64,000 bases of DNA. It comes from Rubrivirga marina. Its GTDB lineage: Bacteria; Bacteroidota; Rhodothermia; Rhodothermales; Rubricoccaceae. Position numbers and translations under genes: made by a program. The notes beneath the pieces were generated by a model that ran no database searches, was not told the origin of the DNA, and saw nothing but the letters and a program-made list of their open reading frames with translations. Positions 1 to 64,000 of the stretch are shown one piece after another (within the stretch, counting starts at the first letter, position 1; each line of letters begins with the position of its first letter). The stretch lies in NCBI RefSeq assembly GCF_002283365.1, contig NZ_MQWD01000001.1:373694-437693 (forward strand), in the 5' to 3' direction.

Positions 1-1
1 C

Positions 2-853
2 CGGGGCCGGCCGCTCCCGCTCGACCGGCCGCACGTGATGGGCGTCCTCAACGTCACGCCCGACTCGTTCTCCGACGGCGGGCGCTACGCGAGCACCCGC
101 GCCGCCGTCGACCGCGCCCACGCGATGGCCGAGGCCGGCGCGTCGCTCGTCGACGTCGGCGGCGAGTCGACGCGGCCCGGGGCCCGACCGGTCGGCCTCG
201 ATGAGGAGTTGGAGCGGGTCGTGCCCGTGGTCGAGGCGATCGCCCGCGAGGTGCCGCACGTGCTCATCTCGGTCGACACGGTCAAGGGGGCCGTCGCGCG
301 CGAGGCGCTGCGCGCCGGCGCGCACGTCGTCAACGACGTGACCGGGCTGCGCGAGGGCGTGGGGACGGCCGCCGCCGCGGCCGAGTACGGCGCCCCGCTC
401 GTCGTCATGCACTCGCTCGCCAGGACCGGCGGCACGGCGCCCGCCGACGCCTACGACGACGTGGTCGGGGACGTGATCGCGTCGCTCCGCCGGTCCGTCG
501 CGCGGGCCGAAGAGGCCGGCGTGGCAGACGTGATCGTGGACCCCGGCTTCGGGTTCGGCAAGACGGTCGAGCAGAACCTCCGCCTGATCGCCGAGGTCGA
601 CCGGCTCGTGGCCGAGGGCTGGCCGGTGCTGATCGGCGTGTCGAGGAAGAGCACCGTCGGCGCCGTGCTCGGGACGCCGGGGCGGCCGGCGCCCGTGACG
701 GAGCGGCTCTACGGGTCGCTCGGGCTGGCGGCGCTCGCCGTCGTCCGCGGGGCGCACGTCGTGCGGGCCCACGACGTCCGGGAGACGGTCGAGACCCTCC
801 GGACGATCGGTGCGGCCTTGACGGCGTCGGGCGCGGAGCGGGGCGCGCCGTGA
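2..853 (+). CDS. folP: Dihydropteroate synthase (5'-truncated by window edge)
   Basis: Condenses 6-hydroxymethyl-dihydropterin pyrophosphate with p-aminobenzoate to give dihydropteroate, the cytosolic folate-pathway step blocked by sulfonamides. The TIM-barrel signatures appear in order: NVTPDSFSDGG, GGESTRPGA, the SVDT strand, VNDVTG, VVMHS, DPGFGFGKT and GVSRKS. GTG at 35 and ATG at 38 are possible starts, but the frame is open to the left edge and reads RGRPLPLDRPHVMGVLNV. That matches the usual stretch before the first motif, so the true start lies outside the window. The 3' end overlaps cdaA by 4 bp (GTGA), implying translational coupling. Confidence 0.95.
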   Translation, partial: RGRPLPLDRPHVMGVLNVTPDSFSDGGRYASTRAAVDRAHAMAEAGASLVDVGGESTRPGARPVGLDEELERVVPVVEAIAREVPHVLISVDTVKGAVAREALRAGAHVVNDVTGLREGVGTAAAAAEYGAPLVVMHSLARTGGTAPADAYDDVVGDVIASLRRSVARAEEAGVADVIVDPGFGFGKTVEQNLRLIAEVDRLVAEGWPVLIGVSRKSTVGAVLGTPGRPAPVTERLYGSLGLAALAVVRGAHVVRAHDVRETVETLRTIGAALTASGAERGAP

Positions 854-1716
854 GCCTGGACCTGCCGCTCGCGTTGCTCCTCCAGGAGGGCCTCCAGGTC
901 GGGTTCGTCCCGCTCCGGTGGCTCGACCTCGTCGACGTCGCCATCACGGCCGTCCTCGTATACCAGGGCTACCGCCTGATCCGCGGCACGATCGCCGTCC
1001 AGGTGGCCGTGGCACTCCTCGGTCTGTACGCCGTCAACGAGGTCGTCCGGGCCGTCGGCCTCACGACGCTCTCGACCATCTTCGGGGCGGTCGGCGACGT
1101 GTTCGTGCTGGCCGTCCTCATCCTGTTCGCGCCGGAGATCCGGCAGGCGCTGTTCCTGCTCGGGCGGAACCCGATCGTCCGGCGCCTCGTGACGCAGCCG
1201 CCGCGCCAGAAGATCACCGACGAGGTCATCGGGGCGATCCAGGAGATGAGCCGCGACCGCGTGGGGAGCCTCATCGCGTTCGCCCGGAGCACCGGCCTCC
1301 GCAACTACATCGAGTCCGGGACCCAGATCCACGCCGACGTCGAGCGGGACCTCCTCACGGCCATCTTCTTCCCCAACAGCCCGCTCCACGACGGGGCCGT
1401 GATCGTGCAGGGCCAGAAGGTCGAGGCGGCCCGGTGCATCCTCCCGGTGAGCGACGCGCGCTCGCTCGACCCGCACCTCGGCCTCCGCCACCGCGCGGCC
1501 GTCGGGCTGACGGAGCGGACCGACGCGTTCGTCATCGTGACGAGCGAGGAGACGGGCAAGATCTCGGTCGCCGAGAACGGCCGGCTCGACGTGGGGCTGT
1601 CGCTCGCCGAGGTCGAGAACCGCCTGCTCGACGCGTTCTCGCCCGACCGCCGCGAGGCGGCCCCCGGCGGCACGCCCGAGGAGGCCCCGCCCCCCCCTGC
1701 CGACGCCACGACCTAG
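850..1716 (+). CDS. cdaA: Diadenylate cyclase CdaA (DisA_N domain, membrane-bound)
   Basis: Makes the second messenger c-di-AMP from two ATP. Three hydrophobic segments lie within about residues 25-95, followed by the DisA_N/DAC catalytic domain. That domain carries the diagnostic DGA triad (residues 181-183, in HDGAVIV) and the RHR triad (213-215, in GLRHRAAVG). The length of 288 aa is normal for CdaA. The C-terminal 20 residues are Pro/Glu/Ala-rich and probably disordered. GTG at 850 overlaps the folP stop. The family is known to act in potassium, osmotic and cell-wall homeostasis; the folP-cdaA order is common in Bacteroidota-type genomes. Confidence 0.95.
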   Translation: MSLDLPLALLLQEGLQVGFVPLRWLDLVDVAITAVLVYQGYRLIRGTIAVQVAVALLGLYAVNEVVRAVGLTTLSTIFGAVGDVFVLAVLILFAPEIRQALFLLGRNPIVRRLVTQPPRQKITDEVIGAIQEMSRDRVGSLIAFARSTGLRNYIESGTQIHADVERDLLTAIFFPNSPLHDGAVIVQGQKVEAARCILPVSDARSLDPHLGLRHRAAVGLTERTDAFVIVTSEETGKISVAENGRLDVGLSLAEVENRLLDAFSPDRREAAPGGTPEEAPPPPADATT

Positions 1717-1719
1717 CCC

Positions 1720-2388
1720 GTGCTCCTCACCGACCGCCAGGCCGCCGCCTTCCGCCGCCGACTCGTGGACGACCTCCGCGAGCGGGGCATCGCCGACGAG
1801 CGCGTGCTCGCCGCGATCGGCCGCGTGCCCCGGCACCGGTTCATGCCGGACACCGGCCTCCACCGCCAGGCCTACGACGACGTCGCGCTCCCCATCGGCG
1901 AGGGCCAGACGATCTCGCAGCCGTACACCGTCGCCCGGATGACGGAACTCCTGGACATCCGCGAGGGCGAGCGTGTGCTGGAGGTCGGGACCGGGAGCGG
2001 GTACCAGGCTGCCGTGCTGGCCGAGCTCGGCGCCCGCGTGTTCTCGATCGAGCGCCACGCCGCGCTCCTCCAGAAGACGCGACCGATCCTAAAGGCCCTC
2101 GGCTACGACCCCGTCGTCCGCACGCAGGTCGGCGACGGGACGTACGGGTGGCCCGGCTACGCCCCGTTCGACGCCATCATCGTGACGGCCGGCGGGCCCG
2201 AGGTCCCGGCCGAGCTCCGGGACCAGCTCCGCGACCCCGTCGACGGCCAGCCCGACGCGCGGCTCCTCATCCCGGTCGGCCCGCCGAAGCGGCAGGTGCT
2301 CCACCGGATCACCAAGACCGGCCCCGACGCGTTCGCCGACGAGCGGTTCGACGGCGTCGTGTTCGTCCCGCTCGTCCGCGGGGCCTGA
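1720..2388 (+). CDS. pcm: Protein-L-isoaspartate O-methyltransferase
   Basis: Transfers a methyl group from SAM to isoaspartyl residues of damaged proteins so that they can re-form aspartate. The PCMT hallmarks are present: RVPRHRFMP, GQTISQPYTVARM, the SAM-binding motif I VLEVGTGSGYQAAVL, and the DAIIVTAGGPEVP strand. Length 222 aa is usual for the family. GTG at 1720 lies three bases after the cdaA stop, so it is probably the third gene of a folP-cdaA-pcm operon. A palindromic element follows the stop directly. Confidence 0.93.
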   Translation: MLLTDRQAAAFRRRLVDDLRERGIADERVLAAIGRVPRHRFMPDTGLHRQAYDDVALPIGEGQTISQPYTVARMTELLDIREGERVLEVGTGSGYQAAVLAELGARVFSIERHAALLQKTRPILKALGYDPVVRTQVGDGTYGWPGYAPFDAIIVTAGGPEVPAELRDQLRDPVDGQPDARLLIPVGPPKRQVLHRITKTGPDAFADERFDGVVFVPLVRGA

Positions 2389-2393
2389 CCCCG

Positions 2394-2415
2394 CCCGCCT
2401 CGGCGCCGAGGTGGA
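2394..2415. repeat. GC palindrome copy, after pcm
   Basis: Copy of the dispersed palindrome (half-site CCCGCCTCGG, centre CG, then the reverse complement with one change). It begins six bases after the pcm TGA, a position typical of this family, and could act as the 3' end of the folP-cdaA-pcm transcript. Confidence 0.85.
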
Positions 2416-2476
2416 CCCGGCCGGAGGAACCTTCGGCCGTTTCCGGCGAACCCCGCCCCTCCCCTCTCCCCCATCC

Positions 2477-3433
2477 ATGCCCCGTTCCGGCCTCCGCCAC
2501 GCCCCGCTCCACTTTGCCCAGGGCCTCCTGATGGGCGCCGCCGACGTCGTCCCCGGCGTCAGCGGCGGGACGATGGCGCTCATCGTCGGGATCTACGAGC
2601 GGCTCATCGAGTCGGTCCGCGAGGGGCTGGCCGCGCCGGCGTTCCTCGTGGCCGGGCGGATCGGCGACGTCAAGCGGTCGCTGGCGGCCGTCGACTGGGG
2701 CCTCGTGGTGCCGCTGGGCGTCGGCGTCCTCACGGCGCTCGTGGCCGCCTCGGGCGTGATCCCGGACCTCTTGGAAGCGTACCCGGAGCGGTCGCGCGGC
2801 CTGTTCTTCGGACTCATCGTGGCGTCGATCTACATCCCGTGGCAGGCGCTCGACCGGCACTCGTGGCGGGAGGCCGTGACGGCCCTCGTGGCGGCGATCG
2901 CGGCGTTCATTCTGGTGGGCCTGCCGGCCCTCGCGCCGGCGACCGACCCGGGCTGGATCCGGATCTTCCTCTCGGCCTCGGTCGCGATCTGCGCCATGAT
3001 CCTGCCCGGCGTGAGCGGGTCGTTCCTCCTCCTCGCGCTCGGGATGTACGAGGTGACGCTGGAGGCGCTCCACGACCGCGACCTCGGCTACGTCGCCATC
3101 TTCGCCCTCGGCGCGCTCGTCGGCCTCGGCCTGTTCTCGCGGCTCCTGACGTGGCTCCTCGCCGAGAAGTCGGACCTCACGATGGCCGCGCTCATCGGGC
3201 TGATGGCCGGCTCGCTGCGGGCGCTCTGGCCGTGGCAAACCGAGACCCGCGAGATGCTGGCGCCCACGGGCGACGTGCCCGCCGTCGTCGGGCTGATGGT
3301 GCTCGGGCTGGCGATCGTGGCGGTCCTCTTGTGGGTGGCTGCTCGGTTCGTCCAGCCGCCCGAGGTCGCCGAGGCGGCCGAGGAGCAGGCCCGGGACCTC
3401 GAAGCGCGCGAGGACGCGCGGCACCCGGACTGA
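2477..3433 (+). CDS. DUF368 membrane protein, probable polyprenyl-phosphate transporter
   Basis: The N-terminal signature AQGLLMGAADVVPGVSGGTMALI and the internal repeat MILPGVSGSFLLLALGMYE define the DUF368 family. Members have recently been shown to translocate undecaprenyl phosphate (PopT), recycling the lipid carrier of cell-wall synthesis. The 318-aa protein has roughly eight membrane spans and a charged Glu/Ala-rich C-terminus. ATG at 2477 was chosen because it sits directly before the family N-terminus and follows a C/T-rich leader. The substrate assignment is by family, not visible in the sequence. Confidence 0.88.
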   Translation: MPRSGLRHAPLHFAQGLLMGAADVVPGVSGGTMALIVGIYERLIESVREGLAAPAFLVAGRIGDVKRSLAAVDWGLVVPLGVGVLTALVAASGVIPDLLEAYPERSRGLFFGLIVASIYIPWQALDRHSWREAVTALVAAIAAFILVGLPALAPATDPGWIRIFLSASVAICAMILPGVSGSFLLLALGMYEVTLEALHDRDLGYVAIFALGALVGLGLFSRLLTWLLAEKSDLTMAALIGLMAGSLRALWPWQTETREMLAPTGDVPAVVGLMVLGLAIVAVLLWVAARFVQPPEVAEAAEEQARDLEAREDARHPD

Positions 3434-3451
3434 GCCGACCCGGCCCGCGGC

Positions 3452-3724
3452 CTACCCGAGGTCGACCGTGTCGACGACACCGACGACGGTCGCGTCGCTG
3501 GCCGTCAGGTCGTGCGTGGCCTTGAAGGGGAGCGCGGCCTCGGACGACGTGACGTAGAGGACCGTGTCGCCGGGCCCGGCGTCGCACGTGTCGAGCGCCG
3601 TCGTCGGGCGGCCCACGTCGGTGCCGTCAGCGCGGAGGGGTTGGACGAGGACCATCCGCCGGGCGTGGAGCGACGCGTCCTTCTGCGTGGCCCAGATCGA
3701 GCCGATGACGCGGCCGAGCCTCAC
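3452..3724 (-). CDS. EutN/CcmL-family microcompartment vertex protein (second of pair)
   Basis: A 90-aa single-domain protein beginning RLGRVIGSIWATQKDASLHARRMVLVQP, the N-terminal strand pattern of the EutN/CcmL (BMC-P) family. These proteins form pentamers that cap the vertices of carboxysomes and other microcompartments. The GTG start at 3724 overlaps the stop of the upstream paralogue by 4 bp, so the two are translationally coupled. No BMC-H or BMC-T shell gene and no signature enzyme is visible in the window. It could serve a shell encoded elsewhere or have taken another oligomeric role. Confidence 0.85.
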   Translation of the reverse strand: MRLGRVIGSIWATQKDASLHARRMVLVQPLRADGTDVGRPTTALDTCDAGPGDTVLYVTSSEAALPFKATHDLTASDATVVGVVDTVDLG

Positions 3725-4023
3725 GCGAACGGACCCGCGGCCTCGTCGAGCACGCGCTCGTCCACGTCCAGCCGGTCGACGATGGCCATCACGACGGCGT
3801 CGACGGCCTTCCCTTTCGTCAGCTCGGTCTGCCGGCCGGACGAGCCCTGCGCCACGAGGACCGTCTCACCCTCGCCCGCGCCTACGGCGTCGGCCGCGAC
3901 GACGAACGCCGACTGGGGCTCGCCGTCGAGGTCGACCTCGCGGACGATGAGGAACTTCATCCCGACGAGGCCGGGGTCCTTGCGGGTGGCCCAGACGGTG
4001 CCGATGACCTTGCCGAGGAGCAT
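3721..4023 (-). CDS. EutN/CcmL-family microcompartment vertex protein (first of pair)
   Basis: A 100-aa BMC-P family protein starting MLLGKVIGTVWATRKDPGLVGMKFLIVREVDLDG, closely matching CcmL/EutN; the later GEGETVLVAQGSSGRQ is the family's second core stretch. ATG at 4023 was preferred over upstream in-frame codons because the family begins here; a TACCTTG element lies about 20 bases upstream. It is transcribed ahead of, and overlaps by 4 bp, the second vertex paralogue. The two differ clearly in sequence, so they are not a recent duplication. As with its partner, no shell hexamer is nearby. Confidence 0.87.
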   Translation of the reverse strand: MLLGKVIGTVWATRKDPGLVGMKFLIVREVDLDGEPQSAFVVAADAVGAGEGETVLVAQGSSGRQTELTKGKAVDAVVMAIVDRLDVDERVLDEAAGPFA

Positions 4024-4043
4024 GAGAGCGGGGCGGGGGGCCG

Positions 4044-4050
4044 CAAGGTA
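4044..4050 (-). promoter_or_regulatory. Candidate -7 element upstream of the vertex-protein pair
   Basis: TACCTTG on the minus strand, 21-27 bases upstream of the ATG at 4023. It resembles the Bacteroidota TAnnTTTG element with one T fewer. The same heptamer precedes the receiver gene at 39077. No clear -33 TTG is visible. Confidence 0.35.
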
Positions 4051-4217
4051 GCGTCTCCTGGGGCCCGCCTCGGCGCGCCCGCGGCCGAATACAGAAGCGC
4101 CCCGAGGCGAACCCCGACGCCCGCTGCCTGTACTCCCTCCTGCGAGGCGCGTGGCCACACGCCGACGCCCCGCCCCTGGCTCCCCGCGCCCCTCCCCGGC
4201 TGCCCCGTCCCCCGCTC

Positions 4218-4742
4218 ATGCTGACTTCGTCGACCTCGCGGTTCCGCCGCTTCTCCCTCGTCATCGCCGCCGCCGCGCTCCTCGCGGCCTGCGACTCGGG
4301 CAACGCCGTCGACCCGCCCAGCCCGGCCGACGTGGCCGGTGTCTACTCGGTCGCCGCCTTCCGCTTCCAGCCGGCAGCCCAGGCCCTCGCCCCGGCCGAC
4401 GTCCTCTCCTCGCTCGACCCGTCCGTGACGTCGGTCGAGATCCTCGACAGCGGCGACGTCGTGTTCCGGTACCGGCTCGACGGCGGGCTCACGCGCGTGG
4501 TCCTCGGCGAGGTCGAGGTCCGGAGCGCGCAGGTCCGCCTCACGTTCACGGGCCAGACCGACGCCGGGCGGCTGGCCGCGCTGCTGCCGTCGTCGCTGAC
4601 GCTGGACCGCGTGGAGGGCGTCTTGGTGGCCTCGACCACGTTCCGAGCCAACCTCGCGGCCTACGACGCCGAGCAGTACGCCGGCTTCACCGACGTGCCC
4701 GGCACGCTCACGATCCGCCTCGCCCCACAGACGAGCAGCTAG
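4218..4742 (+). CDS. Lipoprotein of unknown function (GTLTIRL family)
   Basis: A 174-aa protein with a basic N-terminus, a hydrophobic stretch and the lipobox ALLAACDSG, so it is probably an outer-membrane or periplasmic lipoprotein. The mature part is predicted to be mostly beta. It shares an architecture with the lipoprotein at 41401-41916: a 'Y..x(E/F)FxP..Q.L..AD' segment after the lipobox, a central 'VEI/TIEI..GD..' strand, and a C-terminal 'GTLTI' strand. I do not recognise a named family or function. It precedes the barrel protein at 4812 by about 70 bases. Confidence 0.75.
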   Translation: MLTSSTSRFRRFSLVIAAAALLAACDSGNAVDPPSPADVAGVYSVAAFRFQPAAQALAPADVLSSLDPSVTSVEILDSGDVVFRYRLDGGLTRVVLGEVEVRSAQVRLTFTGQTDAGRLAALLPSSLTLDRVEGVLVASTTFRANLAAYDAEQYAGFTDVPGTLTIRLAPQTSS

Positions 4743-4811
4743 ACCGCCTCGCCCCGCCCGCCTCGGCGCGCTCCTGGACCGGCGCGCCCGCCCCCCGCCT
4801 CGTCCGCCCTG

Positions 4812-7397
4812 ATGCCTCGTTCTCTACTCCTCGTCCTCCTCTCGCTCGCGCTCCTGGCCCCGGCCGCCTCGGCCCAGGTCTCGGGCGTCGGGTACCGGCT
4901 GTCTCCGTCGGCCACCTACGTCGACTTCGAGGGCGACGCGGGGCTCGACGACGGGCTCCTCTACGGCGGCGGGATTGGCCTCTCGTTCGGCGAGTTCGTC
5001 GAGCTCGGCGGCGGGTACCAGTTCGGCGACGGGTTCCAAACCGACTTCACCGGCTTCTCCGGCCTCGACGACGCCCCCGAGCTGGCCGAGGCGCTCGCCG
5101 GGCTCGACCCGCGCGAGGTCAAGGTCGAGCGCTACGGCGGGACGCTCCGGCTCAACCTCGGGACGGCCGGCCTCGTCCCGTTCCTGACGGCCGGGACCGG
5201 CCTCATTCGGTTCTCGCCCGACGGCCTCGAGGCGACGCGCAACATCTACCTCCTCGGCGGTGCCGGCCTCCAACTCACCGGGGCCGACCGCTACGCGCTC
5301 GCCGTCTCGGTCGAGGACCTCGCCTACCGCTACGACCCGGCCTCCACGTTCTTCACCGCCGCCGACCTCTCGACGGTCGGGCTCGACTTCGCCGACTTCA
5401 ACCAGACGACGGTCAACAACCTGACGGTCCGCGGGACGGTCCAGCTCTACCTCGGCGGCCGGCGGCCCGGCCAGGACACCGAGGTCGACCGGGAACTCCG
5501 GCGCCAGTTCTCGGGCGGCCTCTCGGGCCTCAGCCTCTTTATCGAGCCGACGTACGGCCGCGTCCGCTTCGACGAGGCGTTCGACTACCGCGACCAGGCG
5601 TTCGTGGGCGGCGAGGTCGGGGTCGACCTCGGCCCGCTCGTCGGGCTCCGCGGGTTCTACATGCGCGGCGTCGAGGACGACAGCCCGACGTCGTTCGAGA
5701 GCGTCCGCATGCTCGGCGGCGACCTTCGGCTGCGGCTGTCGGAGGGCGGCCAGTTCGTCCCGTTCGTGAGCGTGGGCGGCGGCTACCTCGACGTGCTCGA
5801 CGGCTACGCGGCCGACCCGGGCGCCGAGGCGGGCAACGCGCTCGCCGAGGACCGCCCGTTCGCGACCGGCGGCGCGGGCGTCGAGCTCGCCCTGAGCCCG
5901 CGCTTCCGGATCATCGGCGAGGCCCGGGCGCTGCTGATGAGCACGCGCGACGAGCAGGACCTGAGCCAGCCCGAGAACGTGTTCGTCAGCCCGTACTACC
6001 GGGCCGGCGTCTCGTTCGGCCTCGGCGGCGACGCAGGCGACGGCGTCCAGGCCGTGCGCCGCGAGACGCTGGAGTCGGAGCGGGCGCGGCTGACGGCCGA
6101 ACGCGAGGCGGTCCGCCGGGAGGCTCTCGACCGGATCGAGGCGCTCGAAGCCGAACTGGCCGCGGCCCGCGCCGAGGGCGACATGGACGCCGTCGAGGTG
6201 CTGGAGGCCGAGCGCGAGGTGGCCATCGACCGGGCCGTCAGTCCCGACGCGGACCTCGCAGCGATGCCGGAGCGGACCGCGATCGTCGATCGCGAAGGCA
6301 ACGACGTCCAGCAGCGGATCCTCCGCGATGGAATCGGCGCACCGCCCTCGAGTGCTGTGACCGAGGAGGTCGTCGTGGACGAGACCGGGCAGCGGACGGT
6401 GACGCGGACCGTGCGGGAGGCGCCCGCAGCCGACCGGATGGTGACGATCCCGCTCCCCGAGCAGGGCGAGCTCTACGTCCGCTACGGCCCGCCGGGCGGC
6501 GTCCTCATCGGCGACGGAGGCATGGTGCAGGGCGACGCCCTGACGACCGGCGACGCCGCGGTCGCCACGTCGGGCCTCGACGAGGCCGAGGTCCGCACGA
6601 TCATCCGGGAGTCCCTGCGCGAGTCGCTGGCGGCCCAGGGCGACGCGCCGCTCACGGAGGGCGACCTCGGCGACCTTGAGCGCTCGATCGAGAACCGGAT
6701 CGCCGACCGCGTCGCCGGCCGGCTCACCGCGCCCTCCGGCGCCTCGGACTCGCGCATCGCCGCGCTCGAGCGGCGCCAGGACGACCTCCTCGACGAGATC
6801 CGCGCGCTCCGCGTCGAGCTCGCCACGCAGCCCCAGCAGCCCGTCGTCGTCCGCCAGCCCGCCGCCCCGGGCGATGACGCCGACCAAGACGTGGCCGTGA
6901 TCACGCCGACGCCGAGGCCGGCAGTCCCACCGACACGCGCCGTCCTCGGCCCGTCGTTCCAGATCTCGCCGACGGCCGGGTTCGGCCTCGGCGCCGGCCC
7001 CGACGGCATCCTCGTCGGCGCCCGCGTCGACTACGCGACGGGCCGGTCGTTCCACTACGTCCCCGAGCTGCTCGTCACGATCGGCGGCCGGCGGTCGGTC
7101 TCGGCCAACGCCGACGTGGCCTTCGACGTGCCGTCCGGCGGCTTCGCCGACGTAGGCTCCCCGTACGTCCGGACGGGCCTCGGGCTCGTGTCGTACGGGG
7201 GCTCCGACGAGATCCCGGCCACGTTCGACGAGGAGGTCGACGACGGCGGGACGACGCTGACGTTCAACCTCGGCCTCGGGGCGGATCTCGAGGCCGGCGG
7301 CGGCCGGCTCTTCGTCGACTTCACGACGGGCAACCTCGGCCGGTTCAACCGGCTCACCGCCGGCTACCGCTTCCCCTTCGGCCAGCGGGCCTACTAG
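4812..7397 (+). CDS. Outer-membrane protein with barrels separated by coiled coils
   Basis: An 861-aa exported protein with signal peptide LLLVLLSLALLAPAASAQ. Residues about 25-215 and 225-405 look like two beta-barrel or porin-like domains with alternating hydrophobic strands rich in Gly and aromatics. Residues about 413-475 are a charged coiled coil (many Glu/Arg/Ala), and about 591-673 a second coiled coil. Residues about 713-861 form a third beta domain ending in aromatic-rich FPFGQRAY, consistent with a C-terminal barrel signal. The downstream OmpA gene starts on the next base after the stop, so the pair is an operon. The sequence suggests an envelope-spanning structural protein; the function is unknown. 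Confidence 0.75.
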   Translation: MPRSLLLVLLSLALLAPAASAQVSGVGYRLSPSATYVDFEGDAGLDDGLLYGGGIGLSFGEFVELGGGYQFGDGFQTDFTGFSGLDDAPELAEALAGLDPREVKVERYGGTLRLNLGTAGLVPFLTAGTGLIRFSPDGLEATRNIYLLGGAGLQLTGADRYALAVSVEDLAYRYDPASTFFTAADLSTVGLDFADFNQTTVNNLTVRGTVQLYLGGRRPGQDTEVDRELRRQFSGGLSGLSLFIEPTYGRVRFDEAFDYRDQAFVGGEVGVDLGPLVGLRGFYMRGVEDDSPTSFESVRMLGGDLRLRLSEGGQFVPFVSVGGGYLDVLDGYAADPGAEAGNALAEDRPFATGGAGVELALSPRFRIIGEARALLMSTRDEQDLSQPENVFVSPYYRAGVSFGLGGDAGDGVQAVRRETLESERARLTAEREAVRREALDRIEALEAELAAARAEGDMDAVEVLEAEREVAIDRAVSPDADLAAMPERTAIVDREGNDVQQRILRDGIGAPPSSAVTEEVVVDETGQRTVTRTVREAPAADRMVTIPLPEQGELYVRYGPPGGVLIGDGGMVQGDALTTGDAAVATSGLDEAEVRTIIRESLRESLAAQGDAPLTEGDLGDLERSIENRIADRVAGRLTAPSGASDSRIAALERRQDDLLDEIRALRVELATQPQQPVVVRQPAAPGDDADQDVAVITPTPRPAVPPTRAVLGPSFQISPTAGFGLGAGPDGILVGARVDYATGRSFHYVPELLVTIGGRRSVSANADVAFDVPSGGFADVGSPYVRTGLGLVSYGGSDEIPATFDEEVDDGGTTLTFNLGLGADLEAGGGRLFVDFTTGNLGRFNRLTAGYRFPFGQRAY

Positions 7398-8393
7398 GTG
7401 CGGACCGCCCTCGCCCTCGCCCTCGCGGCGCTCACGGGCCTCGCCCCCGCCGCCCAGACCGCCGAGGTCGACACGGCCGGGGCGCGACGGACCGTGACGG
7501 TGCCAGCGCCCGACGGGCCGGGTGTGATCTACTTCCGCGCCGGGACGCCCGACCCGAACGCCCGCCGCCGCGTCCAGCCGAGCAGCCCCGTGCGCCAGCG
7601 CCTCGCGCCGCAGACGGGCGCGGGCCCGGCGGCCCGCACCCGACGTTCCGACAGCGACGCCGTGACGCGGCTCGACCTCGTGCTGCTGGAGCAGTCGCTG
7701 CTCCGGGCCCTCGACGAGCGGATCGCGGACCTGATCACGTCGCAGCCCCGGTCCTCGCTGCCGATCTCGCCACGGACGCCCGCCCCGATCCTCGTCCTCC
7801 CGCACGACCGCGACGCGCCGGGCGCCGAGCCCACGCCTCAGACGCCCGCCCCGCCGCTGGCTCCGCAGCCGGCCGCGCCGACCCCACCCGCCTCGGACCC
7901 GCTGGTCGCCGAGGTCGAGCGGGCCATCCTCGACACGGGCCTCTTCCGGTCCACGCGCGTCAACTTCGAGTTCGGTGAGGCCGGCCTGCTGCCAGTGTCG
8001 GAGGCGACGCTCGACGCCGTCGCCGACGTGCTCCGGCGCTATCCGGCCCTCCGCGTCCGCGTCGGTGGGCACACCGACTCCGTCAGCTCGGCGGCGTTCA
8101 ACCTCCGCCTCTCGCAGCGCCGCGCCGACGCCGTCCGCTACTACCTCGTCGGGAGCGGCGTCGAGGCGGGCCGCGTCGAGGCCGTGGGGTTCGGCGAGGG
8201 CCAGCCGGTCGCGTCGAACGAGACCGAGACCGGCCGCGCGCTCAACCGGCGCGTCGAGTTCGTGGCGCTCAACCCCGAAGCTGCTCGCGAGGAGACCCGC
8301 ACGCTCCGCGAGGCCACGCCGGCCGAGACGCCGGGCCTCCGCGACCTGATCCGGCAAGAGCTGGAACGCCTCCGCGAGGAGGACGGCGGCTGA
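7398..8393 (+). CDS. OmpA-family peptidoglycan-associated protein
   Basis: A 331-aa exported protein with signal peptide LALALAALTGLAPAAQ. A Pro-rich linker (about residues 130-175) leads to an OmpA C-terminal domain at about 185-295. That domain carries VNFEFGEAGLLP, RVRVGGHTDSVSSAAFN, LSQRRADAVRYYLV and RALNRRVEFVAL, the non-covalent peptidoglycan-binding signature. It starts with GTG immediately after the stop of the barrel/coiled-coil gene, so the two are very probably co-translated. The likely role is anchoring the outer membrane, or that partner protein, to the cell wall. Confidence 0.9.
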   Translation: MRTALALALAALTGLAPAAQTAEVDTAGARRTVTVPAPDGPGVIYFRAGTPDPNARRRVQPSSPVRQRLAPQTGAGPAARTRRSDSDAVTRLDLVLLEQSLLRALDERIADLITSQPRSSLPISPRTPAPILVLPHDRDAPGAEPTPQTPAPPLAPQPAAPTPPASDPLVAEVERAILDTGLFRSTRVNFEFGEAGLLPVSEATLDAVADVLRRYPALRVRVGGHTDSVSSAAFNLRLSQRRADAVRYYLVGSGVEAGRVEAVGFGEGQPVASNETETGRALNRRVEFVALNPEAAREETRTLREATPAETPGLRDLIRQELERLREEDGG

Positions 8394-8401
8394 CGGCCCG
8401 G

Positions 8402-8422
8402 CCCGCCTCGGCGCCGTGGCGG
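8402..8422. repeat. Degenerate GC palindrome copy, after OmpA gene
   Basis: The left half-site CCCGCCTCGG is intact and starts nine bases after the OmpA stop. The right arm has lost a base and carries changes. It lies between convergent genes. Confidence 0.6.
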
Positions 8423-8439
8423 ACGGAGCCGAGCCTCGC

Positions 8440-8862
8440 TCAGACGTACCGCGTCGTGATCCGGTCGTCCTTGTTCGGTCCGCGAGCCGTCCACGTGACC
8501 ACGACCGCGTCGGCCTCGATGGTGAGGCCGACGGAGTACCAATCCGCGCCGCACGCGTGAGGCGCCCGAGCCGCCCAGTGCGCGCCGTCGGCGTCGAGCA
8601 CGGCCGCGGCGGGGACGCCCTGGCGGACGTGCTCGACGGCGAGGGCCTCGCCGTCGAGGCGCCACCGCGACGCGGCCCGCCAGCGCATCGGGCGCGACCC
8701 GTCGGGGCCCCACACGCCGGCCTCCGAGAGGACGAGGCCGTCCCCGTCGCGCTCGACGCGGACGGCGCCCGTGCCCGAGCCGTGCCAGCCGTCGCCGGCC
8801 CACACCTCGACGTCGGCGCTCCGCGCCGCCGCCAGCCGGGCCAGGACGTCGGCTGCGCTCAT
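8440..8862 (-). CDS. DUF6314-like small beta protein
   Basis: A 140-aa cytosolic protein with no signal peptide. The pattern of a Trp-rich first strand (WAGDGWHGSGTGAVRVERDGDGLVLSEAGVW), a central SRWRLDGEALAVEHV strand and a closing TIEADAVVVTWTARGPNKDD recalls the DUF6314 lipocalin-like family, but I am not certain. ATG at 8862 overlaps the stop of the upstream thioesterase by 4 bp (ATGA), so the two are coupled. No catalytic motif is visible. Confidence 0.65.
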   Translation of the reverse strand: MSAADVLARLAAARSADVEVWAGDGWHGSGTGAVRVERDGDGLVLSEAGVWGPDGSRPMRWRAASRWRLDGEALAVEHVRQGVPAAAVLDADGAHWAARAPHACGADWYSVGLTIEADAVVVTWTARGPNKDDRITTRYV

Positions 8863-9263
8863 GAGCGGATGGGGACGACGGCGAGCGTGCACCGGCTGAC
8901 GCACACGAGCCGCCCGTCGTCGTCGCGGATCTCGATGCCCCAGACCTGGCTTGTCCGCCCGACGTGGACCGGCGTGGCCGCCGCTGTGAGCCGGCCGGCC
9001 TGCATCGACCGGAGGTGGTTCGCGTTGATCTCCTGCCCGAACGCCGTGTGGCCCTCGGGCGCGGCGAGGTAGGCCCCGACGCTGGCGGCGGTCTCGGCGA
9101 GGGCCACGCTCGCGCCGCCGTGGAGGTACCCGAGCGGCTGGTGGTGCCGCGGCTCGACCGGCATCGTGGCGACGACGCGCTCGGCGGACGCCTCGACGAC
9201 CTCTATGCCGAGCGTGGTGCCCAACGTCTCGCGGTCGGGGAAGTCGGAGAGGGACTTGGGCAC
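8859..9263 (-). CDS. PaaI-type hotdog-fold thioesterase
   Basis: A 134-aa acyl-CoA thioesterase of the PaaI/YdiI type. The signature HHQPLGYLHGGASVALAETAASVGAYLAAPEG contains the HGG active-site region and catalytic Glu. The following EINANHLRSMQAGRLTAAATPVHVGRTSQVWGIEI completes the hotdog fold. GTG at 9263 was chosen because it starts directly before the family N-terminus; no ATG is available in frame nearby. The stop overlaps the next gene by 4 bp. The family hydrolyses phenylacetyl-, hydroxybenzoyl- or DHNA-CoA; the substrate here cannot be told from sequence. Confidence 0.88.
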   Translation of the reverse strand: MPKSLSDFPDRETLGTTLGIEVVEASAERVVATMPVEPRHHQPLGYLHGGASVALAETAASVGAYLAAPEGHTAFGQEINANHLRSMQAGRLTAAATPVHVGRTSQVWGIEIRDDDGRLVCVSRCTLAVVPIRS

Positions 9264-9317
9264 GGGCGTAAGAGTCAGGGCGGCACGGGCCTCTAGGGTA
9301 CCCCTCCGACCGCCCCG

Positions 9318-9686
9318 ATGTTCGACGCCCTGCGCGACTGGTTCCTCGGTCTCGGCGCCGCGTACGGCGTCGACCCACTCGTCTTCGGGGCGATCTACGT
9401 CGGCGCGATCCCGCTGTTCTTCGGGTCGCTGGCGTGGCTGGGCAGGAACGTCCGGGCGAAGAGGAGCCCGGTCCTCCCGGTCCTCGCCGCCGGGCTCTGC
9501 TTCGTCTCGGCCTACCTCTACCTCCTCGTCGCGGGCGAGAACGTGCCGCTGTGGGTCTACGGTTTCGTGGCGCTCCTCGTCGCGTTCGGCGCCTGGAGCA
9601 CGGTCCGCTCCATCCGCAAGACGATCGCGGAGGCGAAGGCCCAGGGCCCCGCCCACCTCGGGCCCGAGGCGGGCGGGGCCGGCTAG
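9318..9686 (+). CDS. Small membrane protein, unknown function
   Basis: A 122-aa protein with three clear hydrophobic segments at about residues 20-40, 50-72 and 77-95, and a basic, cytosolic-looking tail. No family recognised. The last eleven residues (AHLGPEAGGAG) are encoded by a copy of the dispersed palindrome, so the C-terminus appears to have been extended by that element. The stop overlaps the convergent gene's stop by 4 bp. Confidence 0.65.
   Translation: MFDALRDWFLGLGAAYGVDPLVFGAIYVGAIPLFFGSLAWLGRNVRAKRSPVLPVLAAGLCFVSAYLYLLVAGENVPLWVYGFVALLVAFGAWSTVRSIRKTIAEAKAQGPAHLGPEAGGAG
9645..9680. repeat. Extended GC palindrome copy inside a gene
   Basis: Best long copy in the window: two 18-base arms with a single mismatch, extending the core with GGCCC-type flanks on both sides. 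It encodes the C-terminal residues HLGPEAGGAG of the small membrane protein and ends just before two convergent stop codons. Confidence 0.85.
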
Positions 9687-10564
9687 CGGATCGGGACGTC
9701 GAGCCGCAGGGCGACCGTCGCGTCCTGCCCCAGCACCGCGTCGTAGAGCGGGACGCGGACCGCGACTGACGGCCGGACGCCTCCCACCGCGACCGAGGCG
9801 CCCAGCACCGCCACAGCGTCAGCGTCGAAGAAGGTGTCGTAGCGGCCGTCCGTGAGGATCTGCCGGCCGAGCACGCCGCCGCTCAGCGTCGCCCGCCCGA
9901 CGGCCGCGTCCAGGGCCGCGCCGTAGCCGAGGGCGAGGTCGGGGTCCGTCGTGACCACCTGGTCCGTCGTGGGCACGAGCAGCGCCGGCTCGGCCCGGAG
10001 CCGGAGGCGGAGCCGCTCGTTGAGGGCCGGCACGTAGGCGACGCCCAGGAGCGCGGCGAACGTGTCGGGGAGGTAGGCCTCGAACCGCTCGGGCGCGGCC
10101 CGGAGCCCGCCCTCCCAGCCGTTGACCTCGTTGAGGTCTCGGTTGGGCGCGAGCGGGACTCGGACGCCGAGGTCCAACGACAGGTCGGGCCGGACGCCGG
10201 CCTGGACGCCCACGTAGGGATTCCCGAGGGCCACGTCGCTCAAACCGTCCGCGTAGAACCCCGAGACGTCGACGCTCTCGGGGAAGTCGTAGGCGGCGTA
10301 GGCCACGGGGAGCTCCGCGACGGCCGTGAGGCGGCGGCCCACCGGGACACGCGCGCCAAGCACGAGCGCCGTCGACACGATGCCGAGCTCACCGTCTTCG
10401 ATCAGCTGACCGTCGACGTCGGTCGTCGTGATGCCGAGGTCGTCGCCGACCGCGTAGAGGAGGTCCACGGAAACCGACGGACCGGCGGGCGGGGTGGGCC
10501 AGCCGCCGGGCTGGGCGGACGCGGCCGAGGCGGCGAGGACGAGGGCGAGGACGGAGAGACGCAT
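9683..10564 (-). CDS. Outer-membrane beta-barrel protein, unknown function
   Basis: A 293-aa exported protein with signal peptide LSVLALVLAASAASAQ, followed by about twelve amphipathic strands such as LDLGVRVPLAPNRDL and RLRLRLRAEPALLVP. The layout resembles small transporter-type or DUF3570/DUF481-like barrels, but I cannot name a family. It ends with strand ATVALRLDVPIR. ATG at 10564 directly precedes the signal peptide. The 3' end overlaps the convergent small membrane protein gene by 4 bp. Confidence 0.7.
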   Translation of the reverse strand: MRLSVLALVLAASAASAQPGGWPTPPAGPSVSVDLLYAVGDDLGITTTDVDGQLIEDGELGIVSTALVLGARVPVGRRLTAVAELPVAYAAYDFPESVDVSGFYADGLSDVALGNPYVGVQAGVRPDLSLDLGVRVPLAPNRDLNEVNGWEGGLRAAPERFEAYLPDTFAALLGVAYVPALNERLRLRLRAEPALLVPTTDQVVTTDPDLALGYGAALDAAVGRATLSGGVLGRQILTDGRYDTFFDADAVAVLGASVAVGGVRPSVAVRVPLYDAVLGQDATVALRLDVPIR

Positions 10565-10708
10565 CGAGGAGGGAGTGGGCGAAGGCCCGCACCGTGGGGC
10601 GGCGTTCGGGCGGCCCTCCAACGCCGACAGCCCTGCGGGTTCCCGGCGCGCGTACGCCGTCGCACCCCGGGTCCGGGGCGCGCTGTGGTCGCACGCCGGA
10701 CGTCGGCA

Positions 10709-11881
10709 TCAGGAGGCGCCCAGCGGCGATCCGGGGCCGTTCCAGGGGACACCGAAGTACCTGGCCACGTCGGCCGCGTGAGCGGCGAACGTGGGGTGCG
10801 TGCCGAGGTCGGCCGCCTCGGTGGCGCCGCGGACGTAGCGGAGGACCGGGACGCGCTCGCGCGTGTGGTCGGAGCCCGGGTACGTCGGGTCGTTGCCGTG
10901 GTCGGCCGTGAGCGTGAGGACGGCGCCCTCGGGGAGGGCGGCCTCCAACTCGGGCAGCGCCGCGTCGAAGGCCTCCAGCGCGCGGGCGTAGCCCACGGCG
11001 TCGGAGCGGTGGCCGTAGAGCTCGTCGAAATCGACGAGGTTGGTCCAGACGAACGTCGGCTCGCCGGACGCCGCGGCCTCGCGGATGGCGGCGAGCGTCT
11101 TCCGGACGCCGTCGTCGTTGCCGGCCGTCTTGACCTCCTCGTCCACGCCCTGCCCGCCGAACAGGGACGCCACCTTCCCCACGCAGACCGTCCGCACGCC
11201 CGCGTCCCGGAGCACGTCGAGGAGCGTCGGGCCGGTGGGCAGGAGCGAGAAGTCCCTCCGCTTCGCCGAGATCCGCTCGTAGGTGCCGGCCTCGCCCGCG
11301 AACGGCCGCGCGATGACGCGCCCGACGGCGTGCGCCCCCACCATCACCTCGTCCCGCGCGACTCGGCACAGCCGGTACTGTTCCTCCAGGGGAATCGTCC
11401 CGACGTGCGCCGCGATCTGAAAGACGCTGTCGGCGGAGGTGTAGACGATGGGCTGGCCCGTCCGCTCGTGCTCCCCTCCTAGCTCCGCGATGATGGCGGT
11501 GCCGGAGGCGGGCTTGTTGCCGAGGACGCCGTCGACGCCGGCCCGCTCGCAGAACGCGGCGATCACCTCAGGCGGGAAGCCGTCGGCGTACGTCGGGAAC
11601 GGCTGCTCCAGGACGAGACCGGCGAGGGCCCAGTGCCCGGTCGTCGAGTCCTTGCCGGCGGCGCGCTCCGTCATCCGTCCCCACGACGCCGCGGGTGCCT
11701 CCGCCTCGGGGAGCCCGTCGACGAGGCGGCCGAGGCCCCAGCATGTGAGGTTCGGGAGATCGGGGCGCTGCTGGCGGACGACGTGGCCGAGCGTGTCGGC
11801 CCCGGCGTCGCCGTAGGCCGCGGCGTCCGGCGCGTCGCCGACGCCGGCGCCGTCGAGGATGATCGTGACGTAGAGGGACAT
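10709..11881 (-). CDS. deoB: Phosphopentomutase
   Basis: Interconverts (deoxy)ribose-1-phosphate and (deoxy)ribose-5-phosphate in nucleoside salvage; a cytosolic, Mn-dependent enzyme of the alkaline-phosphatase superfamily. Signatures are the N-terminal metal site IILDGAGVGDAPDA, the activation loop AGKDSTTGHW, NLVDFDELYGHRSD, and the second metal site TADHGNDPTYPGSDHTRE. Length 390 aa is normal. ATG at 11881 begins MSLYVTIILDGAG as in homologues. The frame stays open further upstream through a heptamer repeat that reads NSELRTP, which I take to be leader, not coding. No other deo gene is adjacent. Confidence 0.95.
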   Translation of the reverse strand: MSLYVTIILDGAGVGDAPDAAAYGDAGADTLGHVVRQQRPDLPNLTCWGLGRLVDGLPEAEAPAASWGRMTERAAGKDSTTGHWALAGLVLEQPFPTYADGFPPEVIAAFCERAGVDGVLGNKPASGTAIIAELGGEHERTGQPIVYTSADSVFQIAAHVGTIPLEEQYRLCRVARDEVMVGAHAVGRVIARPFAGEAGTYERISAKRRDFSLLPTGPTLLDVLRDAGVRTVCVGKVASLFGGQGVDEEVKTAGNDDGVRKTLAAIREAAASGEPTFVWTNLVDFDELYGHRSDAVGYARALEAFDAALPELEAALPEGAVLTLTADHGNDPTYPGSDHTRERVPVLRYVRGATEAADLGTHPTFAAHAADVARYFGVPWNGPGSPLGAS

Positions 11882-11882
11882 C

Positions 11883-11924
11883 GGAGTTCGGAGTTCGGAG
11901 TTCGGAGTTCGGAGTTCGGAGTTC
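11883..11924. repeat. Six tandem GGAGTTC heptamers before deoB
   Basis: Six perfect 7-bp units end one base before the deoB start codon (deoB reads the complement, GAACTCC). Being seven bases long, a change in copy number would shift any frame through it and change leader length, so it is a candidate slippage site. Confidence 0.9.
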
Positions 11925-12042
11925 GAAAGGTGCCGGCCGGCAAGCGTGGACGCCAACCGGGCGGGCCGAAAGCTGGCGGAACTTTCCCCACGCCGACGCG
12001 CCCCTCTCTTACCCTGAGCCGCCCGCCCCGCTCCCTCCGCTC

Positions 12043-13086
12043 GTGACGCCCCCCGACCTCCCGCCCATCCTCGCCATCGAGACGTCGTGCGATGACACGG
12101 CCGCGGCCGTCTGGGCCGACGGGCGGCTGGCGTCGAGTGTCGTCGCCGGGCAGCGGGTGCACGAGGGGTTCGGCGGCGTCGTCCCCGAGCACGCGAGCCG
12201 GGCCCACGAGCGGCTGATCGTGCCGACGATCGAGGCCGCGCTGGCGGAGGCCGGCCTCGGCATGGCCGACCTCGGCGCCGTCGCCGTGACGGTCGGGCCC
12301 GGGCTGGCCGGGTCGCTGCTCGTCGGCCTCAGCGCTGCTAAGGGCATCGCGCTCGGCCGCGGGCTGCCGCTTCTCGGCGTGAACCACCTCGAAGGGCACG
12401 TCTATTCGGTGATGATCGAGGAGCCCCGGCCATCGCTCCCGTTTCTGTGTCTGACGGTCTCGGGTGGGCACACGCTCCTCACGCTCGTCCGCGAGGGCTT
12501 TGCCCACGAGGAGCTCGGGCGGACGCGCGACGACGCGGCCGGCGAAGCGTTCGACAAGGTGGCGAAGCTCCTCGGTCTCCCCTACCCCGGCGGCCCCCAC
12601 ATCGACCGGCTCGCGGCCGAGGGCGACGCCGCATTTCTCGACCTCCCGTCGCCGCGCCTCGGGCCGAAGGGTCGCCGCGGGGACGCCCTCTTCGACCTCT
12701 CGTTCTCCGGCATCAAGACGGCCGTCCGCTACTGGATCGCCGACCTCCCCGAGGCGGACCGGGTCGGGATCGTCGAGCGCCATCGCGCCGACGTGGCGGC
12801 CTCATTCCAGCGCGTCGTGGTCGAGTCGCTGGTCGAGGGCGTTCGCCAGGCCGTCGAGGAGACGGGGGTACGGGCCGTCGCCGTCGTCGGCGGCGTCTCG
12901 GCCAACTCCGGCCTCCGTCGGGCCGTCACCGAGGCGGGCGCGGCCGACGGCTTCGACGTGTTCGTCCCAGACCTCCAGCACTCGGTCGACAACGCGGCCA
13001 TGATCGCTGTGACGGCCGCCTACAAGTGGGCGGCCGGCGAGACGTCCGACCTGTCGGTGGGCGCGACGCCGAGCCTGGCATTGTAG
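12043..13086 (+). CDS. tsaD: tRNA N6-adenosine threonylcarbamoyltransferase TsaD
   Basis: Transfers threonylcarbamoyl from TC-AMP to A37 of ANN-decoding tRNAs, with TsaB and TsaE. ASKHA-fold signatures: AIETSCDDTAAAV, PEHASRAH, the metal site NHLEGH (His115 and His119), SGGHTLL, GEAFDKVAKLLGLPYPGGP, SFSGIKTAVRYW and GGVSANSGLR, then HSVDNAAMIAVTA with the C-terminal Asp. Length 347 aa is typical. The GTG start at 12043 follows a C/T-rich leader. It is divergent from deoB; tsaB and tsaE are not in the window. Confidence 0.96.
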   Translation: MTPPDLPPILAIETSCDDTAAAVWADGRLASSVVAGQRVHEGFGGVVPEHASRAHERLIVPTIEAALAEAGLGMADLGAVAVTVGPGLAGSLLVGLSAAKGIALGRGLPLLGVNHLEGHVYSVMIEEPRPSLPFLCLTVSGGHTLLTLVREGFAHEELGRTRDDAAGEAFDKVAKLLGLPYPGGPHIDRLAAEGDAAFLDLPSPRLGPKGRRGDALFDLSFSGIKTAVRYWIADLPEADRVGIVERHRADVAASFQRVVVESLVEGVRQAVEETGVRAVAVVGGVSANSGLRRAVTEAGAADGFDVFVPDLQHSVDNAAMIAVTAAYKWAAGETSDLSVGATPSLAL

Positions 13087-13157
13087 GCGTTGCGCGGAGC
13101 GGCTGATTCCCGGCTCCTCAGCACACGTCGGCGGCGCACCGAGCGATCTTGGCGCCG

Positions 13158-13502
13158 ATGCTCGCCGTTCTCCTCGCCCTGCTCTCCGCCCTCGCCGGCG
13201 TCTCCCCGAGCGGGATGGCCGACGACTTCGCGGAGGGCGCCGAGGTCGTATCCGTCGCCCACCCCGCCGACGCGTGCTGCGGGGTCGTGGGCGAGAACCC
13301 GGAGCACCCGTGCACGCCCGGCGAGCCGTGCACACCGGCCGGCGGGTGCTGCGCGTGCGCCTCGTGCGGCCAGCGGGTACTGAGCACGCCGCCGACGCCG
13401 CGGCCCGACGTGGCGGCCTCCGCCACGCGACACGCGGTGCCTTCGGCGGGGCCCACGGGCACCGACGCGGTCGGGGCCGTCTGGCATCCGCCGCGGGGGT
13501 AA
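13158..13502 (+). CDS. Cys-rich exported small protein, probable metal-linked
   Basis: A 114-aa protein with an N-terminal hydrophobic segment (MLAVLLALLSALAGV) followed by a cysteine cluster CCGVVGENPEHPC, then CTPGEPC, then GGCCACASCGQ, ten cysteines within about 40 residues. The rest is Pro/Ala-rich. The pattern recalls small Cys-rich proteins encoded beside TonB receptors in Bacteroidota metal-uptake loci (the DUF6660/HYC_CC_PP type), though I cannot assign it firmly. It lies about 100 bases upstream of a TonB receptor of the matching type. A role in copper or zinc binding or sensing is an inference. Confidence 0.6.
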   Translation: MLAVLLALLSALAGVSPSGMADDFAEGAEVVSVAHPADACCGVVGENPEHPCTPGEPCTPAGGCCACASCGQRVLSTPPTPRPDVAASATRHAVPSAGPTGTDAVGAVWHPPRG

Positions 13503-13518
13503 CCGTCGACTCCGACGG

Positions 13519-13537
13519 CCGGGCGCGTCGCGCCCGG
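13519..13537. promoter_or_regulatory. Perfect hairpin between Cys-rich gene and TonB receptor
   Basis: CCGGGCGCG, one base, then its exact complement. It begins 17 bases after the Cys-rich gene's stop and has no T-run. It could be a 3' end or a leader structure of the TonB receptor mRNA. Confidence 0.5.
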
Positions 13538-13603
13538 TCCTCCCGCCGTGTTTCTGCCAGACCTCCGCCCCGCGCCGTTCGCGCCCGAGGCGGCCCCCGC
13601 CCC

Positions 13604-15790
13604 ATGATGTCCCCCCTCCGGCCCCTCCTCGGGCCCGTTCTCCTGCTGCTGGCCATCGCCAGCGCCCCCGTCGCCGCCCAGCACGCACTCACCGTCCGCG
13701 TGACCGACGAGCACTCCGGCGCCCCACTCCCGGGCGCCACCGTCGTCGTCGATGACGCCGCCCCACCGGTGGGCGCCTCCACCGACGCCGACGGGCTCGC
13801 GCGCCTGACCGGCCTCCCCGTCGGCGACCTCGCCCTCACCGTCTCGTTCGTCGGCTACCAGCCGGCCCGCCTCCTCGTCACGGTCCCGCACGAAGGGGGC
13901 CCTCTCGACGTGGCCCTCGAAGAGGACGAGGAGGCGCTCGGCGACGTCGTCGTGGCCGCGACGCGGACGAGCCGGACCATCGCCGACCTCCCCACGCGCG
14001 TCGAGACGATCGCGGGGGAGGAGATCGACGAGAAGATCTCGATGGAGCCCTCCAACATCACGATGCTCCTCAACGAGTCGCCGGGGATCGCCGTCCAGCA
14101 GACGTCGGCGGTCTCGGGCAACGCGTCGATCCGCATCCAGGGCCTCGACGGCCGCTACACCCAGTTGCTCAAGGACGGCTTCCCGCTCTACGGCGGCTTC
14201 TCGGGCGGCCTCTCGCTCCTCCAGGTCCCGCCGCTCGACCTCCGCCAGGTCGAGATCGTCAAGGGACCGGCCTCGACGCTCTACGGCGGCGGCGCCATCG
14301 CGGGGCTCGTCAACCTCGTCACGCGGACGCCGCGGCTCGGCGCGCCGGAGCGGTCGGTGCTGGTCAACGCGACGAGCGCCGGGGGCACCGACGTGGGGGC
14401 CTTCCTCTCGGGCCGCAGCGAGCGCCTCGGGTACACGCTCCTCGCGTCAGCCAACCGCCAGGGCGCCTACGACGGCGACGGCGACGCCTTCACCAACCTC
14501 CCGCGGACGCGGCGGCTCACCGTCGCCCCGCGCGGCTACGTCTATCCCTCCGACGCGACGACGCTGTGGCTCGGCGTGACGGGGACGGTCGAGGACCGCG
14601 AGGGTGGCGACCTCGCGGTGATCGAGGACGGCGCCGACGGCTACGCCGAGCGGAGCGAGAGCCTTCGGATCACGTCGCAGGCCCGTCTCGACCACGCGCT
14701 GTCCGACCGCGCGACGATCACGCTCAAGCAGAGCACGAGCCACTTCGACCGGAGCGTCGCGCGGCCGGGCTACCGCTTCGAGGGCACCCAGACGGCGACC
14801 TACGCCGAGGCCTCGGCCCTCCTCGGCCTCGACGCCCACGACCTCGTGGTCGGGATCGACCTCCGGACCGACGCCTTCGACCAGCAGAGCGCGGCCGACC
14901 CGGCGATCGACGACGCCCAGCTCACGGCGGGCGCCTTCGTGCAGGACACGTGGGACGTGACCGACCGGCTGGCCGTCGAGCTCGGCCTCCGCGGCGACCT
15001 CAGCGAGGACCACGGGGCGTTCGTGCTGCCCCGCGCCTCGGCGCTCGTCCGCCTGGCGGAGGGCGTGGCACTGCGCGCGACGGGCGGCCTCGGCTACAAG
15101 ACGCCAACCGTGTTCCTGGAGCCGTCCGAAGGGCGGGCGTTCGAGGGCGTCCTCCCCCTCGGCGACGACATTGAGGCCGAGACGTCGGCCGGCGGGACCG
15201 TGGACCTCAATGTCCGGACGGTGCTCGGCGGGCGCGTCTCGCTGTCGTTCAACCAGGCCGTCTTCCTGACCCGCCTCGCCGACGCCCTCGTCCCCACCGA
15301 CGCCGGGGCGGGCCTGATCCGCTACCGAAACGCCGATGGCCCCGTCCTCACGCGCGGGACGGAGACGAACGCGCGGTTCGGGCTCGGCGACCTCAAGCTG
15401 TTCCTGGGCTACGTCTACCTCGACGCGACGGAGACCGTCCCCGGTGGCGACACGCGGCGGGAGGTCCCGCTCACGCCGGCCCACAAGACGTACTCCGTCC
15501 TCGTGTGGGAGCGGCACGGGCGGGGCCGGGTCGGGCTCGAGGCCTACTACACCAGCGCCCAGCGGCTCCCCGACGGCGAGCGGACGGAGGGCTACTGGGT
15601 GACGGGGATCATGGGCGAGTGGCGCGTGGGCCCGGCCCGCGTGTTCCTCAACCTGGAGAACCTCCTCGACACCCAGCAGACGAACTACGGCCCGGTCGTC
15701 GTCGGCCCCCGCGCGACGCCGACGTTCGCCGACATCTGGGCGCCGACCGACGGGTTCATCGCCAACGGCGGCGTCAAGCTGTCGCTGTAA
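13604..15790 (+). CDS. TonB-dependent receptor (metal-type)
   Basis: A 728-aa outer-membrane active transporter. Signal peptide to about residue 25, CarboxypepD_reg-like domain (about 26-105; LTVRVTDEHSGAPLPGATVVV), TonB-box-like region, plug domain (about 125-235; SIRIQGLDGRYTQLLKDGFPLYGGFSGG and VEIVKGPASTLYGGGAIAGLVN), then a 22-strand barrel to the end. The plug region with EEIDEKISMEPSNITMLL resembles receptors found beside Cys-rich metal proteins, and a Cys-rich gene lies directly upstream; copper or zinc is therefore plausible but inferred. ATG at 13604 precedes the signal peptide; a second ATG follows at 13607. A strong hairpin terminates the gene. Confidence 0.9.
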   Translation: MMSPLRPLLGPVLLLLAIASAPVAAQHALTVRVTDEHSGAPLPGATVVVDDAAPPVGASTDADGLARLTGLPVGDLALTVSFVGYQPARLLVTVPHEGGPLDVALEEDEEALGDVVVAATRTSRTIADLPTRVETIAGEEIDEKISMEPSNITMLLNESPGIAVQQTSAVSGNASIRIQGLDGRYTQLLKDGFPLYGGFSGGLSLLQVPPLDLRQVEIVKGPASTLYGGGAIAGLVNLVTRTPRLGAPERSVLVNATSAGGTDVGAFLSGRSERLGYTLLASANRQGAYDGDGDAFTNLPRTRRLTVAPRGYVYPSDATTLWLGVTGTVEDREGGDLAVIEDGADGYAERSESLRITSQARLDHALSDRATITLKQSTSHFDRSVARPGYRFEGTQTATYAEASALLGLDAHDLVVGIDLRTDAFDQQSAADPAIDDAQLTAGAFVQDTWDVTDRLAVELGLRGDLSEDHGAFVLPRASALVRLAEGVALRATGGLGYKTPTVFLEPSEGRAFEGVLPLGDDIEAETSAGGTVDLNVRTVLGGRVSLSFNQAVFLTRLADALVPTDAGAGLIRYRNADGPVLTRGTETNARFGLGDLKLFLGYVYLDATETVPGGDTRREVPLTPAHKTYSVLVWERHGRGRVGLEAYYTSAQRLPDGERTEGYWVTGIMGEWRVGPARVFLNLENLLDTQQTNYGPVVVGPRATPTFADIWAPTDGFIANGGVKLSL

Positions 15791-15796
15791 ACAGAT

Positions 15797-15828
15797 GGGG
15801 CCGGCTCCCGTCCGTGGGAGCCGGCCCC
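15797..15828. terminator. Strong hairpin after TonB receptor
   Basis: GGGGCCGGCTCCC, a six-base loop, then the perfect 13-base complement, starting six bases after the TonB receptor stop. There is no T-run, so it may stop convergent transcription or protect the 3' end rather than act as a classical intrinsic terminator. Confidence 0.65.
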
Positions 15829-15835
15829 GGCGTCG

Positions 15836-15870
15836 GCCCCTCCGCCTCGGTGCCGAGGCAGGCGGGGTCA
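15836..15870. repeat. GC palindrome copy between TonB receptor and sulP
   Basis: CCGCCTCGG, TG centre, CCGAGG with an inserted CA in the right arm. Its right end runs into the sulP stop codon, so here it sits at the 3' ends of two convergent genes, next to a second, unrelated hairpin. Confidence 0.8.
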
Positions 15871-17385
15871 GTGGCCGCCGGCGAGGGCGAGCGCGTTCGG
15901 CTTGTCGTGGATCGCGAGCCGGTCGAGGAGGGACTGGCTCTGCTCGTTGAGCCCGACGACCTCGAACGCGACGCCGCGACGGGCGAACCGGAGCGCGGCC
16001 CGGTCGATGGCGTCGACGGCCGAGCCGTCCCAGACGTGGGCCGCCGAGAGGTCGAGGACCACGCGGTCGACATCCTCCGTGAAGTCGAACGTGTTGAGGA
16101 AGCCCTGGACGGTCACGAAGAAGAGCGAGCCAGAGACCACGTAGGTGTGCGTCCGGCCGTGCGGCCCGTGGCTCTCCTCGACCTCCATGAACGCGTGGTC
16201 GGCCACCTTGCGGGCGAAGAACAGGGCGCTCAGGACGACGCCCGCCAGCACGCCGATCGACAGGTCGTGCGTCATCACGACGGCCCCGACGGTGACCAGC
16301 ATCACGAACGACTCGCTCTTCGGCGCCTTCGCGATCGCGGGGATCGAGCGCCAGTCGAACGTCCCGATCGACACCATCACCATGACGGCGACGAGCGCGC
16401 CCATCGGGATGAGCACGAGCCAGTCGGACAGGACGAGGATGAACACGAGCAGGAACAGGCCGGCCGAGAACGTCGAGAGCCGCCCGCGCCCGCCGCTCGA
16501 CACGTTGATCACCGACTGGCCGATCATGGCGCAGCCGGCCATCCCGCCGAAGAAGCCCGTGATGACGTTGGCGATGCCCTGCCCGCGCGCCTCGCGGTTC
16601 TTGTTGGAGTCCGTGTCCGTCCGCTCGTCGACGATGGCCGCCGTCAGGAGCGACTCGATGAGGCCGACGAGCGCGAGCGCGAACGCGACCGGGAAGATGA
16701 TCGAGAGCGTCTCCATGTTCAGCGGGACGCTCGGGATCGAGAAGAACGGGAGCTCCGTCGGGAGGGCGCCCATGTCGCCGACGGTGTTCAGCCCAAAGCC
16801 GCCGCCGAGCGTCAGGCTCACCGCCGTGAGCGCGACGATCGCGACGAGCGGCGACGGGACGGCCGTCGTGAGCCGCGGCAGGCCGTAGATGATGGCCAGC
16901 CCGGCGGCGACGAACGCGTACATCACCCAGCCCTGCCCCACGAACTGCGGGAGCTGCGCCATGAAGATGAGGATCGCGAGCGCGTTGACGAACCCGGTCA
17001 TCACGGCCTTCGGGACGAACTTCATGGCCTGCCCCAGCCGGAACGCGCCGAACAGGAACTGGATGATGCCCGTCAGGACCGTCGCCGCGAACAGGTACTC
17101 CAGCCCGTGGTCGCGGACGAGCGTGATCATCAGGAGCGCCATGGCGCCGGTCGCCGCTGAGATCATGCCCGGCCGGCCGCCGACGAACGACGTCGTCACG
17201 GCGATCACGAACGAGGCGTAGAGCCCGACCTTCGGGTCGACGCCCGCGATGATCGAGAAGGCGATGGCCTCGGGGATCAGCGCGAGCGCGACGACGACGC
17301 CCGCCAGCAGGTCGGCGCGGACGTTGCCGAACCACTCGTGGCGGAGCGTGGCGGGGTCAAGGGAAGCGGGGAGACGAAGCGTCAA
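15868..17385 (-). CDS. SulP-family anion transporter with STAS domain
   Basis: A 505-aa inner-membrane transporter. About 10-12 spans carry the SulP signatures [34 protein letters not shown] and [31 protein letters not shown]-terminal STAS domain follows (about residues 410-490; [40 protein letters not shown]). Substrates in the family are sulfate, bicarbonate or dicarboxylates with Na+ or H+; no marker decides here. The start is TTG at 17385, the only in-frame codon matching the family N-terminus. The 5' leader carries two hairpins. It lies downstream of yhhQ on the same strand. Confidence 0.9.
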
Positions 17386-17411
17386 GGCGTCCGGGGGAGC
17401 GTCAAACAGAA

Positions 17412-17461
17412 AGGACCCGCGCCGGGCGCGAGTCCTGTGGCTCCGGCACCAACCGTGCCGG
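17412..17461 (-). promoter_or_regulatory. Two-hairpin leader upstream of sulP
   Basis: Reading toward sulP there is a perfect 7-bp stem (CCGGCAC, five-base loop, GTGCCGG), then an 11-bp stem (AGGACTCGCGC paired with GCGCGGGTCCT), followed by TTCTGTTTGAC. This could be a terminator for yhhQ, an attenuator for sulP, or a structured leader. It matches no riboswitch that I can recognise. Confidence 0.5.
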
Positions 17462-17624
17462 ATGCGCGAAAATTACGGCCTCAGCCCTGTTCCTGACGGT
17501 CCGAGGCCCGTCTTCTTCGTCCCTCTGCGGCGGAAGCCCTTCCGTCTCCGGCGCCTTCGTCGGCCCTTCGCCGTGGCCGGGTCCGACCGCCCTCCCGATC
17601 GGACGGAACACCCGGCCGGCCGGG

Positions 17625-17650
17625 GCCGCCTCGGCGCCGAGGCGGGCCGG
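17625..17650. repeat. GC palindrome copy, after yhhQ
   Basis: Perfect core with centre CG. On the yhhQ strand it starts a few bases after the TGA (the flank GGG-TCA carries the stop), the usual position for this element. Confidence 0.85.
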
Positions 17651-17651
17651 G

Positions 17652-18371
17652 TCAGGCCGCCTCGGCCTGCGCCTCGAGGGCCTGGGCCCGCTCGTGCCCG
17701 AGGTACCGGTCGATCAGCGCGTGCCCGAGATAGACCAGAGGCGTGATGGCGACCGCGATGAGCACCTTGTAGCCGTAGTTGAACAGCGTGATCGCGACGA
17801 TCTCACCGAGGGCGAGCTGCCCGGCGAACGCGACCGCGAGCACCACGAACGTGTCGATAAACTGCGAGCCGAGCGTCGAGCCCGTGGCCCGGAGCCAGAG
17901 GTGGCGGCCTTCGGTCCACCGCCGGAGCCGGTGGACCAGGGCGATGTCGACGAGCTGGCCGATGAGGTAGGCGATGAGGCTCGCGATGATGACCCGCGTC
18001 GTGGTCCCGAAGACGGCGGCGAAGGCGGCGTCGGGGACCGGCGAGTTGGGCGCGGTCGGCGTGGCGAGCGCGAGTTGCAGGAGCCCGAACGCGAACACGA
18101 CCATCGCCAGCCCGACGTACGTCACGAACCGGATGCCGGCCTTGCCGAAGTACTCGTTCATCACGTCGGTCACGATGAACGTGACCGGGAACGCGAGCAC
18201 GCCGGCCGTCATCACGACGCTGTCGAACTCGACGCCGAGGATGGTCAGCGCGAACGGCAGGTCGAAGGCCGTGAAGAACTTGCCGGCCGTGGCCTCGGCG
18301 ATGACGAGCGCCGTCAGGAAGACGGCGGCGCAAACGACGTAGACCTTCTGGGCGCGGGTGAGGACGGTCAT
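17652..18371 (-). CDS. yhhQ: Queuosine precursor transporter (YhhQ/VUT family)
   Basis: A 239-aa inner-membrane protein with about six spans. Family signatures are the N-terminal [28 protein letters not shown], the acidic-polar [22 protein letters not shown] and [18 protein letters not shown]. The family (E. coli YhhQ, now QueT-like) imports preQ0 or preQ1 for queuosine synthesis. Genes for queE, queC and queF lie 6-11 kb away, so this cell can probably both make and import precursors. ATG at 18371 begins [11 protein letters not shown], as in homologues. Confidence 0.88.
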
Positions 18372-18383
18372 GGGACGCGGGTC

Positions 18384-18428
18384 GGTCCGCCTCGGCCGAT
18401 CGGCGGGCGGACCGAGGCGGGCGGGGCC
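18384..18428. repeat. GC palindrome copy with long loop
   Basis: Left arm GGTCCGCCTCGG and right arm CCGAGGCGGGCGGGGCC flank a 16-base centre instead of two bases, as though the core was opened by an insertion. It lies upstream of yhhQ. Confidence 0.75.
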
Positions 18429-18431
18429 AGT

Positions 18432-18539
18432 CTACGCCGCCGCCGCGAGCAGCGTCGGCGGGAACGACGAGCGGGCCAGCCGCCTCGAGACGAGCCCCAG
18501 GAGGAGGACCAGCCCCCCAGCGCGGCGGAACGCGGCCAC
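18432..18539 (-). CDS. Possible 35-aa hydrophobic small ORF
   Basis: In frame directly after the HAD gene's stop, with a GTG start. It encodes a short hydrophobic stretch (GGLVLLLGLVSRRLARSSF) and ends at TAG just before a palindromic element. It may be a tiny membrane protein or the remnant of a longer C-terminus. Nothing but its composition and position supports it. Confidence 0.2.
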   Translation of the reverse strand: MAAFRRAGGLVLLLGLVSRRLARSSFPPTLLAAAA

Positions 18540-18545
18540 CGGCCG

Positions 18546-19406
18546 CTACTCGCCCTGGCTCCGCCGTCGGAGCGCGACGAGCTTCGCCATGCTCTCGACC
18601 GCCAGACGGAGCGACGTCATCAGTTCCGAACCCTCGGAGTAGTCGGCCGGGGCGAGGTTCTGGACGCGACGGTCGGGGTTCACCTTCTCGGCCTCCTTCC
18701 AGTCGCCGTCCGAGTCCTCGACGACGCCGAGGGCTATCCCGCCGTGCTCGCCCATGAGCTCGAAGACCGGCATGTCGCTGGCCCCGTCGCCGACGTAGAT
18801 GACCTGGTCGAGCGGGACGTGCCACTCCGCCTCGGGGATGTCGCGGTAGACCTCGGCCGGCTCGTTGCTCCCCCCGACGCCCACGCCCTTCGCGATCGCG
18901 AGGAGGTAGCGGGTCTTCTCCGAGTGCGTGATCATCTGGCGGCAGCACGCGGCCGCGCCGTCGTCGGCGAAGTGGAACTCGGCCCCGTACATCGCCTCGA
19001 ACCGCTCGGCGATGGGCGCGTGCCGCTGGGCGTCGACGAACCCGCCCGAGAGGAGGTAGAACTCGACGTCGACGTCGTCGGCGATGGCGTGGGCCCAATC
19101 CGTCACGTGGTCGAACATCTCCGGAACGCCGGGGAACAGGTCGATCGACTCGCCGAGCTCCTGGCAGAAGGCGCGGTCGAGCGTGAGGTCGTCGCGTCCC
19201 TGGGCCTCCTCTACGATCCGGTAGAACCGGGCCAGCGTCTTGTCCCACCCGTCCTCCGCCAGCGGGCCCACCTTCTCGCGGTCGAACGCCTCGGGGTCGA
19301 CGCCGAGCTTGGCAAGGAGGGCCTCGTAGGTGTCCGGCGCGAGCGTGTCGTCGAAGTCGAAGACCAGGGCGATCCGGTTGTGGAAGGCGGTCGTGGCCTC
19401 GGGCAT
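18546..19406 (-). CDS. HAD-superfamily phosphatase
   Basis: A 286-aa cytosolic phosphatase. HAD motif I is FDFDDTLAPD (nucleophile and acid/base Asp near the N-terminus), motif II is FYLLSGGF, the motif III Lys lies in HSEKTRYLLAIAKG, and motif IV is YVGDGASDMPVF. A cap domain lies between motifs I and II. It has no near neighbour that fixes the substrate; phosphoserine-phosphatase-like or nucleotide substrates are possible. ATG at 19406 starts MPEATTAFHNRIALVFDFDDT, just before motif I. Confidence 0.85.
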   Translation of the reverse strand: MPEATTAFHNRIALVFDFDDTLAPDTYEALLAKLGVDPEAFDREKVGPLAEDGWDKTLARFYRIVEEAQGRDDLTLDRAFCQELGESIDLFPGVPEMFDHVTDWAHAIADDVDVEFYLLSGGFVDAQRHAPIAERFEAMYGAEFHFADDGAAACCRQMITHSEKTRYLLAIAKGVGVGGSNEPAEVYRDIPEAEWHVPLDQVIYVGDGASDMPVFELMGEHGGIALGVVEDSDGDWKEAEKVNPDRRVQNLAPADYSEGSELMTSLRLAVESMAKLVALRRRSQGE

Positions 19407-19475
19407 GAGTCTGGGGGGATGGGAGTCCGCCGCCGGACGGCGGAGAGGGGGTGAACGACGCGCCAGGCGGGCGCG

Positions 19476-20465
19476 TCACGCCGTCGCCTCGGCGAGCGGC
19501 GCGAGGTCGAACTCCGGGAGCACGTGCTCGCCGAACGTCTCGACGAACGCCTCCTGGTTCTTCCCGACCTGGTGGACGTAGACCGCGTCGGCGCCGGCCT
19601 CGAACACCCCCCGGATCCGCTCGACGTGGACGCCGGGGTCGGACGACACGCACACCTTCTCCTTCACGTCCTCCGGCCGGACGTAGCGGGCCGCCTTCTC
19701 GAACTGGTCCGGCATGTTGAACTCGGTCGTGACCTTCGAGGCGAAGACGTTCGTCTTCCACTGGCCGAAGGCCATCTCGAGCGCCGCGTCGTCCGTCTCG
19801 GCCCACTGGTGCTTGGCCTGGACGTAGACCGGCTTGCCCCCGCCGCCGTTGTCGCGGAACGCCCGGATTACGCCCTCGAGCACCTTCGGCGGGTGGCTGA
19901 CGGTGATCAGGCCGTCAACCCACGGCGCGAGCCACCGCGCCGTCGGCGCCGTCACGGCCGCACCGATGACGGTCGGCTCGACCTCGGGCAACGAGAACAG
20001 CCGGCAGTCCTCGACGGTCACGAGGCCGCGGTGCGTGACGGTCTCGCCGCGCCATAGCGCGCGCATCACCTCGACCGATTCCTTGAGCCGCTCGTTGCGG
20101 AGATCCTTCGCCGGCCACGGCCCGCCCGTGATGTGCTCGTTCAAGGCCTGGCCGGACCCCGTCGCAATCCAAAAGCGGCCGTCGAACATCTCGTTCAGCG
20201 TCGCCACGGCCTGCGCGATGATGGCCGGGTGGTACCGCTGCCCCGGTGCGTTGACGATCCCGTAGGTCAGATTCGTGGCGTGCATGGCCGCGCCGAGCCA
20301 GCTCCAGGCGAACCCACTCTCGCCCTGCGCGCTGCTCCACGTGTGGATGTGGTCCGAGCACATGGCCGCGTTGAACCCGGCGTCCTCGGCCTGCTGGACG
20401 AGGCGGAGAAGCTGGCTGGGCGGGAACTGCTCGTGGGAGGCGTGATAGCCGATGACGTAGGACAT
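19476..20465 (-). CDS. Luciferase-like flavin oxidoreductase (probable non-F420 type)
   Basis: A 329-aa TIM-barrel oxidoreductase of the luciferase-like superfamily. Signatures: N-terminal GYHASHEQFPPSQLLRLVQQAEDAGFNAAMCSDHIHTW, LTYGIVNAPGQRYHPAIIAQAVATLNEMFDGRFWIATGSGQALNEHITG, and a C-terminal YVHQVGKNQEAFVETFGEHVLPEF. It resembles the F420-dependent glucose-6-phosphate dehydrogenase relatives grouped as 'probable non-F420 flavinoid oxidoreductases' (TIGR03885), found in species without F420. The substrate is unknown. It precedes the HAD gene on the same strand by about 70 bases. Confidence 0.85.
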   Translation of the reverse strand: MSYVIGYHASHEQFPPSQLLRLVQQAEDAGFNAAMCSDHIHTWSSAQGESGFAWSWLGAAMHATNLTYGIVNAPGQRYHPAIIAQAVATLNEMFDGRFWIATGSGQALNEHITGGPWPAKDLRNERLKESVEVMRALWRGETVTHRGLVTVEDCRLFSLPEVEPTVIGAAVTAPTARWLAPWVDGLITVSHPPKVLEGVIRAFRDNGGGGKPVYVQAKHQWAETDDAALEMAFGQWKTNVFASKVTTEFNMPDQFEKAARYVRPEDVKEKVCVSSDPGVHVERIRGVFEAGADAVYVHQVGKNQEAFVETFGEHVLPEFDLAPLAEATA

Positions 20466-20544
20466 GGGGTCGGGTGGAGTGCGATCGAGCGGTTGACGAT
20501 TGGGACGACTTCAGACGCGTGCGGCATCCTCTCGAGCGGCGGCG

Positions 20545-20577
20545 GCCCCCGCCGCCTCGGGGCCGAGGCGGGCGGGG
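20545..20577. repeat. GC palindrome copy, after GH13 gene
   Basis: Arms GGCCCCCGCCGCCTCGG and CCGAGGCGGGCGGGG around a GG centre. On the GH13 strand it starts directly after the TGA. Confidence 0.85.
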
Positions 20578-22215
20578 TCAGGCCCGGTCGAGGCGGAACC
20601 AGCGGAACCCGTAGGGCGGGAGCGAGAGGGAGAGCGTGCCCCCGGTGATCCCCGGGAGCCCGTCGCCGGGGTCGAGGAGGTCGAGCGGGGTCCGGTCGGC
20701 GTAGGCGCTGAGGTCGAGCGCGGCCTCGGCCTCGGCGTCGGACAGGTTGTGGACCGCGGCGGCCGCCCGCCCGCCCCGTTTGCAGACGTGGGCGAAGACG
20801 GCCGCGTGGTCCGTGTCGACGACGTGCCAGTCGCCGCGCCCGAACACGTCGGCCTCCTTGCGGGCGCGGATGGCCCGTTCCATCCACATCAGGAGCGAGT
20901 CCGGCTCGCGCCGCTGGCGGTCCACGTTGACGGCCTGGTAGCGGAACGGGCCGCTGTCGATGACGGGCCGGACGGGCTCGTCGGACGACGTGAAGCCAGC
21001 GTTCGGTTTGTCGGACCACTGCATCGGCGTGCGGACGGCCGTCCGCTCGGGGAGGCTCAGGTCGTCGCCCATCCCGATCTCCTCGCCGTAGCGGATCACC
21101 GGGCTCCCGGGGAGGGAGAGCATCAGGCTGTAGGCCATCCGGACGCGCGCGGCGTCGCCGTCGAGCATGGGCGGGACGCGGCGGCGGGGACCTCGGTCGT
21201 AGACCCACATGCTCTCCCGGTCCGGCGCGAACGCCTCGGCGATCTCGTCGCGCTGGGCCTCCGTGAGCCGGCCGAGGGCCAGCTCGTCGTGGTTGCGGAG
21301 GAACGTGGCCCACTGCCCTTCGTCGGGCGGCTTCGGCGGAAGGAGGAGGCCGCGCTCGAGCGGCGCCTTCCGTTGGCGCGCGAGCGCCAGAAACAGGTGC
21401 TGGTTGAGGACGAAGTTGAACAGCATGTGCAGCTTCTCCCCGTCGCCGAAGTAGTGCGGCACCTCGCCGGGCGCGACGTTGGCCTCGGCCAGCAGCACGG
21501 CGTCGCCGCGGCGCCACGAGAGGAAGGTCCGGAAGTCGCGGAGGTACTCGTACGGGTCGGCCTTGCCCGAGACCTCGTCGATCCCCTTGTGCTCGATGAG
21601 GAACGGGGCCGCGTCGATGCGGAAGCCGCTCACGCCGAGCCGCAGCCAGAACCCCATGACCCGCTCGATCTCGGCGCGAACGTGCGGGTTGGCGATGTTG
21701 AGGTCCGGCTGGTGCTCGTAGAACCGGTGGAGGTAGTACCGCTTGGCCTTCCGGTCGTAGGTCCAGACGGTCTCCTGCTCACCGGGGAAGATCATGCCCT
21801 CGTCGGCGTCCTCGGGCTTCTCGTCACTCCAGACGTACCAGTCGTGGCGGTCGGAGTCGGGGTCGCGGGCCTCCTGAAACCACGGGTGCTGGTCCGAGGT
21901 GTGGTTCACCACGAGGTCGACGATCACGCGGAGCCCCCTGTCCTCGGCGGCGCGGATGAACTCGACGAAGTCGCCGAGCGTGCCGAGGCGGGGGTCGACG
22001 GCGTAGTGGTCGCAGACGTCGTACCCGTTGTCGCGGTTGGGCGTCGGGTAGAACGGCAGCAGCCAGATGCACGTCGCGCCGAGCCCGGCGATGTGGTCGA
22101 GCTTGGCCGTCAGTCCGGCGAAGTCGCCGACGCCGTCGCCGTTCGCGTCGTGGTACGTCTCGACGTCGAGGCAGTAGAGGACGGCGTCCTGGTACCAGCG
22201 ATCGCGGACGCTCAT
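20578..22215 (-). CDS. GH13 alpha-amylase-family enzyme (trehalose-synthase/alpha-glucosidase-like)
   Basis: A 545-aa cytosolic glycoside hydrolase or transglycosidase. The N-terminus WYQDAVLYCLDVETYHDANGDGVGDFAGLTAKLDHI resembles trehalose synthase. Conserved GH13 regions: DLVVNHTS, GFRIDAAPF (nucleophile Asp), LLAEANV (acid/base Glu), FLRNHDE (transition-state Asp). A C-terminal beta domain ends the protein. It lacks the maltokinase fusion of many trehalose synthases. ATG at 22215 (MSVRDRWYQD) was preferred over upstream in-frame codons because the family starts here; a 9-bp stem lies directly upstream. The exact alpha-glucan substrate is undetermined. Confidence 0.85.
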   Translation of the reverse strand: MSVRDRWYQDAVLYCLDVETYHDANGDGVGDFAGLTAKLDHIAGLGATCIWLLPFYPTPNRDNGYDVCDHYAVDPRLGTLGDFVEFIRAAEDRGLRVIVDLVVNHTSDQHPWFQEARDPDSDRHDWYVWSDEKPEDADEGMIFPGEQETVWTYDRKAKRYYLHRFYEHQPDLNIANPHVRAEIERVMGFWLRLGVSGFRIDAAPFLIEHKGIDEVSGKADPYEYLRDFRTFLSWRRGDAVLLAEANVAPGEVPHYFGDGEKLHMLFNFVLNQHLFLALARQRKAPLERGLLLPPKPPDEGQWATFLRNHDELALGRLTEAQRDEIAEAFAPDRESMWVYDRGPRRRVPPMLDGDAARVRMAYSLMLSLPGSPVIRYGEEIGMGDDLSLPERTAVRTPMQWSDKPNAGFTSSDEPVRPVIDSGPFRYQAVNVDRQRREPDSLLMWMERAIRARKEADVFGRGDWHVVDTDHAAVFAHVCKRGGRAAAAVHNLSDAEAEAALDLSAYADRTPLDLLDPGDGLPGITGGTLSLSLPPYGFRWFRLDRA

Positions 22216-22216
22216 G

Positions 22217-22248
22217 GGCAGAGGGAGCGGGAAGAGGGGCCCTCTGCC
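22217..22248 (-). promoter_or_regulatory. Hairpin touching the GH13 start codon
   Basis: A perfect 9-bp stem GGCAGAGGG/CCCTCTGCC with a 14-base loop ends one base from the GH13 ATG. In the mRNA it would abut the initiation codon and could hinder ribosome entry. Confidence 0.45.
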
Positions 22249-22352
22249 AACGAGGTCGTCTCCGGGGAGGTCCGCCGCGGGCGTGGGGGAACGCTCCACC
22301 TTCGCCGTGGCGCCCGCGCCCGCGCGGAGCGCGGCCTCTGATCACGCCCGGC

Positions 22353-22388
22353 TCCGCCCGCCTCGGTGGAGCGACCGAAGCGGGCGGA
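22353..22388. repeat. GC palindrome copy, after S9 peptidase
   Basis: Arms TCCGCCCGCCTCGGT and ACCGAAGCGGGCGGA around GGAGCG. The loop is longer than the consensus and the arms have diverged but stay complementary, suggesting selection on pairing. It lies a few bases beyond the peptidase stop. Confidence 0.75.
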
Positions 22389-22395
22389 CTTGGGA

Positions 22396-24870
22396 TCAGC
22401 GACCGCCGGCGGCGTCGGCTTCGGGCGCGTCGGCGGAGGCGGCCTCGCGCGGGGCGGCGTTCTTGACGTAGCGGTCGAGCCACCGGTCCTCCTCCCACAG
22501 CATGTGGAGGAGCGACTCGCGCCCGCGGTAGCCGTGGCTCTCGGCCGGGAGGAGCACGAGCCGGGCCGTCCCGCCGAGCCCCTTGAGCGCGCCGTAGAGC
22601 CGCTCGCTCTGGAGCGTGAACGTGCCGGGGTTGTTGTCGGCGTCGCCGTGAACCAAAAGAATTGGCTCGTCGATCTTCTCGGCGTGCATGAACGGGCTCA
22701 TGCCGAAATAGAGCATCGGGTCGTCCCAGAACGTCCGCTCCTCGCGTTGGAAGCCGAACGGCGTGAGCGTCCGGTTGTAGGCGCCCGAGCGCGCGATGCC
22801 GGCGCGGAACAGGTCCGAGTGAGCGAGGAGGTTGCCCACCATGAACGCCCCGTAGCTGTGGCCGCCGATGGCCACGCGGTCGGGGTCCACGACGCCCCGC
22901 TCGACACCCGCAGCAATCGCGGCCTCGGCGTTCATCACGAGCTGCTCTCGGAAGCTGTCGTTCGGCTCCGTCTCGCCCTCCCCGACGATCGGAAACGCGG
23001 CGTCGTCGAGCACGGCGTAGCCCTGCGTCACGAACGGGACGGCGCCCCAGTAGCTCACGTACGTGAACTGGTAGGGACTGTCGGACCGCTGGCCGGCCGC
23101 GTCGGCCGACTTGTACTCCGTCGGGTAGGCCCAGACGAGCGTCGGGAGCGGACCGTCGCGTTCGGCGTCGTAGCCGGGCGGGAGGTAGAGCGTCGCGCTG
23201 AGCGGCACGCCGTCGGCGCGCGTGTACTCGACGGTCTCCTTCTGGACGTCGGCCAGCTCGGGGTACGGGTGCGGGAAGGCCGTCACGGCGCGGACGTCGC
23301 CAGAGCCGAGGTCTCGCACGTGGTAGTTCGGCGGGTCGGTGACCGTCTCGCGCTGCGTCAGGAGGAGCCCGGCGTCCACGTCGAGGAAGTCGACGGGGCG
23401 CTCGTAGAACGGGGCCTCGGAGCGGAAGAGCTCGGTCGTCTCGCCGGTGTCGAGGTCGAAGCGGCGGACGAACGGGCGGTTGCCCTCGGGCGAGGCGCCC
23501 TGGCCCTCCAGGAAGAGGTCGCCGTCGTCCATCAGCAGGACGCGGTGGCCGGCGTCGTTGAGGGCGGTCATCGGCTGTCCGGGGTCGTTGTAGCGGTCCT
23601 CGAACGAGTACGAGAAGACGGTCTCCGGCTCGGCGTCCAGATCGCTCGGGTCGAGCCGGTACCAGTTCACCTGGCGCGTCTGCCAGTAATAGTCGATGGC
23701 GAGGGCCGTGTCGTCGTCGCCCCAGACGAGGCCGCTGTAGCGGAGCGGGAGCGCGGCCCACGCGACGGGCGCGCCCTCGAACGGAGCCTCCAGCAGGTAG
23801 AGCTGGTCCCGAACCTCGGCCTCGGCGCTCGCGTCGCCGCCGTCCTGCGCCTCGGTCCACACGAGCGTGGCCGGCGCGTCGGCCCGCCAGCCGACCGACC
23901 GCGGGCCCGTCGGGACCGAGCCGAACGCGATCGGGACCTGCTCGGCCACCGGCAGCTCGGCGACCGTGTGGACGACCGCGCCCGACTGGAGATCGCGGAC
24001 CTCAACGTTGTTGGCGAAGCGGGACCACGGGACGAGGTAGGAGTACGGCCGCTGACGGGCCTCCGTGAGGAGATACCGCCCGTCCGGCGACACCTCGAGC
24101 GACGTGTAGACGCCCTCCGGCGCCACGGCGCGCGGCCCGGCGCCGTCGAGCGGGACCGCGACGAGCGCGCTCGTGAAGTAGTGGTCGAAGAGCCGCTCGT
24201 CGAACGGGCTCTCCAAGAGGTCCTGGTACGTCCGCGCCGGCGCCGCCTCGCCCGTCGACTCCTGGACGACCGGCCCCGTCGGCACCGTCGACTCGACCGG
24301 CGCCTCGCCCCGGTCGGCCGGGACGGCGCGGACGATGAGGCCGTCGCTCGACGGGAACCACTCGAACGAAGCGCCCGGCGCGGCGTCGTTGACGGCGTCC
24401 GAGAACGCGAGCCGGGCCTGCGCCGCGGCGGCGTCCATGACCCACAGCTCGACGCGGTCCTCCCGGTCGGCGAGGACGGCGAGGTGGGCCCCGTCGGGGC
24501 TCCACTGCGGGCTGCGCAGGCGGGCGCCGTCGGGGAAGCCGGCCACGGTCCGCTCGTCCTCGCCCGTCACGGCCTTCAGCGTGACGCCGGTGTAGCCGAT
24601 CGCGCGGCTCGGCCCCGTCGTCCGCGGGTTGATGCGGACGCCGGCGAGGCCGAGCTCGGGCTCCGCCAGCTCGGCCACGGGCGGGACGCCGTCGCGGGCG
24701 AAGAGGGCCATCGTGGCACGATCGGGGCTGAGCCAGACGGCCGGCGTGCGCGGCGCGTCCACGAGGGCAGCGAGCTCGGGCGCCGGCGTCTGGTACGTCA
24801 GCGCGTCGTCTTGCGCGTGGACGGCGACGGCCGTCAGCAGGAGGGCGAGGGCGAGAGGGCGGCGGAGCAT
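22396..24870 (-). CDS. Exported S9-family serine peptidase (prolyl-oligopeptidase type)
   Basis: An 824-aa exported peptidase with signal peptide RRPLALALLLTAVAVHAQ. A beta-propeller occupies about residues 60-560 (repeats such as SPQWSPDGAHLAVLADRED and LEVSPDGRYLLTEARQR). A C-terminal alpha/beta-hydrolase domain follows with GGHSYGAFM (nucleophile Ser), HGDADNN (Asp) and ESHGYRG (His). This matches acylaminoacyl-peptidase/glutamyl-endopeptidase-like S9 enzymes that digest oligopeptides in the periplasm. The tail is Ala/Asp/Glu-rich. A TATACT element lies about 24 bases upstream of the ATG. Confidence 0.92.
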   Translation of the reverse strand: MLRRPLALALLLTAVAVHAQDDALTYQTPAPELAALVDAPRTPAVWLSPDRATMALFARDGVPPVAELAEPELGLAGVRINPRTTGPSRAIGYTGVTLKAVTGEDERTVAGFPDGARLRSPQWSPDGAHLAVLADREDRVELWVMDAAAAQARLAFSDAVNDAAPGASFEWFPSSDGLIVRAVPADRGEAPVESTVPTGPVVQESTGEAAPARTYQDLLESPFDERLFDHYFTSALVAVPLDGAGPRAVAPEGVYTSLEVSPDGRYLLTEARQRPYSYLVPWSRFANNVEVRDLQSGAVVHTVAELPVAEQVPIAFGSVPTGPRSVGWRADAPATLVWTEAQDGGDASAEAEVRDQLYLLEAPFEGAPVAWAALPLRYSGLVWGDDDTALAIDYYWQTRQVNWYRLDPSDLDAEPETVFSYSFEDRYNDPGQPMTALNDAGHRVLLMDDGDLFLEGQGASPEGNRPFVRRFDLDTGETTELFRSEAPFYERPVDFLDVDAGLLLTQRETVTDPPNYHVRDLGSGDVRAVTAFPHPYPELADVQKETVEYTRADGVPLSATLYLPPGYDAERDGPLPTLVWAYPTEYKSADAAGQRSDSPYQFTYVSYWGAVPFVTQGYAVLDDAAFPIVGEGETEPNDSFREQLVMNAEAAIAAGVERGVVDPDRVAIGGHSYGAFMVGNLLAHSDLFRAGIARSGAYNRTLTPFGFQREERTFWDDPMLYFGMSPFMHAEKIDEPILLVHGDADNNPGTFTLQSERLYGALKGLGGTARLVLLPAESHGYRGRESLLHMLWEEDRWLDRYVKNAAPREAASADAPEADAAGGR

Positions 24871-24892
24871 GGCGGGACGGCGAGTGCTCCGC

Positions 24893-24898
24893 CAGTAT
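24893..24898 (-). promoter_or_regulatory. Candidate -10/-7 element of the S9 peptidase gene
   Basis: TATACT on the minus strand, 23-28 bases before the ATG at 24870, in an otherwise very GC-rich spacer. No clear upstream box is visible. Confidence 0.35.
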
Positions 24899-24910
24899 AG
24901 GCCCCGCCTC

Positions 24911-24940
24911 CCCCGACCTCGGCGCCGAGGCGGGCCGGGT
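24911..24940. repeat. GC palindrome copy, after queE
   Basis: Core GACCTCGG-CG-CCGAGGCGGGCC, with one mismatched pair. On the queE strand it directly follows the TGA. Confidence 0.8.
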
Positions 24941-25692
24941 CAGTCCACGCCGAGCGCCTTGTGGGTCTGGACCGAGACGCGCCAGCGCGGGTCCTCGAAC
25001 ACGAGGTCGAGCGCGAGCCGCGTGGCCTCCGCGAGGCGCGGCCCGTCTTCGGGCTGGAGCCACAGCGCCCGCCGCCCGCCGTGCGCCCTGACCCGCTCGG
25101 CGAACGCGCCGTAGGCGTCCGGCCGGTAGTCCGGCACGACCAGCTTGAGCTCGTCGCACGCCTCCAGCGCGAGCTCGGCCTCGGGGAGCTTCGGGCTGCA
25201 CACGACCCAGTCGGGGCGATTGGCCGGGTCGCCGCCGAAGGCGTCCGCGAGGCGCTGCGTCCCGTTCGTCTCGACGGCGACGGTGAAGCCCTCGGCACGG
25301 AGGGCGCGGACGAGTGCGGCGTCCGCCTGGAGGAGCGGCTCGCCGCCGGTGAGGACGCAGAACCGGACGGCCCCGCCCGCCTCGGCGGCGGCCCGGGCGA
25401 GGTCGGCCGCGCTCAGCTTGACGGCACCCGGCGGCGCGAACTCGGTGTCGCACCACAGCGGGCAGTCGGCCCCGGAGCGCGCGGCGTCGCGCTGGCGGTC
25501 GCGCTCGAGGCCGCTCCACAGGTTGCACCCGGCGAGGCGGACGAAGACGGCGGCCCGCCCGGCCTGCGTGCCCTCGCCCTGGACCGTCCGCCACAGCGCC
25601 TTGACGGCGTACCGCTTCCCACCGGCGGGCGACGCTGCCAGCCGGCCAGCGAGGCCGGCCTCGCGCTCGGGAGTGGGGAGGGACACGCTCAT
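24940..25692 (-). CDS. queE: 7-carboxy-7-deazaguanine synthase
   Basis: Radical-SAM enzyme that contracts 6-carboxytetrahydropterin to 7-carboxy-7-deazaguanine, third step to queuosine. The 250-aa protein has FVRLAGCNLWSG and CPLWCDTEF, supplying the three cluster cysteines in the long-spacer arrangement typical of QueE. It also has VLTGGEPLLQ (the SAM-binding GGEP), TVAVETNGTQ and the closing RWRVSVQTHKALGVD. ATG at 25692 starts MSVSLPTPE. It stands apart from queC and queF by about 3 kb. queD is not in the window. Confidence 0.94.
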   Translation of the reverse strand: MSVSLPTPEREAGLAGRLAASPAGGKRYAVKALWRTVQGEGTQAGRAAVFVRLAGCNLWSGLERDRQRDAARSGADCPLWCDTEFAPPGAVKLSAADLARAAAEAGGAVRFCVLTGGEPLLQADAALVRALRAEGFTVAVETNGTQRLADAFGGDPANRPDWVVCSPKLPEAELALEACDELKLVVPDYRPDAYGAFAERVRAHGGRRALWLQPEDGPRLAEATRLALDLVFEDPRWRVSVQTHKALGVD

Positions 25693-25727
25693 GGGGCGAA
25701 GAAACGGAGGCGTGGGAGGGTCCGCAC

Positions 25728-25748
25728 CGGGCCGTCGGGAACGGCCCG
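25728..25748. promoter_or_regulatory. Hairpin in the queE divergent spacer
   Basis: CGGGCCGT, five-base loop, ACGGCCCG, followed by ATTCTTC on the plus strand. It lies between the divergent starts of queE and the 77-aa gene, so it is more likely a leader structure or operator than a terminator. Confidence 0.35.
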
Positions 25749-25829
25749 ATTCTTCGAGCGCGCGGCGGACACGGAAACCACTGAGGCCCGGGCGACCTAT
25801 GCGGGTCCCCACTCCCTCCCCCCTCTCCC

Positions 25830-26063
25830 ATGGCCGACACCCCCACCGCCAACCAGCAGACCCAGACCTGGCCCGAGCTCGCCATCGGGCTCTACGACAA
25901 GCTGACCGGCCGCAATGCCGAGATCGAGTACGAGTTCGACGACTTTGAGGTCCAGGTCCCGAGCGGGACCGGCCCCGAGGCGACCCACGCCAAGTGGGCG
26001 ATGAGCGGGACCGTCCGGATCCGCACGCGCGACCCCGAGCACGGCGGCGCCGCGAAGGGCTGA
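25830..26063 (+). CDS. Small hypothetical protein (77 aa)
   Basis: No family recognised. The protein begins MADTPTANQQTQTWPELAIGLYDKLTGRNAEIEYEF and has an acidic middle and a beta-type second half (THAKWAMSGTVRIRTRDPEH); it has no signal peptide or membrane span. Its stop overlaps the next gene's start by one base (TGATG), so the two are coupled. The start region is strikingly like that of queF (same MADTPTA and preceding C/T-rich leader). Confidence 0.6.
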   Translation: MADTPTANQQTQTWPELAIGLYDKLTGRNAEIEYEFDDFEVQVPSGTGPEATHAKWAMSGTVRIRTRDPEHGGAAKG

Positions 26064-26461
26064 TGCCGCCCCCCCCTTCTCCGGGCCCCCGCCGCCGGAT
26101 CCTCGTCGACGCCGACCTGGACCTGACCATCGACGGCCACCCCGTCGCCATCCGCGGCGATGGGGAGCGCGTGACGATCGCCGTCGACTCGGCGGCGACG
26201 GCGACACGCCTGTTCCGCGCCAGCCGCCCCGGCGCCCAGTTCGTCCGCGCCGTGACCGAGACGCTCGACGTCCTCGGCGTCGACGTGGAAGTCACGGTTG
26301 GCGGGCGGAGCGTGCTCGCGGCCGGGCCATCGGCGCAGGCCGGGCGGATCGCGAAGGCCGTCGGGCTCGGCGCCGTCGAGGTCACGCCGCCGGCCGAGGC
26401 CAAATGGGCGGCCGTCGGGCTGGCGCTCCTCGGCGGGCTGGCCCTCGGCCTCCGCCGCTAG
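26063..26461 (+). CDS. Hypothetical protein with C-terminal membrane anchor
   Basis: A 132-aa protein: a beta/alpha soluble part (RRILVDADLDLTIDGHPVAIRGDGERVTIAVDSA and VDVEVTVGGRSVLAAG), then a C-terminal hydrophobic segment WAAVGLALLGGLALGLRR that looks like a tail anchor. No known family. The start ATG at 26063 overlaps the preceding stop; the next gene begins two bases after its stop, so three genes form one translational unit. Confidence 0.55.
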   Translation: MPPPPSPGPRRRILVDADLDLTIDGHPVAIRGDGERVTIAVDSAATATRLFRASRPGAQFVRAVTETLDVLGVDVEVTVGGRSVLAAGPSAQAGRIAKAVGLGAVEVTPPAEAKWAAVGLALLGGLALGLRR

Positions 26462-26462
26462 C

Positions 26463-28031
26463 GTGGCCGTCTCCATTCTCCAGACTGAGCGGCCGGCGCC
26501 CGAGGCGGACGCCGCGGCGCTCTCCCCCGCCCCCGAGGCCGAGCCACCCGAGACCCGCGCCGAGGCCGACCGCCCGACGGTCGCCATCGCGGGCGCGTCG
26601 GGGTTCGTCGGGACCGCCCTGCGGCACGCGCTCGCCGCCGAGTACGACCTCGTCGGCCTGACGCGGTCGCCGGCGCGGGCGGCGCGGACGGACCAAGGCG
26701 ACGCCACGCACTGGCGCCACTGCGACCTGTTCTCTCTCCGCGACATCGAGGAGGGACTCGACGGCGCCGACCTCGCCGTCTACCTCGTCCACTCGATGCT
26801 CCCCTCGGCGCGACTGACGCAGGGGACATTCGCGGACCTCGACCTCATCCTGGCCGACAATTTTTCGCGCGCGGCGAAGAAGCAGGGCGTCAAGCAGATC
26901 GTCTATCTCAGTGGTCTCTTGCCGGAGGACACCACCGACCTCTCGAAGCACCTCCGCAGCCGCTGGGAGGTCGAACGGACGCTCGCCGCGCACGGCGTCC
27001 CCGTCACGACGCTCCGCACGGGCCTCGTGGTCGGGAAAGGAGGCTCGTCGCTCCGAATCCTCGTCAACCTTGTCCGTCGGCTCCCCGCGATGGTCCTCCC
27101 GAGTTGGACCGAGTCCGACACGCAGCCGGTCGCGCTCCGCGACGTCGTGCGGGCCGTCCGGCTCGTGCTCGGCGCGCCGGGCCGGTTCGAGGGCGCGTTC
27201 GACGTCGCGGGGCCCGATGTCATGACCTACCGCGAGATGCTGGAGCAGACGGCGGAGGTGCTCGGCGTCGAGCGGCCGGCCTCGGGCGTCCCCATCCTCA
27301 CGCCGAAGCTTTCGACGCTCTGGGTCAGCCTCGTGACGGGCAGCCCACGGGCGCTCGTAGGACCGCTCGTGGCGAGCCTGCGGCACGACATGGTCGTCCG
27401 CGACAACCCCGTCCAGCGAGCCATCGGGCCGGACGCGCTCCCGTTCCAGGCCGCCCTGCGCGAGGCCGTCCGCCCCGACGGCCAGGCGGTCCCCGACACC
27501 CGCCACGGCCACCGTCGAGAGGACGACGCGTCCGTTCGGGAGGCCCGGCTCGTCCGCTCCGTCCAACGCTTCGACCTGCCGGAGGGGCGGACCGCCGAGT
27601 GGGCCGGCCGCGAGTACATGCGTTGGCTCGACGGCTTCGCTGGCCCTCTCCTCCGCGTCCGCACCGCGCACGACGGCCCCGCGTGGCGCGCGCGATTCTC
27701 CGTCCGGCCCTTCCCACGCCCCGTTCTCGAACTGACGCACGCGCCGGACCGGAGCACGACCGACCGGGCCCTCTTCTACGTCACGGGCGGAATGCTGGCC
27801 CAGACCGGCGGCCCCCACCGCGGGCGGCTGGAGTTCCGCGAGGTCCTCGGCGGCGCGTGCCTGCTCGCGGCGATCCACGACTTCGCGCCGCGGCTGCCGT
27901 GGGCGCTGTACCGGCTCACGCAGGCTGTGGCCCACCTGTTCGTAATGGCCCAGTTCGGCCGCCACCTCTCGAAGCTGGCCAACGTCGCGCCCGCCCGCCT
28001 CGACACCAAGGCCGAGGCAGCCAGGGCCTAG
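26463..28031 (+). CDS. NAD(P)-binding atypical-SDR protein with C-terminal extension
   Basis: A 522-aa protein. A short Glu/Pro-rich N-terminus precedes a Rossmann domain (about residues 38-290) with the nucleotide motif VAIAGASGFVGTALRHAL, the NmrA/YbjT-like CDLFSLRDIEEGLDGADLAVYLVHSM and KQIVYLSGLLP. The YxxxK pair of classical SDRs is not evident. Residues about 370-522 form a second domain (FDLPEGRTAEWAGREYMRWLDGFAGPLLRV, RALFYVTGGMLA) that I do not recognise. GTG at 26463 lies two bases after the previous stop. The 3' end overlaps the convergent queC by 4 bp. Confidence 0.75.
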   Translation: MAVSILQTERPAPEADAAALSPAPEAEPPETRAEADRPTVAIAGASGFVGTALRHALAAEYDLVGLTRSPARAARTDQGDATHWRHCDLFSLRDIEEGLDGADLAVYLVHSMLPSARLTQGTFADLDLILADNFSRAAKKQGVKQIVYLSGLLPEDTTDLSKHLRSRWEVERTLAAHGVPVTTLRTGLVVGKGGSSLRILVNLVRRLPAMVLPSWTESDTQPVALRDVVRAVRLVLGAPGRFEGAFDVAGPDVMTYREMLEQTAEVLGVERPASGVPILTPKLSTLWVSLVTGSPRALVGPLVASLRHDMVVRDNPVQRAIGPDALPFQAALREAVRPDGQAVPDTRHGHRREDDASVREARLVRSVQRFDLPEGRTAEWAGREYMRWLDGFAGPLLRVRTAHDGPAWRARFSVRPFPRPVLELTHAPDRSTTDRALFYVTGGMLAQTGGPHRGRLEFREVLGGACLLAAIHDFAPRLPWALYRLTQAVAHLFVMAQFGRHLSKLANVAPARLDTKAEAARA

Positions 28032-28738
28032 CGCGCGTCCGGGATCCAGCCGTTCGCGACGGCCTCTTCGTAGCCCTTCGCGCGGAGGACGCTCGCCGGG
28101 TTGTCGAGCCGGCCGTAGCCCCACGGGTGCCGCTCGCTCCGGTCGCCGTGGTAGTCCGTGTGGCTCATCTCGCGGACCGTCTCGAGCACGTCGAGCCCGC
28201 GGACCGTCCCCAGGTCGGCCGCCAGCTTCCACGTCTCGGCCTTCGTCAGGTGCATGAGCGGCGTGTGGATCTGGACCGGTGCGTCCAGCGCGAGGCTCAG
28301 CGTCTCGGCCTGCGACTCGATGAAGCCGAGGCGGCAGTCGGGGTACCCCGAGTAGTCGGTCTGGCACATCCCCCCGACGAGGTCGTGGATGCCGCGCGTG
28401 AACGCGTGGCTGGCGGCGGCGGTCAGGAAGAGGGCGTTCCGGCCCGGGACGAAGCTGGCCGGCAGGTCCGGGGCGAGGGCGTGGGCGGCGTTCGTGTCGG
28501 CCGCCTCGTCCGCGAGGAGCGCGGAGCCCGACAGCAAACCGCCCAGGTCGAGGACGGTGAACGGGACGCCGGCCGCCTCGGCGATCGCGTGGGCCTGCTC
28601 GAGTTCGACGGCGTGGCGCTGGCCGTACCGGAAGGCGAGGGCCTCGACCCGGTCGAACGCGCCGTGGCTAGAGGAGAGGGCCCAGAACAGCGACGTCGTC
28701 GAGTCCTGACCGCCGGAGAAGAGGACGAGGGCGGGCAC
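28028..28738 (-). CDS. queC: 7-cyano-7-deazaguanine synthase, zinc-site cysteines absent
   Basis: ATP-dependent conversion of 7-carboxy-7-deazaguanine to preQ0. The 236-aa protein has the PP-loop FSGGQDSTTSLFWAL, FRYGQRHAVELEQA, FVPGRNALFLTAAASHA, GGMCQTDYSGYPDCR and TPLMHLTKAETWKLA. Normal QueC ends with a four-cysteine zinc motif; here the region reads SHTDYHGDRSERHPWGYG then RLDNPASVLRAKG. At the expected cysteine positions are Asp195, Arg210, Asn213 and Ser216, while the flanking HPWGYG and LRAKG are kept. The start is GTG at 28738. It is divergent from queF, 225 bases away. Confidence 0.92.
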   Translation of the reverse strand: MPALVLFSGGQDSTTSLFWALSSSHGAFDRVEALAFRYGQRHAVELEQAHAIAEAAGVPFTVLDLGGLLSGSALLADEAADTNAAHALAPDLPASFVPGRNALFLTAAASHAFTRGIHDLVGGMCQTDYSGYPDCRLGFIESQAETLSLALDAPVQIHTPLMHLTKAETWKLAADLGTVRGLDVLETVREMSHTDYHGDRSERHPWGYGRLDNPASVLRAKGYEEAVANGWIPDAR

Positions 28739-28962
28739 GGGTGGGAACTGGAAGTGGGAGAGTGGGAAATGGCAGACGTACCCGAAAGGTTCGGCGGAGG
28801 GCCGCGCAGCCCCCCCCCGAGCTCACGTTCTGCCGTTGCCTCTCCCCCCGTCCCCGATTCCCGCTCGCGGAACGAGCCTGAGCCTTTCGCGAAGAACGCG
28901 CCGCCGCGCAAAACGGGCCGATTCGGGCCGTTGCTATCCTCCCCTACCCCACTGCCCTCCGC

Positions 28963-29535
28963 ATGGCCGACACGCCGACCGCGGCCGACCGCCTCGACGA
29001 CTTCCACCAGCGCGCGCTCGACCACACGAGGGCGTCGCTGGCGCACATGGCCCGCTACGGGATCGAGCCCGAGGGCCGCGTCGCCCTGTTCCTCCCGCCC
29101 GACGCGCGCCAGCAGGAGATCCACCGGATGCCGTACGAGCACGCCGCCCGCCAGGTCGTGACCTACACGACCGAGCCCGGCGAGTTCACCGCGCTCTGCC
29201 CGTTCTCCGGGCTGCCCGACTCCGGGACCGTCCGCATCGAGTACGTCCCGGGGTCGTGGCTCCTCGAGCTCAAGAGCCTGAAGTACTACCTCATGAGCTG
29301 GCGCCACGTCGGCGCGGCGCAGGAGGACATCACGGCGCTCGTCTTCGAGGACCTCATGCGCCACCTCGACGACCCGCACCGGCTCGTCGTGACCACCGAC
29401 TACACGGTCCGCGGCGGGATCCACACCGTGTGCTCCGTCGACAGCCGCGACCAACCGGAGCGCAACTCGGCCGCGGTCGGCTCCGTCGGCCTCGGCGCCG
29501 AGGCGGGCCCGGCCGGCGACGGCGCCACGTCATAG
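28963..29535 (+). CDS. queF: NADPH-dependent 7-cyano-7-deazaguanine reductase
   Basis: Reduces the nitrile of preQ0 to the amine of preQ1, the only known biological nitrile reduction. This is the unimodular (YkvM-like) type: TALCPFSGLPDSGTVRIEYVP contains the thioimide-forming Cys79, LELKSLKYYLMSWRHVGAAQEDI the NADPH/substrate motif, and TTDYTVRGGIHT the closing strand. Length 190 aa exceeds the usual size because of a C-terminal tail after the fold. Part of that tail (GLGAEAG) is encoded by a palindromic element. A TATCCT element lies about 25 bases upstream. Confidence 0.93.
   Translation: MADTPTAADRLDDFHQRALDHTRASLAHMARYGIEPEGRVALFLPPDARQQEIHRMPYEHAARQVVTYTTEPGEFTALCPFSGLPDSGTVRIEYVPGSWLLELKSLKYYLMSWRHVGAAQEDITALVFEDLMRHLDDPHRLVVTTDYTVRGGIHTVCSVDSRDQPERNSAAVGSVGLGAEAGPAGDGATS
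29487..29510. repeat. GC palindrome copy inside the queF 3' end
   Basis: CGGCCTCGG-CG-CCGAGGCGGGCC, read in frame as GLGAEAG near residues 176-182 of QueF, beyond the conserved fold. Confidence 0.8.
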
Positions 29536-29570
29536 CGCCTCCCCCGCCCCGCTGCCATCCTCTTCCCCTT

Positions 29571-29678
29571 GTCATCCTGAGGAGCGGAGCGACGAGGGAT
29601 CTCGCCAGACTCGACCGCTCCGCGCACAACGAGCGCGACGCGGCCAGACACGAGACCCTTCGCTGCGCCCAGGATGCC
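29571..29678. repeat. Long inverted-repeat element, copy 1
   Basis: A left arm starting GTCATCCTGAGGAGCGGAGC is answered about 80 bases later by the inverted CTTCGCTGCGCCCAGGATG, giving imperfect arms of about 26-32 bases. A related unit lies at 36655. It fills most of the queF-mltG spacer. No coding capacity or transposase, so it is MITE-like or a structured RNA. Confidence 0.75.
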
Positions 29679-29709
29679 ATGCGGTGATCGCCCTCGACTT
29701 GTCCCCCCG

Positions 29710-30783
29710 ATGAAAAAGATCCTCCTCCTCCTGGTCATCCTCGGCCTCGTCGGCGGTGCCGTCGGGGCGTGGCTGGCGTTCCTCCCCAACGTCGGCGGCG
29801 ACGAGCGGCACAGCGTGAAGCTCCCCGAGGGCGACTTCTCCGTCATGCTTGACTCGCTCGAGGCGGCCGGCGCGATCGAGTCGCGGACGTCGATGGAGAC
29901 GTTCGGCCAGCTTACCGGCTGGGCCGACCAGGTCAAGGAGGGCCACTACTACATCGAGCCGGGGATGAGCAACTGGGCCGTGCTCGACAAGATTCGGAAG
30001 GGCCTCCGCGACCCGATCCGCATCACGATCCCGCCGGGCACGCGCCCCGAGCGGCTCGGGCGGATCCTCGACAACCAGCTCGGGACCGACTCCACGGAGG
30101 TCGCCCGGCTCCTCCGCGACCCCGCCTTCGCCGACTCGCTCGGGACCGACGTGGCCCACCTCCACGGCCGGATGCTCGCCGAGACGTTCGACATGTACTG
30201 GACCGACGACCCCGAGACGGCGATCCGCCGCATCCACGACCGGTACGAGCGGTTCTGGACCGACGAGCGCGAGGCGCAGGCCGAGGCGCTCGGGCTGACG
30301 CCCGACGAGGTCGTCACGCTGGCGTCCATCGTCGAGTGGGAGGCGCGGAAGCCGGAGGAGCGGCGCCGGATCGCGGGCGTCTACGTCAACCGCCTCCTCG
30401 GGCGGACGTCCTCGGGCACGATGCGGCTCCAGGCCGACCCGACGGTCCAGTTCGCGCTCATGGAGGAGGGCGGCGAGCCCCGGATGCGGCGGCTCCTCTT
30501 TAGCGACTACCGCTTCCCGAGCGAGTACAACACGTACCTCATCGACGGCCTCCCGCCCGGCCCGATCACGAACCCGTCGGACGCGAGCGTCGAGGCCGTC
30601 CTCGACAACGAGGAGCACGAGTTCCTCTTCTTCGTCGCCGACGGCTCGGGCGGCCACGACTTCTCGCGGACGGTCTCCGAGCACAACGCGAAGGCCCGGC
30701 GGTGGAGCCAGTGGCTGAGCGAGCAGGTCCGCCAGCGGCGCGCGCGCGAGGCGGCCGGGGCCACGAGCGACTCGGCCGAGTAG
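29710..30783 (+). CDS. mltG: Endolytic peptidoglycan transglycosylase MltG
   Basis: Cleaves nascent glycan strands in the periplasm and so sets strand length (YceG/MltG family). An N-terminal membrane anchor (KKILLLLVILGLVGGAVGAWLAF) leads to a LysM-like and catalytic domain: KEGHYYIEPGMSN, RITIPPGTRPERLGRIL, and VTLASIVEWEARKPEERRRIAGVYVNRL with catalytic Glu209. LQADPTVQFAL, SEYNTYLIDGLPPGPITNPS and FLFFVADGSGGHDFSRTVSEHNA follow. Length 357 aa is normal. The ATG at 29710 precedes the anchor. The Arg/Ala-rich tail is variable. A perfect palindrome follows the stop. Confidence 0.95.
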   Translation: MKKILLLLVILGLVGGAVGAWLAFLPNVGGDERHSVKLPEGDFSVMLDSLEAAGAIESRTSMETFGQLTGWADQVKEGHYYIEPGMSNWAVLDKIRKGLRDPIRITIPPGTRPERLGRILDNQLGTDSTEVARLLRDPAFADSLGTDVAHLHGRMLAETFDMYWTDDPETAIRRIHDRYERFWTDEREAQAEALGLTPDEVVTLASIVEWEARKPEERRRIAGVYVNRLLGRTSSGTMRLQADPTVQFALMEEGGEPRMRRLLFSDYRFPSEYNTYLIDGLPPGPITNPSDASVEAVLDNEEHEFLFFVADGSGGHDFSRTVSEHNAKARRWSQWLSEQVRQRRAREAAGATSDSAE

Positions 30784-30808
30784 GCCCGCCTCGGCGCCGA
30801 GGCGGGCC
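30783..30808. repeat. Perfect 26-bp GC palindrome copy, after mltG
   Basis: The whole 26 bases are self-complementary (GGCCCGCCTCGGC and its complement), and the element begins on the last base of the mltG stop codon. It is one of the cleanest copies. Confidence 0.9.
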
Positions 30809-30856
30809 CTGAGATTGAGCTAACTCCTGAGGGCGCCTCTGCCGATACTCCGCCCC

Positions 30857-32458
30857 ATGAGCCCGGTCCGAACCCTCGCCACCGCCCAGCTCCGGGCCGA
30901 CCTCCGCCACGCGCGGTCGGGGAAGCGGGCCACCGGCCGGCTGGCGACGACCGTGATCGCCTACGGATTCTCGGGCCTCGTCCTGGCCCTCTCGCTCGGC
31001 GACGCGCCGGCCGCGTCGGCCATGTTCGTCGGGGGGAGCTTCGCGATCGTGCTGGCGGCATTCGGCGTGGTGGGGTCGTACGACGAGTTGATGAGCCGGC
31101 CGCGCGACAACGCGTGGCTGGCGACGCTGCCGGCCACGGAGCGGCAGCACTACGCGGCGCGGCTGGCCGGCGTCGGCGTCTACGTGGCGCTCATGGCCGT
31201 CGGCATCGCGACGCCCGTGACGGTGGGGACCGGGTTATCCCACGGGCCCATGCTCGGCCTCCTCGTCGGCCTCGGAATCGTGGGGGCGACGGCGTGGACG
31301 GCGCTCCTGATCCTCGCGGTCCTGTGGGGCCTCACGCTGTCACTCCCGGTGACGGCCTTGCGAATGGCGCTGTCGGTCGCGCGGACGGCGCTCATCGCGG
31401 CGCTCGTGCTCGGGTTCCAGCTCGTCGGCGCCTCGGACGAGGCCCTGGCGGCGCCGTGGTGGCCGGGCGCGTGGCTCGCCGACGCGCTCGACGGCCGCCC
31501 GACGTGGGGCCTGGCGGTCCTCGTCGGGTCGCTCGTGGCGTTCGCGGTCGTGTTCACCGCCGTCTTCCCGACGCGCTACTTCCGCGTCCTCCGTCGCCTC
31601 GCCGACGGCCTCCGGACCCAGGGGAAGCGCTCGCGGATCGGCCGCCAGATGACGGCGCCGGAGCGGTGGGCCGTGCGTCGGGGCGCGGTCCGCGCGGCGT
31701 ACGGGTTCGCCACGGCCGCCTTCGCCGACGACCGGCTCGTGCGGGGTCGGCTGTGGCCGGCGGCCCTCCTCCCGGCCGGCTTCGTCGCGTTCGGATGGTT
31801 CAACGACGGGCTCCACAGCCTGGTCGGGGTCGGGCAGTACGGGATCGCCGCGGGCGCCCTCGCGGTGCTCCAGGATCCCGGCACGCAGTTCCACCTCTCG
31901 GTCCTCGTCGTCCTCCTGTTCTGCGTCCAGACGCTCGTCCAGACCCTCCAGATGTCGGATCACGCGGAGGCGTCGTGGGTGTTCGGGACGCTGCCGGACG
32001 CCCGCCCGCGTGTGGTGCAGGTGGGGGCGCAGAAGGCACTCGCGTGGCGCGTCCTGTTCCCGCTCCACGTCGGGATCGCCGTGCTCCTCACGCTCATGAT
32101 GCCGGCGGCCGACGGCGTGGTCCACGCGGCGTTCTGGTTCGCCGTCGCGGTGTTCGGCGCGCGCGTCACGTCCCTGACCTACGGGACGCCGCCGTTCTCG
32201 CGCCCCGGCGACAAGTTCGACGCGGCCTCGCGGTTCATCCCCCTCTTCGTGTCAATCCCCGCGGCGATCGGCCTGCTCGTGTTTCAGATCTGGGCGTTCG
32301 CGACGGTCGGGCGGGCCGTGGGCGTAACGGTCGCGACGCTCGTGGCGTCAGCGCTGCTCGGCGAGGTCGTCATCCGCTGGCCCCGACGCCGGCCCGCGTG
32401 GCGGCCGGTGGCCCTCCACACGACCGCGGCCCCCGCCAGCGAGGCGAGGGCCGCGTAG
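30857..32458 (+). CDS. Multi-span membrane protein (ABC-2-permease-like), unknown function
   Basis: A 533-aa integral membrane protein with about ten to twelve hydrophobic segments, long Ala/Leu/Val-rich spans and a central soluble loop (RYFRVLRRLADGLRTQGKRSRIGRQMTAPERWAVRRGAVRAAYGFATAAFADD). The layout resembles permease-like proteins of the ABC-2 exporter type, but no ATPase gene is adjacent, so transport is only a suggestion. ATG at 30857 precedes MSPVRTLATAQLRADLRHARSGKRA, an amphipathic N-terminus typical of such permeases. Confidence 0.7.
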   Translation: MSPVRTLATAQLRADLRHARSGKRATGRLATTVIAYGFSGLVLALSLGDAPAASAMFVGGSFAIVLAAFGVVGSYDELMSRPRDNAWLATLPATERQHYAARLAGVGVYVALMAVGIATPVTVGTGLSHGPMLGLLVGLGIVGATAWTALLILAVLWGLTLSLPVTALRMALSVARTALIAALVLGFQLVGASDEALAAPWWPGAWLADALDGRPTWGLAVLVGSLVAFAVVFTAVFPTRYFRVLRRLADGLRTQGKRSRIGRQMTAPERWAVRRGAVRAAYGFATAAFADDRLVRGRLWPAALLPAGFVAFGWFNDGLHSLVGVGQYGIAAGALAVLQDPGTQFHLSVLVVLLFCVQTLVQTLQMSDHAEASWVFGTLPDARPRVVQVGAQKALAWRVLFPLHVGIAVLLTLMMPAADGVVHAAFWFAVAVFGARVTSLTYGTPPFSRPGDKFDAASRFIPLFVSIPAAIGLLVFQIWAFATVGRAVGVTVATLVASALLGEVVIRWPRRRPAWRPVALHTTAAPASEARAA

Positions 32459-32462
32459 TCCG

Positions 32463-32485
32463 TCCGCCTCGGTCGCGAGGCGGGG
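32463..32485. repeat. GC palindrome copy between convergent genes
   Basis: TCCGCCTCGG-TCG-CGAGGCGGGG, with a three-base centre; four bases after the membrane-protein stop and just before the lipoprotein stop on the other strand. Confidence 0.75.
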
Positions 32486-32493
32486 AAGGTCAG

Positions 32494-34137
32494 CTACTCG
32501 TTGCCGCCGCGGCGCGACGAGCGCCGGCCGGACGACCGGCTGCCGCCCGAGCGGCTCCGCGCGGGGCGGGCCTCCCGACGCGGGGCTGGGCGCGACTGCG
32601 TGCGGGGAGCCTGGCGCGGAGCGGAGCGGCTCTCACGACGCGGCGGAGGCGCGGGCTGAGAATCCCGACGAGGACGCGGCGCGGGCCGGGACTCTCGGCG
32701 AGGGGCGGGGGCGGAACGCGTCTCTCGTCGCGGCGGGGGCGCGGGGCGCGTGTCCCGCTGCGGCGCGGGGGCCGGGCGCGTGTCCCGGCGCGGCTCCGCC
32801 TGGCGGACGGGCTCCGGACGACGCACGGGTTCGGCGCGCGGCGGCGGATCGTCCCGGCGCGGCTCCGCGCGGCGGACGGGCTCCGGCGAGCGGACCGGCT
32901 CGGCCTGTCGCGGCGGCGACGGGCGCTCCGTGCGGGTCGGCGCGGGGCGCTCGGTCCGGGTGGGCGCCGGACGCGTGGTCCGGGTCGGAGCCGGCTGGCT
33001 CGTCGTCGAGCGGGGCGGCGAGACGGTGGTGCCGGTGCGGCCGGGCGACGTCATGCCGCCCGCGCGCGGCTGGCGGACCGGCTGGTCGCCGACGCGGTCG
33101 GGCCGACGCTCGGGCGCCGTCCGCGTGCCCGTCGATCGGGTGATCCCGCCTCGGTCGACCGACGGCCGGGGCAGACGGGCCGGGGCGAGCCCCTGCCGCG
33201 CCGGCTGGCGCGAGGGGTCGGGCGCGGACTCCGCGATGGGCGACGAGTTGGTCCCCGGGAGGCCCTGGATCCGGCTCCGGCGGCCGTCGTCGTCGCCCCG
33301 GTTGTTTCGGTAGTCGTCGTAGTACCGGCGATGGCGCGGCCGGCCGTAGTAGCCCGGGCCGTAGTAGCCGGCCCCGGCGTAGTAGCTGCCGTCGTAGAAC
33401 CCGTCGCTGTAGCCGTGGCCGTAGCTCCCGTAGCCGCCCCATCCCCAGCCGAATCCGACCGAGACGTGGACGCCCGGGCCGTAGCCCCACGGGTCGACGT
33501 AGCCGTAGCCGTACCAGGGGTCGATGTAGCCGGCGTAGTACGGGTCGTAGTAGCCGTAGCCCGCGTAGTACGGACGGTACCACGCGCGGCGGTAGCGCCA
33601 CGTCGGGTACCACCCGTAGTGGACGTACGGGCGGTACGTCCGGTACGGGCGGTAGTAGGTGTAGGGCGACGGGTAGTAGGCCGGGTCCGCGTAGCGGTAG
33701 TAGTCGGCGTAGTAGCCGCCGTAGTAGACGTCGTCGTCGTAGCCCTGGCCGTCGTCCGAGAGGTCGTCGGCGACGTCCTCGTAGTAGGTCGTGCCCTCGT
33801 CGTCGTAGTAGTAGCGGCCGACGGTGATGGCGTTCGGGTCGACCTCGCCGTCGGCGTAGGTCTGGCCGAGCGGGACGGCGCCGGAGGCGATGTCCTCGGC
33901 GGCGGGCACGTCGACCTCGGCTGTGTCGCCGTAGGGGTTGTCGGGCATGTCCATCGTCGCCGCGAGGCCGACGCGGGCGGGGCCGGCGGTGTCGGCCTGG
34001 GCCACGGGCGCGCGGGCGCCGCGCCAGCCGTCCTCGGGCTGGGACGACCGGGACGAGGCGCAGCCGGCGAGGGCCACGGCGAGGACCACCCCCAGCAGGG
34101 CGGAGGAGGAGGGAGCGAAGCGTCGGGTGGAGCGCAT
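32494..34137 (-). CDS. Lipoprotein with Tyr-rich and Arg/Pro-rich low-complexity domains
   Basis: A 547-aa exported lipoprotein with signal and lipobox GVVLAVALAGCASS. Residues about 45-110 are acidic (ITVGRYYYDDEGTTYYEDVADD). About 115-270 are a Tyr/Gly-rich repeat region (VYYGGYYADYYRYADPAYYPS, GYGYYDPYYAGYIDPWYGYGY). About 290-390 are a linker. The final 150 residues repeat Arg-Pro-Ala-Pro and Arg-Arg-Glu-Pro-Val units, strongly basic. Such a protein could bind sugars, metals or polyanions, or form a surface matrix, but no fold is recognised. ATG at 34137 was chosen because it starts the signal peptide; upstream in-frame codons lack one. Confidence 0.7.
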   Translation of the reverse strand: MRSTRRFAPSSSALLGVVLAVALAGCASSRSSQPEDGWRGARAPVAQADTAGPARVGLAATMDMPDNPYGDTAEVDVPAAEDIASGAVPLGQTYADGEVDPNAITVGRYYYDDEGTTYYEDVADDLSDDGQGYDDDVYYGGYYADYYRYADPAYYPSPYTYYRPYRTYRPYVHYGWYPTWRYRRAWYRPYYAGYGYYDPYYAGYIDPWYGYGYVDPWGYGPGVHVSVGFGWGWGGYGSYGHGYSDGFYDGSYYAGAGYYGPGYYGRPRHRRYYDDYRNNRGDDDGRRSRIQGLPGTNSSPIAESAPDPSRQPARQGLAPARLPRPSVDRGGITRSTGTRTAPERRPDRVGDQPVRQPRAGGMTSPGRTGTTVSPPRSTTSQPAPTRTTRPAPTRTERPAPTRTERPSPPRQAEPVRSPEPVRRAEPRRDDPPPRAEPVRRPEPVRQAEPRRDTRPAPAPQRDTRPAPPPRRETRSAPAPRRESRPAPRPRRDSQPAPPPRRESRSAPRQAPRTQSRPAPRREARPARSRSGGSRSSGRRSSRRGGNE

Positions 34138-34304
34138 GGCGGCAGGTGGGACGTCGGTGCGGAAGCCGCGCGAAGAGGGAGCGGTCGGGCCGACCGACCC
34201 CGTGAGCCCGGGTATATTCGTCGGCCCGTGTCTAGGGAGCCGCGCCCTCCGCGGGCGAGGTAACGCCGCCCGGCGGCGGGCGATCCCCACACGGTCCGCA
34301 CACA

Positions 34305-34311
34305 CAAGGTA
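34305..34311 (-). promoter_or_regulatory. Candidate -7 element in the lipoprotein/proS spacer
   Basis: Minus-strand TACCTTG, the same heptamer as upstream of the vertex-protein and receiver genes, about 170 bases ahead of the Tyr-rich lipoprotein ATG. On the plus strand the same spacer has TATATTCG near 34211 that could serve proS. Confidence 0.3.
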
Positions 34312-34352
34312 GCCCCGCCCGCCCCCGCGTCCGATCCCGGACCGTTTGCCCC

Positions 34353-35837
34353 ATGGCCGAGAAGATCACGCCCCGCGACCGCGACTACAACCAGTGGTAC
34401 CAGGACGTCGTCCGGGCCGCCAAGCTCGCCGAGACCTCGCCGGTCCGCGGCTCGATGGTCCTGCCGCCCAACGGCTACGAGCTGTGGGAGAACATGCAGC
34501 GCGGGCTCGACGGCATGTTCAAGGCGACGGGCCACCGGAACGCCTACTTCCCGCTCTTCATCCCGAAGAGCTTCCTCGCCCGCGAGGCCGCGCACGTCGA
34601 GGGCTTCGCCAAGGAGTGCGCCGTCGTGACGCACTACCGGCTGAAGGAGCAGGACGGCGACCTCATCGTCGACCCCGAGGCCGAGCTCGAGGAGCCGCTG
34701 ATCGTCCGGCCGACGTCGGAGACGATCATCTGGGACACGTACGCCCGGTGGATCCAGAGCTGGCGCGACCTCCCGCTCAAGCTGAACCAGTGGGCCAACG
34801 TCGTCCGCTGGGAGATGCGGACGCGCCTGTTCCTCCGCACGGCCGAGTTCCTCTGGCAGGAGGGCCACACGGCGCACGCGACCGAGGCCGAGGCCGTCGA
34901 GGAGACCACGACGATGCTCGACGTCTACGCCCGGTTCGCCGAGGAGTGGATGGCGATGCCGGTCATCAAGGGCGTCAAGACCGCGAGCGAGCGGTTCCCG
35001 GGCGCCGTCGACACGTACTGCATCGAGGCGCTGATGCAGGACGGGAAGGCACTCCAGGCCGGCACGAGCCACTTCCTGGGGCAGAACTTCGCCAAGGCCT
35101 TCGAGTGCACGTTCCAGAACCAGGACAACGAGCAGGAGTACGTCTGGGCCACGTCGTGGGGCGTGAGCACGCGGCTCATCGGCGCGCTCATCATGACGCA
35201 CGGCGACGATCAGGGCGTCATCCTCCCGCCGAAGCTGGCCCCCATCCAGGTCGCCATCGTCCCGATCACGCGGACGAACGACGACAACGAGGCCGTCCTC
35301 GACGCCGCCGAGGAGATGCGCGACAGCCTCACCCGCGCCGGCTACCGCGTCGTCCTCGACGACCGCGACCAGTACCGGCCGGGCTGGAAGTTCGCGCAAT
35401 ACGAGGTCGAGGGCGTGCCCGTGCGGCTGGCCGTCGGCCCGCGCGACGTCAAGAACGGGACGGCCGAGATGGCCCGGCGCGACACGGGCGAGAAGAAGTC
35501 GGTCTCGGCGCGCGAGATCGTCCCGGCCATCCGCGAGGCGCTCCACGACATCCAGAAGGCGCTCTACGACCGGGCCTACGCCTTCCGCCGCGACCACACC
35601 CAGGTCGCGGACTCCTACGACGCGTTCAAGGCGCAGGTCGAGGAGGGCGGGTTCGTGCTGATGCACTGGGACGGGACGGCCGAGACCGAGGCGAAGGTCA
35701 AGGACGAGACGAAGGCGACGATCCGCTGCGTCCCGTTCCCCGGCCAGTTCCCCGGCATCGACACGGCGGCGGCCGGGACCGACCCCGTGAGCGGCCAGCC
35801 CTCGGAGCAGCTCGTGGTCTACGCCCGCGCCTACTAG
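34353..35837 (+). CDS. proS: Prolyl-tRNA synthetase (archaeal/eukaryotic-type)
   Basis: Charges tRNA-Pro. The 494-aa protein is the shorter archaeal/eukaryotic-like form without the bacterial INS editing insertion. The class II signature [42 protein letters not shown] gives motifs 1/2; [12 protein letters not shown] and [39 protein letters not shown] complete motif 3 and the anticodon-binding domain; the zinc-like C-terminal domain ends [12 protein letters not shown]...VVYARAY. ATG at 34353 matches the family start [17 protein letters not shown]. The next gene starts 4 bases downstream. Confidence 0.96.
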
Positions 35838-35840
35838 CCC

Positions 35841-36593
35841 GTGGCGGTCGGCCCCCCGACGGCCCGCGAGCGGGCCCGCGACGCCGCCCCCTCCGCCTCG
35901 GCGCCGAGGCGGGCGGAGCTGGACAGCGCGGCCCACGGCTACCGCCTGGCCAACGCGGTCTCGTACGTCCTCAACCCGCTCGCGCTGCCGCCCATCGCGT
36001 TCACGCTCATCGACGCCCACTTCGGGGCGACGCTGCCGGAGCTGGCCTGGACGCTCGGCGTCTCGGCCGTCTTCTTCTGCTTCATCCCGCTGTTCTACGT
36101 CATCGGAATGGTGCGGACGGGCCGGGCCGACAGCCTGGAGGTCCGCACCCGCGAGCGCCGGCTGATGCCGCTCCTCGTGGGCATCGCGTCGTACGCGATC
36201 GGCGCGCTCCTCTTGTGGCGGACGGTCGAGGGGCCGGCGCTCCCGCTCATCGTGTCGTTCGCGGCGCTCTTCCCGATCAACACGGCCGTGCTGCTGCTGA
36301 TCAACACGCGGTGGAAGATCTCGATCCACATGACGAGCCTCGCGGGCTTCGTGGGCGTTCTCCTGTTTACGGCGCTCACCGTCTGGCGCGAGCTCCCGGC
36401 CGACGTCGAGGCCGCGCTCACGCTGGCGACCGTCGGCCCGCTCGTGCTCTTGGTGCCGCTCTTGATGTGGGCGCGCGTCCGCGTCGGGGCGCACACGCCA
36501 GGGCAGGTGTTGGCGGGCGCCGCGTTCGGGCTGCTCGTCCCCCAGATCGAACTGTGGTGGATCGTGTACGAGTGGCTGGACCTGGTGGGGTAG
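35841..36593 (+). CDS. PAP2-superfamily-like membrane protein
   Basis: A 250-aa protein with about six spans from residue 45 on. The C-terminal half has the divergent PAP2 motifs WKISIHMTSLAGFVG (for PSGH) and ARVRVGAHTPGQVLAGAAFG (for SRxxxGxHxxxD, with Gln for the last Asp). The first PAP2 motif is not evident. Lipid-phosphate phosphatase activity is therefore likely but not certain. GTG at 35841 lies three bases after proS. Residues 17-27 (PSASAPRRAEL) come from a palindromic element read in a different frame from the other in-gene copies. Confidence 0.75.
   Translation: MAVGPPTARERARDAAPSASAPRRAELDSAAHGYRLANAVSYVLNPLALPPIAFTLIDAHFGATLPELAWTLGVSAVFFCFIPLFYVIGMVRTGRADSLEVRTRERRLMPLLVGIASYAIGALLLWRTVEGPALPLIVSFAALFPINTAVLLLINTRWKISIHMTSLAGFVGVLLFTALTVWRELPADVEAALTLATVGPLVLLVPLLMWARVRVGAHTPGQVLAGAAFGLLVPQIELWWIVYEWLDLVG
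35891..35918. repeat. GC palindrome copy inside the PAP2-like gene
   Basis: CTCCGCCTCGG-CG-CCGAGGCGG-GCGGAG, read in the second frame as SASAPRR near residue 20. It is the only in-gene copy not read as RLGAEAG. Confidence 0.85.
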
Positions 36594-36654
36594 GCTCGCT
36601 GCGCTCGCGGGGGGAGGGACGGGGCACGGGCAGAGGACGCCGCCTGCCACAATC

Positions 36655-36787
36655 TGTCATCCTGAACGAGCGGAGCGAGTCGAAGGATCTCTGGCGAGCA
36701 CAGCCTGCGATCAACGCTCTCGCCACCAGCTTGAGACCGAGTCGCACCAGAGATCCTTGGCTGCGCCGTCGCTTCGCGGTCGACTCC
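36655..36787. repeat. Long inverted-repeat element, copy 2
   Basis: It starts TGTCATCCTGAACGAGCGG and continues GTCGAAGGATCTCTGG; the inverse CCAGAGATCCTTGG appears about 60 bases later. Same family as 29571-29678 but longer. Together with the next palindrome it accounts for most of the 332-bp gap 36594-36925, in which I see no gene. Confidence 0.75.
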
Positions 36788-36795
36788 GGCCTGCG

Positions 36796-36825
36796 CCCTC
36801 CGCCTCGACGCCGAGGTGGGCAGGG
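36796..36825. repeat. GC palindrome copy next to the long inverted repeat
   Basis: CCCTCCGCCTCG-ACGC-CGAGGTGGGCAGGG with a changed centre, eight bases after the end of the longer element. Confidence 0.8.
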
Positions 36826-36925
36826 CTGGCGGTGGTGCCGGAACGTGAACACGCGGTGCCCCCGACGGCCCCGGGGAACGGAAGGGCGCGGCCGACGCGT
36901 TCGGGGGAAACACTGACCTGACGAC

Positions 36926-38458
36926 ATGGAAGCCACTGTAGGCTCCGGCACGCACGGCGTGCCCGGCGTCCCCGACGCCTTCGACCACCCCCGCGGCCTG
37001 TTCTGCAACCGGACCCTCAACCTCCGGAAGATCCAGGCCGTCGGGTACGACATGGACTACACGCTCGTCCACTACCACGTGGCCCTGTGGGAGGAGCGGG
37101 CGTACGCGTACATCAAGAACGGGCTCACGAAGCAGGGCTGGCCCGTCGACGACCTCGTGTTCGACCCCGACCTCGTGGTCCAGGGCCTCGTCGTCGACAC
37201 CGAGCGGGGCAACGTGGTCAAGGCCAATCGGTTCGGCTACGTCAAGCGGGCCTTCCACGGGACGCGCCCGCTCCCCTACGACGAGCAGCGCGAGGTCTAC
37301 CGCCGGACGCTCGTGGACCTCCACGACCGCCGCTGGCGGTTCATGAACACCCTGTTCTCGATCTCGGAGGCCGGCATCTACCTCCAGCTCGTCGACAAGC
37401 TCGACGCTGGCGAGCTCCCCGACGCCATCGGGTACGACGAGCTCCACCAGATCATCCGGCGGTCGCTCGACGCGGCCCACCTCGAGGGGCTCCTCAAGGC
37501 CGAGATCCTCGCCGACCCCGATCGGTTCGTCGAGCGCGACCCGGACATCCCGCTCACGCTCCTCGACCAGAAGGAGTCGGGCAAGAAGGTGATCCTCATC
37601 ACCAACTCCGAGTGGGAGTACGCCGCGCCGATCCTCCGCTACGCCTTCGACCCGTACCTCCCGGGCGACATGACGTGGCGCGACCTGTTCGACCTCGCCA
37701 TCGTCGGCGCGCGGAAGCCGGACTTTTTCGACCAGCAGTCGCCGGCCTTCGAGGTCGTCGGCGAGGACGACGAGGGGCGGGCCGTGCTCCGCAGCAACGC
37801 CGGGATGCTCGACGAGGGCCGCGTCTACGTCGGCGGCAACGCGGCGCTCGTCGAGGCCAGCCTGGGCCTCCGCGGCAGCGAGATCCTCTACGTCGGCGAC
37901 CACGTCTTCGCCGACGTCAAGGCGTCGAAGAGCGTCCTCCGCTGGCGGACGGCCCTCGTGCTCCGTCCGCTCGAGGACGAGATCGAGGCGATGGACGCAT
38001 GGCGCGAGGACCAGGAGCGGCTGACGGCCCTCATGCGCGAGAAGGAACGGCTCGAGGCCTACTTCTCGGCCCTCCGCCTGGAGCGCCAGCGGAACACGGA
38101 GGGGTACGGCCCCCAGTCCGGCCGCGACCCCGACTGGATCAGCGGGCGGATCACGGAGGTCCGCGAGCGGCTGCTCGTGCTCGACGCCGAGATCGCGCCC
38201 CTCGCGGCGGCCTCGGCCCGGCTCGTCAACCCGCGCTGGGGCCCGCTGATGTGGGCCGGCAACGACAAGAGCCACCTCGCCCGCCAGATCGAGGCCTCGG
38301 CCGACGTCTACACGGCCCGCGTCTCCAACTTCCTCCACTACACGCCGTTCGTCTACCTCCGGAGCCCGCGCGGGACGCTCCCGCACGACCACGCGACGCC
38401 CCAGGACCCCGGCCTCGAAGCGGCCTCCCGCGAGATGGGCCTCGACGACTTCTCGTGA
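36926..38458 (+). CDS. HAD-IG family 5'-nucleotidase (cN-II-like)
   Basis: A 510-aa cytosolic nucleotidase. HAD motif I is VGYDMDYTLVHYH (the DMDYTL form is diagnostic of the IG family that includes human cytosolic 5'-nucleotidase II). FHGTRPLPY, VILITNSEWEYA (motif II), VGARKPDFF (the motif III Lys) and ILYVGDHVFADVKASKSVLRWRTALV (motif IV) follow. A coiled-coil-like helical stretch lies at about 360-440. It would hydrolyse purine nucleotides such as IMP and GMP. ATG at 36926 follows a C/G-rich leader; the extra N-terminal 20 residues are variable in the family. Confidence 0.88.
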   Translation: MEATVGSGTHGVPGVPDAFDHPRGLFCNRTLNLRKIQAVGYDMDYTLVHYHVALWEERAYAYIKNGLTKQGWPVDDLVFDPDLVVQGLVVDTERGNVVKANRFGYVKRAFHGTRPLPYDEQREVYRRTLVDLHDRRWRFMNTLFSISEAGIYLQLVDKLDAGELPDAIGYDELHQIIRRSLDAAHLEGLLKAEILADPDRFVERDPDIPLTLLDQKESGKKVILITNSEWEYAAPILRYAFDPYLPGDMTWRDLFDLAIVGARKPDFFDQQSPAFEVVGEDDEGRAVLRSNAGMLDEGRVYVGGNAALVEASLGLRGSEILYVGDHVFADVKASKSVLRWRTALVLRPLEDEIEAMDAWREDQERLTALMREKERLEAYFSALRLERQRNTEGYGPQSGRDPDWISGRITEVRERLLVLDAEIAPLAAASARLVNPRWGPLMWAGNDKSHLARQIEASADVYTARVSNFLHYTPFVYLRSPRGTLPHDHATPQDPGLEAASREMGLDDFS

Positions 38459-38562
38459 GAGCGACGGCCCGTCGGGCTTGCCCTCCTCGCGAGGGGCGTA
38501 TGAGGAATGGGGGCAGGCGAATCCGGCCCCAAGCGCTCGGGTAGACGGTCTCTCTGCCCTCC

Positions 38563-39018
38563 GTGCCCGTGCCCTCCTCTCCCCTCTCGAAGCCCCAGCG
38601 ACGCGTCCTCGACGACGCGCTCCGGCTCGTCCGCAACCAGCGGAAGCAGGCCGACGCCGAGGGCGCGCCGTTCGCGCCCGAGCAGGCCTGGACCACGCCG
38701 TTCGGGCTGGGCTACTTCGTCGGCGTGGTCGACGGGCTGTGCCAGGCGCACGGCGTCCCGTTTGACGGGATGGCGCTGGCGATCCTCGGGCTCGTCCTCG
38801 ACGACACGTTCCAGCGGCCGCAGAGCGACCGGCTCCGCCAGCGGGCCATCGACCTGATGCAGGCCGGCGACGCCGACTTCGAGCGCGGCCGGCCGTGGGG
38901 CGGCAACGAGGCGCTGGGGGTGCAGCGCGGGCTCACGAAACCCGTCGGGCTCGTCCACCTCGCGCGGGGCGACGAGGGGCGGATGGGCGGGCCGGTCGGC
39001 GGCCCCGCGCAGGCCTAG
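38563..39018 (+). CDS. Hypothetical helical protein (151 aa)
   Basis: No family recognised. The first half (SPLSKPQRRVLDDALRLVRNQRKQADAEGAPFAPEQAWTTPFGLGYFVGVVDGLCQAHGVPFDGMALAILGLVLDDTF) is predicted helical with a modest hydrophobic stretch. The end (EGRMGGPVGGPAQA) is flexible. It could be a small soluble or membrane-associated protein. The start is GTG at 38563 (38569 is an alternative). It lies about 100 bases downstream of the 5'-nucleotidase and 59 bases before the receiver gene. Confidence 0.6.
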   Translation: MPVPSSPLSKPQRRVLDDALRLVRNQRKQADAEGAPFAPEQAWTTPFGLGYFVGVVDGLCQAHGVPFDGMALAILGLVLDDTFQRPQSDRLRQRAIDLMQAGDADFERGRPWGGNEALGVQRGLTKPVGLVHLARGDEGRMGGPVGGPAQA

Positions 39019-39052
39019 CCCCGCCCGCCTCGGCGCCGAGGTAGGCAGGGCC
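39019..39052. repeat. GC palindrome copy, after the 151-aa gene
   Basis: CCCCGCCCGCCTCGG-CG-CCGAGGTAGGCAGGG, beginning right after the stop codon and ending 13 bases before the candidate -7 element of the signalling operon. Confidence 0.85.
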
Positions 39053-39064
39053 GGCTCCCTGGCC

Positions 39065-39071
39065 TACCTTG
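39065..39071 (+). promoter_or_regulatory. Candidate -7 element of the receiver/rsbQ/kinase operon
   Basis: TACCTTG, only five bases before the receiver ATG. If used, the message would be leaderless or nearly so. No -33 box is seen, so this is tentative. Confidence 0.35.
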
Positions 39072-39076
39072 TCTCC

Positions 39077-39454
39077 ATGCCTGATCAGACCCCTCGCCGG
39101 GTATTCCTGGTCGATGACCACCGCTGGCTTCTCGACACCCTCGCCCACGCCCTCTCGCTCGAGGACGGGATCGAGGTGTGCGGGACGGCGGCATCCGGAG
39201 AGGAAGCGATCGAGGCGCTACCCGATGCCGTCGACGTGCTCCTCGTCGACATGCGGCTCCCGGGGATGAGCGGGCCCGACGTCGTGCGCGCGCTGGCCGA
39301 CCGGCGCCCCGACGTCGCCTGCGTGGTCGTCTCGGCCAAGCCGGCCGTCGAGGCGAGCGCGGAGGCCCTCGACGCCGGCGCCGCCGCCTACGTCGAGAAA
39401 GGCGACTTCAGAGCGCTCGTCCACGTCATCCGTACCTGCTGCGCCCCCGTATGA
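39077..39454 (+). CDS. Stand-alone response-regulator receiver
   Basis: A 125-aa single-domain receiver: acidic pocket VFLVDDH (Asp13, Asp14), phospho-acceptor LLVDMRLPGMSG (Asp58), switch Ser86 in VVVSAKP and conserved Lys108 in YVEKGD. No output domain follows, so it could pass phosphate on, as in a CheY- or Spo0F-type relay. The next gene's start overlaps its stop (ATGA) by 4 bp, so it is coupled to the RsbQ-type hydrolase and the PAS kinase that follows. Confidence 0.92.
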   Translation: MPDQTPRRVFLVDDHRWLLDTLAHALSLEDGIEVCGTAASGEEAIEALPDAVDVLLVDMRLPGMSGPDVVRALADRRPDVACVVVSAKPAVEASAEALDAGAAAYVEKGDFRALVHVIRTCCAPV

Positions 39455-40272
39455 GCGACGTCCGCGCCCGGTTCAACGTGACGGAGAGTGGGCGCGGCCG
39501 GCGCCCGGTGGTGTTCGCGCACGGCTTCGGGTGCGACCAGACGATGTGGCGGGAGGTGGCCCCCGCCTTCGAGGCCGGCCACCGCGTCGTCCTGTTCGAC
39601 TTCATCGGGGCCGGCGACTCCGACACGTCGGCCTACGACGCCGAGCGGTACGCGTCGCTCCAGGGCTACGCCGACGACGTGCTCGACCTCTGCCGCGGGC
39701 TCGACCTCGACGACGCCGTGTTCGTGGGACACTCGGTGAGCGCCATGATCGGCGTCCTCGCTTCGCTCCAGGACCCGGACCAGTTCCGTTCCCTCGTCCT
39801 CATCGGCCCGTCGCCCTGCTACATCAACGACCCGCCCTACGAGGGCGGGTTTGAGCGGGCCGATATCGAGGGTCTCCTTTCCATGATGGAGAAGAACTAC
39901 GGGGGGTGGGCCCAGGCCATGGCCCCGGTGATCATGAAGAACCCCGATCGGCCCGCCCTCGCCGCGGAGCTCGAGGAACGGTTCTGTGCGACGGACCCGG
40001 ACATCGCGCGCGACTTCGCGGCCGTTACGTTCCTCTCGGACAACCGGGACGACCTCGACCGCGTCACGGTCCCGTCGCTCATCCTCCAGTGCAGCAACGA
40101 CGCCATCGCACCGGACAGCGTCGGGCAGTACCTCCGGGACCACCTCCCCCACAGCACGTTCCGCAAGCTCCGCGCGAGCGGCCACTGCCCGCACCTGAGC
40201 CACCCCGAGGAGACGACGGCGGCCATCCAGGACTACCTCGCGACGGGCCCTGGCACCTCGTGGAGGGCCTGA
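39451..40272 (+). CDS. rsbQ: RsbQ-type alpha/beta hydrolase
   Basis: A 273-aa hydrolase of the RsbQ/KAI2/D14 family. HGFGCDQTMWREVAPAF, DFIGAGDSDTSAY and the nucleophile elbow GHSVSAMIG (Ser95) lead into LIGPSPCYINDPPYEGGFERADIEGLLSMMEKNYGGWA, which is nearly identical in pattern to B. subtilis RsbQ. The triad is completed by Asp217 (SNDAIAPDS) and His245 (GHCPHLSHPEET). In B. subtilis RsbQ makes a ligand for the PAS phosphatase RsbP. Here the 3' end overlaps a PAS histidine kinase by 13 bp, so the hydrolase probably supplies a signal to that kinase. Confidence 0.93.
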   Translation: MSDVRARFNVTESGRGRRPVVFAHGFGCDQTMWREVAPAFEAGHRVVLFDFIGAGDSDTSAYDAERYASLQGYADDVLDLCRGLDLDDAVFVGHSVSAMIGVLASLQDPDQFRSLVLIGPSPCYINDPPYEGGFERADIEGLLSMMEKNYGGWAQAMAPVIMKNPDRPALAAELEERFCATDPDIARDFAAVTFLSDNRDDLDRVTVPSLILQCSNDAIAPDSVGQYLRDHLPHSTFRKLRASGHCPHLSHPEETTAAIQDYLATGPGTSWRA

Positions 40273-41336
40273 TCGACACGATCCCGTGCGGGCTCCTGAC
40301 GGCCGACGACGGCGGCCGCATCCTCGACGTCAACCGGACGCTGGCCGACGCCCTGGGATACGCGCCGGACGCCCTCCGCGACCGGACGGTCCGCTCCGTG
40401 CTCGCAGGCGGGGCGCGGATCTACTACCAGACCCACGTCTTCCCCCTGCTCCGCCTGCGCGGCGAGGTCCACGAGGTCTACCTCTCGATGCGGACGGCCG
40501 ACGGGGCCGACCTCCCGGTCCTGTTCAACGCCGTGCGGCGGGAGCGCGCCGAGGGGCCGGTCTCGGAGATCGTGGTGGTCCCGATCGAGCGGCGGAGCCG
40601 GTTTGAGGACGAGATCCTGGAGGCCCGGCGAGCGGCCGAGACGGCCAGCCAGTCACGTGCTCGCTACCTCTCGATGCTGTCGCACGACGTCCGGTCGCCG
40701 CTCTCGGCCATGACCTTCTCGGCCGACCTCCTGGCGCGCGGCGCCTTCGGGCCGGTGACCGAGGCCCAGACGGGCGAGCTCGAGCGGATCGCGACGGCCG
40801 GCCGCTACGTGCTCCGGCTGGTGTCGGACGTGCTCGAGTTCTCCCGCCTCGAGAGTGGCCGCGTCGACGTCCGCCCCGCTCCCGTCGACGTGGCCGAGGT
40901 CGCCGACGCGGCCCTGGCGCTCGTCGCTGGCCAAGCCGACGCGGCCGGGGTCCACCTGGAGCGCTCGCCCGCCCTGCCCCTCACGTCCTGGGCCGACCGC
41001 GACCGGCTGCTGCAGGTCCTCGTCAACCTCGTCGGCAACGCCGTCAAGTTCACGGGGGCCGGCGGGCGCGTGTCGGTGACGTGGAGCGAGGCCCTGGAGC
41101 GCGTCGCGGTCCACGTCCGAGACACGGGGCCGGGGATCGCGCCCGACCGGCTGACGGCCGTGTTCGCCCCGTTCGTCCAGGACGCGGAGGCGTCGGGTGA
41201 CGGGAGCGTAGGGCTCGGCCTCTCGATCAGCCGTGAGCTGACGCGCGCCATGGGCGGCGACCTCACCGTCGAGAGCACGCCCGGCGAGGGCGCCACGTTC
41301 ACCGTGACGCTCCCCCACCCGCCCGCGCAGGCCTAG
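40260..41336 (+). CDS. PAS-domain sensor histidine kinase
   Basis: A 358-aa soluble kinase with no membrane span. A PAS domain at about residues 2-110 begins EGLIDTIPCGLLTADDGGRILDVNRTLADALGYAP; a short helix links to HisKA with the phospho-His142 (YLSMLSHDVRSPLSAM). HATPase_c follows with NLVGNAVKF (N box), DTGPGIAP (G1) and GLGLSISRELT (G2). GTG at 40260 lies within rsbQ and starts the PAS directly, like the RsbP PAS order. The neighbours suggest input from an RsbQ product and output through the upstream receiver. Confidence 0.9.
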   Translation: MEGLIDTIPCGLLTADDGGRILDVNRTLADALGYAPDALRDRTVRSVLAGGARIYYQTHVFPLLRLRGEVHEVYLSMRTADGADLPVLFNAVRRERAEGPVSEIVVVPIERRSRFEDEILEARRAAETASQSRARYLSMLSHDVRSPLSAMTFSADLLARGAFGPVTEAQTGELERIATAGRYVLRLVSDVLEFSRLESGRVDVRPAPVDVAEVADAALALVAGQADAAGVHLERSPALPLTSWADRDRLLQVLVNLVGNAVKFTGAGGRVSVTWSEALERVAVHVRDTGPGIAPDRLTAVFAPFVQDAEASGDGSVGLGLSISRELTRAMGGDLTVESTPGEGATFTVTLPHPPAQA

Positions 41337-41379
41337 CCCCGCCCGCCTCAGCCCTTCGGCTTCGCTCAGGAGAGTCGCC
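41337..41379. repeat. GC palindrome copy split by a second element
   Basis: Palindrome arms GCCCCGCCCGCCTC and GCCGAGGCGGGGC are separated by about 26 bases reading CCTTCGGCTTCGCTCAGGA. That is the complement of the TCCTGAGCGAAGCC-type arm end of the long inverted repeats at 29571 and 36655. It begins right after the kinase stop. Confidence 0.7.
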
Positions 41380-41400
41380 GAGGCGGGGCGAGTCGCCCCG

Positions 41401-41916
41401 CTAGAGGCGGCGGAACTGGATCGTCAGCGTGCCGCGGTTGTTGCGCTGGTCGCGGTAGACGTCCGGGTCGAACGCCTCCAGGTTCACGCCCGTCTGCGTG
41501 AACGAGTTGGAGAGCACGTTGGCCTCGTCGTCGTAGGTGAGGACGAACTGGGGCGGGAGGAAGATGTCGGCGAGGTCGTCGATGTCCTCCTGCGTCACGG
41601 CCTCGAACGAGGCCCGGCCGCGCGTGGCGCCGACCTCCAACTCGATCCGGCTCGACGGCCGGCCGCTCTCGTAACGGACCACCATCTGGGCCTCGCCGTC
41701 GCCGCCGAAGATCTCGATCGTCGTGCCGGAGCTAAGGCTAGCGCCGAGGTCGGCCGTGGGGAGGCTCTGCGTGGTCGGGTCGAAGGTCAGTTCTTCGAGC
41801 GTGTAGATCCCGTCGACGAGGTCGAGGTCACGGCCGGGGTTGTTCGAGTCGCAGCCGGTGAAGACGGCGACCGCGAGGACGATGGCGAAGAGGGCGCAGC
41901 GCGGGCAAGTCGGCAT
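41401..41916 (-). CDS. Lipoprotein of unknown function (GTLTIQF family)
   Basis: A 171-aa exported lipoprotein (signal to the lipobox VAVFTGCDSN). Mature part: YTLEELTFDPTTQSLPTADLGASLSSGTTIEIFGGDGEAQMVV, then FEAVTQEDIDDLADIFLPPQFVLTYD and a final GTLTIQFRRL. It mirrors the lipoprotein at 4218 in segment order and in the closing strand. The N-terminal pair CPRC is an oddity. ATG at 41916 starts the signal. Its neighbours on the strand are TonB/DUF4249 genes, though 78 bases separate it from them. Confidence 0.75.
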   Translation of the reverse strand: MPTCPRCALFAIVLAVAVFTGCDSNNPGRDLDLVDGIYTLEELTFDPTTQSLPTADLGASLSSGTTIEIFGGDGEAQMVVRYESGRPSSRIELEVGATRGRASFEAVTQEDIDDLADIFLPPQFVLTYDDEANVLSNSFTQTGVNLEAFDPDVYRDQRNNRGTLTIQFRRL

Positions 41917-41994
41917 GGCGGGGGCGTCCGGGGAGAAGGGAGCGACATCTACGCATGGGCCGCCCGTTTCGTGCCCGGGGTCACGCACTCCGTC

Positions 41995-43059
41995 TCACTC
42001 TCGGCCCGCCGCCCGGGGCGGGAGGGCCACCTCGGCCAGCGCCAGGGCTCCGACGAGCCCGTAGCCGCCCTCGACGTTCGACGGCAGGTTGATCGGCTCG
42101 GCGAACGGATTGTCGCCGCCGCCGCTGAAGGACACGATCTGGTAGATGTCGTAGACGTCGCCGGAGAGCGCCGCCAGTTGGACGACCAGCGCGCCGTCGG
42201 TGTCCTCCTGCGCGTAGTTGCTGCTCGGCGTGATCACGAACGACTTCGACCGCCCGTCGAACGTCTCGTCGGGGAACGTGGCGATCGAGATGCCGCTGTT
42301 GGCCACTTCTCGCGCGGCGGCCAGCACCACCGGGTCGCTCGTGTCGAACGACGTGAGCGCACGCGAGTCTCGGCGAATCACGTACGTCGAGTCGGTGCAG
42401 ACGCCGTTCACGCACGTCGTGCTCCGCGTGGACACGGTCGACCGGAGAAGCGAGAGCCCGTAGAGGTCCCCTGGACCGCCCGGGTCTCCGATCGTGACGC
42501 GGAGGCGGCGGTCGGCATTCGGCGCCGTCGGCTCCTCGACGACCGCGAGCGTCGGGCGGCGCGGGACGGTGACGGTGCCCTCGGCGGGCGGCAGGCCCTC
42601 GGCCTCGGCCCGGATCGTGTACGTCGCGCCGGCCTCGATGGGGACCGTCCCGGCGTACGGCCCGCACGGGAAGGTCGGGGCGAACCCGGTCTCCGGATCG
42701 GGCGGGAGGCCGTACGCCTCGCACGAGTCCGGCCGGAGCGCGAGCCGCTCGACGAACTGCCCGTCGCGGAACAGCGTGACGACGGCGTCGCCCGAGGCCT
42801 GCTGGCTGCTCCCGTACTGGTAGTTCCGGAGGTCCCGGCCCTCGTACGGGTCCCAGCTCTCGCCGACGCGGACGAGCGCGACCGAGTCGGCCACGAGGAC
42901 CGAGCGGACGACGAGGCCCGCCTCGTACGGCGGCGTCTCGATGTCGAGCGCCGGCGTGAAGTCGCACCCGGCGACGGCGAACAGGGCGAACAAGAGCGCG
43001 ACTCCGCCGGCCTCGGCACCGAGGCGGGGAGAGCCGGCACAGGACGTGGCGCGCATCAT
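41995..43059 (-). CDS. DUF4249 outer-membrane lipoprotein (module A)
   Basis: A 354-aa lipoprotein (lipobox FALFAVAGCDF, Cys32). The DUF4249 pattern appears: FTPALDIETPPYEAGLVVRSVLVADS, GQFVERLALRPDSC, GPYAGTVPIEAGATYTIRAEAEGLPPAEGTVTVPRRP, and a closing NPFAEPINLPSNVEGGYGLVGA. Its ATG overlaps the TonB receptor's stop by one base, as expected for this pair. The leader contains SPRLGAEAGG, supplied by a palindromic element, just before the hydrophobic part. Probable partner of the receptor in nutrient binding. Confidence 0.88.
   Translation of the reverse strand: MMRATSCAGSPRLGAEAGGVALLFALFAVAGCDFTPALDIETPPYEAGLVVRSVLVADSVALVRVGESWDPYEGRDLRNYQYGSSQQASGDAVVTLFRDGQFVERLALRPDSCEAYGLPPDPETGFAPTFPCGPYAGTVPIEAGATYTIRAEAEGLPPAEGTVTVPRRPTLAVVEEPTAPNADRRLRVTIGDPGGPGDLYGLSLLRSTVSTRSTTCVNGVCTDSTYVIRRDSRALTSFDTSDPVVLAAAREVANSGISIATFPDETFDGRSKSFVITPSSNYAQEDTDGALVVQLAALSGDVYDIYQIVSFSGGGDNPFAEPINLPSNVEGGYGLVGALALAEVALPPRAAGRE
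43003..43030. repeat. GC palindrome copy inside the DUF4249 (A) leader
   Basis: TCCGCCGGCCTCGG-CA-CCGAGGCGGGGA, read in frame as PRLGAEAGG inside the signal peptide. The paralogous gene at 45623 has a copy at the same place. Confidence 0.82.
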
Positions 43060-45509
43060 CAGAACGAGAACTGGTACGAGAGCGACGGGAGGACGGGGAA
43101 CAGCGCGACGCCGACCAGCTTCTGCCGCCGCTGGCCGGTCTGGTAGTCGTACTCGGTGTCGAACGTGGTGAGGAACGGGTTCTTCTGGTTCGTCGCGTTG
43201 TAGACGCTGAGCGAGAGCGCGTGCGGTCGCGGGCCGCGCCGGAAGTACCACGTCGCGGCGAGGTCGAGGCGGACGTAGGCCGGCAGCCGGTGCCCGTTGC
43301 GCGGGCCGTAGACCGTCGTCTCCGTCGTCGACTGCCCGTTGACCCAGGCGTCGACGGAGCTGAAGCCGAACCGCGTGCCCTCGTAGGCCGCGACCGGGAG
43401 CGTGACGGCGTCGCCGGTGCCGTAGACGAAGGCGGCCGAGACGTCGAAAAAGCGCGAGAGCTGGTAGAGCGCGACAGCCGAGACGTCGTGCCGGCGGTCG
43501 TAGCGGAAGGGGAACCGCTCGCCGTCGTTGAGCGCGTCGAACTGGCGGTCGGTCTTGGCGAGCGTGTAGCCGAGCCACGTCGTGAGCCGCTCGGTCCGGT
43601 GCTGGACGAACAGCTCGAGGCCGCGGCTCGTCCCGTCGCCCGTGACCACGAGCTCCTGCCAGTCGTCGAACGGGGTCGTGAAGGCGGCGCCCTCGCGGTA
43701 GGCCACGAGCCCGCGCATGTCGCGCCAGTAGCCCTCCAGCGTCCACGTCGTCCGGCCCGACGGCGACGAGCCCGCGAGCCCGACGGCCACCTGCGAGCCG
43801 CGCTGCGGGCCGATCGAGTCGGCCGGGACCCAGAGATCGGCGGGCAGGCCGAGGCCGGCGCCCGTCGTCAGGAGGTGGAGCGGCTGCTGCGTGATGGCCG
43901 CGCTCGCCTTGACGGCCAGCCGGGGGAGGAGCTGGTAGGCGGCCGAGGCGCGCGGCTCGAGCGACGGGTACGTGTAGCCGCCCGTCGTGTAGATCGCGCC
44001 GTGGAGCCCGAGCCCGAGCTGGAGCTTGTCATTGACGCGCCACTCGTCCTCGGCATAGGCCACGACGTCGGCCCCGAGCGTCCGGCTCGACCCGAGGAGC
44101 GTGTCGATGGCGATCCCCTCGCGGGCGATCTCGCCTGACAGCGAGAGCGCGCCCGGCGTGAACCGGTGGACCGTCGCGCCGCCGCCGAAGCGGACGGTGT
44201 GGCCGCTTCCGAGTGCGAGGTCGACGTCGCCCCGGACCCCGAGGTCGCGGATGCCGGACTCGTAGCGGACACGCGAGAGGATCTCGTCGTCGGTCCCCAC
44301 GCCCACCTCAACGTTCGCGCCGACCTCGAAGCGGTAGTCGCTGGCCGTCAGCGTGAGCGCGGCGAAGGCCCGCGGCGAGAGGACGCGCGTGTAGCGGAGC
44401 GCGCCCGTGAGGTTGCCCCAGTCGAGCCCGCCGCCGTAGACGTCCTCCTCCGTCTCGCAGTCGTCCTCCGGCGCGCACGACCGGACCGTGTCGACGGCCT
44501 CGAACCCGAACACGTCGGCGCCGCCGTAGAGGCTGAGGTACACCCGGTCGCGCTCCGTCGGCTGCCAGTTCAGCTTCGCGTTGAGGTCGTAGAAGTACGC
44601 CCGCGGGTCGATCTGCTCATCGCTCCCCTCCTGCGCCGCGTCGATGAACGGCTTGGCCACGACGTCGATGTAAGTCCGCCGGCCCGAGATCAGGAACGAC
44701 GACTCGTCCGTGATCGGCCCCTCTAACAGGAGCCGCGACGACAGGAGCCCCACCTGCCCCTGCCCGCCGACCTCTTCGTTGTTGCCATCCCGCAAGCGGA
44801 CGTCGAGGACCGAGCCGAGCCGGCCGCCGAACCGCGCGGGGTACGCCCCCTTGGTCAGCTCCACCCGGCTCACGGCGTCGCCGTTGAACGTCGAGAGGAA
44901 GCCGAACAGGTGCGACGAGTTGTAGACCGGGACGCCGTCGAGGAGCACGAGCGTCTGGTCGGGCGAGCCGCCGCGGACGTAGATGCCGGCCGTCCCCTCG
45001 GCCCCGCCGCGGACGCCCGGGAGAAGCTGGACGGCCTTGAGCACGTCGGCCTCGCCGAGGAGCGCCGGGAGCCCCTGGACATCCCGACCGGTGAGGGCGA
45101 CCTCGCCCATCTGCGCCGAGTCCTCCGGCCGCTCGCCGACGCCGTCCTCGTCGGCCTCAACCACGACCTCCCCCAGCGACTCGGGCCGGAGCGCCACGTC
45201 GAGCCGGACGTCGTCGCGCGCGTCGACCACACGCTCCTCGGCGACGTAGCCGACGTACGAGACGCGGAGGCGGACGGAGTCAGCCGGGACCGGGAGGCTG
45301 TAGAAGCCGTAGGCGTTCGCGGCCGTGCCGCGGCCGAGGTCGGGCGCGTAGACCGTCGCCCCGATCAAGACCTCGCCCGTCTCGGCGTCGGTGACCACGC
45401 CGCTCACGACGCCGCGCACAGGCTCCGCAACCGGGTCGGCGGACGGCTCGGCCGAGGCGGGTGGCGCGACGAGGGCGCAGAGGAAGAGGACGAGCGATCG
45501 GAGGGCCAT
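43059..45509 (-). CDS. TonB-dependent receptor with CarboxypepD_reg domain (module A)
   Basis: An 816-aa outer-membrane transporter. Signal peptide to about residue 20; CarboxypepD_reg-like domain (about 35-110; VVSGVVTDAETGEVLIGATVYA). Plug at about 130-240: LKAVQLLPGVRGGAEGTAGIYVRGGSPDQTLVLLDGVPVYNSSHLFGFLSTFNGDAVSRVELTKG in parts, ending GGRLGSVLDVRLRDG. A barrel runs to the C-terminus (SLSYQFSF, a typical aromatic end). It is a close paralogue of the receptor at 46696-49125. DUF4249 follows, overlapping by one base. A TAGGTTTT element lies about 50 bases upstream. Confidence 0.93.
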   Translation of the reverse strand: MALRSLVLFLCALVAPPASAEPSADPVAEPVRGVVSGVVTDAETGEVLIGATVYAPDLGRGTAANAYGFYSLPVPADSVRLRVSYVGYVAEERVVDARDDVRLDVALRPESLGEVVVEADEDGVGERPEDSAQMGEVALTGRDVQGLPALLGEADVLKAVQLLPGVRGGAEGTAGIYVRGGSPDQTLVLLDGVPVYNSSHLFGFLSTFNGDAVSRVELTKGAYPARFGGRLGSVLDVRLRDGNNEEVGGQGQVGLLSSRLLLEGPITDESSFLISGRRTYIDVVAKPFIDAAQEGSDEQIDPRAYFYDLNAKLNWQPTERDRVYLSLYGGADVFGFEAVDTVRSCAPEDDCETEEDVYGGGLDWGNLTGALRYTRVLSPRAFAALTLTASDYRFEVGANVEVGVGTDDEILSRVRYESGIRDLGVRGDVDLALGSGHTVRFGGGATVHRFTPGALSLSGEIAREGIAIDTLLGSSRTLGADVVAYAEDEWRVNDKLQLGLGLHGAIYTTGGYTYPSLEPRASAAYQLLPRLAVKASAAITQQPLHLLTTGAGLGLPADLWVPADSIGPQRGSQVAVGLAGSSPSGRTTWTLEGYWRDMRGLVAYREGAAFTTPFDDWQELVVTGDGTSRGLELFVQHRTERLTTWLGYTLAKTDRQFDALNDGERFPFRYDRRHDVSAVALYQLSRFFDVSAAFVYGTGDAVTLPVAAYEGTRFGFSSVDAWVNGQSTTETTVYGPRNGHRLPAYVRLDLAATWYFRRGPRPHALSLSVYNATNQKNPFLTTFDTEYDYQTGQRRQKLVGVALFPVLPSLSYQFSF

Positions 45510-45531
45510 CGGCGCAGCGGTCGGGAGCGGC

Positions 45532-45550
45532 CCGGCTCACCACGAGCCGG
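45532..45550 (-). promoter_or_regulatory. 5'-UTR hairpin of TonB receptor (module A)
   Basis: CCGGCTC, loop ACCAC, GAGCCGG, between the candidate -7 element and the receptor ATG at 45509. It could stabilise the message or shape translation. Confidence 0.35.
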
Positions 45551-45554
45551 CGCG

Positions 45555-45562
45555 AAAACCTA
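45555..45562 (-). promoter_or_regulatory. Candidate -7 element of TonB receptor (module A)
   Basis: TAGGTTTT on the minus strand, 46-53 bases before the ATG; it fits the Bacteroidota TAnnTTTG element in all but the final base. Confidence 0.45.
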
Positions 45563-45622
45563 GCCGACGACCGCGCGAACATGTGTGCACTTCCTGTGCC
45601 CTACCGAATCTGCTTCGTCGCC

Positions 45623-46693
45623 TCATCCGCCCCGACCCGGGAACCGGACCTCCGTCGTGGCGACAGCCCCGACGCGCCCGTAGCCGCCCTCGACGTTGAG
45701 CGGGAGGTCGGCCGGCTCGGCGAACGGGTTTTCGTCGAGCTCGAAGTTGGTGATCTGGTAGGCGTCGTAGAGCTCGGCCGTCATGGCCGTCACCTGGACC
45801 ACGACCGCGCCCGTGTCGAACTCGTGGCTCCCGGTCGGCGTCGCCTCGATGACGAACTCGCGCGTCCGCCCGTCGAAGGCGTCGTCGGGGAACGTGACGA
45901 AGTGGATGGAGCTGCCGGCCTCGCGGGCGCCGGTCACGAGGATCGGGTCCGTGGTCGAGAAGTCGCTCCGGTACTCGCGCGGTTGGTCGAGCCGGATGAG
46001 CGTGTCGGCCCGCCCGCCGACGCGGCATTCGGACGCCGTGTACCGATCGTACTCGCGCGTGATGGTCAGGCCGTAACGGTCCCCGAGGCCGGGCGGATCG
46101 GTGAGGCGGACGGCGATCCGATGCCGCCCGTTGGCCAGCGTCGTCACGGCGGCCTCGACGGCAGGCGCCTCGGGGACCGTGACCCGTGCCGTCGCGAGGG
46201 GGAGGTCCGGCAGCTCTGTCCGAAGCTCGACCTGGTCGCCGGGCTCGACGCGGACCGAGCTTCGGTAGACGCCGCACTCGAACCCCCCGCTCCGCGTCAG
46301 CTGGACCTCCCCCGTCTGGGTGTTGCAGCCGCCCGTCGTCGTCCGGTAGCACGTCCGCGGGATCGCCCGGAGTTCCTCGACCTCGACGCCGTCGCGGACG
46401 AGGACGACGCGGCCGTCGACGCGCGACGGTCGCTCGACGAGGCCGACGCCGGCCGAGTCCACGGCGTACGGGTCGCGGCTCACGCTCAGGCGGACCTGCG
46501 CCGGCTGACCGGCCGCCAGCACCGACCGCGCCACGACGCCGGCCTCGTACGGCGGCGTGTCGATGTCGAGCGACGACGACAGGTCGCACCCGGCGACAGC
46601 GAGCAGGACGAGGAGCAGGAGCGCGCAGCCGACTCCGCCTGCCTCGGTCCCGAGGCGGGTCAGGCTGGGCGGCTGCGGGAGAGGGGCGCGCAT
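45623..46693 (-). CDS. DUF4249 outer-membrane lipoprotein (module B)
   Basis: A 356-aa paralogue of the DUF4249 protein at 41995 (lipobox VLLAVAGCDL, Cys36). Shared segments: SLDIDTPPYEAGVVARSVLAAG, RVEPGDQVELRTELPDLP, FPDDAFDGRTREFVIEATP and NPFAEPADLPLNVEGGYGRVGA. It lies two bases downstream of its own TonB receptor. The leader again contains a palindrome-derived peptide (TRLGTEAGG). Four cysteines in the mature part may form disulfides. ATG at 46693 begins MRAPLPQPPSL. Confidence 0.88.
   Translation of the reverse strand: MRAPLPQPPSLTRLGTEAGGVGCALLLLVLLAVAGCDLSSSLDIDTPPYEAGVVARSVLAAGQPAQVRLSVSRDPYAVDSAGVGLVERPSRVDGRVVLVRDGVEVEELRAIPRTCYRTTTGGCNTQTGEVQLTRSGGFECGVYRSSVRVEPGDQVELRTELPDLPLATARVTVPEAPAVEAAVTTLANGRHRIAVRLTDPPGLGDRYGLTITREYDRYTASECRVGGRADTLIRLDQPREYRSDFSTTDPILVTGAREAGSSIHFVTFPDDAFDGRTREFVIEATPTGSHEFDTGAVVVQVTAMTAELYDAYQITNFELDENPFAEPADLPLNVEGGYGRVGAVATTEVRFPGRGG
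46634..46659. repeat. GC palindrome copy inside the DUF4249 (B) leader
   Basis: TCCGCCTGCCTCGG-TC-CCGAGGCGGG with changes, read as RLGTEAGG in the signal peptide. Same place and frame as in the paralogue, so the insertion probably predates the duplication or is maintained. Confidence 0.8.
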
Positions 46694-46695
46694 CG

Positions 46696-49125
46696 TCAGA
46701 ACGCGAAGCGGTAGGAGAGCGACGGGAGGACGGGGAACAGCGAGATCCCCACGAGCTGCTGGCGGGCCTCGCCGGTCTCGGCGTCGGTCCGCTCGTCGAG
46801 GAGCGTGACGAACGGGTTCTTCCGGTTGAGCGCGTTGTAGACGTCGAGCGAGACGCTGTGGGGGCGGCTCCCGCGGTGGAGGTAGAACGTGAGGCCGAGG
46901 TCGAGGCGGGCGTAGGCCGGGAGCCGATGCCCGTTGCGCGGGCCGTAGGCCACCTCCGAGGCCGCCTGCGGGACCGACTGGGTCCAGTACGGGATCGAAC
47001 CCGAGCTGAGGAACGTGGCGTCGTAGCTCGCCGCCGGCAGCGTCACGGCGTCGCCGGTCCCGTAGACCGCCGAGACCGACGCGTCGAACCGGCGCGAGAG
47101 GCGGGCGAGGACGACGGCTGAGACGTCATGCCGGCGGTCGTAGCGGTAGGGGAACCACGCGCCGTCGGCGATGGCGTCGAAGCGGCGGTCGGTCCGGGCG
47201 AGCGTGTAGGCGAACCACGCCGTCACGCGGTCCGTCCGGTGCTCAACGAACGCCTCCAGACCGCGGCTTCGGCCCTCGCCGGTCACCACGAGTTCCTGCC
47301 AGTCGTCGGTGGGCGTCGAGAAGGCCGCGCCGTCACGGTAGGCCACGAGGCCGTCCATCGCCCGGACGTAGCCCTCGACCGACCACGCCGTTCGTCCACT
47401 CGGCGACGAGCCCGCCAGTCCCGCGGCGACCTGCCACCCACGCTCGGGGCCGACGGAGTCGGCCGGGACCCAGAGGTCCGCGGGCAGGCCGATGCCGGCG
47501 CCGGTCGTGAGAAGGTGGACGGGCTGCTGCGTCACGGCCGCGCTCGCCTTGAGCGCCAGCCTCGGCCACAGCTTCACCGAGGCGGACAGCCTGGGCTCGA
47601 CGGACGGGTAGACGTTCTGACCGGCGACGTACGTCGCGAGGTGGAGCCCGAGCCCGAGCGTGAGCGGGCCTGCGCGCCACGTGTCGTCGACGTAGAGCAC
47701 GGCTTCGAGGCCGTCGGTGGGCCCGCCGCCGAGTGTGGTGTCGGCGGGGACGCCCTCGGCGGCGTCCTCGCCCAAGACCGAGAGGGCGCCGGGCGTGAAC
47801 CGGTGGTGCGTGACGGCCGCGCCGAGGCGGAGCGCGTGACCATGACCGGCGGCGAGGTCGAGGTCGAGCCGCGCGCCGAGATCGCGGATCCCGCTCCGGT
47901 AGCGCGCCGCCGCCGTCACCGGGCTCGGCCCGTTCCGCCCCTCGTCGGACGTGACCTCGACGTCGAAGCCGTAGTCGCTGGCCGTCAGCGTGAGCGCGCC
48001 GAAGAGGCGGGGCGAGAGGACGCGCGTGTAGCGGAGTGAGCCCACGAGCGAGCCCCAGTCGAGCCCGCCGCCCGTCGCGTTCTCGACGCCCGTCGCCGCG
48101 CAGTCGCCGGCCGCGCAGTCGATCTCCGGGTCGATGGCGGAAAACGAGAACGTGTCGCCGCCGCGGTAGACGCTGAGATAGAGCCGGTCGCGGTCCGAGG
48201 GCCGCCAGTTCAGCTTGGCGTTGACGTCGTAGAACGAGAGGCTCGGGTCGATCTGCGCCTCGTCACGCGCCGCCGCCCGCTCGTTCGCCCGGTCGATGAA
48301 CGGCCCGGCCAGCAGGTCGATGTGCGTCCGCCGCCCCGACACGAGGAGCGACGCCCGGCCGGGGACGATGGGGCCCTCCGCGAGGAGCTTCGTCGAGAGC
48401 AGCCCGACCTGCCCCTGCACGCGGTGCCGTTCCAGGTCGCCATCCCGAAGCCGCACGTCGAGGACCGACGCCAGCCGCCCGCCGAACCGTGCGGGGTAAG
48501 CGCCCTTGGTCAGCTCGACGCGGCTCACGGCGTCGGCGTTGAACGTCGAGAGGAAGCCGAACAAGTGCGATGCGTTGTAGAGCGGCGTGCCGTCGAGGAG
48601 CACGAGCGTCTGGTCGGGCGAGCCGCCGCGGACGTGGAGCCCGGCCGTCCCCTCCTGCCCCGCGCGGACACCCGGGAGGAGTTGGACGGCCTTGAGCACG
48701 TCGGCCTCGCCGAAGAGCGCCGGAAGCGCCTGGATATCGGTGCCCGACAGCGCGGCCTCGCCCATCTGAGGCGTCGACTCCGGCCGACGCGACCCGGCCG
48801 CGTCCGCCTCGACGACGACCTCACCGAGGTCGACCGGGTGGAGGGCCACGTCGAGCCGCCCGCCGACCGCCGAGTCCGCCCGGACCTCCCGCGCCTGGTA
48901 GCCGACGTACGAGACGACGAGGCCGACCGTGTCGGCGGGGAGCGGCAGGCTGTAGTGGCCGTACGCGTTCGTAACGGCGCCGCGGTCGAGGGCCGGGGCG
49001 TAGACGGCCGCGCCGATCAGCACGCCGCCCGTCTCGGCGTCCGTGACGGTCCCGCTCACGACCGACTGTGCGGACGCGCCCACCGCGAAGGCGAGGACAG
49101 CGAGACCAGCGACGAGACGCACCAT
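46696..49125 (-). CDS. TonB-dependent receptor with CarboxypepD_reg domain (module B)
   Basis: An 809-aa outer-membrane transporter, paralogue of the receptor at 43059. Signal peptide VRLVAGLAVLAFAVGASAQ, CarboxypepD_reg domain (VVSGTVTDAETGGVLIGAAVYA), plug with LLPGVRAGQEGTAGLHVRGG and LSTFNADAVSRVELTKGAYPARFGGRLASV, barrel ending SLSYRFAF. ATG at 49125 precedes the signal and was preferred over an in-frame codon further upstream. A TTG-N19-TATGTTG promoter fits about 70 bases upstream. Co-transcribed with DUF4249 (B). Confidence 0.93.
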   Translation of the reverse strand: MVRLVAGLAVLAFAVGASAQSVVSGTVTDAETGGVLIGAAVYAPALDRGAVTNAYGHYSLPLPADTVGLVVSYVGYQAREVRADSAVGGRLDVALHPVDLGEVVVEADAAGSRRPESTPQMGEAALSGTDIQALPALFGEADVLKAVQLLPGVRAGQEGTAGLHVRGGSPDQTLVLLDGTPLYNASHLFGFLSTFNADAVSRVELTKGAYPARFGGRLASVLDVRLRDGDLERHRVQGQVGLLSTKLLAEGPIVPGRASLLVSGRRTHIDLLAGPFIDRANERAAARDEAQIDPSLSFYDVNAKLNWRPSDRDRLYLSVYRGGDTFSFSAIDPEIDCAAGDCAATGVENATGGGLDWGSLVGSLRYTRVLSPRLFGALTLTASDYGFDVEVTSDEGRNGPSPVTAAARYRSGIRDLGARLDLDLAAGHGHALRLGAAVTHHRFTPGALSVLGEDAAEGVPADTTLGGGPTDGLEAVLYVDDTWRAGPLTLGLGLHLATYVAGQNVYPSVEPRLSASVKLWPRLALKASAAVTQQPVHLLTTGAGIGLPADLWVPADSVGPERGWQVAAGLAGSSPSGRTAWSVEGYVRAMDGLVAYRDGAAFSTPTDDWQELVVTGEGRSRGLEAFVEHRTDRVTAWFAYTLARTDRRFDAIADGAWFPYRYDRRHDVSAVVLARLSRRFDASVSAVYGTGDAVTLPAASYDATFLSSGSIPYWTQSVPQAASEVAYGPRNGHRLPAYARLDLGLTFYLHRGSRPHSVSLDVYNALNRKNPFVTLLDERTDAETGEARQQLVGISLFPVLPSLSYRFAF

Positions 49126-49198
49126 GGACGAGGAACGGGACACCAGCTCCACCGGCACGGCGGAGGGTCGGCGCCGAGGCCAGGCGACGCCGGGGCTC

Positions 49199-49227
49199 CA
49201 ACATACGCCTTCACGGACCCTCTACAA
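49199..49227 (-). promoter_or_regulatory. Candidate promoter of TonB receptor (module B)
   Basis: On the minus strand TTG (49227-49225) and TATGTTG (49205-49199) are separated by 19 bases, the spacing of Bacteroidota -33/-7 promoters. It is the best complete promoter match seen in the window and gives a leader of about 70 bases. Confidence 0.5.
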
Positions 49228-49288
49228 TGACGAGACCGTTGCCCTCATCATCCGCACACCACCGCCGCCGAGACCTCGTTCGAGGGCT

Positions 49289-50140
49289 ATGTCCGCACCG
49301 ACCGCCACCGCCCCCGCCGACCTCGGCGCGCTCGTCGACCTCCTCCGCGGCCGCCGGCTGGCGGTCCTCGCCGGCGCCGGCATCTCCACCGAGTCCGGCA
49401 TCCCCGACTACCGCGGGCCGGAGACGAGGCACGTCGAGCGCCGGCCGGTCCAGTACGACGACTTCGTCCGCGACGCGACGGCCCGCCAGCGGTACTGGGC
49501 GCGCGCCAGCCGCGGCTGGGCCCGGATGACGGGCGCCCGACCGAACGAGGGCCACCGCGCGCTCGCGCGGCTCGAACGGGCCGGCCTCGTCGAGGGCGTC
49601 GTCACGCAGAACGTCGACGGGCTCCACCAGGCGGCCGGCTCGGGGCGCGTGATCGAGCTCCACGGCGCCCTCGACCGCGTCGTCTGCCTCGGCTGCGACG
49701 TGCGGCTCTCCCGAGCGGAGGTCCAGCGTCTCATCGAGTCAACGAACCCCGGGTGGCTCCGCCTCGGCGCCGAGGCGGGCCGAATGGCGCCCGACGGCGA
49801 CGTCGAGTTGGAGGCCGGGATCGCCCGGTTCGTGACGCCGGTCTGTCCGTCGTGCGGAGGTCCGCTCAAGCCCGACGTCGTGTTCTTCGGCGAGAGCGTC
49901 CCGAAGCCGCGCGTGGCCGAGGCCGCTGGGATCGTCTCGCGGGCCGACGCGCTCCTCGTGGTCGGCTCCAGCCTCGCCGTCTACAGCGGCTACCGGTTCG
50001 TGCGGCAGGCCGAAAAAGAGGGGACGCCGGTCGCCATCGTCACGCTCGGCGAGACGCGGGGCCACCCGCACGCGGCCGTCGCCCTCGACGCCCGCCTCGG
50101 CGACGCGCTGCCCGCCCTCGCGGACGCACTCGGCGCCTGA
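49289..50140 (+). CDS. cobB: Sir2-family NAD-dependent deacylase
   Basis: Removes acyl groups from protein lysines at the cost of NAD. The 283-aa protein has GAGISTESGIPDYRGPET, TQNVDGLHQAAG, catalytic His125 (ELHG), zinc cysteines Cys133/Cys136 (CLGC) and Cys186/Cys189 (CPSC), then DVVFFGESVPKP and VVGSSLAVYSGYRFV. Residues 157-164 (LRLGAEAG) in the zinc-module loop come from a palindromic element, yet the zinc cysteines are intact. ATG at 49289 precedes MSAPTATAP. It is divergent from the TonB receptor. Confidence 0.92.
   Translation: MSAPTATAPADLGALVDLLRGRRLAVLAGAGISTESGIPDYRGPETRHVERRPVQYDDFVRDATARQRYWARASRGWARMTGARPNEGHRALARLERAGLVEGVVTQNVDGLHQAAGSGRVIELHGALDRVVCLGCDVRLSRAEVQRLIESTNPGWLRLGAEAGRMAPDGDVELEAGIARFVTPVCPSCGGPLKPDVVFFGESVPKPRVAEAAGIVSRADALLVVGSSLAVYSGYRFVRQAEKEGTPVAIVTLGETRGHPHAAVALDARLGDALPALADALGA
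49758..49780. repeat. GC palindrome copy inside the Sir2 gene
   Basis: TCCGCCTCGG-CG-CCGAGGCGGGC, perfect core, read as RLGAEAG in the loop of the zinc module between the two cysteine pairs. Confidence 0.9.
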
Positions 50141-50150
50141 GGCCGCCGGC

Positions 50151-50789
50151 CTACTCGCCGACGTACTTCCACTTCTCGTATGCCTGCCCCGGCGTCCCGT
50201 ACAACGGGACCACGTAGTACCGGGTCGGGCCGACATCGCGTGTAAGTGTGACGAACGGGCCGAACGCGCTGTAGATGCCCGTATTGAGCGTCTCACCGTC
50301 CCACACGCGCGGGGCCTCTCGGCCAAACGGAGGAGGACCGAAGGTGCCCCGCCCCTGTATGTCTGGCGCATCCGTCGTTATGATCGAATCCCGAACGGTC
50401 CATGTGTAGAAGCGCTCGGCGCCCGTCGAGTCCTCGTCGGCGACCCACTCGAGGTCGGAGTAGCTCCCGTCCCTTGGGCGCTCATGTTCGACCAACTCCG
50501 CGCGTCGTTCCCGGACTCGAAGTCGCTGCGTGTGGGCCGAGCACGGTTCCACCTCGACAACTTCGACCTCCACGCGGCCCGTGGAACGCGTAGCGAGACT
50601 GCTTCTCGGCTTCCGGTAGGTCGTCAGGTCATACGTCCACGTCGTCCCGAGGGCAGCGGAGAACGCCGCGCCCTCGGACGTGTCTGCCGGGCACACGTCC
50701 ACGGTGGGAGGCGGCTCGGTCTCCACGGAGTCGCACCCGGACCACGCGAGAACGACGACGAGAGTGAGAGTGGCTCGAAGTCGTGCCAT
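50151..50789 (-). CDS. Lipoprotein of unknown function
   Basis: A 212-aa exported lipoprotein (lipobox VVVLAWSGCDS). Mature part: LGTTWTYDLTTYRKPRSSL, VEVEVVEVEPCSAHTQRLRVRERRAE, ERFYTWTVRDSIITTD, and an aromatic C-terminus YYVVPLYGTPGQAYEKWKYVGE. The pattern of a Thr-Trp-Thr-Tyr first strand is typical of small periplasmic beta-sheet lipoproteins, but no family is named. Three cysteines besides the lipid Cys. It is about 50 bases downstream of the TonB receptor at 50837 on the same strand and may be co-transcribed. Confidence 0.7.
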   Translation of the reverse strand: MARLRATLTLVVVLAWSGCDSVETEPPPTVDVCPADTSEGAAFSAALGTTWTYDLTTYRKPRSSLATRSTGRVEVEVVEVEPCSAHTQRLRVRERRAELVEHERPRDGSYSDLEWVADEDSTGAERFYTWTVRDSIITTDAPDIQGRGTFGPPPFGREAPRVWDGETLNTGIYSAFGPFVTLTRDVGPTRYYVVPLYGTPGQAYEKWKYVGE

Positions 50790-50836
50790 GGGTGCGATCA
50801 AGCGGATCGAGGTGGTGGGAGTCCGTGTGCGCCGGC

Positions 50837-59293: not shown

Positions 59294-59899
59294 ATGGACA
59301 GCACGACCCTCGCTGAGGAGAGCACCGCCCTCCTCGACGCACTCGGTCGCGGGGAGGCCCCGTCCGGCGCGCTCTTCGAACGACTGTACGACGACCTCCG
59401 GCGGATCGCCGAGCGGCAGCGGGCCCGATGGGTCGGCAACGACACGATCAACACGACGGCGCTCGTCCACGAGGCGTACCTCAAGCTGGAGGGCTCCACC
59501 GTCGAGAGCCGGTCGCACCTCCTCGCGGTCGCCTCGCGCGCGATGCGGCAGGTGCTCGTGAGCTACGGCGAGGCGCGGAAGGCCCAGAAACGCGGCGGCG
59601 GCGCGGCCCACACGGCCATCAACGACGAGATCATGAGCTCGCCGTTCACCGAGGCCCAGGCCGACCGCGCGGCGGTCATCGAGGACGCGCTCGCACGGCT
59701 CGAGGAGGCCGACCCGCGGGCGGCGCGCGTCGTCGAGTGCCGGTTTTTCGGTGGGCTCACGGTCCAGGAGACGGCCGAGGCCCTCGGCGTCTCGGAGGCG
59801 ACGGTCGCGCGGAGCTGGCGGGCCGCCCGGGCCTGGCTCTACGGCGAGCTCCAGAACGACGTGACCGGTGCGCGCGACGCGCTCGACGTCAGTTCGTGA
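59294..59899 (+). CDS. ECF-type RNA polymerase sigma factor
   Basis: A 201-aa sigma factor of the ECF group that accompanies Ser/Thr kinases. Region 2: LYDDLRRIAERQRARWVGNDTINTTALVHEAYLKLEG and LAVASRAMRQVLVSYGEARKAQKRGG. Region 4: ARVVECRFFGGLTVQETAEALGVSEATVARSWRAARAWLYGEL. The Pro-kinase gene follows 58 bases downstream. It lacks an adjacent anti-sigma factor, so the kinase is the likely control, as described for other ECF/kinase pairs. The start at 59294 follows a short A/T-rich leader containing repeated GTACG-type boxes. Confidence 0.9.
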   Translation: MDSTTLAEESTALLDALGRGEAPSGALFERLYDDLRRIAERQRARWVGNDTINTTALVHEAYLKLEGSTVESRSHLLAVASRAMRQVLVSYGEARKAQKRGGGAAHTAINDEIMSSPFTEAQADRAAVIEDALARLEEADPRAARVVECRFFGGLTVQETAEALGVSEATVARSWRAARAWLYGELQNDVTGARDALDVSS

Positions 59900-59957
59900 A
59901 GAACGGATGACAGGCGGGCCCGTGCCTCACGGTACTGGAGGGTAGACCCCGCCACCC

Positions 59958-62357
59958 ATGACGTCCGACCGCTGGCACGCCATCGAAGCCGTCTTCGACG
60001 AGGCGGCCGACCTCCCCCCGGCCGAACGCCGGGCCTTCCTGGACCGGTCCTGCCGTACGCCCGACGGCCACCCCGACCCCGCGCTCCGCGAGGAGGTCGA
60101 GCGCCTGCTCAAGCTCGACGTCGGGGCCGAGGCGTTTTTCGAGAGCCCGGCCGTTCCCGACCCGGACCGGGCGCCGCCCGAGGCCGGTCCGTGGCGGCTC
60201 GTCGAGCGGGTCGGCGTGGGCGGGATGGGCGAGGTCTGGCGCGCCGAGCGGGCCGACGGTGCCTATGACCAGACGGCGGCCGTCAAGCTCGTCCGCCCCG
60301 GCCTCGGCGACGACCTCCTCCGGCGGTTCCAGGCCGAGCGCGCCGTGCTCGCGCGGCTCGACCACCCGGCCATCGCGCGGCTCCTCGACGGGGGCACCGC
60401 CAGCGACGGCCGGCCGTACCTCGCGCTCGAGTTCGTCGAAGGCGAGCCGATCACCGACTTCTGCGACCGCCGCCGCCTCGGCGTCAACGAGCGGCTGGCG
60501 CTCTTCGGCGACGTGTGCGAGGCGGTCGCGGCGGCGCACCGCCGGCTCGTGGTCCACCGCGACCTCAAGCCGTCGAACGTCCTCGTGGCCGAGACGCCGG
60601 AGGGGCCGCGCGTCAAGCTCCTCGACTTCGGCATCGCCAAGCTCCTCGACGACGACGCCGGCCTCTCGCTCGTCCAGACCCGCGCCGACCGGCGCGTCCT
60701 GACGCCCGAGTACGCCGCGCCCGAGCAGATCCGCGGCGAGGCACCGACGACGGCGACCGACGTGTACGGGCTCGGCGTCCTGCTCTACGAGCTCCTCACG
60801 GGCCAGCGGCCGTACCGCCCCGCCAGCCGCGTCCGTCGCGCCATCGAGCAGGCCATCCTCGAGGCCGACCCGACCGAGCCCTCGACCGCCGCCACCGACG
60901 CCCACGCGGCCCGGGCCGCGGCCGAGAACCGGGCGACGCAGCCCGATCGCCTCCGACGCCGCCTCCGCGGCGACCTCGACCGGATCGTGCTCAAGGCGCT
61001 CCGCAAGGAGCCCGACCGGCGCTACGACGGCGCCGCCGCGCTGGCCGCCGACCTCGACCGGCACCTCGGCGGGCTCCCCATCGAGGCGCGGCCGGAGTCG
61101 ACCGGCTACCGGATCGGCAAGTTCGTGCGGCGGCACCGGGCGGCGGCGGCCGCGGCGTGTGTCGCACTGCTCGGCGTCCTCGGCGGGGCCGGCGCCGCGC
61201 TCTGGCAGGCCCGCGAGGCGAGCGCGGAGCGAGATCGGGCCGACGCGCGCGCCGCCGAGGCCGAGGCGGTCACGGGCTTCCTCGTCGACCTCATCGGCGA
61301 GGCCCGGCCCGCGGGCTCCGACGGCGACACGCTCCGCGTTCGCGACGTGCTCGACGCGGGCGTGGCCCGGCTCGACACCGGGTTCGCCGACCGGCCGCTC
61401 GTGGCCGCGGCCCTCGCGACGGCGTTCGCGCGGTCGTATGCCAAGCTGGGCCAGAGCGAGCGGGCCGTCCCGCTCTTCCGCCGAGCCCTCGACCTCCGCC
61501 GAGCCCACCTTCCCCCGCTCGACCCGGACGTCCTCCAAGCCGAGAACGCGCTCTCCCTCGCCCTCCTCAACAGCGACGATCTCGACGGCGTCGATTCCCT
61601 CATGACCGCCGCCGTGGCCACCCGCCGCGCCGGCCTCGGAGCGGCCCACCCCCAGGTGGCCATCGCCCTCAACGACCTCGGCATCGCCGCCGACGCGCGC
61701 CGGCCCGACTCGCTAGCGCGGGCCGCGGCGGAGGGCTACTTCCGCGAGGCCATCGACGTGATCGAGGCCGCCGGCCCCGCGGCGTTCGCGGCGGCCTACG
61801 ACGGCAGCGCCTCGTTCGACGGCTTCCGGTCCGGCCTCTACTACAGCCTCGCCGTCCACTACATGACCACGGGCCGACAAGAGCAGGCCGTCGAGCCCAT
61901 GGGGCGAGCCGTCGAGCTCGACGACGCGCCGCCGGAGTCGCTGGATCACCAGATCCTGGCCAACGGGTACGGCGTCCTGCTCCGCCAACTCGAGCGCTAC
62001 GACGAGTCGATCGCCGTCCACCGCGAGGTGGTCGAGGCCGCCCGCCGGGCCCACGGGCCGGACCACCCGTTCTATGGGCATCCGGTCCTCAGCCTCGGCT
62101 CGGCGCTCCAGGCCAGCGGCGACGCGGAGGGCGCAATCCCCGTCCTGAGAGAAGCGCTCCGCGTGTTCGGCGGGCCCGACGCCGACGACCAGGCGGCCCT
62201 CGAGGCGCGGTTCTACCTCGGCCGCGCGCTCGTCGAGGCGGGCCAGGCCGCCGAGGGCCGTCGCGTCCTCCGGGCCGCGCTGCCGGGGCTGGCCGAGACG
62301 TTCGGCCCCGACAACGTCCGCGTGCGGAGGGCGCGCGAGCTCACGGCCGGCGCCTGA
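59958..62357 (+). CDS. Membrane Ser/Thr protein kinase with TPR-like region
   Basis: A 799-aa kinase. N-terminal helical region with the ERRAFLDRSC segment; a kinase domain at about residues 75-345 has the Gly loop GVGGMGEVW, VK Lys (AAVKLVRPG), HRDLKPSN (His200, Arg201, Asp202), LLDFGIAKLL and TPEYAAPEQIRGE. One membrane span at about 393-416 is followed by an extracytoplasmic helical region with TPR-like repeats (LGQSERAVPLFRRALDLRRAHLPPLDPDVLQAENALSLALL). The kinase is paired with the ECF sigma factor upstream and could phosphorylate and activate it in response to a periplasmic signal. Confidence 0.9.
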   Translation: MTSDRWHAIEAVFDEAADLPPAERRAFLDRSCRTPDGHPDPALREEVERLLKLDVGAEAFFESPAVPDPDRAPPEAGPWRLVERVGVGGMGEVWRAERADGAYDQTAAVKLVRPGLGDDLLRRFQAERAVLARLDHPAIARLLDGGTASDGRPYLALEFVEGEPITDFCDRRRLGVNERLALFGDVCEAVAAAHRRLVVHRDLKPSNVLVAETPEGPRVKLLDFGIAKLLDDDAGLSLVQTRADRRVLTPEYAAPEQIRGEAPTTATDVYGLGVLLYELLTGQRPYRPASRVRRAIEQAILEADPTEPSTAATDAHAARAAAENRATQPDRLRRRLRGDLDRIVLKALRKEPDRRYDGAAALAADLDRHLGGLPIEARPESTGYRIGKFVRRHRAAAAAACVALLGVLGGAGAALWQAREASAERDRADARAAEAEAVTGFLVDLIGEARPAGSDGDTLRVRDVLDAGVARLDTGFADRPLVAAALATAFARSYAKLGQSERAVPLFRRALDLRRAHLPPLDPDVLQAENALSLALLNSDDLDGVDSLMTAAVATRRAGLGAAHPQVAIALNDLGIAADARRPDSLARAAAEGYFREAIDVIEAAGPAAFAAAYDGSASFDGFRSGLYYSLAVHYMTTGRQEQAVEPMGRAVELDDAPPESLDHQILANGYGVLLRQLERYDESIAVHREVVEAARRAHGPDHPFYGHPVLSLGSALQASGDAEGAIPVLREALRVFGGPDADDQAALEARFYLGRALVEAGQAAEGRRVLRAALPGLAETFGPDNVRVRRARELTAGA

Positions 62358-62415
62358 ACCAGCCCGCCTCGGGCGCCCTGTGGAGAGGGCCGCCTCCCGA
62401 CCGCGCCGGGACCGG

Positions 62416-63156
62416 CTACATCGCCATCCCGCCGTCGACGCAGATGACCTGGCCCGTCACGTAGGCCGCGGCGTCGGAGAGGAGGAAGAGGACGGCCGCG
62501 GCGATGTCGTCGGGCTGGCCAAGGCGTCCGAGCGGGATCTGGCCCATGAGCTTCTCGGCGGCCGGCCCGAGGTCGGCCGTCATGTCGGTCTCGACGTAGC
62601 CCGGCGCGATCACGTTGGCGCGGACGCCGCGGCCGGCCAGCTCGCGCGCGAGGCTCTTCGTGAACCCGATGAGCCCGGCCTTCGACGCCGCGTAGTTCGC
62701 CTGCCCCGCGTTGCCCATCACGCCGACGACCGACGAGATCGTGACGATGCTCCCGGCGCGCTGCTTCATCATGGGCCGATAGGCCGCCTTCGCCACGTGG
62801 AAGGCGCCCGTCAGGTTCGTGTCGATCACGGCCTGCCACGCCTCGGCGTCCATCCGGATCATCAGCCCGTCGCGCGTGATGCCGGCGTTGACGACGAGCC
62901 CGTCGATGGCGCCCCATTTGTCGAGGACGGCCTGGACGGCGGCCGCGGCGTCGTCGGCCGACGCCGCGTCGGCCTGGATCCCGAGGGCCTTATCGTCGCC
63001 GAGCTCGGCGACGAGGGCGTCGGCGGTGTCGGACGAGGAGCGGTAGGTGAACGCGACGTTCGCGCCGGCCGCGGCGGCGGCGTCGACGATGGCGCGGCCG
63101 ATGCCGCGCGTGCCGCCGGTGACGAGGACGGTCTTTCCGGAGAGGTCGAGGGTCAT
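62416..63156 (-). CDS. fabG: 3-oxoacyl-[acyl-carrier-protein] reductase
   Basis: NADPH-dependent reductase of the fatty-acid elongation cycle. The 246-aa SDR has VLVTGGTRGIGRAIV (cofactor loop), the NAG motif in LVVNAGITRDGLMIRM, the catalytic Ser and Tyr-Lys in SIVTISSVVGVMGNAGQANYAASKAGLIGFTKSLA and NVIAPGYVETDM, and ends GQVICVDGGMAM, the FabG-type tail. ATG at 63156 starts MTLDLSGKTVLVTGG. It follows fabD on the same strand by 73 bases with a palindrome between. Confidence 0.95.
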   Translation of the reverse strand: MTLDLSGKTVLVTGGTRGIGRAIVDAAAAAGANVAFTYRSSSDTADALVAELGDDKALGIQADAASADDAAAAVQAVLDKWGAIDGLVVNAGITRDGLMIRMDAEAWQAVIDTNLTGAFHVAKAAYRPMMKQRAGSIVTISSVVGVMGNAGQANYAASKAGLIGFTKSLARELAGRGVRANVIAPGYVETDMTADLGPAAEKLMGQIPLGRLGQPDDIAAAVLFLLSDAAAYVTGQVICVDGGMAM

Positions 63157-63205
63157 GGATCGAGGTCAGAGGGGCCGGAAAGATCGCACGCGCCCCCGCC
63201 CGCTG

Positions 63206-63231
63206 CCTCCGCCTCGGCGCCGAGGCGGGCT
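63206..63231. repeat. GC palindrome copy between fabD and fabG
   Basis: CCTCCGCCTCGG-CG-CCGAGGCGGGCTA; perfect core, and the fabD TAG is formed in its flank. Here it lies inside an operon, so it cannot be a full terminator in every position. Confidence 0.88.
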
Positions 63232-64000
63232 AGGCCGTGAGGGCGTCGATCTCGGCGGCCGTGCCGGCCTGCGCCGTCTCCGCGTCGCGCCCGAGCGTCC
63301 GCCGCACGAGCCCCGAGAGCACCTTCCCCGTGCCGACCTCCACGAACCGCGTCGCGCCCTCGGCCTGCATCCGCTCCAGCGACTGCGCCCAGCGGACCGG
63401 CGCCGTGAGTTGATCGAGGAGCCGGAGCCGGATGGCGTCGGGGTCCGTCGTCGGCTCGGCCGTCACGTTGAGCACGACGGGGCACGACGGGACGCGGATC
63501 TCGAGCGCGTCCAGCGTCTCCTTCAACCCGTCGCGGGCGAACTTCATGAGCGGGCTGTGGAACGCGCCCGACACGGGCAGCGGCACGACGCGTCGTGCGC
63601 CGGCCTCCGAAGCCGCGGCGCCTGCCCGCTCGACGGCCGGCGCGTCGCCCGAGATCACGATCTGGCCCGGGTCGTTGTAGTTGGCCGGGACGACCTCGCC
63701 CTCGCCCGCCTCGGTCGCCTCCTGGCAGACCGCTTCTAGAGCCTCCGCGTCCAGTCCGAGAACGGCCGACATCGCGCCGGGCCGGACGTCGCCGGCCTGC
63801 GCCATCAGCTCACCGCGCCGACGAACCGCCTGGAGCCCGTCCGCAAACGACAGGGCGCCGACGGCCGCGAGCGCGCTCCACTCGCCGAGGCTGTGGCCTG
63901 CCGCGAGGTCCGGCTTCACACCGCGCGCGGCGAGGGCCGCGTTGGCCGCGAGGCTGTGCGCGTAGAGCGCCGGCTGTGTGATCTCGGTCGGCTTAAGCAC
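63230..64000 (-). CDS. fabD: Malonyl-CoA:ACP transacylase (5'-truncated by window edge)
   Basis: Transfers malonyl from CoA to acyl-carrier protein to feed chain elongation. Visible parts: TQPALYAHSLAANAALAARG, the active-site region AAGHSLGEWSALAAVGALSF (nucleophile Ser in GHSLG), ANYNDPGQIVISGD, SGAFHSPLMKFA (catalytic His) and the FVEVGTGKVLSGLVRR end. About 70 N-terminal residues (including the GQG motif) lie beyond the right edge, so no start is assigned. It heads the fabD-fabG pair on the minus strand. Confidence 0.94.
   Translation of the reverse strand: MLKPTEITQPALYAHSLAANAALAARGVKPDLAAGHSLGEWSALAAVGALSFADGLQAVRRRGELMAQAGDVRPGAMSAVLGLDAEALEAVCQEATEAGEGEVVPANYNDPGQIVISGDAPAVERAGAAASEAGARRVVPLPVSGAFHSPLMKFARDGLKETLDALEIRVPSCPVVLNVTAEPTTDPDAIRLRLLDQLTAPVRWAQSLERMQAEGATRFVEVGTGKVLSGLVRRTLGRDAETAQAGTAAEIDALTA

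Follow-up and report, generated by a model that had tools for sequence, protein, structure and literature searches.

Why does one palindrome recur across a 64-kb stretch of the Rubrivirga marina genome (the window), so often directly behind a stop codon? The initial annotation had taken it for a REP-type or 3'-end element. Its half-site CCCGCCTCGG, with at most one mismatch, matches the window at 118 sites, where dinucleotide shuffles give 46.6 ± 7.7 (maximum 66). We defined inverted pairs by CCGCCTCGG arms, a centre of 2-30 nt and at most 2 mismatches in total, or 3 if the centre is 2 nt. The window holds 44 such pairs, a number that takes in loose intragenic ones, possibly due to chance, and 22 of them have a 2-nt centre, so that the dispersed palindrome described initially is borne out. 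Its claimed position just after stop codons on either strand is also found, with stop distances that rest on the calls of our own gene caller, used without annotation: 18 of the 44 pairs, and 14 of the 22 with a 2-nt centre, start within 12 nt of a called-gene stop, 11 of these 18 at exactly 6 nt. Rfam gave no match at gathering score on the window. The following pairs are listed without strand.

2395..2414, inverted word pair with 2-nt centre, 6 nt past stop of + gene 1720-2388
8403..8422, inverted pair, 9 nt past stop of + gene 7398-8393
9653..9672, inverted pair, 10 nt past stop of - gene 9683-10564, within end of called + ORF 9318-9686
15842..15861, inverted pair, 6 nt past stop of - gene 15868-17385 (sulfate permease family)
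17626..17645, perfect inverted pair, 6 nt past stop of - gene 17652-18371
18387..18420, inverted pair with 16-nt centre, intergenic
20552..20571, inverted pair, both half-sites exact, 6 nt past stop of - gene 20578-22215 (alpha-amylase family)
22358..22383, inverted pair with 8-nt centre, 12 nt past stop of - gene 22396-24870
24914..24933, inverted pair, 6 nt past stop of - gene 24940-25692
27995..28020, loose pair with 8-nt centre and 2 mismatches, within end of + gene 26463-28031, 7 nt past stop of - gene 28028-28738
29487..29506, inverted pair within called + gene 28963-29535
30786..30805, perfect inverted pair, 2 nt past stop of + gene 29710-30783 (YceG family)
32464..32483, inverted pair between convergent genes, stops 5 and 10 nt away
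35893..35912, perfect inverted pair, 55 nt past stop of prolyl-tRNA synthetase gene 34353-35837, within called + gene 35841-36593
36800..36819, inverted pair, intergenic
39025..39044, inverted pair, 6 nt past stop of + gene 38563-39018
41343..41386, inverted pair with 26-nt centre between convergent genes, stops 6 and 14 nt away
43008..43027, inverted pair, 31 nt past stop of - gene 43059-45509, within start of called - gene 41995-43059
46639..46658, inverted pair, 37 nt past stop of - gene 46696-49059, within start of called - gene 45623-46693
49759..49778, perfect inverted pair within called + gene 49289-50140
51982..52010, inverted pair with 11-nt centre within - gene 50837-53317
54057..54076, inverted pair, 6 nt past stop of + gene 53460-54050
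54664..54683, inverted pair between convergent genes, stops 6 and 2 nt away
54781..54800, weak inverted pair with 3 mismatches within - gene 54686-55546
57446..57465, inverted pair, intergenic
57580..57599, inverted pair, 6 nt past stop of - gene 57606-58109
62364..62409, degenerate pair with 28-nt centre between convergent genes, both stops 6 nt away
63209..63228, perfect inverted pair, 1 nt past stop of - gene ending at 63230

The same placement holds on a larger scale. In 857 kb of the window's own genome (G000; 5 Mb, 73% G+C) there are 163 intergenic pairs, or 158 once overlaps are merged, and the comparison with random positions that had been suggested at the outset gives a strong excess near stops: 147 pair ends (145 distinct, one at negative distance) come no further than 16 nt from a stop, where random placement in intergenic space gives 16.1 ± 3.9. 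At exactly 6 nt there are 58 ends (57 distinct) against 1.0 at random; other favoured distances are 2 nt (23 ends) and 10 nt (15 ends). A genome-wide count of the core, suggested likewise, yielded 185 exact copies of the palindrome GCCTCGGCGCCGAGGC and none of its reversed control. Post-stop placement some 9-fold over random, with the word confined to part of one family, supports the idea of a 3'-end element of this lineage.

The further claim, that arms with changes remain complementary and point to selection for pairing, holds weakly at best. Among 107 deviating arm positions, in elements whose choice by likeness to the word leaves fewer double changes possible, 6 are compensatory and no double change breaks a pair; 101 are one-sided (32 of these keep G-U) and covariation was not found in the outer arms. 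Folding of five copies gave z-scores of -3.8 to -0.7, i.e., stable folds for some. The lack of a T-run, from which it had been concluded that the palindrome is no classical terminator, is confirmed: the first bases past 43 hairpins show no T excess (the single position +7 reaches 0.30). T-runs follow 5/107 genes with a post-stop word vs 45/245 genes without. Beyond the pair at 15842..15861 we noticed a T-tailed hairpin at 15797-15828.

The basic unit is the half-site, and the palindrome is two mirror-image copies of it. As the exact 9-mer CCGCCTCGG (D1; 10-mer form YCCGCCTCGG), this word lies on both strands, within genes as single copies and next to stop codons as inverted pairs. The 10-mer occurs 3,001 times in the whole of G000 and its reversed word 241 times, a genome-wide spread that the initial annotation had missed. 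In the 857 kb, 504 of 795 exact 9-mers lie inside genes and 443 coding copies have no neighbour inside 40 bp; the coding copies are 2.4-fold over synonymous-codon shuffles. The single exact words CCGCCTCGG of the window are as follows.

2745..2753, + strand, single word
3369..3377, - strand, single word
4065..4073, + strand, single word
4758..4766, + strand, single word
4864..4872, + strand, single word
5824..5832, - strand, single word
7888..7896, + strand, single word
10525..10533, - strand, single word
10813..10821, + strand, single word
11701..11709, + strand, single word
12749..12757, - strand, single word
12929..12937, - strand, single word
13585..13593, - strand, single word
17657..17665, + strand, single word
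18827..18835, + strand, single word
21983..21991, - strand, single word
25377..25385, + strand, single word
26500..26508, - strand, single word
28326..28334, - strand, single word
28573..28581, + strand, single word
33146..33154, + strand, single word
45452..45460, - strand, single word
47577..47585, - strand, single word
47822..47830, - strand, single word
50092..50100, + strand, single word
52951..52959, + strand, single word
54312..54320, + strand, single word
55731..55739, + strand, single word
58529..58537, - strand, single word
58935..58943, + strand, single word
60473..60481, + strand, single word
61261..61269, - strand, single word
63706..63714, + strand, single word

Within genes of G000, word orientation is biased by decile (first decile 36/192 for one orientation, last decile 42/265 for the other). 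Gaps of at least 20 nt hold the word in 61/84 convergent, 115/355 co-directional and 25/106 divergent cases. The words are not consistently spaced more regularly than by chance (coefficients of variation of 0.76-0.98 vs 0.92-0.95 for random in G000, 0.97 vs 0.84 in its relative G004, and 2.02 vs 0.93 in a stretch of G008 with an island).

Three words are distributed across six genomes of the same Rhodothermales family. YCCGCCTCGG is also high in G006 (2,293; reversed control 126) and G007 (1,795; control 157) and ranges from 20 to 383 in the remaining six family genomes. In corresponding places two relatives have CCGCCAGCG as their word, and WCCGCCAGCG reaches 2,009 in G008 and 2,308 in G005 (controls 337 and 400), with 46-570 in the remaining seven. 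The value of 570 is that of G000 (control 252), where words like D2 (GCTGGCGG), its plasmid-like contigs included, are 2- to 3-fold over codon shuffles, show no intergenic excess and form no pairs but two on contig C10. The third word, GCCTCTGGCG, occurs 14,176 times in the 4.4 Mb of G004, ca. 3.2 per kb (control 61), and 2-99 times in the other 113 genomes of the order; directly past the stop of the best match to the YceG-family gene 29710-30783 in sampled G004 DNA stands GCCTCTGGCGCCAGAGGC. When every k-mer with 12 or more coding occurrences was ranked by z-score over synonymous-codon shuffles, the genome's own word came out on top in each of five genomes, at 2.4- to 21-fold, the latter in G004. 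There, 260 kb held 869 exact words vs 420 one-mismatch variants (144 of the variants expected). In G001-G003 no word was seen in the 20, 49 and 10 kb read.

Placement differs between these genomes. Gaps in G008 hold the word in 13/28 convergent, 28/73 co-directional and 2/30 divergent cases. Divergent gaps of G004 hold it as often as co-directional ones (21/27 vs 90/115), which means that placement in this genome is not specific to 3' ends; its stops are also followed by single words and by pairs in the opposite orientation, and overlapping dyad pairs occur. Across reciprocal best matches between genomes, co-occurrence of a post-stop word was not significant (17 with both, 27 and 16 single, 51 with none; OR 2.0, p 0.14). 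Coding words were kept in 8/28 cases in G007 and 9/46 in G006, which share the dialect (same-composition 9-mers 309/1,929 and 409/3,194), and in 0/56 in G008 with its other dialect (400/3,974), counts given no weight because these alignments, of mean 73-74% identity, probably include paralogues.

Plasmid-like contigs and mobile islands are poor in the word. Of the former, C5 and C10 of G000, with the same G+C as the chromosome, carry 55 words vs 245 expected at the chromosomal rate and 5 tight pairs vs 160 in 857 kb of chromosome; in their coding DNA the word stands at 0.9-fold of the codon shuffle. Seven sampled stretches of contigs C10 and C11 of G004 have 0 to 1.75 words per kb vs 3.3 in the main contig. 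The longest word gap found in G000 (11.2 kb) contains an integrase and an IS110 transposase, and that in G008 (20.5 kb) genes that, judged by eye, resemble an integrase and a restriction-modification subunit.

We consider it probable, at roughly 0.6, that each palindrome is a species-specific word in two inverted copies, and that this word works like a DNA uptake sequence. As far as sequence can tell, the genomic signature matches that of the uptake sequences of Neisseriaceae and Pasteurellaceae, here in another phylum and with at least three dialects. The traits present are a word of 9-12 nt far in excess throughout the genome and on both strands, more coding copies than codon usage or protein sequence would call for, inverted pairs at the 3' ends of genes, dialects among related species, low frequency in plasmid-like and island DNA, and the competence proteins ComEC and DprA. 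The available text of PMC3630211 describes the DUS of Neisseriaceae in like terms, as a 10-mer in thousands of copies, genic and intergenic, that is paired in inverted form at the ends of genes, differs as dialects from relative to relative and, in Simonsiella muelleri, forms overlapping dyad pairs such as those of G004, whose word is denser than the top DUS given there (5,918 in 2.4 Mb). DUS gaps, too, reveal islands (PMC7371117, in the part available). Unlike DUS, the words here are unrelated and G+C-rich, belong to another phylum and form hairpins without a T-run, and no ComP-type pilin was found; the 5'-CTG-3' core of DUS is absent from either strand of D1 and present in the other two words. 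Pasteurellaceae USS, from what is available of PMC2346458, are alike in one orientation being commoner in reading frames and in some gene-end bias. They differ in the word itself, and among the genomes here G004 shows little such bias and G008 none.

Under the uptake reading, a putative receptor would bind the word, and same-species DNA would be taken up preferentially and replace homologous segments, by which the word would be kept and spread. Paired copies may gather in the first non-coding bases past stops because the site is permissive and the hairpin can act as a U-less 3' end that would terminate or stabilise the transcript of one neighbour or of both. ComEC and DprA are encoded in 9/9 family genomes, including G001-G003. 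A 27-residue profile, a weak test, detected N_methyl pilins in 2/9 genomes and no such canonical type IV pilin in the window's genome, so a ComP-like receptor is not evident. T2SSE is present in 8/9 genomes, with a T2SSF neighbour in G000, and this locus could be a type II secretion system. The predicted structure of a pilin-like protein beside it (pLDDT 66) has T2SS minor pseudopilins as best hits (Z 6.7), while Foldseek returned no hit at E <= 0.001. Besides the receptor, the presence of ComEC and DprA in G001-G003, where no word was seen, the G004 placement, the orthologue co-occurrence and the spacing, a further point against uptake is the coding excess of only 2.4-fold in G000, where other coding 9-mers, e.g., AGCGCGTCG, and D2-like words reach ca. 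2-fold.

The alternative that survives best, though we think it unlikely, is a word created and kept by a methyltransferase or repair system without any uptake role, as proposed for HIP1 in cyanobacteria. HIP1 and the alternate HIPs likewise combine very high copy number with alternates that replace the main word in some relatives (PMC4390886, available part), and the ends of the words here are partly dyad-symmetric around an asymmetric centre (CCG-CCT-CGG, GCC-TCT-GGC). However, HIPs are palindromes linked to methyltransferases and all three words here are asymmetric, and inverted pairs at stop codons go unmentioned for HIPs in the available text of PMC4390886.

Selection after stops alone, for a lineage-specific U-less terminator or an mRNA-stabilising hairpin, would fit the post-stop placement, the preference for convergent regions in G000 and G008, the depleted T-runs, the stable folds of some copies and the lack of pair-breaking double changes. 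We rate it as improbable, given that most exact words lie in genes, that 443 coding copies have no close neighbour, that outer arms lack covariation and that stops in G004 are also followed by single words and by pairs turned the other way.

Still less credible is a word like Chi or, for chromosome segregation, KOPS. Words of these classes are likewise over-represented and vary from species to species, and D2 resembles E. coli Chi; however, they are strand-biased. Here, strand totals are 1,525 vs 1,476 in G000 and 7,049 vs 7,127 in G004, and no consistent bias was found in totals or 40-kb blocks (the most uneven were 24 vs 13 in G000 and 8 vs 17 in G006).

The other half of the initial interpretation, a REP-type element, here taken as a mobile palindrome moved by a RAYT transposase, has to be given up almost entirely. 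REP elements with RAYT transposases are dispersed imperfect palindromes near gene ends, confined to DNA outside genes; many such palindromes lie near genes here, and the genome has two Y1_Tnp genes. However, both lie together on plasmid-like C10, in a 3.3-kb stretch without the exact word or the 20-nt core (at most 4 mismatches), and no Y1_Tnp was found in G006, which yet has 44 exact palindromes. Unlike in REP, the half-site abounds alone in genes, and we rejected a RAYT link. Centres vary in length and mostly in sequence, the single word dominates, relatives have a different word at the corresponding sites, and one-sided arm changes prevail. That high G+C (73%) and codon usage produced the words as a by-product, as the ca. 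2-fold excess of some others might suggest, has next to no probability and is refuted for G004 by its 21-fold excess and for G000 by C5 and C10, which lack any excess at the same G+C, with other words in relatives besides.

Returning to uptake, words of this kind are described from Neisseriaceae and Pasteurellaceae in the portions of the literature available, and none in Rhodothermota was among the matches listed by our literature search (preprints and most subscription papers lie outside its coverage). In the wider Bacteroidota group, transformation of Riemerella columbina prefers own DNA; its top 9- and 10-mers are A/T-rich (9-mers 0.5-0.6 per kb), and an uptake role was left open in the available part of PMC7965970. 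On our analysis the odds are about even that word-specific self-DNA recognition arose independently in this Rhodothermales family, with its own receptor, and that by parsimony the word was replaced at least twice within two genera, giving three dialects, one denser than the densest in PMC3630211.

A dispersed palindrome after stop codons can thus be the visible part of a genome-wide word, which in these genomes separates core from acquired DNA. If the uptake reading is true, this would be a third case of uptake words, in another phylum and with dialects changing within a genus, and would offer a comparative test of word spread, receptor-word co-change and species isolation.

The initial annotation had described a GC palindrome dispersed through the window and concentrated just after stop codons, and both parts of this description held up. 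The half-site (YCCGCCTCGG, here called the word) and its inverted pairs are present in the window beyond chance, and 18 of the 44 window pairs are no more than 12 nt from a stop codon as placed by our own Markov-model gene caller, which called 56 genes in the window and may have missed short ones. For the wider genome, we read 857 kb, or 18%, of the 4.71-Mb main contig along with two plasmid-like contigs, C5 and C10, while the remainder was covered by counts only. In these 857 kb, 147 pair ends (145 distinct) fall within 16 nt of a stop versus 16 by chance, and 58 (57 distinct) lie exactly 6 nt away. The stop of this 6-nt class is TGA (40) or TAG (18) and supplies the three terminal bases at one end of a 38-bp element, loosely conserved, with CGRCYCCGY at its opposite end; in the 2-nt class, it is TAG in 21 of 23 cases. 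Of the intergenic gaps of at least 20 nt, 61 of the 84 between convergent genes contain the word, as do 115 of 355 co-directional gaps and 25 of 106 divergent ones. Where at least 60 nt of space follows the gene, T-runs are found for 5 of 107 genes with a post-stop word versus 45 of 245 without (p = 0.0004), and pairs and T-run terminators therefore tend to be mutually exclusive. Two minus-strand hairpins with T-rich tails in the window (15797-15828, just past a word pair, and 17412-17436) resemble ordinary terminators.

The unit is the half-site, not the palindrome. Centres of the 97 exact pairs measure 2 nt in 51 cases, 8 nt in 12, 16 nt in 11, and 11 nt in 6, and their sequences are mostly dissimilar; unlike other centres, the 26-nt CCCTTCGGCTTCGCTCAGGAGAGCCG (window 41343-41386) is found, exactly or nearly so, at several loci between half-sites. 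With one mismatch tolerated per half-site, 408 pairs lie no more than 60 nt apart versus 46, 47, and 6 when three permuted versions of the half-site are used instead. Arm deviations (n = 107) are one-sided in 101 cases and compensatory in 6, with no pair-breaking double changes among them. The 857 kb contain 795 exact copies of the 9-mer CCGCCTCGG, and the 504 coding ones amount to 2.4 times the synonymous-codon shuffle; this 9-mer ranks first by z-score of the 16,328 tested in this way. Genome-wide, YCCGCCTCGG is found 3,001 times versus 241 for the reversed word, and we found no consistent strand bias of words. Intergenic DNA also holds a great excess of AAGCGCTT (40 versus 1.5 expected) and TCAGGATGAC (28 versus 0.1), perhaps a second dispersed repeat.

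Searching post-stop flanks and over-represented words de novo revealed three dialects among nine genomes of this Rhodothermales family (G000, the window's own, to G008), all borne out by whole-genome counts: D1 (CCGCCTCGG) in G000, G006, and G007; D2 (CCGCCAGCG) in G008 of the same genus and G005 of another; and D3 (GCCTCTGGCG) in G004. Counts of D1 and D2 cover the nine family genomes, while D3 was counted in all 114 genomes of the order searched, with 14,176 copies in the 4.4 Mb of G004 and 2-99 in the other 113. Small samples of G001-G003 (20, 49, and 10 kb) and of 19 genomes in 11 further families (about 20 kb apiece) showed no similarly dense word. In G004, D3 exceeds codon shuffles 20.6- to 21.9-fold and is present singly and as pairs in both orientations; in 19 of 217 genes, it shares bases with the stop codon (TA-GCCTCTGGCG). 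In 260 kb of G004, 869 exact copies and 420 one-mismatch variants (144 expected) show D3 to be a sharp word, whether through mutational or selective causes. Of gaps no shorter than 20 nt in G008, words occupy 13 of 28 convergent, 28 of 73 co-directional, and 2 of 30 divergent ones; in G004, where the figures are 17 of 19, 90 of 115, and 21 of 27, divergent gaps are not word-poor. The YceG-family gene at 29710-30783 has a D1 pair at its end, and the gene's reciprocal best match in the G004 DNA that was sampled has a D3 pair there; over reciprocal best matches between genomes, co-occurrence of post-stop words was not significant. In coding DNA of the G000 chromosome, C5, and C10, D2-like words exceed codon shuffles 2- to 3-fold, without intergenic excess; they may be an older dialect's relic, reflect codon-pair bias, or serve a second function.

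Some contigs and stretches are poor in words. At the same G+C, two G000 contigs that we infer to be plasmids together hold 55 words versus 245 expected (background level):

C5, 170 kb: ParA-like protein (by motif) and T2SSE-family ATPase
C10, 94.5 kb: ParA-like protein (by motif)

In seven stretches sampled from contigs C10 and C11 of G004, word density is 0-1.75 per kb versus 3.3 in the main contig; C11 (L270, L271) has genes for two N_methyl pilins and a T2SSE ATPase, plus one that looks secretin-like by eye. The longest word gap found in G000 (11.2 kb) contains an integrase and an IS110 transposase; other G000 gaps measure 9.1 kb (three long genes, not mobile-looking), 8.0 kb, and 7.8 kb. 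In G008, the longest gap spans 20.5 kb (C1, about 541-562 kb; L081, L082) at a lower G+C of 0.63. Judged by eye, genes in this stretch resemble those for an R-M subunit and an integrase, along with one that is defence-like.

That HIP-like methylation accounts for the word seems unlikely to us. The genomic traits of the family words match those described for DNA uptake sequences (PMC3630211, PMC7371117, PMC2346458): such a sequence is the most abundant 10-mer, differs in dialect between relatives, forms inverted pairs at the ends of genes as well as overlapping dyad pairs, and leaves gaps where islands lie. ComEC and DprA are encoded in all nine family genomes, including those where no word was seen, and N_methyl pilins in two of the nine. 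The G000 chromosome carries a T2SSE ATPase with a T2SSF neighbour, and the model of an adjacent protein (pLDDT 66; a long helix plus sheet) gives its best alignments, at low Z-scores (6.7, 6.5, and 5.9), to minor pseudopilins of type II secretion, ahead of a Thermus competence pilin (4.7, also low); Foldseek alone returned nothing for it at E <= 0.001. Our claim therefore stops short of identity: the word most likely works like a DNA uptake sequence.
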